Of a stretch of 21,406 nucleotides of DNA, positions 1 to 21,406 are shown piece after piece (the first letter of the stretch is position 1; each line of letters begins with the position of its first letter). Location of the stretch: the NCBI RefSeq assembly GCF_023653455.1, contig NZ_JAKEDR010000046.1:1-21406 (forward strand). The letters are read 5' to 3'. Below the pieces are notes generated by a model, which saw only the letters and a list, made by a program, of their open reading frames with translations, had not been told where the DNA came from and did not search any database. Both the position numbers and the translations under genes were made by a program. The stretch is from Paraclostridium ghonii. Its GTDB lineage: Bacteria > Bacillota > Clostridia > Peptostreptococcales > Peptostreptococcaceae.

Positions 1-122
1 TCTTCAATATATATTTGGCAAGGTAAAAAACGATTATCTTTGATCATTAATTTTTTATATTCAATATCAGATTTTGCGTTTAATTCTGATATATTTTTTG
101 TTTCAATAAGTCTATCTTCCAT
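1..122 (-). CDS. Partial gene in the EssB/YukC position of a type VII secretion locus (N-terminal 40 codons only)
   Basis: Only the first 40 or so codons lie in the window. The reading frame starts at the ATG at 120-122 and stays open to the left edge, beginning MEDRLIETKNISEL. An AAAGGA ribosome binding site sits about 8 nt upstream of the ATG, and the gene follows the EsaB-like gene by 13 nt, so it is clearly translated as part of the same operon. In known type VIIb loci the membrane protein EssB/YukC usually lies next to EsaB/YukD, and that is the only reason for the guess. The visible residues carry no diagnostic motif. It could equally be another Ess component. Confidence 0.5.
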   Translation of the reverse strand, partial: MEDRLIETKNISELNAKSDIEYKKLMIKDNRFLPCQIYIE

Positions 123-135
123 ATGAATATCCTTT

Positions 136-366
136 CTAATTAATTTCTAGTATATTGCCTGTAAATATTTCACTTTCTTCAAATGAAAAAAATACACTAA
201 TTTGTTTTTTATAAGTTACTGACTTTATAAAGTTAATTTCATTTGTATTTATATTTAAATTTAAGGATTCATTTACTATTTTTAAAAACTCTATTATTCT
301 CTGTCTCTTATCTACTTTTAAATCGTAACTTTTATCATTTATTTTCAAGGTTATTGTAATGTACAT
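136..366 (-). CDS. esaB: EsaB/YukD-like ubiquitin-fold protein of type VII secretion
   Basis: A 76-residue protein of the size and pattern of the EsaB/YukD family: an N-terminal beta strand pair (YITITLKINDKSYDLKV), a helix with a conserved hydrophobic face (RIIEFLKIVNESLNL) and further strands ending in EIFTGNILEIN. This resembles a ubiquitin-like fold. EsaB is a small cytoplasmic accessory or regulatory protein of Ess/Yuk systems. I chose the second ATG (366): AAGG lies 9 nt upstream of it, whereas the first ATG (375) immediately abuts that sequence. The gene overlaps the end of the essA-like gene by 32 nt, which implies translational coupling. Identity rests as much on context (EsxA, EssA upstream) as on sequence. 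Confidence 0.65.
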   Translation of the reverse strand: MYITITLKINDKSYDLKVDKRQRIIEFLKIVNESLNLNINTNEINFIKSVTYKKQISVFFSFEESEIFTGNILEIN

Positions 367-808
367 TAATATCATCCTTATCTTTCTTGTTTTTATAATA
401 CAGATTAGTTGTTAAAACTATAGCTACAGAAAATAAAAAAAATGAAATCATACCTAGTATAGGAATAATTTTGCTTATCTTGTTTGTTTCAGTAGAATTT
501 TTCACAACTTTACTTTCTTTAAATAGCGCTTCTTTTTCATTTGTTCTAGAATTTATAGATTTAATTTGAGCATTATCAAATAAATTTTCTAATATATTAT
601 TTTTCTCTGATTCCTTTTCTCTATCTTTTTTTTCTATATACTCTTTATATTTATTTGAAAACACAGGTATTTTATATATATCCGTAATAGAAGCAGATGT
701 TTCATTTTTATTTTTCAAAACATCTGGATCTAGGTTCAGTTCTGATGCAAATATATTAACTGGTAACATAAAAAAAATAAAAAACAAGCTACAAATTTTT
801 TTCTTCAT
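335..808 (-). CDS. essA: EssA-like type VII secretion membrane protein
   Basis: A 157-residue protein with an N-terminal signal sequence (MKKKICSLFFIFFMLPVNIFA, probable cleavage after FASE or IFA), a charged and probably extracytoplasmic middle part (about 22-110, rich in K, E and N), one C-terminal transmembrane helix (about 113-136, IIPILGMISFFLFSVAIVL) and a short charged tail. This topology and length match the EssA family of Gram-positive type VII loci, whose members vary strongly in sequence. It lies between the esxA and esaB-like genes, as expected for an Ess operon. It is separated from esxA by a strong hairpin, so its transcription may depend on read-through. Assignment is by topology and context, not by a catalytic motif. 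Confidence 0.65.
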   Translation of the reverse strand: MKKKICSLFFIFFMLPVNIFASELNLDPDVLKNKNETSASITDIYKIPVFSNKYKEYIEKKDREKESEKNNILENLFDNAQIKSINSRTNEKEALFKESKVVKNSTETNKISKIIPILGMISFFLFSVAIVLTTNLYYKNKKDKDDINVHYNNLENK

Positions 809-820
809 ACTCTACCTCTC

Positions 821-865
821 AAAAAAACACTATACTATAGAGTTTAAAATCGTATAGTATAGTGT
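821..865 (-). terminator. Hairpin between esxA and essA, probable partial terminator
   Basis: A perfect 13-bp stem (827-839 with 853-865, ACACTATACTATA) encloses a 13-nt loop and is followed on the minus strand by seven T (821-827). It starts only nine bases after the esxA stop and ends 12 nt before the essA start. As a rho-independent terminator inside the operon, it would give a high esxA to essA transcript ratio, which fits the abundance of the secreted substrate. Confidence 0.75.
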
Positions 866-873
866 TGCATTTT

Positions 874-1167
874 TTAGCCACCTATTTTAGAAGCAATATC
901 TGAATCTAATTGCTCTAGAGAGTTTGCTGTTGACATTAAATTTGCTGCTATTTCATCAATTAACTCTTTAGTAGCTTGAAAACTTGGTTTTAAGCTTTCA
1001 AATCTTTGTTCAAATGCTTGTGATGAAGCCCCTTCCCATTCAGTTTGAAGTTGATTTAATAATTGCTGCATTGTGTTTACAACTTCTTGAAAAGTTTCTG
1101 ATTGTCTTGTATACTCAGATGAACGTGTTCTCATATCATCTGGAGTAATCCTTATTTGTCCTGCCAT
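874..1167 (-). CDS. esxA: WXG100 family type VII secretion substrate, EsxA-like
   Basis: A 97-residue, all-helical protein of the WXG100 family. The WEG signature is at about residues 44-46 (QTEWEGASSQAF), between two long amphipathic helices that would form the usual helical hairpin. Length, MAGQIRITPDDMR start and GG end are typical of Firmicute EsxA proteins. The C-terminal YxxxD/E export motif is not evident; the corresponding stretch reads ANSLEQLDSDIA, without the tyrosine. Such proteins are secreted as dimers by the Ess/Yuk machinery. The start is set by a perfect AGGAGG about 8 nt upstream. It is the first gene of the type VII operon in this window and is followed by a terminator-like hairpin. 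Confidence 0.93.
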   Translation of the reverse strand: MAGQIRITPDDMRTRSSEYTRQSETFQEVVNTMQQLLNQLQTEWEGASSQAFEQRFESLKPSFQATKELIDEIAANLMSTANSLEQLDSDIASKIGG

Positions 1168-1414
1168 AATAAATACCTCCTAATTTTTTATTTAATATAA
1201 ACTTCAAAATAATGTTTGACTATTTTTAATAAATAACTTTAAAATCTATATTAGACTATTTTTTAACATTATTTTCCTACATTTGTCATAATCTGTCAAT
1301 ATATTATGTAAAAAAATAATATTTATCGATTATTGTTTTATATAGTCGAATATCGTTTTTTAACTTATAACTATGAAAAAGTTAATACTCAAATAAATAT
1401 ACTTAGATTCTACT
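1168..1414 (-). promoter_or_regulatory. esxA leader/promoter region with a duplicated AAAAATAGTC motif
   Basis: About 250 bases without a gene upstream of esxA. On the minus strand it holds a TTGACA (1294-1299) without a convincing -10 at 17 nt, and two copies of AAAAATAGTC 36 bp apart (ending at about 1218 and 1254). No promoter can be placed with confidence, but the region must carry the type VII operon promoter because a bidirectional terminator lies just beyond it. Confidence 0.35.
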
Positions 1415-1455
1415 CAAAAAAGCTGTTACATTATTTTTTAATGCAACAGCTTTTT
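1415..1455 (-). terminator. Bidirectional terminator downstream of the lipoprotein gene
   Basis: An inverted repeat AGCTGTTACATTA / TAATGCAACAGCT (one mismatch in 13) is flanked by A runs on the left and T runs on the right, so it can end transcription on either strand. It closes the lipoprotein gene (stop at 1476) and insulates the type VII operon. Confidence 0.8.
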
Positions 1456-1475
1456 AAGCTTCATATTATTTATTT

Positions 1476-1889
1476 TTATTTTTTAATATTCTCTATAAAT
1501 CCACCTACTGAATCCTTAACTTTTTGGTATGAATCAGACACCCCTTTAACCACACCATTATCTTCATTTAATTCAATACCATCTGAAGTTTTTTCAAATA
1601 TATTAATATTATTTTTAATATTTTGGGGTAATTCCTTTATTTTTTCTATCTCTTGTTTTCTAAAGTCTTCATCTCCTACAAATCCTTTTGTAAAACCAAT
1701 AATATCAGAAGCAATAGTTTTGAATGCCGATGCTATATCCTCTGTTATAGCTGAAATTGAGTAATCTTTTTGAGAATCTGTTTTATCAATCATACTCTGG
1801 TTATCTATTGATTGGCATCCTGTAGCACTAAAAACGACAAATGATAATGTCAATACTATAGCTAGCTTTTTATATATTTTAATATTCAT
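1476..1889 (-). CDS. Small putative lipoprotein of unknown function
   Basis: A 137-residue protein with a lipoprotein signal peptide: positive start (MNIKIYKK), hydrophobic core (LAIVLTLSFVVF) and lipobox SATG-C, with the lipidated cysteine at residue 25. The mature part is soluble and helical, with no transmembrane segment and no recognised domain; it contains DSYQKVKDSVGGFIENIKK at the C terminus. I chose the second ATG (1889), which has AAAGGAG 9 nt upstream; the ATG at 1898 overlaps that site. It is monocistronic, between its own terminator and a promoter region carrying four 11-bp direct repeats. It is adjacent to the type VII operon but has no shown link with it. A surface-anchored protein exported by the Sec pathway is the safest reading. 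Confidence 0.75.
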   Translation of the reverse strand: MNIKIYKKLAIVLTLSFVVFSATGCQSIDNQSMIDKTDSQKDYSISAITEDIASAFKTIASDIIGFTKGFVGDEDFRKQEIEKIKELPQNIKNNINIFEKTSDGIELNEDNGVVKGVSDSYQKVKDSVGGFIENIKK

Positions 1890-1935
1890 AAAAATCATCT
1901 CCTTTAATTAAGCTATAGCTATATTTTAAAGTTTA

Positions 1936-1979
1936 AACCTTAAATTGAAGTTAATTTAACCTTAAATTTTTCTTAATTT
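1936..1979 (-). promoter_or_regulatory. Four tandem 11-bp direct repeats upstream of the lipoprotein gene
   Basis: On the plus strand the four units are AACCTTAAATT, GAAGTTAATTT, AACCTTAAATT and TTTCTTAATTT, with TTAA in register every 11 bp. Units 1 and 3 are identical. Eleven-bp spacing is typical of binding sites for OmpR/PhoB-type response regulators. The array ends about 47 bp before the lipoprotein start codon, a position suited to activation from just upstream of -35. The regulator is not identified. Confidence 0.45.
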
Positions 1980-2061
1980 TATATATTTTCATAATTTTCC
2001 AATTAAAATCTATATAGTTATTTAATTAATTTTTCCATATGATTATTCTTGTTGATAATAT

Positions 2062-2106
2062 AAAAAGCACTGACTTGATAGCCTAAGCTTTCAAAATCAG
2101 TGCTTT
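2062..2106 (-). terminator. Terminator of repeat copy 1 and of the ygc-like operon
   Basis: A long hairpin with the AAGCACTGA/TCAGTGCTT stem, extended by further pairing inside (AGC/GCT). On the minus strand it is followed by a T run. It is the first good terminator after the MFS gene, so it probably ends the seven-gene operon. A T run also follows on the plus strand, so it may work both ways. Confidence 0.8.
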
Positions 2107-2500
2107 CTAAGGAGTAATATTAATTACATCCTTTTCCTCTTTGACTATTATTAAATATAGTTGACAACTTAGCTATAACTCTAACCTTTGGGTATTAGAC
2201 TAAAAACTAGTTGCACTCTAGTAGATTGAGGTTATCTAGTAGATTCATTATATTTAATATGATATTTCTTCAAATATCCAGTCAACCATCACTTCCAAAG
2301 ATACTATCAAAAGGTTAGAAATCATCTAGCTTTTGAATAGTAGTGTTGGTTTGGGAGTTAACCTTCATTAACTCCTTGATTATATATTAACCATTCTTAT
2401 AAATTATATGTATTTTTTTTAAATTTTTTTAATATATGAGTTATATAGTAATCTGACGTAATGTTAAAGCCGTGCTCTTTAGGTTTTAGTGACGCAATAT
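2062..2500 (-). repeat. Non-coding repeat element, copy 1 (putative structured RNA), 5' truncated
   Basis: This stretch is nearly identical to copy 2 over about 400 bases (few substitutions) and related to copy 3. No reading frame spans it. Read on the minus strand it starts next to the MFS stop codon (2505) and ends in a terminator hairpin. Visible stems include GGAGTTAA/TTAACTCC (2354-2375) and CTATCAAAAG/CTTTTGAATAG (2304-2340), and the 10-mer CTAGTAGATT occurs twice 18 nt apart (2218, 2236). Unlike copies 2 and 3, it lacks one arm of the outer 19-bp stem: the surviving arm is at 2436-2454, and its partner is replaced by unrelated sequence abutting the MFS gene. Confidence 0.85.
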
Positions 2501-2504
2501 TAAC

Positions 2505-3791
2505 CTATTCTACAACTACTTCATTATTTTCTAGATTATTTTTCTTAATTTCATTAATCAACAATATAGAAGCTACTATTGCTATAATAGTTGCGCATGC
2601 GCCAAGTATCCAAATATTTTTATATGCTTGAATTACTGGAAGAGTATCTTGCCAGTTTCCTATTATTATATATATAAATGCATCAGGTAAAAATCCTATA
2701 ACCGATGCCACGCCTATAGTTGTTCCTGTTATATTAATTGGGGTATTAACTTCTCCTATAGTTGCAAAATACATTCCCCTTGACACATATACACATATAG
2801 ATGATACTAAAACAACTCCTATCATAGGAATCAATAAAGACTGCTTAGTAGGTGCAATAAATAATATCACTAACGATATAAAATTTATAACAGCTGCTAT
2901 TAATAAAATTTTTGTTGGAGATTTTAAACTTGTTTTAGCTGTTACAAGTCCTGCAAGAGGCGGACTTACAGTACGCATAAATTGATTACGAATCATACCT
3001 ATAAAAGTTGCTGTAACCATAGTCATACCAAATACATCAATTAAATAACTTGACGTATAGCTAAGACAAGCATATACGACATAAACTCCAAATATTATAG
3101 CACTACATAACCATGTAGTTTTTAATTTTAAAACATATATAATATCTGACATTGTTAATGATTTAGATTTTTCTGTATTAATTTTTTCTTTTTTAAATTC
3201 TTCTCCATCTGGAACAAATAACCAACATAAAATAGCTAAAGCTATCATTATTACTCCATATGTCATTAAAACTGCTTTTAAACTAAATATGTTATTTTCT
3301 GCTCCAAATTTCTTAAATATCCATAAAGTTAAAAATGCTGCTATCAAACAGCCTACACCCCTAGCTCCTTCGGATAAGCCTAGTAGTGCTCCTTGTTCTT
3401 CTCTACTACCTAACATAGATACGGACTTTATAGTTGCAGACCACATAAACAGTACTGTTGTAAAGGCCCATAATACTTGTATAGCTATCAAAACATAAAA
3501 AGGTGGATACGTTGCCATTACAAAACCTAGAATTCCGGTAATTGCCATTGAAAACGAAATAAGCTTTTTATGATTAAACTTATCAGCAATTATACCACTT
3601 GGTGCATAAAGAATCATAGCGCAAAATCCATATACACTCATCAATATTCCAGCTTGTGTACTTGTAAGCCCCATTAAAGATTGCATGGCTGGTTGATAGT
3701 TGTATTTAAGGTACGCAAGTTCAAAACTTATTCCTCCGGCAATTCCTATAAGTATTGCTATAAACCATCTATTGCTCTTAAGCTTATTCAT
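2505..3791 (-). CDS. yqcE: MFS transporter of the YihN/YqcE type
   Basis: A 428-residue protein with about 12 membrane segments. The inter-domain part carries IKSVSMLGSREEQGALLGLSEGARGVG, which resembles the LKSVSRLGNSEQQGRLFG stretch of E. coli YihN, and the C-terminal half has GMYFATIGEVNTPINITGTTIG, the counterpart of the YihN/YqcE FAPIGE motif. This subfamily of the major facilitator superfamily is linked to uptake of small polar or acidic organic compounds; the exact substrate is not known from sequence. It is the last gene of the operon, 25 nt after the BCCT gene, and is preceded by GGAGG. In E. coli the relative YqcE sits beside ygcE in the ygc cluster. Its stop codon abuts repeat copy 1. 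Confidence 0.85.
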   Translation of the reverse strand: MNKLKSNRWFIAILIGIAGGISFELAYLKYNYQPAMQSLMGLTSTQAGILMSVYGFCAMILYAPSGIIADKFNHKKLISFSMAITGILGFVMATYPPFYVLIAIQVLWAFTTVLFMWSATIKSVSMLGSREEQGALLGLSEGARGVGCLIAAFLTLWIFKKFGAENNIFSLKAVLMTYGVIMIALAILCWLFVPDGEEFKKEKINTEKSKSLTMSDIIYVLKLKTTWLCSAIIFGVYVVYACLSYTSSYLIDVFGMTMVTATFIGMIRNQFMRTVSPPLAGLVTAKTSLKSPTKILLIAAVINFISLVILFIAPTKQSLLIPMIGVVLVSSICVYVSRGMYFATIGEVNTPINITGTTIGVASVIGFLPDAFIYIIIGNWQDTLPVIQAYKNIWILGACATIIAIVASILLINEIKKNNLENNEVVVE

Positions 3792-3816
3792 GAATTTATA
3801 CCTCCAATAAAATATT

Positions 3817-5367
3817 TTACGAACTTTTTATTTTTTCTTCTTCTACTTTGGTTTCATTTTTCTTTTCTCTTTTAAAATTTATCAGTAAAATTATTGTAGA
3901 TAATCCTGTTACTACTTGTATTACTAATCCAGGTAATCCTCCTATGCTTGATAATATTTTTATCCCTTCTATTCCATTGGTGGATAACATTATAAAACCT
4001 AACAACCCTACTAGTACTCCCCAAAAAATTTTAATGCCTATACTTGCTTCATCCTCTACTTTTTTTATCCCTGAGTAGCATAGATTAGACATTGAAGCTG
4101 TTGTTGAATCGCATGCAGTTATTAAAGATATAAATAAAACTGCTACAAATAAAGGAATTATAACTCTGGATAGAGGAACTATTTCTAAAAACTTAAATAC
4201 AGCAGATTCTGCTCCACTTTGAATAAGCATATTTCCTAATGTGTTGTCATTAAGTTGAATATTTATTACGCTTCCACTAAATATAGTAATCCATACTATA
4301 GCACAAAGTGCAGGTGCTATAAAGTTTACAAATATAGCTTCTCTTATTGTGTATCCGTAAGATATTCTTCCCAAAAACAAAGCTGTTATAGGTGCCCACG
4401 CCATCCAGTTACACCAATAAAATACTGTCCACGATTTTCCCCAACTATCTTCTGGATGAGCTGCTGCTAGCGTACTATTTTGCACAAAATTTGATACATA
4501 AGAAGTAAAACCTTTTCCTCCTAGTTTTACTGTGGCCCCTAAATCCGTAAATATCAATACAATTAAAATTAATAATCCAAACATTATTATATTTAAATTA
4601 GATAGTTTTCTAATCCCATTAGTTAGCCCAGTAGTACACGAAACTATAAACATTGAAACTATTATAGCCATAACTATAAATATCATAATTGTATTTATAG
4701 TTATACCTGTTATATAGTTAATTCCTCCACATATAGTTAGTATTCCCGTAGCTAACGAAGATGCCATACCTGGTATTAAAGTATATAAGGCTAGCCCATC
4801 AATAAAAGGAGACAACTTATTTGCTAACTTATCACCTATTAATGGAGATGCAATTGAGCTTAAACTATTAGATTTTTTCTTATTATAATACATATATGCA
4901 AATAATACAGATGGTACAGTATATATAGCATAAGGTGTAAAACACCAGTGAAGAAACATAGTTGACATAGCAAATATAGCTGATTCCTTTGAATTTGGTG
5001 CAATCCCTAAAAATTTAGGAGGTTGCGTCATATGATAAAGAGGTTCTGCTATTGCCCAAAATAGTACACCTGCTGCTACACTCGTACATAAAGCTACTCC
5101 AAACCAAGTATATTTTTTCAATATAGGTTTAGCATTTTCCCCCCCAATTTTAGTTTTTGATATTGGGTGTATATATATAATAATGCATAATAGAAGCATT
5201 ACTATTCCCACTATACTATAGGATTTTCCAAATATATCCAGTATTTTATTATTCAAATAATTTACAGTTTCTAAAAATATATTTGGAATAAATATATTTA
5301 GCAAAACAGATATCATTATTAAAATTGATGGTGGTAAAACTACCCATAAACGTATTTTCCTATTCAT
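3817..5367 (-). CDS. BCCT family transporter
   Basis: A 516-residue protein with about 12 membrane helices of the betaine/carnitine/choline transporter family. Signatures: KIGG near 73-76, WAIAEPLYHMTQPP (104-117), GMASSLATGI (200-209) and FYWCNWMAWAP (316-326), followed by GRISYGYTIREA. In the last motif one of the two usual adjacent tryptophans is an asparagine (CNW), in the segment that lines the quaternary-ammonium site in characterised members, so the substrate may not be a classic betaine. No long osmosensing tail is seen, which argues for a nutrient role rather than osmoprotection. It lies between etfA and the MFS gene, with a GGGGGAG ribosome binding site. It is not part of the E. coli ygc cluster and seems to be an addition. 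Confidence 0.88.
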   Translation of the reverse strand: MNRKIRLWVVLPPSILIMISVLLNIFIPNIFLETVNYLNNKILDIFGKSYSIVGIVMLLLCIIIYIHPISKTKIGGENAKPILKKYTWFGVALCTSVAAGVLFWAIAEPLYHMTQPPKFLGIAPNSKESAIFAMSTMFLHWCFTPYAIYTVPSVLFAYMYYNKKKSNSLSSIASPLIGDKLANKLSPFIDGLALYTLIPGMASSLATGILTICGGINYITGITINTIMIFIVMAIIVSMFIVSCTTGLTNGIRKLSNLNIIMFGLLILIVLIFTDLGATVKLGGKGFTSYVSNFVQNSTLAAAHPEDSWGKSWTVFYWCNWMAWAPITALFLGRISYGYTIREAIFVNFIAPALCAIVWITIFSGSVINIQLNDNTLGNMLIQSGAESAVFKFLEIVPLSRVIIPLFVAVLFISLITACDSTTASMSNLCYSGIKKVEDEASIGIKIFWGVLVGLLGFIMLSTNGIEGIKILSSIGGLPGLVIQVVTGLSTIILLINFKREKKNETKVEEEKIKSS

Positions 5368-5601
5368 ATTGGCTCCCCCTATATAATGAATTTCTTCCTA
5401 TGCTACTTTGCCTTTAAATGTAAATTTGCAATCCACATTTCTAAAACTTTTTCCAAAGATATTATCTTTTTAAAGATTACATCATAATATTCAAACATTT
5501 AGAATTTTCCATATTTTCTATTTTCAGAGATATTATCTTTTAAAATTATATAGAATTTTTATTAGAGTAATATGAATATCTGACATTTAAATTATCTTTT
5601 A
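5368..5601 (-). promoter_or_regulatory. Gap between etfA and the BCCT gene with two palindromic motifs
   Basis: This is the largest gap within the operon (234 bases). It contains AAAGATATTATCTTT (5455-5469), a perfect palindrome around a single central base, and a second near copy, GAGATATTATCTTT (5527-5540), 71 bp away. Two such sites suggest an operator for a secondary promoter in front of the transporters. No clear -35/-10 pair was found and no terminator is present. Confidence 0.4.
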
Positions 5602-6546
5602 TTATTTATGTTCATCTTCCATTTTCTTTGTTAGCTTTTCAACAAATTCTATTGCATCTCCATGAACAACAATATCTGATAAAGAACATATTGCAGACTT
5701 AGGATCTGTATTAACGCTGATTATTGTTTCAACATCTTTAAGCCCTTCTATATGTTGTATCGCTCCATATATACCTAATGCAATATAAACTTTTGGAGAT
5801 ACTATTTTCCCTGATTGTCCAACTTGTATATTTCTTTGAGCATATTTATTGTCCACAGCTCTCCTGCTCGCGCTAACTTTAGCACCACATAAGCTTGCTA
5901 GTTTATATATTTTTTCAAAATCTGAATTAACACCCCCACCAAAAGATATCAAAAAATCACTTTCTCTTATATCTTCTGATTGAGATTTTTTTATAGATGA
6001 TATTAACCTTAGTTTTTGTTTCCCTTGTTTCAAAGAATTATAATTTATTATTTTAGTTTTTTTATCATTCATTCCATCGTATTTAAAAATTCCCGATCTA
6101 ACGCTACTAATAATAACTTTATCTTTTTCACAAATTATCCCAGCTATTATTTTCCCATCAAATGCTGGTCTTATCATTACTAATTCATCATCTTCAATTT
6201 CTAATTCTGTTACATCTGCTACTATGCCTGTTTTTAAAGCCATTGCTACTCTTGGTGCTATCATTCTTCCAATATCATTTGCATTTATAAGAATTGCATC
6301 AAACTTGTATTCGTCGGTTATATTTTTTATATATTTTGATATATTCATTACGTCGTATTTTAAAATTTCATCTTTTATATTTATCAAGTAATCTAACTTA
6401 TTTTTACATTTTTCTTCATTTATATCTAAACCTATACCATAAATTTCATATTCTTCTTTTTTACTACCTATTATATTGGCAGCTCCTATTAAATCTAAAC
6501 AATCATGTATAGAATCATTTTCTAAATAAATCATTATTTTATACAT
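5602..6546 (-). CDS. ygcQ: Electron transfer flavoprotein alpha subunit, YgcQ-like
   Basis: A 314-residue EtfA/FixB-family protein. The C-terminal FAD domain is well preserved: FGGGVNSDFEKIYKLA (202-217), SASRRAVD (225-232), QVGQSGKIVSP (241-251), GIYGAIQH (258-265) and NTDP (279-282). These are the segments that hold FAD in EtfA proteins. The N-terminal domain (1-180) pairs with EtfB and is divergent. The start overlaps the end of etfB by 8 nt, so the two subunits are translationally coupled. In the operon it would accept electrons from the FAD-linked oxidase and/or pass them on. No ETF:quinone oxidoreductase or ferredoxin-like gene accompanies it here, unlike in E. coli where ygcN and ygcO are nearby. 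Confidence 0.88.
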   Translation of the reverse strand: MYKIMIYLENDSIHDCLDLIGAANIIGSKKEEYEIYGIGLDINEEKCKNKLDYLINIKDEILKYDVMNISKYIKNITDEYKFDAILINANDIGRMIAPRVAMALKTGIVADVTELEIEDDELVMIRPAFDGKIIAGIICEKDKVIISSVRSGIFKYDGMNDKKTKIINYNSLKQGKQKLRLISSIKKSQSEDIRESDFLISFGGGVNSDFEKIYKLASLCGAKVSASRRAVDNKYAQRNIQVGQSGKIVSPKVYIALGIYGAIQHIEGLKDVETIISVNTDPKSAICSLSDIVVHGDAIEFVEKLTKKMEDEHK

Positions 6547-7345
6547 TCTTAATTACTCCCTTACTTTTCAATAAATCGTAAATTTTTTGTATTCCTTCTT
6601 CATCGTTTTTTACAATGTCTTTTTCTGATTTGGAGTAAGTTTTTGTAAAGGTCTTTTTTATCTTTGTCGGTGATCCATTTAATCCTACAATTCTTTTATC
6701 TACCTTAAGATTTTCATTATCTACAACTTGAATTTTATTGCTTACATCTAAATTTAAATCATCAAATCTCACATACCTTAATTTAATCTTACTTTCTCTT
6801 GAAATTCCTAAAATTACACTTTTTTCTTCACTATAATCATATTCACATTCTATTATGTCTTCATCTACTGTAGCTTTAAATTTAATATACTTTTCATTTA
6901 CATCAAAATTTAATATATTTGAAAAACTCCATATATCTAGATATTGTGCTATTTGATTAAGTACATGACCTGTATCTCCATCTAATGAATTTGTTCCTCC
7001 TAGTATTAAATCATACTTTTCATTTTTTATATAACTAGAAAGTATTATACTTGTTGCATAAGTATCACTTCCCTGAAACTCCTTATCACTTATAAGTGTA
7101 GCTTTATCTATATGTCGTCTTAATAAATCCACTAATATTGGTGTAACACTCTTTGGTGCCATAGTAATAATTTCTACAGTTGTATCTTTATTTTTTTCTT
7201 TTAACTTCAATGCATACTCTATTGCACATGCATCATCTGGATTTACAACCATTTTTACGTTTTCTCTAATTAATATATTTTTTTCATAATCATATTTAAA
7301 ATTATCTACATTTGGTACTACTTTTACTAAAACTGCGATTTTCAT
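6539..7345 (-). CDS. ygcR: Electron transfer flavoprotein beta subunit, YgcR-like
   Basis: A 268-residue EtfB/FixA-family protein: MKIAVLVKVVPNVDNF start, VVNPDDACAIEYAL (the family NPxDxxAxExAL motif), and GGTNSLDGDTGHVLNQIAQYL, the nucleotide-binding DGDT loop. The later segment, which in typical or bifurcating EtfB proteins reads EPRYPSL, is replaced by ISRESKIKLRYVRFDDLNL, so this is a divergent branch like YgcR. I chose the ATG at 7345, with a GGGGGA site 4-5 nt upstream; a TTG four codons earlier would lie inside that site. It forms a heterodimer with the next gene product. An intercistronic hairpin (7367-7387) separates it from the kinase gene. Confidence 0.87.
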   Translation of the reverse strand: MKIAVLVKVVPNVDNFKYDYEKNILIRENVKMVVNPDDACAIEYALKLKEKNKDTTVEIITMAPKSVTPILVDLLRRHIDKATLISDKEFQGSDTYATSIILSSYIKNEKYDLILGGTNSLDGDTGHVLNQIAQYLDIWSFSNILNFDVNEKYIKFKATVDEDIIECEYDYSEEKSVILGISRESKIKLRYVRFDDLNLDVSNKIQVVDNENLKVDKRIVGLNGSPTKIKKTFTKTYSKSEKDIVKNDEEGIQKIYDLLKSKGVIKNV

Positions 7346-7366
7346 ATCTTCCCCCAATGTAAAGAT

Positions 7367-7387
7367 AAAAGGAGGGAACCTCCTTTT
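7367..7387 (-). other. Intercistronic hairpin between kinase and etfB genes
   Basis: A perfect 9-bp stem (AAAAGGAGG with CCTCCTTTT) and a 3-nt loop lie in the 60-nt gap between the FGGY kinase stop and the etfB start. On the minus strand it is followed by ATCTTTAC, not a clean T run, so processing, mRNA protection or partial termination is more likely than full termination. The stem contains a Shine-Dalgarno-like GGAGG, but the etfB site is a separate GGGGGA downstream. Confidence 0.55.
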
Positions 7388-7405
7388 ATTTATTTTGATA
7401 TTATA

Positions 7406-8839
7406 TTATTTAAATATAGGGTGTGAACATTTTAAAACTTCATCAGTATGTATTCTTACATTCTTAATTACTTCATTATTTATCCTATCGTATAACTTAT
7501 GAGTTTCTTTATTTGGTATAAATATCTTTTCTGTTCTAACCATATTTTCTATAGTCTCATCAAACGTTTTATAAATACCTGCATATTTTGCAACGCACAT
7601 TGCTGATCCAAGTGCTCCACAGCTGCTTCCTTCTTGTCTTAGTACTTTTAAGTTAAATTGGTCTGCAATTATTTGCATAAGAAGATCACTCTTAGATCCT
7701 CCACCTATTACTACAACTTCATCAAGCTTTACACCCACTTCATCAATCATGTCACATACATTGTTTTTTATCCCAAAAGCAATAGCTTCAAGTATAGATC
7801 TATACATATGGAATTTTGTATGTCTTTGATCAAACCCTATCATAATACCTTTTCTATATGGCTCTGTATAAGTTGCTAACCAATCAAGTATAGTTATAAG
7901 CCCATCACTTCCAGCCGGTATATGAGATGCTTTTAAGTTTAAGTAATCCTCTTCTGATAAACCTAGTTTTTTAGCTTCTATAGTTATCTCTTCACCTAGT
8001 ATATTTTTTAACCAGCTTACCGTCCACATTCCTCTTCTTATTCCATGTGATTCATATACATATTTGTGTGGTACACACGCAAGAGTTGTCCAAAAGCTCT
8101 TAGGATTTCCTACATATATATTTTCTCTGTATAACATAGCTGAAATAAATGTTCCTAAAGATATCATTACTCTATTTTCTGTATTTACACCTGATCCTAA
8201 AACTTCAACTGCTTTATCATTTGAAGAAGCTACTACAGGTAATTTATCAGGTAACCCCCACTCCCTTGCAAGTTCTGGCTTTAATCTCCCAAGGAGTTCT
8301 CCTGGTTTTACTACATCAAATAGCATTTCTCTTTTTAATCCACACGACTTTATAACTTCATCATCTTCTGACCATTGTAATTTTTCTAAGTCTAGAGGCC
8401 ATCCAAATTCACAGTTTGACCCACAATCTGTAAACTCTCCAGTTAATCGATTTGATATGTACCCTGTGGTACTTGTAACAAACTTTACATTGTAATCTTC
8501 ATGTTTATATGGATCCTTCATTCTAGTATCCATCCAACTTATTATCGGATGAGCTAAAGATCCATCTTCTTTAAGAAGCACTCTACAACATCTTATGGTA
8601 CATATTCCCATTCCAATAATGTCATTTTTATCGCCATTAAAATTTTCTAAACACTTTTTTATTGCCATTTTGATACTATCCCATAAATCATCATCCGGGT
8701 GAACCACAATCCCCGGTTCAGGAGTTAAGTTATCCTTTAATTTCCAACTTCCAAAAGCAACCTCATCTCCCTTTAAGTCGAATATTGAAACCTTTGTACT
8801 CTGAGATCCATTATCAACACCAATTATATATTTTCCCAT
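7406..8839 (-). CDS. ygcE: FGGY-family carbohydrate kinase, YgcE-like
   Basis: A 477-residue kinase of the FGGY family (xylulokinase/glycerokinase fold). It has the N-terminal phosphate loop VDNGSQSTKVSIFD (8-21), the catalytic-aspartate region ASSNDKAVEVLGSG (Asp208, matching the GxDQ motif of relatives), ISLGTF (227-232) and the C-terminal adenosine motif VVIGGGSKSDLLMQIIADQF. Members phosphorylate a hydroxyl of sugars, polyols or related acids with ATP. Position in the operon and overall resemblance suggest the counterpart of E. coli YgcE, whose substrate is not established. The gene starts at an ATG with GGAG 7 nt upstream and follows the FAD-oxidase gene after a 91-nt gap holding a hairpin. 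Confidence 0.88.
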   Translation of the reverse strand: MGKYIIGVDNGSQSTKVSIFDLKGDEVAFGSWKLKDNLTPEPGIVVHPDDDLWDSIKMAIKKCLENFNGDKNDIIGMGICTIRCCRVLLKEDGSLAHPIISWMDTRMKDPYKHEDYNVKFVTSTTGYISNRLTGEFTDCGSNCEFGWPLDLEKLQWSEDDEVIKSCGLKREMLFDVVKPGELLGRLKPELAREWGLPDKLPVVASSNDKAVEVLGSGVNTENRVMISLGTFISAMLYRENIYVGNPKSFWTTLACVPHKYVYESHGIRRGMWTVSWLKNILGEEITIEAKKLGLSEEDYLNLKASHIPAGSDGLITILDWLATYTEPYRKGIMIGFDQRHTKFHMYRSILEAIAFGIKNNVCDMIDEVGVKLDEVVVIGGGSKSDLLMQIIADQFNLKVLRQEGSSCGALGSAMCVAKYAGIYKTFDETIENMVRTEKIFIPNKETHKLYDRINNEVIKNVRIHTDEVLKCSHPIFK

Positions 8840-8873
8840 CTTGATTCTCCATCCTAATTGAATTTCTAATTTA

Positions 8874-8916
8874 TATAAAGTATAAGTACAAATAAATTAT
8901 GCACTTATACTTTATA
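8874..8916 (-). other. Intercistronic hairpin between FAD oxidase and kinase genes
   Basis: A perfect 14-bp AT-rich stem (TATAAAGTATAAGT and its complement, 8874-8887 with 8903-8916) with a 15-nt loop. It is not followed by a long T run on the minus strand (AAATTAGAAATT follows), so it is more likely an mRNA processing or stability element than a terminator. Confidence 0.5.
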
Positions 8917-8930
8917 CATTTAGACATATA

Positions 8931-10424
8931 CTATTTTTGGTATTTTGCTCCTTCTTCTTTATAGAATATATTCCCATAGTTCATTATGTCATTTGGATCA
9001 AATGCTTCTTTTAATTTTTCTAACATATATAGTGCTGTCCCATGCTCTTCATGAGTCCATTCATTACGATATTTACCTATACCGTGATGATGACACATAG
9101 ACCCTCCTAATTTTAAAGTTTCTTCAACAATTATTTTTTGTATTGGATGATGATATAATCTCATTTCATCTTCTGGAGCACAATTTATATTATAATTGTA
9201 AACAAAGTACATATTTGTTCCATTTATGTAACTATGAGAAGAATGTCCTCCTAGCATAGTCAAGTCCTCTGCTCTATCAAATTCATTTTTTACACGATTC
9301 ATAACATTGTAATATATTTGTGTTATATCTTTCCAGTTAGAAGATATTTCTGTTGTAAATCCTGCATGAGAATCATTTTCAAGCATTCCTTGTATCTCAT
9401 CTTCTATATCCTTTTCACTCCAATTTAAGTGATTGAACCAATTTTCAATTAAAATATCATCTACTCTTTCTATAATACCTTCATTGAACTTTTCTACAGC
9501 TTCTTTTATTCCTTCAGAAGTAGCTTTAACTATTCCCTTTGGCCCTTCTGCCATTAATACAAGTACACATTTATTATCGTGGAAATGATAGAAATGCTGA
9601 GCTGCATCTTCTTCTGAATAAACTCTAGCTACAGATGGTCTATAACCATTAGCCATTATTTCTCTCAATATTTTTATTCCTGTATCTACATCTTTTATTA
9701 AGTATCCATGGAATTCATTATTCTCTGGATAATGTTTAAACAATTTTACTGTAACCTCTGTTATATAGCATAAAGTTCCTTCATTTCCAATTGCTATATG
9801 TCTTATATCTGGTCCTCCTGCACGTCTAGATACATTTTTTATTCTAGATACATGTCCATCTGGGAATACACATTCAAGCCCAACGACCATATCTTCTATA
9901 CCTCCATACAGTGTAGAAAATTGCCCTATACTTCTAGTAGATACCAATCCTCCATATTGAGCTATTGGCTTTGATTGTGGAGAGTGTCCTGTTGTATATC
10001 CTAACTTTCTAACTTCATCTTCTAAATCTTGTAATTTCACTCCACATTGTACTGTTGCTTGCATATTGTATGTATCAATGTTTATTATATTGCCCATTTT
10101 TGATCCATCTACAACTATAGCTTGCTCTTTCCAGTTTTCAAGTCCACCTTCTGTAGCAGTTTTCCCACCACGAGGTATAACGTTTATTGAATGCTCATTA
10201 GAAAATTCTAATATTTTTTTTACGTCTTCTGTACAATTGGGATATACTATTGCTGTTGGTAGAGGTACAGGAAGTACACCCTTTGCCTTGGCATATTTGT
10301 TATATCTATCAGATGATGCATCATATAATGCATCTATATCCGTATTTATTTGATCTTCATTTAAAAAACCTTTTAATAAAGTTACTATCTCTTCATTTGT
10401 TATCATTTTCGTTAATTCACTCAT
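8931..10424 (-). CDS. ygcU: FAD-linked oxidase of the VAO/PCMH family, YgcU-like
   Basis: A 497-residue flavoprotein. The FAD-binding domain (about 50-240) has PRGGKTATEGG (84-94), a second FAD-contact stretch QSKPIAQYGGLVSTRSIGQFS (150-170) and AIGNEGTLCYITEVTVKL. The C-terminal substrate domain ends with the histidine cluster MCHHHGIGKYR (His445-447), as in alkyl-DHAP synthase and related D-2-hydroxy-acid dehydrogenases, and with FDPNDIMNYGNIF, the usual last motif. Members oxidise 2-hydroxy acids or similar alcohols and hand electrons to an acceptor such as ETF. A comparable pairing is the LctD/EtfAB lactate dehydrogenase of acetogens. It is the second gene of the operon, 54 nt after the SDR gene, with a GGGGGAAA ribosome binding site. 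The substrate is unknown. Confidence 0.88.
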   Translation of the reverse strand: MSELTKMITNEEIVTLLKGFLNEDQINTDIDALYDASSDRYNKYAKAKGVLPVPLPTAIVYPNCTEDVKKILEFSNEHSINVIPRGGKTATEGGLENWKEQAIVVDGSKMGNIINIDTYNMQATVQCGVKLQDLEDEVRKLGYTTGHSPQSKPIAQYGGLVSTRSIGQFSTLYGGIEDMVVGLECVFPDGHVSRIKNVSRRAGGPDIRHIAIGNEGTLCYITEVTVKLFKHYPENNEFHGYLIKDVDTGIKILREIMANGYRPSVARVYSEEDAAQHFYHFHDNKCVLVLMAEGPKGIVKATSEGIKEAVEKFNEGIIERVDDILIENWFNHLNWSEKDIEDEIQGMLENDSHAGFTTEISSNWKDITQIYYNVMNRVKNEFDRAEDLTMLGGHSSHSYINGTNMYFVYNYNINCAPEDEMRLYHHPIQKIIVEETLKLGGSMCHHHGIGKYRNEWTHEEHGTALYMLEKLKEAFDPNDIMNYGNIFYKEEGAKYQK

Positions 10425-10478
10425 TATAAACTTTCCCCCTGTATTATTAATTTTAATTTTGCTTTTTAATTTTCTTTA

Positions 10479-11273
10479 CTATCTTACTAAATAACCTCCA
10501 TCAACGTTTATAACTGTTCCATTTATATAGTTTGATGCATCAGATGCTAAAAATACCATAGCTCCCATTAAATCTTGAACATTACCCCATCTGTTAGCAG
10601 GTATATGATTTAATACCTTTTGATTAGCTTCAGGGTTTGATCTTGTTTGCTGTGTTATCTCTGTGGCAAAATATCCTGGTGCTATTCCATTTACTTGTAT
10701 ATTAAATTGTGCTAATTCATCACAATAAGCTTTTGTAAATCCTACAATACCATGTTTTGATGCTGAATATGCTGGTGACCATTGTCCCCCTAAATATGAA
10801 AATAAAGAACACGTACTTATTATTTTTCCACTTTTTTGAGGTATCATATATTTTGCTACTTCATGAGATAGTTCAAAAGCAGAAGTTAAGTTTATGTGTA
10901 TCATTTTATCCCATTTTAATCTATCAAATCTCGTAACATCTTCTTCACATATGCATATTCCTGCATTATTCATTAATATATCTATTTTCCCAAACACTTC
11001 TACACATTTGTCAGCTATTTTTTTACAAGCTCCTTCTTCAGTTATATCAGCTATCATTAAGTGATATTTAACTCCCTCATTTTCTATCAACTTTTTAGTT
11101 TCTTCATTATCATCCATGATACTAACAGCGAAAATATTTGCTCCAGCTTTAGCTAATGCTAATGCAAATCCTTGTCCTAATCCAGAATTGCCTCCAGTTA
11201 CTATTGCATTTTTACCTTTCAGACTAAAAAAATCCATATTAAAATCTGTTATTGCTGTTTTTTCATTTACCAT
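10479..11273 (-). CDS. ygcW: Short-chain dehydrogenase/reductase, close to YgcW
   Basis: A 264-residue classical SDR. It has TGGNSGLG (26-33) for NAD(P) binding, NNAG (102-105), a catalytic serine in STCSLFSYLGG and the catalytic pair YSASK (Tyr169, Lys173), ending DGGYLVR. From memory the sequence is strikingly like E. coli YgcW: both have MDFFSLKGK, QWSPAYSA.KH, CDEL.Q.NIQVNGIAPGY and HIPANRWG. It would oxidise or reduce a hydroxyl/keto group of the pathway intermediate. I chose the second ATG (11273), with GGAGG 7 nt upstream; the ATG at 11279 is only one base from that site. It is the first gene of the operon, driven by the promoter at 11345-11373. Confidence 0.92.
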   Translation of the reverse strand: MVNEKTAITDFNMDFFSLKGKNAIVTGGNSGLGQGFALALAKAGANIFAVSIMDDNEETKKLIENEGVKYHLMIADITEEGACKKIADKCVEVFGKIDILMNNAGICICEEDVTRFDRLKWDKMIHINLTSAFELSHEVAKYMIPQKSGKIISTCSLFSYLGGQWSPAYSASKHGIVGFTKAYCDELAQFNIQVNGIAPGYFATEITQQTRSNPEANQKVLNHIPANRWGNVQDLMGAMVFLASDASNYINGTVINVDGGYLVR

Positions 11274-11344
11274 GCTCATTCCTCCTATGTATATTTAGTA
11301 AATTTAATAGCAAAATTTTTTGTTATTTGTTTTTTATTAATTTG

Positions 11345-11373
11345 ATTATATTATGAGTTTTATTTTTTGTAAA
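11345..11373 (-). promoter_or_regulatory. Promoter of the ygc-like operon
   Basis: On the minus strand TTTACA (11368-11373) and TATAAT (11345-11350) are separated by exactly 17 bases, a near-perfect housekeeping promoter. The predicted start lies about 65 nt before the SDR ATG. No other pair as good exists in this gap. The 28-bp palindrome lies about 43 bp further upstream. Confidence 0.75.
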
Positions 11374-11415
11374 CGTTTTTCTAGGAAAATTTTAATTTTT
11401 TTACCCTTTTTAAGC

Positions 11416-11443
11416 TTAATAATGGAAAATTTTCCATTATTAA
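11416..11443. promoter_or_regulatory. 28-bp perfect palindrome, candidate operator for the RpiR regulator
   Basis: The half-site TTAATAATGGAAAA is followed directly by its exact complement, with no spacer. It lies between the divergent SDR and rpiR-type genes, upstream of the operon promoter and 96 bp before the regulator start. RpiR proteins bind palindromic DNA as dimers, so autoregulation and control of the operon by this site is the natural inference. Confidence 0.65.
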
Positions 11444-11538
11444 AAATGTACTAGATTTAAAAATGATTATATCGTATTATATTAATTGTCATAGTTATTT
11501 ACATATTAGGTAAAATATGAAAAGAGGGAGTATTATTA

Positions 11539-12243
11539 ATGATTAATATAAATTGGGATAATTTAAACCAACTAGAACGTAGACTCTATAAAACTATATT
11601 TAAAGCTGTTCAAGATGATAAAAATCTTAATATAATTAAAGCAAGTGAGATTTGTGAAGTATCTTCTTCTAAAATTTCAAAGACTGTAAAAAAATTAGGA
11701 TTTAAAAACTATAAAGATTTTATTAAATTTTGTAGAGGGGAACTTAGTGAGCTTGATGATAAATCATATTCTGATGAGCTTAATAGACTAAATAACTATA
11801 TTAAAAGTTTTGATGAAAATATAGTAACTGAGTTCATTGAAAAGATATCTAAATTTGATAAAATTGTAATTTATGGACTAGGACCTTCTTTTATTTGTTG
11901 TCAATATCTTGAATATAAATTGAGAATGTGTACCTCTAAAACTGTATTAGCAATAAACGATGAAATTCAAATTAAAAATGTTGTAGATTCAGATACATTA
12001 TTTATTATATTTTCTGTTACAGGAAAATTCTCATCATTTGAAAATGTTTGTAATATTGTAAATCAAAAAAAAGGTGAAATTTTAATAATATTTGAAGAGT
12101 ATAATAATAATAATTATCCTTATGCGTCAAATATAATGTATCTAAGTAAATTCAAACAAAATAATAAATTAGCCCCATATGAAAAAACAAGAACAATTTT
12201 ATTTATTTTTATTGAAGAGATCATACAAAAACTATTAAATTGA
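11539..12243 (+). CDS. RpiR-family transcriptional regulator
   Basis: A 234-residue protein with an N-terminal helix-turn-helix (residues 33-66: IKASEICEVSSSKISKTVKKLGFKNYKDF, the RpiR pattern) and a C-terminal SIS domain (about 95-220, with IVIYGLGPSFICCQYLEYKL). The SIS domain usually binds a phosphosugar effector, which fits regulation by the product of the FGGY kinase. It is the only plus-strand gene here, divergent from the ygc-like operon and sharing its intergenic region with the 28-bp palindrome. An AGAGGGAG site lies 8 nt before the ATG. It is somewhat shorter than typical RpiR proteins (about 280 residues) and the SIS domain is divergent. E. coli uses a different regulator (YgcP) for its ygc genes. 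Confidence 0.85.
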   Translation: MININWDNLNQLERRLYKTIFKAVQDDKNLNIIKASEICEVSSSKISKTVKKLGFKNYKDFIKFCRGELSELDDKSYSDELNRLNNYIKSFDENIVTEFIEKISKFDKIVIYGLGPSFICCQYLEYKLRMCTSKTVLAINDEIQIKNVVDSDTLFIIFSVTGKFSSFENVCNIVNQKKGEILIIFEEYNNNNYPYASNIMYLSKFKQNNKLAPYEKTRTILFIFIEEIIQKLLN

Positions 12244-12410
12244 TAGCTCTACGTTTAATTGATATTTAAAGTAATTATAATTTCAAATGATTTATTTTAC
12301 TACCTTCATAAGTCTAATTTGTAGTAAATATAAATAAAAACTTATGCTTTACTTAAACTAAGTATTTATATTTTATTTGCAAAAAAACATATATACTTAG
12401 TTTGTAATTA
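12244..12410. other. Intergenic stretch after the RpiR gene with one inverted repeat
   Basis: Contains AAACTAAGTAT (12355-12365) and its complement (12393-12403) around a 27-nt loop. It could be a weak end signal for the regulator transcript, but the stem is AT-rich and no proper T run follows on the plus strand. Otherwise I see nothing. Repeat copy 2 starts immediately after and can act as a terminator from this side too. Confidence 0.3.
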
Positions 12411-12457
12411 AAAAAGCACTGACTTGATAGCCTAAGCTTTCAAAATCAGTGCTTTTT
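12410..12457 (-). terminator. Terminator of repeat copy 2 and of the alkylsulfatase/TauE genes
   Basis: The same AAGCACTGA/TCAGTGCTT hairpin as in copy 1, followed by six T on the minus strand and five T on the plus strand. It should stop leftward transcripts from the TauE gene and may stop rightward transcripts from the regulator. Confidence 0.8.
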
Positions 12458-12872
12458 AAGGAGTAATATTAATTACATCCTTTTCCTCTTTGACTATTAT
12501 TAAATATAGTTTCCAACTTAGCTATAACTCTAACCTTTGGGTATTAGACTAAAAACTAGTTGCACTCTAGTAGATTGAGGTTATCTAGTAGATTCATTAT
12601 ATTTAATATGATATCTTTTCAAATATCCAGTCAACCATCACTTCCAAAGATACTATCAAAAGGTTAGAAATCATCTAGCTTTTGAATAGTAGTGTTGGTT
12701 TGGGAGTTAACCTTCATTAACTCCTTGATTATATATTAACCATTCTTATAAATAATATGCATTTTATTAAAATTTTTTTAATTTTTAATAGATGAGTTAT
12801 ATAGTAATCTGACGTAACTTTAAAGCCACGCTCTTTAGCCTTTAGTAAAGGAAGATTATTATATAACTCATC
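12411..12872 (-). repeat. Non-coding repeat element, copy 2 (putative structured RNA), full length
   Basis: A 462-base element with no spanning reading frame, very similar to copy 1 and clearly related to copy 3. On the minus strand it begins with a 19-bp stem (12854-12872 with 12791-12809, GATGAGTTATATA...) around 44 nt, followed by an A/T-rich linker, the GGAGTTAA/TTAACTCC hairpin (12703-12724), the CAAAAG/CTTTTG stem, two CTAGTAGATT units (12567, 12585) and the final terminator hairpin. A long-range match CTAACCTTT with AAAGGTTAG is possible in all copies. The stems differ from copy 3 by paired changes. It lies 44 bases after the TauE-like stop codon. Confidence 0.88.
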
Positions 12873-12916
12873 CATATACTTTAAACAATTTATATTTAAG
12901 ATGAGTTAATAGTAAT

Positions 12917-13804
12917 TTAAAAAATAAGAAATATACTAACAGGCCCTTTTCCATTTAACATAGAAATACCTGAAACTATTGAAATAATAGCAAAATATAT
13001 AATTACAGCATTAAAAGAATTTGCAATAAATCTATCACTTGATTTTTTCTGAATGGAAACACCAAGTGCAGCTCCTAATATTGCAGCAGGAACAGATATT
13101 AGTCCAAGTAAAATTGATACTTTTAATGCATCAGGCCCAATTTCAGGAAACTTTAAAATATGAACCCCATACTGTAATAACTTTAAAGGTTCCGTTACTA
13201 AACTAACAAGAAATGAATAAATTGCAGCTTGTTTCATAGGCAAAGCAAAAAATATTAAGAAAAAAGGTACTTTAATCGCTCCTCCTCCAATACCGAAAAA
13301 TGAAGATAAAAATCCTATTATGAAACCAATTAAAATAGTCTTAAATCTATTATCTGAATAATTTAACTTAGGATATTTATTTCTTAATAATACAGAAAAG
13401 AAAACTAGTGTATATAATATCCCTTGAAGTAATACCTCTACATCTCCAGGTATTTTAATAGGTAATAAATCAACACTAAGTATACCTACTACTAATCCAA
13501 TAGAAATGTTCAAAAATAGCTTTAAATTATATTCAAACCCTGATTTTCGATACATATTGGCCGACTTTGCAGACATTGAAAATACAACAGATGTTGATAT
13601 AAACTTTGATAAATATAAAGAGATTTTTGTTGATGCCATACCTAGTATATTTCCAAGCATAGGTTTTATTAACATTCCACCACCTAATCCAGTTATACCA
13701 CCTATAAATGAGCCAAAAAATGAAATTAAAAAGATTATAATAAGTAGAACTGGTATTGATATGCTAGGATCTACTGGAATGAGAGTATACAAAATAGCTT
13801 CCAT
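12917..13804 (-). CDS. TauE/SafE-family anion exporter
   Basis: A 295-residue membrane protein with about eight helices and the internal duplication typical of TauE/SafE (sulfite exporter) proteins: first repeat GSFIGGITGLGGGMLIKPML (about 31-50), second repeat GFLSSFFGIGGGAIKVPFFL (about 162-181), each with a glycine-rich G-GGG turn. Family members export sulfite, sulfoacetate or related anions, or are of unknown role. The gene starts 90 nt after the alkylsulfatase stop and in the same direction, with AAAGGA 10 nt before the ATG, which suggests export of the sulfate released by that enzyme, or of a sulfonate. A hairpin between the two genes may reduce its expression. Confidence 0.82.
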   Translation of the reverse strand: MEAILYTLIPVDPSISIPVLLIIIFLISFFGSFIGGITGLGGGMLIKPMLGNILGMASTKISLYLSKFISTSVVFSMSAKSANMYRKSGFEYNLKLFLNISIGLVVGILSVDLLPIKIPGDVEVLLQGILYTLVFFSVLLRNKYPKLNYSDNRFKTILIGFIIGFLSSFFGIGGGAIKVPFFLIFFALPMKQAAIYSFLVSLVTEPLKLLQYGVHILKFPEIGPDALKVSILLGLISVPAAILGAALGVSIQKKSSDRFIANSFNAVIIYFAIISIVSGISMLNGKGPVSIFLIF

Positions 13805-13847
13805 CTAATACATTTCCTTTCTTTAAAAGTATTCATAAGTTAAATAA

Positions 13848-13884
13848 TTGTGCTAGTTAATATATCCATAATTAACTAGCACAA
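13848..13884 (-). terminator. Hairpin between alkylsulfatase and TauE genes
   Basis: A perfect 14-bp stem (TTGTGCTAGTTAAT and its complement) with a 9-nt loop, starting 10 nt after the alkylsulfatase stop. On the minus strand TTATTTAACTT follows, an imperfect T tract, so termination is probably partial and TauE may be read through at a lower level. Confidence 0.6.
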
Positions 13885-13893
13885 CAAATTAAT

Positions 13894-15798
13894 CTAAGGT
13901 GTTACAATAGGGAAATTATATTCAAAATTATCACAAGAAGAAGCTAAAAGTTGTAATTGTGATAAATCTCCATCAAAAGTTACATTCCCAGATTCCAGCA
14001 TATCTTTTGGATTAGAAGCTGTGAATAATTCTACAATTGTAAGTTTAGAACCATTTATAGTTAATATGGAATCTTCATTTCCTTTAAAGTTATTTAAAAC
14101 TCTGTTTTTAGTAAGCTCTAATATTCTAGTCTCATCGCAATCTATAAAATTAAATTTAATTTTAATTTTTTCATTAGTAGCATTTTGAGAATTATATTTA
14201 ATGCCTATAAAATCTAAGATTTGCTCAGGTGTTAAACCAAGCATTAAATCTTCATGTAATCCTAACCCGCTTTTTACAGTAACACCATTACGTAATTCAT
14301 AAGCCCCTTGTAAATACATATTACGACGAACACCAGATTCTTCCATATATCCGATTTGTTCAAGGGCATCAGCTAACATATATCTAGCTTTTTCATTATC
14401 AGGATTTGCAAATACAACTTTATTTAAAACTTCAGCAACCCAATAAAAATCACCTTTATCCATATATTTACTACATTTATCTAATATATTATCAACACCA
14501 TCCATCATCTCAATTAAATTTTCACCAGCTTTAGTAGGATGTACTTCTAAGTAAGTAGACGGATTGGCATCATACCAACCTAGGTAGAATTGATAAATTG
14601 CCTTTACATCGTGATTAATATGCCCATAGTATCCCCTTGTGTGCCAAGTTTTTTCAAGTTCTTCTGATAACTTAAACTCATGAGGTAATTCACGAATAGT
14701 TACACCATGATTAATCAATCTAACTGTCTCATTATGAAGATACAAATAAATATCTCTTTGTTTTTCTAAGAAATCTATACAGTCATAATGTCCAAAGGTA
14801 GGCCAATGATGAGAAGCTACAACATACTCTGTTCTATCTCCATATAGTCTTATCATATTATCGATTGATCTTGCCCATTTTAAAGAAGAACGTATTTGTG
14901 CCCCTCTTGGAGTTAATAAATTGTGTAAAGTATGGCAAGCAACTTCTGATGTGCATAAAGTTTCATATTTAGGTACAAACATTACAAACTCGCTAACAGC
15001 TTCAGTTTCATTGCACTCTGTAAATTCAAAATCTACTCCATCTATAGTAAGTTTAGAATGAAGTTCATCCTTTAACTCGAGTGTTGGCTGTATTAAAGTA
15101 ACTTTGCCAGTAGCAACCCCTGATCCTAATCCTGAACCTACACCACTCTTAGATGATCTTTCAAGAGAGAATCCCGCTTGATAATGAGCCCTTCTTCCCA
15201 TTGCATTACCTGCAATAACATTTTCGCTACCAGTTTCAAATGTAAAATTATATGGAGCAATAATTTCTACTTCTCCATTGTCCACTTCTTCTTGAGAAAC
15301 AACTCCTTTTATACCTCCAAAGTGATCTAAATGTGAATGTGTATAAATAACAGCTTTAATTGGTAAATCTTCAACATGTTTTTTTAATAAATCAACTCCA
15401 GCTTTAGCTGTTTCACCACAAGTTAAAACATCAATTAATATCCAGCCTGTATTTCCTCTTATAGCTGTAATGTTAGCCAAGTCAAAATTTCTTATTTGAT
15501 AAACACCGTCTCTAACTTTAAATAGTCCACTATAATTAGTTAATTTACATTGTCTCCACAATGAAGGATTAACAGTATTTGGTGCATCCATTTCATCTAC
15601 AAAAGAATTCATTTTAATATCATATACTACATTTCCATCATCATCATAAATAAGATTATCATCAAGATTAGCAATAAACCCTTTTTTAGCATCTTCAAAG
15701 TCTTTTCTATTATCAAAGTCTAATAAATTGTATACTTCTTCATTTTTCTTCACAACAAAAGGTGAAGCATTTTTTGTTTCTTTATTAAAATTATACAT
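13894..15798 (-). CDS. Alkylsulfatase, metallo-beta-lactamase fold (SdsA/YjcS-like)
   Basis: A 634-residue enzyme of the type III alkylsulfatase family, which hydrolyses primary alkyl sulfate esters to alcohol and sulfate with two zinc ions. The metal motif THSHLDHFGG is at 153-162 (His154, His156, Asp158, His159). Further family marks are NETEAVSEF (263-271), CTSEVACHTLHNLLTPRGA (282-300), ASHHWPTFG (328-336) and YYGHINHDVKAIYQFYLGWYD. A helical dimerisation region follows, and the last 120 residues look like the SCP2-type lipid-binding domain. Unlike SdsA1 and YjcS, which carry signal peptides, the N terminus (MYNFNKETKNASPF) is hydrophilic, so the enzyme should be cytoplasmic. GGAG lies 8 nt before the ATG. 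It is followed by a TauE-like exporter. Confidence 0.93.
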   Translation of the reverse strand: MYNFNKETKNASPFVVKKNEEVYNLLDFDNRKDFEDAKKGFIANLDDNLIYDDDGNVVYDIKMNSFVDEMDAPNTVNPSLWRQCKLTNYSGLFKVRDGVYQIRNFDLANITAIRGNTGWILIDVLTCGETAKAGVDLLKKHVEDLPIKAVIYTHSHLDHFGGIKGVVSQEEVDNGEVEIIAPYNFTFETGSENVIAGNAMGRRAHYQAGFSLERSSKSGVGSGLGSGVATGKVTLIQPTLELKDELHSKLTIDGVDFEFTECNETEAVSEFVMFVPKYETLCTSEVACHTLHNLLTPRGAQIRSSLKWARSIDNMIRLYGDRTEYVVASHHWPTFGHYDCIDFLEKQRDIYLYLHNETVRLINHGVTIRELPHEFKLSEELEKTWHTRGYYGHINHDVKAIYQFYLGWYDANPSTYLEVHPTKAGENLIEMMDGVDNILDKCSKYMDKGDFYWVAEVLNKVVFANPDNEKARYMLADALEQIGYMEESGVRRNMYLQGAYELRNGVTVKSGLGLHEDLMLGLTPEQILDFIGIKYNSQNATNEKIKIKFNFIDCDETRILELTKNRVLNNFKGNEDSILTINGSKLTIVELFTASNPKDMLESGNVTFDGDLSQLQLLASSCDNFEYNFPIVTP

Positions 15799-16152
15799 AA
15801 ATTTACTCCTTCTAAATAATATTAATATTGTTTATACTGACAATAAAACTCTACCTACTCAGTATGTCCAAAATTTAAACAATAAATAAGTAAACAGCAA
15901 TTGAAATTTATAAACTCAAAACTATATAATACTAAGCAAATTAAGTGCTTTTTTCATTACTACTAAACTATATTTAATTCCATTGGCCAACATTTAGTAA
16001 TTTCATCCCGGGTTGGATTAGTGCTGTTATTATTTATTATCTATTTATTTAAAAGTCTATTTTTTGCAAAATGTAAACCTTTTTAAAACTTAAATTTATT
16101 AATATATAAGGAATAACTTCTAAACCCTAGTGTTATCAATCCTTTCACAAAC
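15799..16152 (-). promoter_or_regulatory. Leader/promoter region of the alkylsulfatase gene
   Basis: About 350 bases without a gene. On the minus strand it holds several inverted repeats: ATACTGA/TCAGTAT (within 15834-15866), TACTAAA/TTTAGTA, and CCAAC/GTTGG with an unusually GC-rich patch (CCCGGG near 16008, TTGGCCAA at 15983-15990). This suggests an operator or a structured leader, but it matches no riboswitch I know and no promoter can be fixed. Confidence 0.35.
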
Positions 16153-16197
16153 AAAAAGGTATCTCATGCTATATAATTTAGCTTGAGATACCTTTTT
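16153..16197 (-). terminator. Terminator of the YfkN-like gene
   Basis: A 14-bp stem AAAAAGGTATCTCA/TGAGATACCTTTTT with added GCTA/TAGC pairing in the loop, and T runs on both sides. It starts nine bases after the nucleotidase stop codon. Confidence 0.88.
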
Positions 16198-16205
16198 AGC
16201 TTTAA

Positions 16206-19200
16206 TTAATCAATTTTTCCATCAAAATTTTTATCTAAATTCATTATATTCGGATTCTTATTCACATCTAGTTTATTTAATCCTAGAGTTCCATCATTAT
16301 TATTATCTAATTTCGAAAATGCTTCAGTGTACTTTTCAAGAGCTTCTAAATCTCCCATAACAACTTCATAACTTACATCTTTGAATGTATCAAAACCGTC
16401 TCCACCTTGTGCTAAGAATATATTAACTACAGCACTTATTTTCATATCATCAGTAATTAATGTTTTATTTTCATCCTTTAAGCTTATACTATCCACTTTT
16501 AAAACCCATTTTCCATCAACCAGTTCTGGATGCCACTCATATGTAAATCCTTCTATTTGTAACATTCTTGGTCTATTGTATTTTCCTTGTTGCATTCCTA
16601 TTACCCAGTCATGTATGTTTTGAGTTTCTAAAATTTCTTTTAATTGTGCTCCATTTAATGTAAGCTTTGTTAAATCATTCCCAAATGGCTGTATTGTGTA
16701 AACATCTTCATAAGTTATATCACCTTTTTGTAAATCAGATCTTACTCCACCTATATTCATCATTGATATTTGAACATCTTCACCTTTTTCTTTAACTGAC
16801 CATAATTGAGCCTCTGCTATCATTCTTCCAAGTTCTGATTCTCCATTTGCACCTTCTATATCTCTTGATATAAATTCTTGTGCAAAACCTATTTTTCTTT
16901 CAAGTAAAGGCTTAACATCTTCTTTTGCTTTTTGTACCATGCGTGTAACAGTTTCGTCTGCTGGCATACTTTTTGGATCTACAGGTAATATTTTTGATTT
17001 TGAAGATACTACATCTCCTGTTTTCTTATCTATTGCTAAATCTATATCAGCTATATTAGTAGATTTAGAATATGCTTGTGCTACTACTATATCATCTTTG
17101 CCTTCTCTTTTTACTACTGAATTTGCATATTGATGATTATCCGCTGCTATTATTACATCAACTTCACCATTTACCTTTTGAGATATATCATATATATCAC
17201 TGCTTCCTTCTAAGTCTACAAGATTTCCCGTATCTTTATCTGTTAATGCCGGTACATGAGATAATACTACTATAGTTTTTACACCTTGCTTTTGAAGTTC
17301 TTCAGTGTATTTATCTATAGCCTGTACTTCATCTATAAAATCTACATCTTTTATACCTGCTGGAACAACCTTTTTAGCCGTATCTGTTGTAACTATACCT
17401 ATTACGCCTACCTTTACACCATCAAATTCTTTTATAGTGTATGGTTTTAATATTGGTTCACCTTTTTTTACTTCTTTATTGCCAAACTTCATATCTTTAT
17501 TAGCTACAACGTTAGCATTTATCCAATTTAAATCTTGTGAACCTTTCCATTCAAGACCTGATGAATGAGTCCCACCTTGTATTATTCTAGCTAATTCATT
17601 TATACCTTCATCATATTCATGATTTCCTGTTGTTACTATATCTACGTTCATCTCTTTTAGTATTTCTAAAGTTGGTTGATCTTGCTTTAATGCTGTAACA
17701 GCTGGGCTTCCACCTACAGAGTCTCCTGCTGAAAGTGTAAGTGTATTTTTATTTTCCCTTTGTAATTTTTTTAGATGAGATGATAAATTGTCTATTCCAC
17801 CTCCAAGCTTAGGGTCTACATCAAATTGTCCATGTAAATCATTAAAAGATAATAGCTGAACATCTACTGTGTTTTGTGAACTTTCTTCATTACTTAAATT
17901 GTAAGAATAAACAGCCATACCATTTTCTAAATCTTTTACTTTATTTACGTTTGGTGTTTCATTTAAATACTTTTCTCCATCTTTATGAGAGTTAAATAAT
18001 ACTTTAGCATTACTATTAACTGTCTTAATTTTCCAGTTATCATCTTTAGAAGGAGTTATTGTTCCACTTTCTTTTATGTAATCCATTATTGCTTGTCTAT
18101 TTTCATCTGGTGATGAATAAACTAATTTTGCATCTTTAACCCCAGGGAAATTACCACTTGCTCTATAGTTATTAGTAACTACTAAGAATTCTTGATTTAA
18201 ATCTAATTCTTTTCCATTATATTTTAAATTTGATATTCTTTCTGAATCTTTATTTATAGTATTTCCATTAATATCATATTTAGCTTTTTTAGTTACATCT
18301 ATTTCGTAAGTAAGTCCTTCTATAGAATCAAAATTGTATGATCTATATCCAGTGTTAAATAATTGTTGCTCTTGAGCTGAGTTAGGGTCTATTGTATTAA
18401 ACATTCCACTTGTCATTTCTAACCATTCTTTTATTTGAGCCCCATTTATTTTTAATATACTTACAGTGTTATCATATATATATAAGTTCGATAAATCTTT
18501 TATTTTAAGTTCTCCTGACTTTATGTCAACATAGTTAGTCGGATCATTAAAATCTCTTCCGCCTGCTTTAAATGGAGCTGCTGCAGATAGTATAGGTAAA
18601 TTTTTATATGGTTGTAGTTCATCTTGACCTTGTTCTATTTTATTTTTCGCATACCATCTTTGTGCTTGTGCTACTTGTTCAACAGAAGGATTATCTGATA
18701 CTAATGAGAAGAAACTGTTTAGATCTTTAGTGGTTTCACCTACAGGTTTATTTATAAATTTAAGAGTAGCTTCATGTGCAGCTTTTAAATCCTTGTTATT
18801 AGTTATAATTGAACTATTTTCTGGCTTTAATTCTTGTACACTTTTTCTACTTATTTTACTTTCTTTATCATTAACAACCCAAGTTTTTCCTTTTTGTTCT
18901 AATTTTAAATCAACAATTCCTAATTCTTTTCCCCAGTTAGACGGTTGTATAACTTGAACACCATTTATTTCAGTTTGTGTTGTTGAATGCGAGTGCCCTG
19001 CTACTACAACATCTAAACCTTTTACTTTAGTTAATTGATATGCTGCATTTTCAGAGTTCATTATATGTTCATCACTTTCACCTGTACCCGTATGTGCTAA
19101 AGCAATTACTATATCAACTTTTTCTTTTTCTTTTAATTCTTTAGTTATTTTTTCAACTGAAGTTTTCATATCTTCAACTTGAACTTTACCTTGTAAATTT

Positions 19201-19859
19201 TGCTTGTCCCAATTTAATATTTGAGGTGGAACAACTCCAGTTATCCCTATTTTAACTTTTTGTTTTTTGCCATTTGAATCTATTACTGTTTCATTTATTA
19301 CTTTGTAGGGATTAAATACATACTTCCCATTATTATCTAAAACATTAGCATTTACTACATTTGTCTTCATTACCTTTTTGTTTGTTATTTGCTTTAAAAA
19401 ATCAAGACCATAGTTGAATTCATGATTTCCTAAGGTAGTTGCATCATATCGTAGTATATCTAATGCTTCATAAGAAGGATATTTTTCTCCTGGCTTAACT
19501 TTTGTTTCTTCATTCATTGCATGCACTGTGGACAATGGATTTCCTTGTATTACGTCACCATTATCTAATAATATCGAATTGTCTATATTTTTATTCTTTA
19601 AATCTTTATCTGCTTCTTTTCTTGACTGTTCTATTATAGTTGCCAGCCTTGATAAACCCATATTAGGATCTTGTTTATCTGTAAAGTAATCATGATCCAT
19701 TATGTTAGCATGTAAGTCAGTTGTAGCCATAATACGAAAATCAACAGTTGCATTATTCTTTTTCGCCGCTTCTGCAACTATTGGGGTCATAATTGGAATT
19801 ACCAACCCTGCTGATATAGCTACTATTGTCAAGCTTTTTATTCCTCTTTTGTGCCTCAT
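16206..19859 (-). CDS. Secreted bifunctional nucleotide phosphoesterase, YfkN-like, with EF-hand tail
   Basis: A 1217-residue exported protein. A signal peptide (1-31, core LTIVAISAGLVIPIMTPIV, cleavage near AEA-A) is followed by two complete metallophosphoesterase/5'-nucleotidase units. Unit 1 (about 38-620): TTDLHAN (46-52), DNGDVIQGNP (99-108), GNHEFNYG (144-151), AHTG, AGHSH (287-291), then a nucleotidase C-terminal domain with TNNYRASGNFPG; this resembles 2',3'-cyclic phosphodiesterase CpdB. Unit 2 (about 664-1170): FNDLHGQFD (672-680), SAGDSVGGSP (710-719), GNHEYDEG (745-752), then NIGGVRSDLQKGDITYEDVYTIQPFGN; this resembles 5'-nucleotidase. The pair matches B. subtilis YfkN, which salvages extracellular nucleotides and phosphate. 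The extreme C terminus has two EF-hand/dockerin-like loops (DNNNDGTLG from 1185, DKNFDGKID 1209-1217). No LPXTG anchor or membrane helix is present. Ribosome binding site GGGAGG. Confidence 0.92.
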   Translation of the reverse strand: MRHKRGIKSLTIVAISAGLVIPIMTPIVAEAAKKNNATVDFRIMATTDLHANIMDHDYFTDKQDPNMGLSRLATIIEQSRKEADKDLKNKNIDNSILLDNGDVIQGNPLSTVHAMNEETKVKPGEKYPSYEALDILRYDATTLGNHEFNYGLDFLKQITNKKVMKTNVVNANVLDNNGKYVFNPYKVINETVIDSNGKKQKVKIGITGVVPPQILNWDKQNLQGKVQVEDMKTSVEKITKELKEKEKVDIVIALAHTGTGESDEHIMNSENAAYQLTKVKGLDVVVAGHSHSTTQTEINGVQVIQPSNWGKELGIVDLKLEQKGKTWVVNDKESKISRKSVQELKPENSSIITNNKDLKAAHEATLKFINKPVGETTKDLNSFFSLVSDNPSVEQVAQAQRWYAKNKIEQGQDELQPYKNLPILSAAAPFKAGGRDFNDPTNYVDIKSGELKIKDLSNLYIYDNTVSILKINGAQIKEWLEMTSGMFNTIDPNSAQEQQLFNTGYRSYNFDSIEGLTYEIDVTKKAKYDINGNTINKDSERISNLKYNGKELDLNQEFLVVTNNYRASGNFPGVKDAKLVYSSPDENRQAIMDYIKESGTITPSKDDNWKIKTVNSNAKVLFNSHKDGEKYLNETPNVNKVKDLENGMAVYSYNLSNEESSQNTVDVQLLSFNDLHGQFDVDPKLGGGIDNLSSHLKKLQRENKNTLTLSAGDSVGGSPAVTALKQDQPTLEILKEMNVDIVTTGNHEYDEGINELARIIQGGTHSSGLEWKGSQDLNWINANVVANKDMKFGNKEVKKGEPILKPYTIKEFDGVKVGVIGIVTTDTAKKVVPAGIKDVDFIDEVQAIDKYTEELQKQGVKTIVVLSHVPALTDKDTGNLVDLEGSSDIYDISQKVNGEVDVIIAADNHQYANSVVKREGKDDIVVAQAYSKSTNIADIDLAIDKKTGDVVSSKSKILPVDPKSMPADETVTRMVQKAKEDVKPLLERKIGFAQEFISRDIEGANGESELGRMIAEAQLWSVKEKGEDVQISMMNIGGVRSDLQKGDITYEDVYTIQPFGNDLTKLTLNGAQLKEILETQNIHDWVIGMQQGKYNRPRMLQIEGFTYEWHPELVDGKWVLKVDSISLKDENKTLITDDMKISAVVNIFLAQGGDGFDTFKDVSYEVVMGDLEALEKYTEAFSKLDNNNDGTLGLNKLDVNKNPNIMNLDKNFDGKID

Positions 19860-19900
19860 ATTTTCCTCCCATTTTTTAACTGTATTTAATTTCCAATATT

Positions 19901-19929
19901 ATCCTACCAAATGCTCATCATAATATCAA
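19901..19929 (-). promoter_or_regulatory. Candidate promoter of the YfkN-like gene
   Basis: On the minus strand TTGATA (19924-19929) and TAGGAT (19901-19906) are 17 bases apart, giving a leader of about 35 nt before the ATG. This is the best pair in the 150 bases upstream; the -10 is not ideal. Confidence 0.45.
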
Positions 19930-20008
19930 TATAAATTTATCTTTGTTCCGCAAATATTTCATATAAAACACTTCTATTGCTTATTGTTTTTTAAAATATA
20001 TACAAAGC

Positions 20009-20056
20009 AAAAAGCACTGATTTGATAGCATAAGCTTTCAAAATCAGTGCTTTTTT
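20009..20056 (-). terminator. Terminator of repeat copy 3 and of the S41 peptidase gene
   Basis: The AAAAAGCACTGA/TCAGTGCTTTTT hairpin again, with internal AGC/GCT pairing. Six T follow on the plus strand and five T (TTTTTGC) on the minus strand. In the minus direction it would terminate the peptidase transcript. Confidence 0.78.
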
Positions 20057-20472
20057 AGGAGTAATATTAATTACATCCTTTTTCCTCTTTGGCTTTATTA
20101 AACATAGTTTGCAATTTAGCTATAATTCTAACCTTTGGGTATTAGACTAAAACTAGTTGCACTCTAATAGATTGAGGTTGTCTAATAGATTCATTATATT
20201 TAATATGATATTTTTTCAAATATCTACCCAATCATCACTTCCAAAGATACTACCAAAAGGTTAGACACTGCCTAGCTTTTGCGTAGTTAGTGTTGGTTGG
20301 ACAATTAACCTTGATTAACTGTCTGATTATATATTAACCATTATTATAAATAATATGTAAATCATTTAAAAATTTTTTAAATTTTAAAATGATTAGTTAT
20401 ATAATAATCTGACGTAACATTAAAGCCAATCTTTTTAGGCTTTAGTGTATGAAGATTACTATATAACTAATC
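20009..20472 (-). repeat. Non-coding repeat element, copy 3 (putative structured RNA), full length, diverged
   Basis: A 464-base element with the same order of blocks as copy 2 but with many substitutions. The outer 19-bp stem (20391-20409 with 20454-20472) reads GATTAGTT/AACTAATC where copy 2 has GATGAGTT/AACTCATC, and the inner hairpin (20300-20323) reads GACAATTAA/TTAACTGTC where copies 1 and 2 have GGAGTTAA/TTAACTCC. The third stem has CTACC.../...GTAG in place of CTATC.../...ATAG. Both halves of the 18-nt-spaced duplication changed together (CTAATAGATT at 20164 and 20182). It starts 36 nt after the S41 peptidase stop codon and ends before the YfkN-like promoter region. Confidence 0.87.
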
Positions 20473-20508
20473 AACACGTTCCACTCATCTAGATTTTATA
20501 TAAAATGT

Positions 20509-21406
20509 TTAACTGTTAATTAATTGTAATGTTTTTTCTAACGAATCTTTATTATATTCTACCTTAACATCAGGTTCTAAAGTTCTTTCACTATCCTTGC
20601 TTACATCTGGTCTTAACCATTTTTTATATGAAACTTGACATTCTATCTTTGAATTATTAAGTTGAAAAGTAATTCCATCTCCAAATGATGATGGCATATT
20701 GCTACTGCCTTGCCCTACAATAATTCCTAATTTTCCATCTTGTATCCATGTAGCTAACCACTGAGCTGAGCTAAAAGTATTTTCATTTGTCAATACATAT
20801 AAATTTATATCTTCATTTTTTACTACTTCATTTAGTCTATCATAAATTACATATCCATGACTTTTTGCATATCCAAACCTTTCTTGAGCCAACTTTGAAA
20901 ATCTGATTGTAGCCCCAAAATTTCCTGGGACAATATTTATTGCATCAAGAAGCTTACTGCATGCGTTAGAATTTCCTCCTGGATTATCTCTTACGTCTAT
21001 AATCACATTTTTGACACTATGTTTCATTGATTTTTTCAATTCTTTAACTACTTTATCTAATTGCTCATTTTCTTCACAAATACCTAACTTAACGTAAATA
21101 GTATTCTTCTCAATTTTTTCACTTGATATTTCATAGTTATTAAATTTTTTCTCTTGATCATTAGTATATCCTAAACTCATTACTTCTTCTTTATTTTTAT
21201 CTATATCCCTTATAATCACTGAAACTTTATCACTTGTATCAATGCCTAAATTTTCTAGAATTAAACTCGACTTTGAGTATATAGAACTATTCTTTTCACT
21301 TGCCATATAATTTTCAGATGGAAATATATCTTTTATAAACTTTATAATTTGATCTGTTTTTTTGTCATTTATTCTTATCACTTCTTTATTAGTAATATTA
21401 TTATCC
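20509..21406 (-). CDS. S41-family (C-terminal processing type) peptidase, N terminus outside window
   Basis: At least 298 codons of an S41 peptidase. The family core is clear: VIIDVRDNPGGNSNA (strand plus oxyanion loop), YVLTNENTFSSAQWLA with the likely catalytic serine (second residue after TF in NTFSSA), GIIVGQGSSNMPSSFGDG and a closing RTLEPDVKVEY stretch, the usual PDV ending. A GTG at 21381 could serve as a start, but it has no good ribosome binding site and the frame stays open to the window edge (reading DNNITNKEV before it), so the gene is probably truncated by the window. Full-length relatives often carry an N-terminal signal or membrane segment, which would lie outside. No PDZ domain is visible. 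Substrate unknown. Confidence 0.75.
   Translation of the reverse strand, partial: DNNITNKEVIRINDKKTDQIIKFIKDIFPSENYMASEKNSSIYSKSSLILENLGIDTSDKVSVIIRDIDKNKEEVMSLGYTNDQEKKFNNYEISSEKIEKNTIYVKLGICEENEQLDKVVKELKKSMKHSVKNVIIDVRDNPGGNSNACSKLLDAINIVPGNFGATIRFSKLAQERFGYAKSHGYVIYDRLNEVVKNEDINLYVLTNENTFSSAQWLATWIQDGKLGIIVGQGSSNMPSSFGDGITFQLNNSKIECQVSYKKWLRPDVSKDSERTLEPDVKVEYNKDSLEKTLQLINS

Follow-up and report, generated by a model that had tools for sequence, protein, structure and literature searches.

A multi-copy structured RNA family of Peptostreptococcaceae with a conserved promoter of putative forespore type

The window analyzed here, a stretch of 21,406 nucleotides from Paraclostridium ghonii (contig NZ_JAKEDR010000046.1), carries three copies of a putative structured RNA gene of ∼317 nt, all on the minus strand, each preceded by a conserved promoter and closed by an intrinsic terminator. 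Copy 2 (12411..12727), reckoned from an approximate 5′ end just 3′ of the −10 region to the U-run of the terminator, was delimited by alignment A3, structure, covariation and folding; copies 1 (2062..2378) and 3 (20009..20325) were placed by alignment and covariance-model match, and sequence comparison bore out the positions that an initial annotation had given for all three. Within the RNA itself, identity is 98.4% between copies 1 and 2, and copy 3, the most diverged, shares 86–87% with each of them. The core domain, which comprises helices P3–P8 and in copy 2 formed the basis of covariance models R1 and R2, lies on the same strand at 2143..2283 in copy 1 (144.6 bits, E = 1.8e-29), 12492..12632 in copy 2 (143.7 bits, E = 2.8e-29) and 20090..20229 in copy 3 (136.6 bits, E = 1e-27). 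As had been annotated, a minus-strand terminator hairpin is present at the 3′ end of all three copies; in copy 2 this is helix P10 with its U-run (12411..12457, minus strand), for which 96.9% of cells are paired in the whole-RNA alignment. Upstream, also on the minus strand, each copy has a −10-like block, GGTTAATATATAAT (2379..2392, 12728..12741 and 20326..20339 in copies 1, 2 and 3), and a −35-like box, which reads ACATA in copies 1 (2407..2411) and 3 (20354..20358) and GCATA in copy 2, where it lies 14 nt 5′ of the GG in the −10 block and extends the promoter to 12760 (12756..12760).

The ∼460-nt unit originally described is a composite of this RNA gene, which stands as window positions 12411–12727, and a separate upstream hairpin repeat. 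What had been read as the outer stem of the RNA (GATGAGTT/AACTCATC) is instead a repeat of ∼82 nt 5′ of the promoter, located by sequence comparison at 12788..12872 for copy 2, 20391..20472 for copy 3 and 2429..2502 for copy 1, where its right arm is degenerate or missing. The repeat is also found apart from the RNA (at G000:C124 and in two places in G005), and nhmmer matches in the copies of relatives begin at model positions of at least 77, which excludes it, the one exception being a separate weak match to the hairpin in L032, ∼440 nt away from a copy. On the strength of the RNA-free occurrences and of the relatives' matches starting past it, we ruled out the hairpin as part of the RNA.

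The RNA gene family occurs in several Paraclostridium and Romboutsia relatives. Homologues were collected and modeled, and the covariance models, which cover the 140-position core only, find the RNA in 22 of 71 Peptostreptococcaceae genomes, representing 9 of 23 genera; members are mostly 290–335 nt long and number one to five per genome, the fifth being degenerate. No match was obtained in other families under strict filters in an order sample of 393 genomes and a class sample of 391, searches that scored eight candidates per genome and may therefore have passed over distant homologues. Among 17 named pattern matches, two, in Bacillus sp. J33 (L066) and an Oscillospiraceae MAG (L074), were rejected as family members. 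Rfam 15 yielded no match at or above gathering on the copies tested, and none at all on the diverged copies in L042, L054 and L144; the best overlapping matches scored 25–32 bits (Spd-sr07, gathering threshold 55), the rest were at chance level, and with no score near gathering on the copies tested we ruled out the known Rfam families. The search included ROOL, GOLLD, OLE, raiA and the group I and II introns, and the earlier failure to match the element to a known large RNA is upheld as far as tested.

The predicted architecture common to the copies consists of ten helices, one supported pseudoknot and one tentative pseudoknot. Two of the pairings first noticed in the window, an inner hairpin and a third stem, are real and correspond to P1 and P2b. 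A long-range pairing that had been called conserved, CTAACCTTT/AAAGGTTAG, is possible in A-type copies, but inspection did not find it maintained in the diverged groups; its 3′ strand instead covaries with the bulge of P2 (CUUUGG/CCAAAG, CUUUUG/CAAAAG, CUAUUGG/CCAAUAG and CCUUGGG/CCCAAGG), and CUUUGG/CCAAAG is the better-supported long-range pairing. In a position-free test, pseudoknot PK1 scored 696, and the highest of 200 shuffles, which ignore phylogeny, scored 632.5; by raw alignment columns it is weak (26, 25 and 59 of 300 tree-null simulations reached its measures) because the groups differ by one bulge nucleotide. PK2 (CCUC/GAGG), despite the compensatory types UCUC/GAGA and CCUA/UAGG, cannot be taken as proven: its score of 499 compares with a shuffled mean of 488 and maximum of 518 (200 shuffles), and 68, 127 and 256 of 300 tree-null simulations reached its three measures. 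Copy 2 (12411–12742) has a fold z of −7.4; the diverged relative L042 has one of −7.75 and an MFE structure of its own that reproduces most of these helices, and L054 one of −4.32, with P2 folded differently. Conservation is stronger in the fold than in any candidate seed sequence seen in the RNA.

Compensatory change was assessed in three alignments: A2, comprising all 43 core-model matches (41 rows without the two halves of the N-gapped L032 copy); A1, drawn from 38 rows of which five were omitted (these two halves, the degenerate L036 copy, L056 and L058); and A3, comprising 37 of the 41 rows (L056, L036:2398, L057 and L058 omitted, the end of L047 set by hand). In the A2 core, 92.8% of cells across 44 pairs are paired, as compared to 35.6–39.7% with partners slid, both sides change in 29 of the 44 pairs, and on each of the five measures none of 500 shuffles reached the observed value. 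None of 300 simulations under a tree-based null reached the observed 92.8% paired, 162 double-change cells or 29 pairs, the maxima being 83.2%, 103 and 22. For the whole RNA (37 rows), 91.1% of cells are paired and 52 of 109 pairs show compensatory change, again unmatched in 300 tree simulations. Individual measures were less uniform: in one earlier alignment test, 12 and 6 of 500 shuffles attained the observed values of two pair/type counts, and a stricter per-pair covariation test was weak, with 6 of 44 pairs significant within the structure set and none when all pairs were tested. Pairing is nonetheless kept down to ∼65–70% sequence identity, and the compensatory changes claimed for the window are real across the wider family, exceeding both shuffle and phylogenetic controls; taken as a whole, covariation in the larger alignment is significant, being reached by 0 of 500 shuffles on nearly all measures and by 0 of 300 tree simulations. 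The minus strand as the RNA strand agrees with 93 G-U versus 16 A-C cells in the core. The lack of an Rfam 15 match, the homologues and the survival of pairing through divergence together support the proposal of a candidate new structured RNA family.

The promoter and a link to sporulation do not figure in the initial annotation. Among 41 copies examined, two (L056 and L036:2398) lack a recognizable −10; in all 39 others, NNAT[A/T] stands exactly 14 nt 5′ of GGTTAATATA or a one-base variant of it, and the first base of the −35-like box is G in 31 of the 39. (A stricter pattern listed 32 promoters and missed that of L041.) The same layout, GNATA-N14-GG[T/G]TAAATTAATA, precedes five SASP genes of the genus (L083–L087) among 29 SASP loci. 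These five are probably a single orthologous group, orthologues of the sigma-G-dependent sspA/sspB; sigma-G is reported to control both genes directly in C. difficile (PMC3789822). The spoVAC promoters, tried as a second anchor for a forespore promoter, were abandoned with no match in six upstream regions. Likewise, the bare genome-wide pattern was rejected as evidence: GNATA-N14-GGTTAA has 17 sites in the window's own genome, of which one precedes such a SASP gene and another belongs to RNA copy 2, and a reversed control pattern has 21, so that the frequency is that of chance. Since the tighter form of the motif is also found at two further sites of unassigned context (L113 and L117), the promoter argument rests on conservation and the SASP match. 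The promoter (GNATA-N14-GGTTAATATA), most likely of sigma-G/sigma-F type, suggests that the RNA is made within the developing spore, and judging by it we consider forespore expression quite probable.

Alternatively, the housekeeping sigma-A or some other factor might transcribe the same RNA during vegetative growth or stationary phase, the likeness to SASP promoters being coincidental. The TATAAT within GGTTAATATATAAT of the window copies would fit such a reading, as would the chance-level frequency of the bare motif and the motif-free spoVAC regions. However, TATAAT is not kept in the diverged groups (ATATTATTA, ATATAGATG and ATATATGTA), where GGTTAATATAT and the box 14 nt 5′ of it are retained and where, by inspection, no TTGACA-like box is conserved; together with the shared layout before the five SASP genes, this makes sigma-A transcription unlikely, if not negligibly so. 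The distribution of the RNA agrees with a forespore role only in part. SASP genes are present in all 22 RNA-bearing genomes, and the covariance-model search gave no credible match in the 16 SASP-negative genomes of the 71; one weak R2 match (G030; 72 nt, 30.9 bits, E = 0.013), which has no promoter block and reads as a palindrome past a ribosomal-protein-like gene, was attributed to chance. The association is confounded by phylogeny, and as the RNA was not detected in 33 of the 55 SASP-positive genomes, among them every one of the eight from genus g17 (3.9–4.8 Mb), it is not a general sporulation RNA.

That the element is a non-coding mobile element, such as a MITE or a degenerate IS or IStron end whose structure serves transposition, is brought to mind by the several copies per genome in close relatives, by tandem or clustered copies (L031, L040 and the window) and by the window genome, where RNA and upstream hairpin are shared as a unit with, by inspection, differing outer flanks. 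We nevertheless consider it very improbable, as copies are syntenic in several genomes, indicating vertical inheritance, and compensatory evolution extends throughout an RNA that has a promoter and a terminator and favors G-U over A-C on the proposed strand. No group I intron model of Rfam matched either strand at the thresholds applied, no transposon end was recognized by inspection, plasmid and phage BLAST returned no match to the RNA, and a scan of viral contigs with one exact terminator pattern was negative. No transposase family was matched by any of the 20 neighboring proteins scanned, 18 of which have a Pfam match, or by any of the 10 window proteins, 7 of which have one. With synteny added to the negative plasmid and phage BLAST searches and viral-contig pattern scan, a mobile or phage origin was rejected.

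A reading as a cis-acting, riboswitch-like leader or attenuator of the downstream gene would fit the terminator at the end of the element and the downstream ORF, which lies on the same strand in 25 of 38 scored copies. In the other 13, however, it is convergent (copy 1 of the window, counted here, rests on a doubtful ORF), and the same-strand genes are unrelated, encoding a P-type ATPase (L035), a LytTR response regulator (L034), a hydroxyethylthiazole kinase (L050), a B3/4-domain protein (L045) and, at L031, a 1217-aa protein that by reading resembles a 5′-nucleotidase. An unsystematic look noticed no antiterminator pairing, and comparison of neighbors across genomes found no gene common to the whole family. 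The convergent and unrelated downstream genes led us to discard this highly unlikely explanation; at the sequence level, the element is a unit with its own promoter-like block, its own terminator and no conserved ORF. A coding RNA was ruled out in turn, for, in keeping with the claim that the copies contain no reading frame, the longest ORF of each row measures 9–58 aa with none conserved, and no Shine-Dalgarno-like sequence (by the regular expression used) precedes the three longest ORFs of any of the 37 rows.

Computationally, then, we have established a family together with its strand, architecture, promoter conservation and terminator, and found no single shared partner gene. From these sequence features, we think it likely that the family is a multi-copy, independently transcribed, intrinsically terminated structured RNA, made in the forespore and acting in trans. 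Most likely, transcription would take place in the forespore from the sigma-G/sigma-F-type promoter, and the folded RNA would then act in trans at that stage of sporulation as a regulator or a protein-binding scaffold; whether by protein binding or base pairing is the least certain part of the proposal. A bolder and improbable version holds that an ornate, pseudoknotted, multi-copy RNA, driven by SASP-type promoters, might build up in the forespore and serve there as structural or storage RNA or as the scaffold of an RNP, perhaps in oligomeric form as for ROOL or GOLLD, and that it has no counterpart beyond a part of the Peptostreptococcaceae. Our results add a sizeable, well-supported structured RNA family unmatched in Rfam 15 and offer a concrete hypothesis, sigma-G-driven forespore expression. 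To our knowledge, the forespore RNAs described so far are few and come from Bacillus; a clostridial one, often present in several copies, would, if confirmed, provide a tractable system for studying the roles of RNA in the developing and dormant spore.

Among known RNAs, GOLLD, ROOL and OLE are larger than ∼317 nt, and the predicted architecture of the present RNA differs from theirs. Like these ornate RNAs (PMC12286853), it is intergenic and elaborately folded, with a function not readable from neighboring genes, but it has no Rfam match and carries a putative sporulation-type promoter. With the raiA motif/ModT (PMC11706538) it shares the character of a standalone structured RNA of Clostridia, differing in its lack of an Rfam match, its confinement to part of one family and its multiple copies in several genomes. 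Bvs196, a 294-nt sRNA of Bacillus velezensis, is reported to have a conserved stable structure, to be independently transcribed in the forespore, where sigma-F and above all sigma-G control it, and to be widespread in Bacillus (PMC9147052). By these descriptions, length, independent transcription and stable conserved structure are similar, forespore expression being suggested here by the promoter; the present RNA differs in its one to five copies per genome, its pseudoknots (one supported, one tentative) and its occurrence, so far, only in Peptostreptococcaceae. CsfG, also non-coding, is reported to be confined to the forespore under sigma-F and sigma-G (PMC9147052, PMC12456014), a control that the promoter would imply here, and its original report is cited under a title that describes it as highly conserved among endospore formers; no homology to it was seen, insofar as no Rfam family matches the present RNA. 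On our best reading, which likens them by description, the present RNA would be an analogue of Bvs196 and CsfG.

The three copies proposed in the initial annotation were recovered by repeat finding, which paired 2051-2350 with 12400-12699 at 97% and placed the third at 20009. Over the 317-nt RNA (minus strand, 2062-2378, 12411-12727 and 20009-20325 for copies 1 to 3), identity is 98.4% between copies 1 and 2, and 86-87% between copy 3 and either of them. The plus strand of the element begins AAAAAGCACTGA...TCAGTGCTTTTT, so that its minus strand finishes with a hairpin and then a U-run, in agreement with the suggested terminal hairpin. Its lack of resemblance to known RNAs was also upheld, as cmscan against Rfam 15 returned at the copies only matches far below gathering.

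BLASTN with copy 2 as query produced matches in 29 of 99 genomes; full-core matches were found in 5 of the 6 genomes of the window's genus (own genome counted in both figures) and in genera g3, g9, and g12, and those beyond these genera were weaker or shorter. Outside the window, nearly all matches ended by approximately query position 400, and the final ∼80 nt of the query matched at separate places, so the proposed ∼460-nt unit holds for its core but not for this last stretch. Regions fetched from matching genomes and processed with nhmmer plus MAFFT yielded a 38-row set of homologues. Copy-bearing relatives include Paraclostridium benzoelyticum and [Eubacterium] tenue (both members of the window's genus), Romboutsia sedimentorum, R. 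weinsteinii, Clostridium sp. CCUG 7971, Faecalimicrobium dakarense, Peptostreptococcaceae bacterium VA2, and one MAG. The core was confirmed by covariance model at 15 of 17 pattern loci.

Alignment A1 of the core has 33 rows; of its 1439 cells, 92.4% were paired as compared to 35-40% in slid controls, with changes on both sides in 18 of 44 pairs; among 500 shuffles, the pair count was reached in 12, the type count in 6, and the other three measures in none. For A2 (all 43 model matches, fitted to the model), each of 500 shuffles fell short on every measure, as did each of 500 for the full-length alignment A3 (37 rows; 91.1% of cells paired, changes on both sides in 52 of 109 pairs). Because kinship of the sequences inflates shuffle tests, columns were simulated 300 times on a FastTree tree with the substitution number per column kept. 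The A2 values (92.8% paired, 162 double-change cells, 29 of 44 pairs with changes on both sides) exceeded the simulated maxima (83.2, 103, and 22; 0 of 300), and A3 was likewise above all 300 simulations. In a simplified per-pair G-test with a tree-type null, 6 of the 44 pairs of the structure set reached significance, and the all-pairs version gave none. The compensatory changes first noticed among the window copies are thus borne out as a whole, against shuffles (with the A1 exceptions given) and, for A2 and A3, against tree simulations. G-U cells outnumber A-C cells in the minus-strand core (93 vs 16), which favors the minus strand as the RNA strand. We conclude that this family is a standalone, often multi-copy structured RNA.

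The architecture was derived from the alignment and folds. The 5' part consists of the P1 hairpin and the long P2 hairpin, which is broken into segments P2a-P2d and carries a bulge of 8-9 nt in its 3' strand. P3 closes a domain containing the P4 hairpin and then P5, an 11-bp helix with 100% of cells paired (A3) that closes P6 (apical loop CCUC), P7, and P8; next come a linker that contains GAGG, P9 (a hairpin), and the terminator P10. The P2 bulge and P8 loop form pseudoknot PK1 (CUUUGG/CCAAAG, with covarying versions), and a second, tentative pseudoknot, PK2, would pair the P6 loop with the linker (CCUC/GAGG). The diverged F. dakarense copy (L042) recovers most of the family's helices in its own MFE (z -7.75), and the copy at locus L054 forms P1 and P4-P10 with its P2 region folded in another way (z -4.32). 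TPP and glycine riboswitches flank the former (L042:1876-1974, minus strand, and 3403-3491, plus strand).

The copies are intergenic. The next ORF is on the same strand in 25 of 38 scored copies and convergent in 13, although the "convergent" ORF of copy 1 (1333-1764) is doubtful, as it overlaps a better minus-strand ORF; one further copy, whose contig ends before any ORF, falls outside the 38. No neighbor gene was common to the whole family among the loci compared; a P-type ATPase, a nitroreductase, a Cu/Zn superoxide dismutase, and a 1217-aa 5'-nucleotidase-like protein (named from its sequence) recur between some related loci. Synteny between genomes was seen for several copies (L039/L044/L046, L042/L047, L050/L051/L053, L048/L054/L055, and window copy 3 with L031/L033, beside the 1217-aa gene), which indicates that inheritance is largely vertical. 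Head-to-tail RNA gene pairs occur at L031:8283-9033 and L040:4570-5335, with short gaps and each gene having its own promoter block and terminator. Near an intact copy, L036:2398-2523 (minus strand) is degenerate, lacks the -10 block, and is apparently a decaying paralogue.

An ∼82-nt hairpin repeat (GATGAGTTATATA...TATATAACTCATC, inner AAAGCC/GGCTTT stem) lies upstream of all three window promoters (2429-2502, 12788-12872, and 20391-20472). It is also found without the RNA (G000:C124:24807-24872; G005:C1:1035232-1035308 and 1507612-1507683) and may be a small element with a mobile or regulatory nature. Elsewhere in the window, a WXG100/ESAT-6-like gene (874-1167, minus strand, PF06013), adjoined by small ORFs without Pfam match, may belong to a type VII secretion locus. 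One minus-strand run (5602-10424) encodes an electron-transfer flavoprotein (alpha subunit, Pfam) with a sugar kinase and FAD-linked oxidase predicted from reading ORFs, and an RpiR-type regulator (Pfam) lies nearby at 11539-12243.

The block GGTTAATATA or a one-base variant is present in 39 of 41 copies, and a five-base box that ends 14 nt upstream of it reads NNAT[A/T] in 39 of 39 (first base G in 31), with a spacer of varying sequence. This motif is not a TTGACA/TATAAT pair, nor is TATAAT conserved. Of 29 SASP (small acid-soluble spore protein) loci collected from the window's genus, five (L083-L087, one in each of five genomes) carry GNATA-N14-GGTTAAATTAATA, with GGG in one; we infer these to be orthologues of sspA/sspB, which in C. 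difficile are reported to be under direct sigma-G control (PMC3789822). The likeness suggests that the RNA promoter is a forespore promoter. Three observations count against this assignment: the motif was absent at the other 24 SASP loci and from 6 of 6 spoVAC regions; the bare motif occurs genome-wide at chance frequency (17 vs 21 reversed); and the continuation [AT][AT]TA is found at two of the 17 sites other than the SASP gene and copy 2.

The covariance model R1 of the 140-position core (P3-P8) matched 21 of 71 family genomes and 9 of 23 genera; R2, with looser filters, added one (G056) among 34 SASP-positive genomes without an R1 match. SASP genes were present in 55 of the 71, including 22 of 22 RNA-bearing ones, and 33 of the 55 had no detectable copy. 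The 16 SASP-negative genomes yielded no R1 match and one weak R2 match with looser filters (G030, E 0.013), a promoterless and palindromic match that we attribute to chance. With strict filters, all 21 matches in the order sample (393 genomes) were in Peptostreptococcaceae, and the class sample (391 genomes) gave none beyond the own genome.

The RNA is probably transcribed in the forespore and probably acts in trans through its fold. In the open-access literature, surveyed mostly by titles and abstracts, we found no paper describing an RNA of this kind from these genera. A term search of a 50-genome ncRNA survey (PMC11109978) located one Peptostreptococcaceae motif, in the rpsJ 5'-UTR, and it differs from the RNA described here. 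Its nearest known counterparts in kind are two forespore sRNAs: Bvs196, which is 294 nt long and reported to be controlled by sigma-F and sigma-G in Bacillus velezensis (PMC9147052), and CsfG (PMC9147052, PMC12456014).
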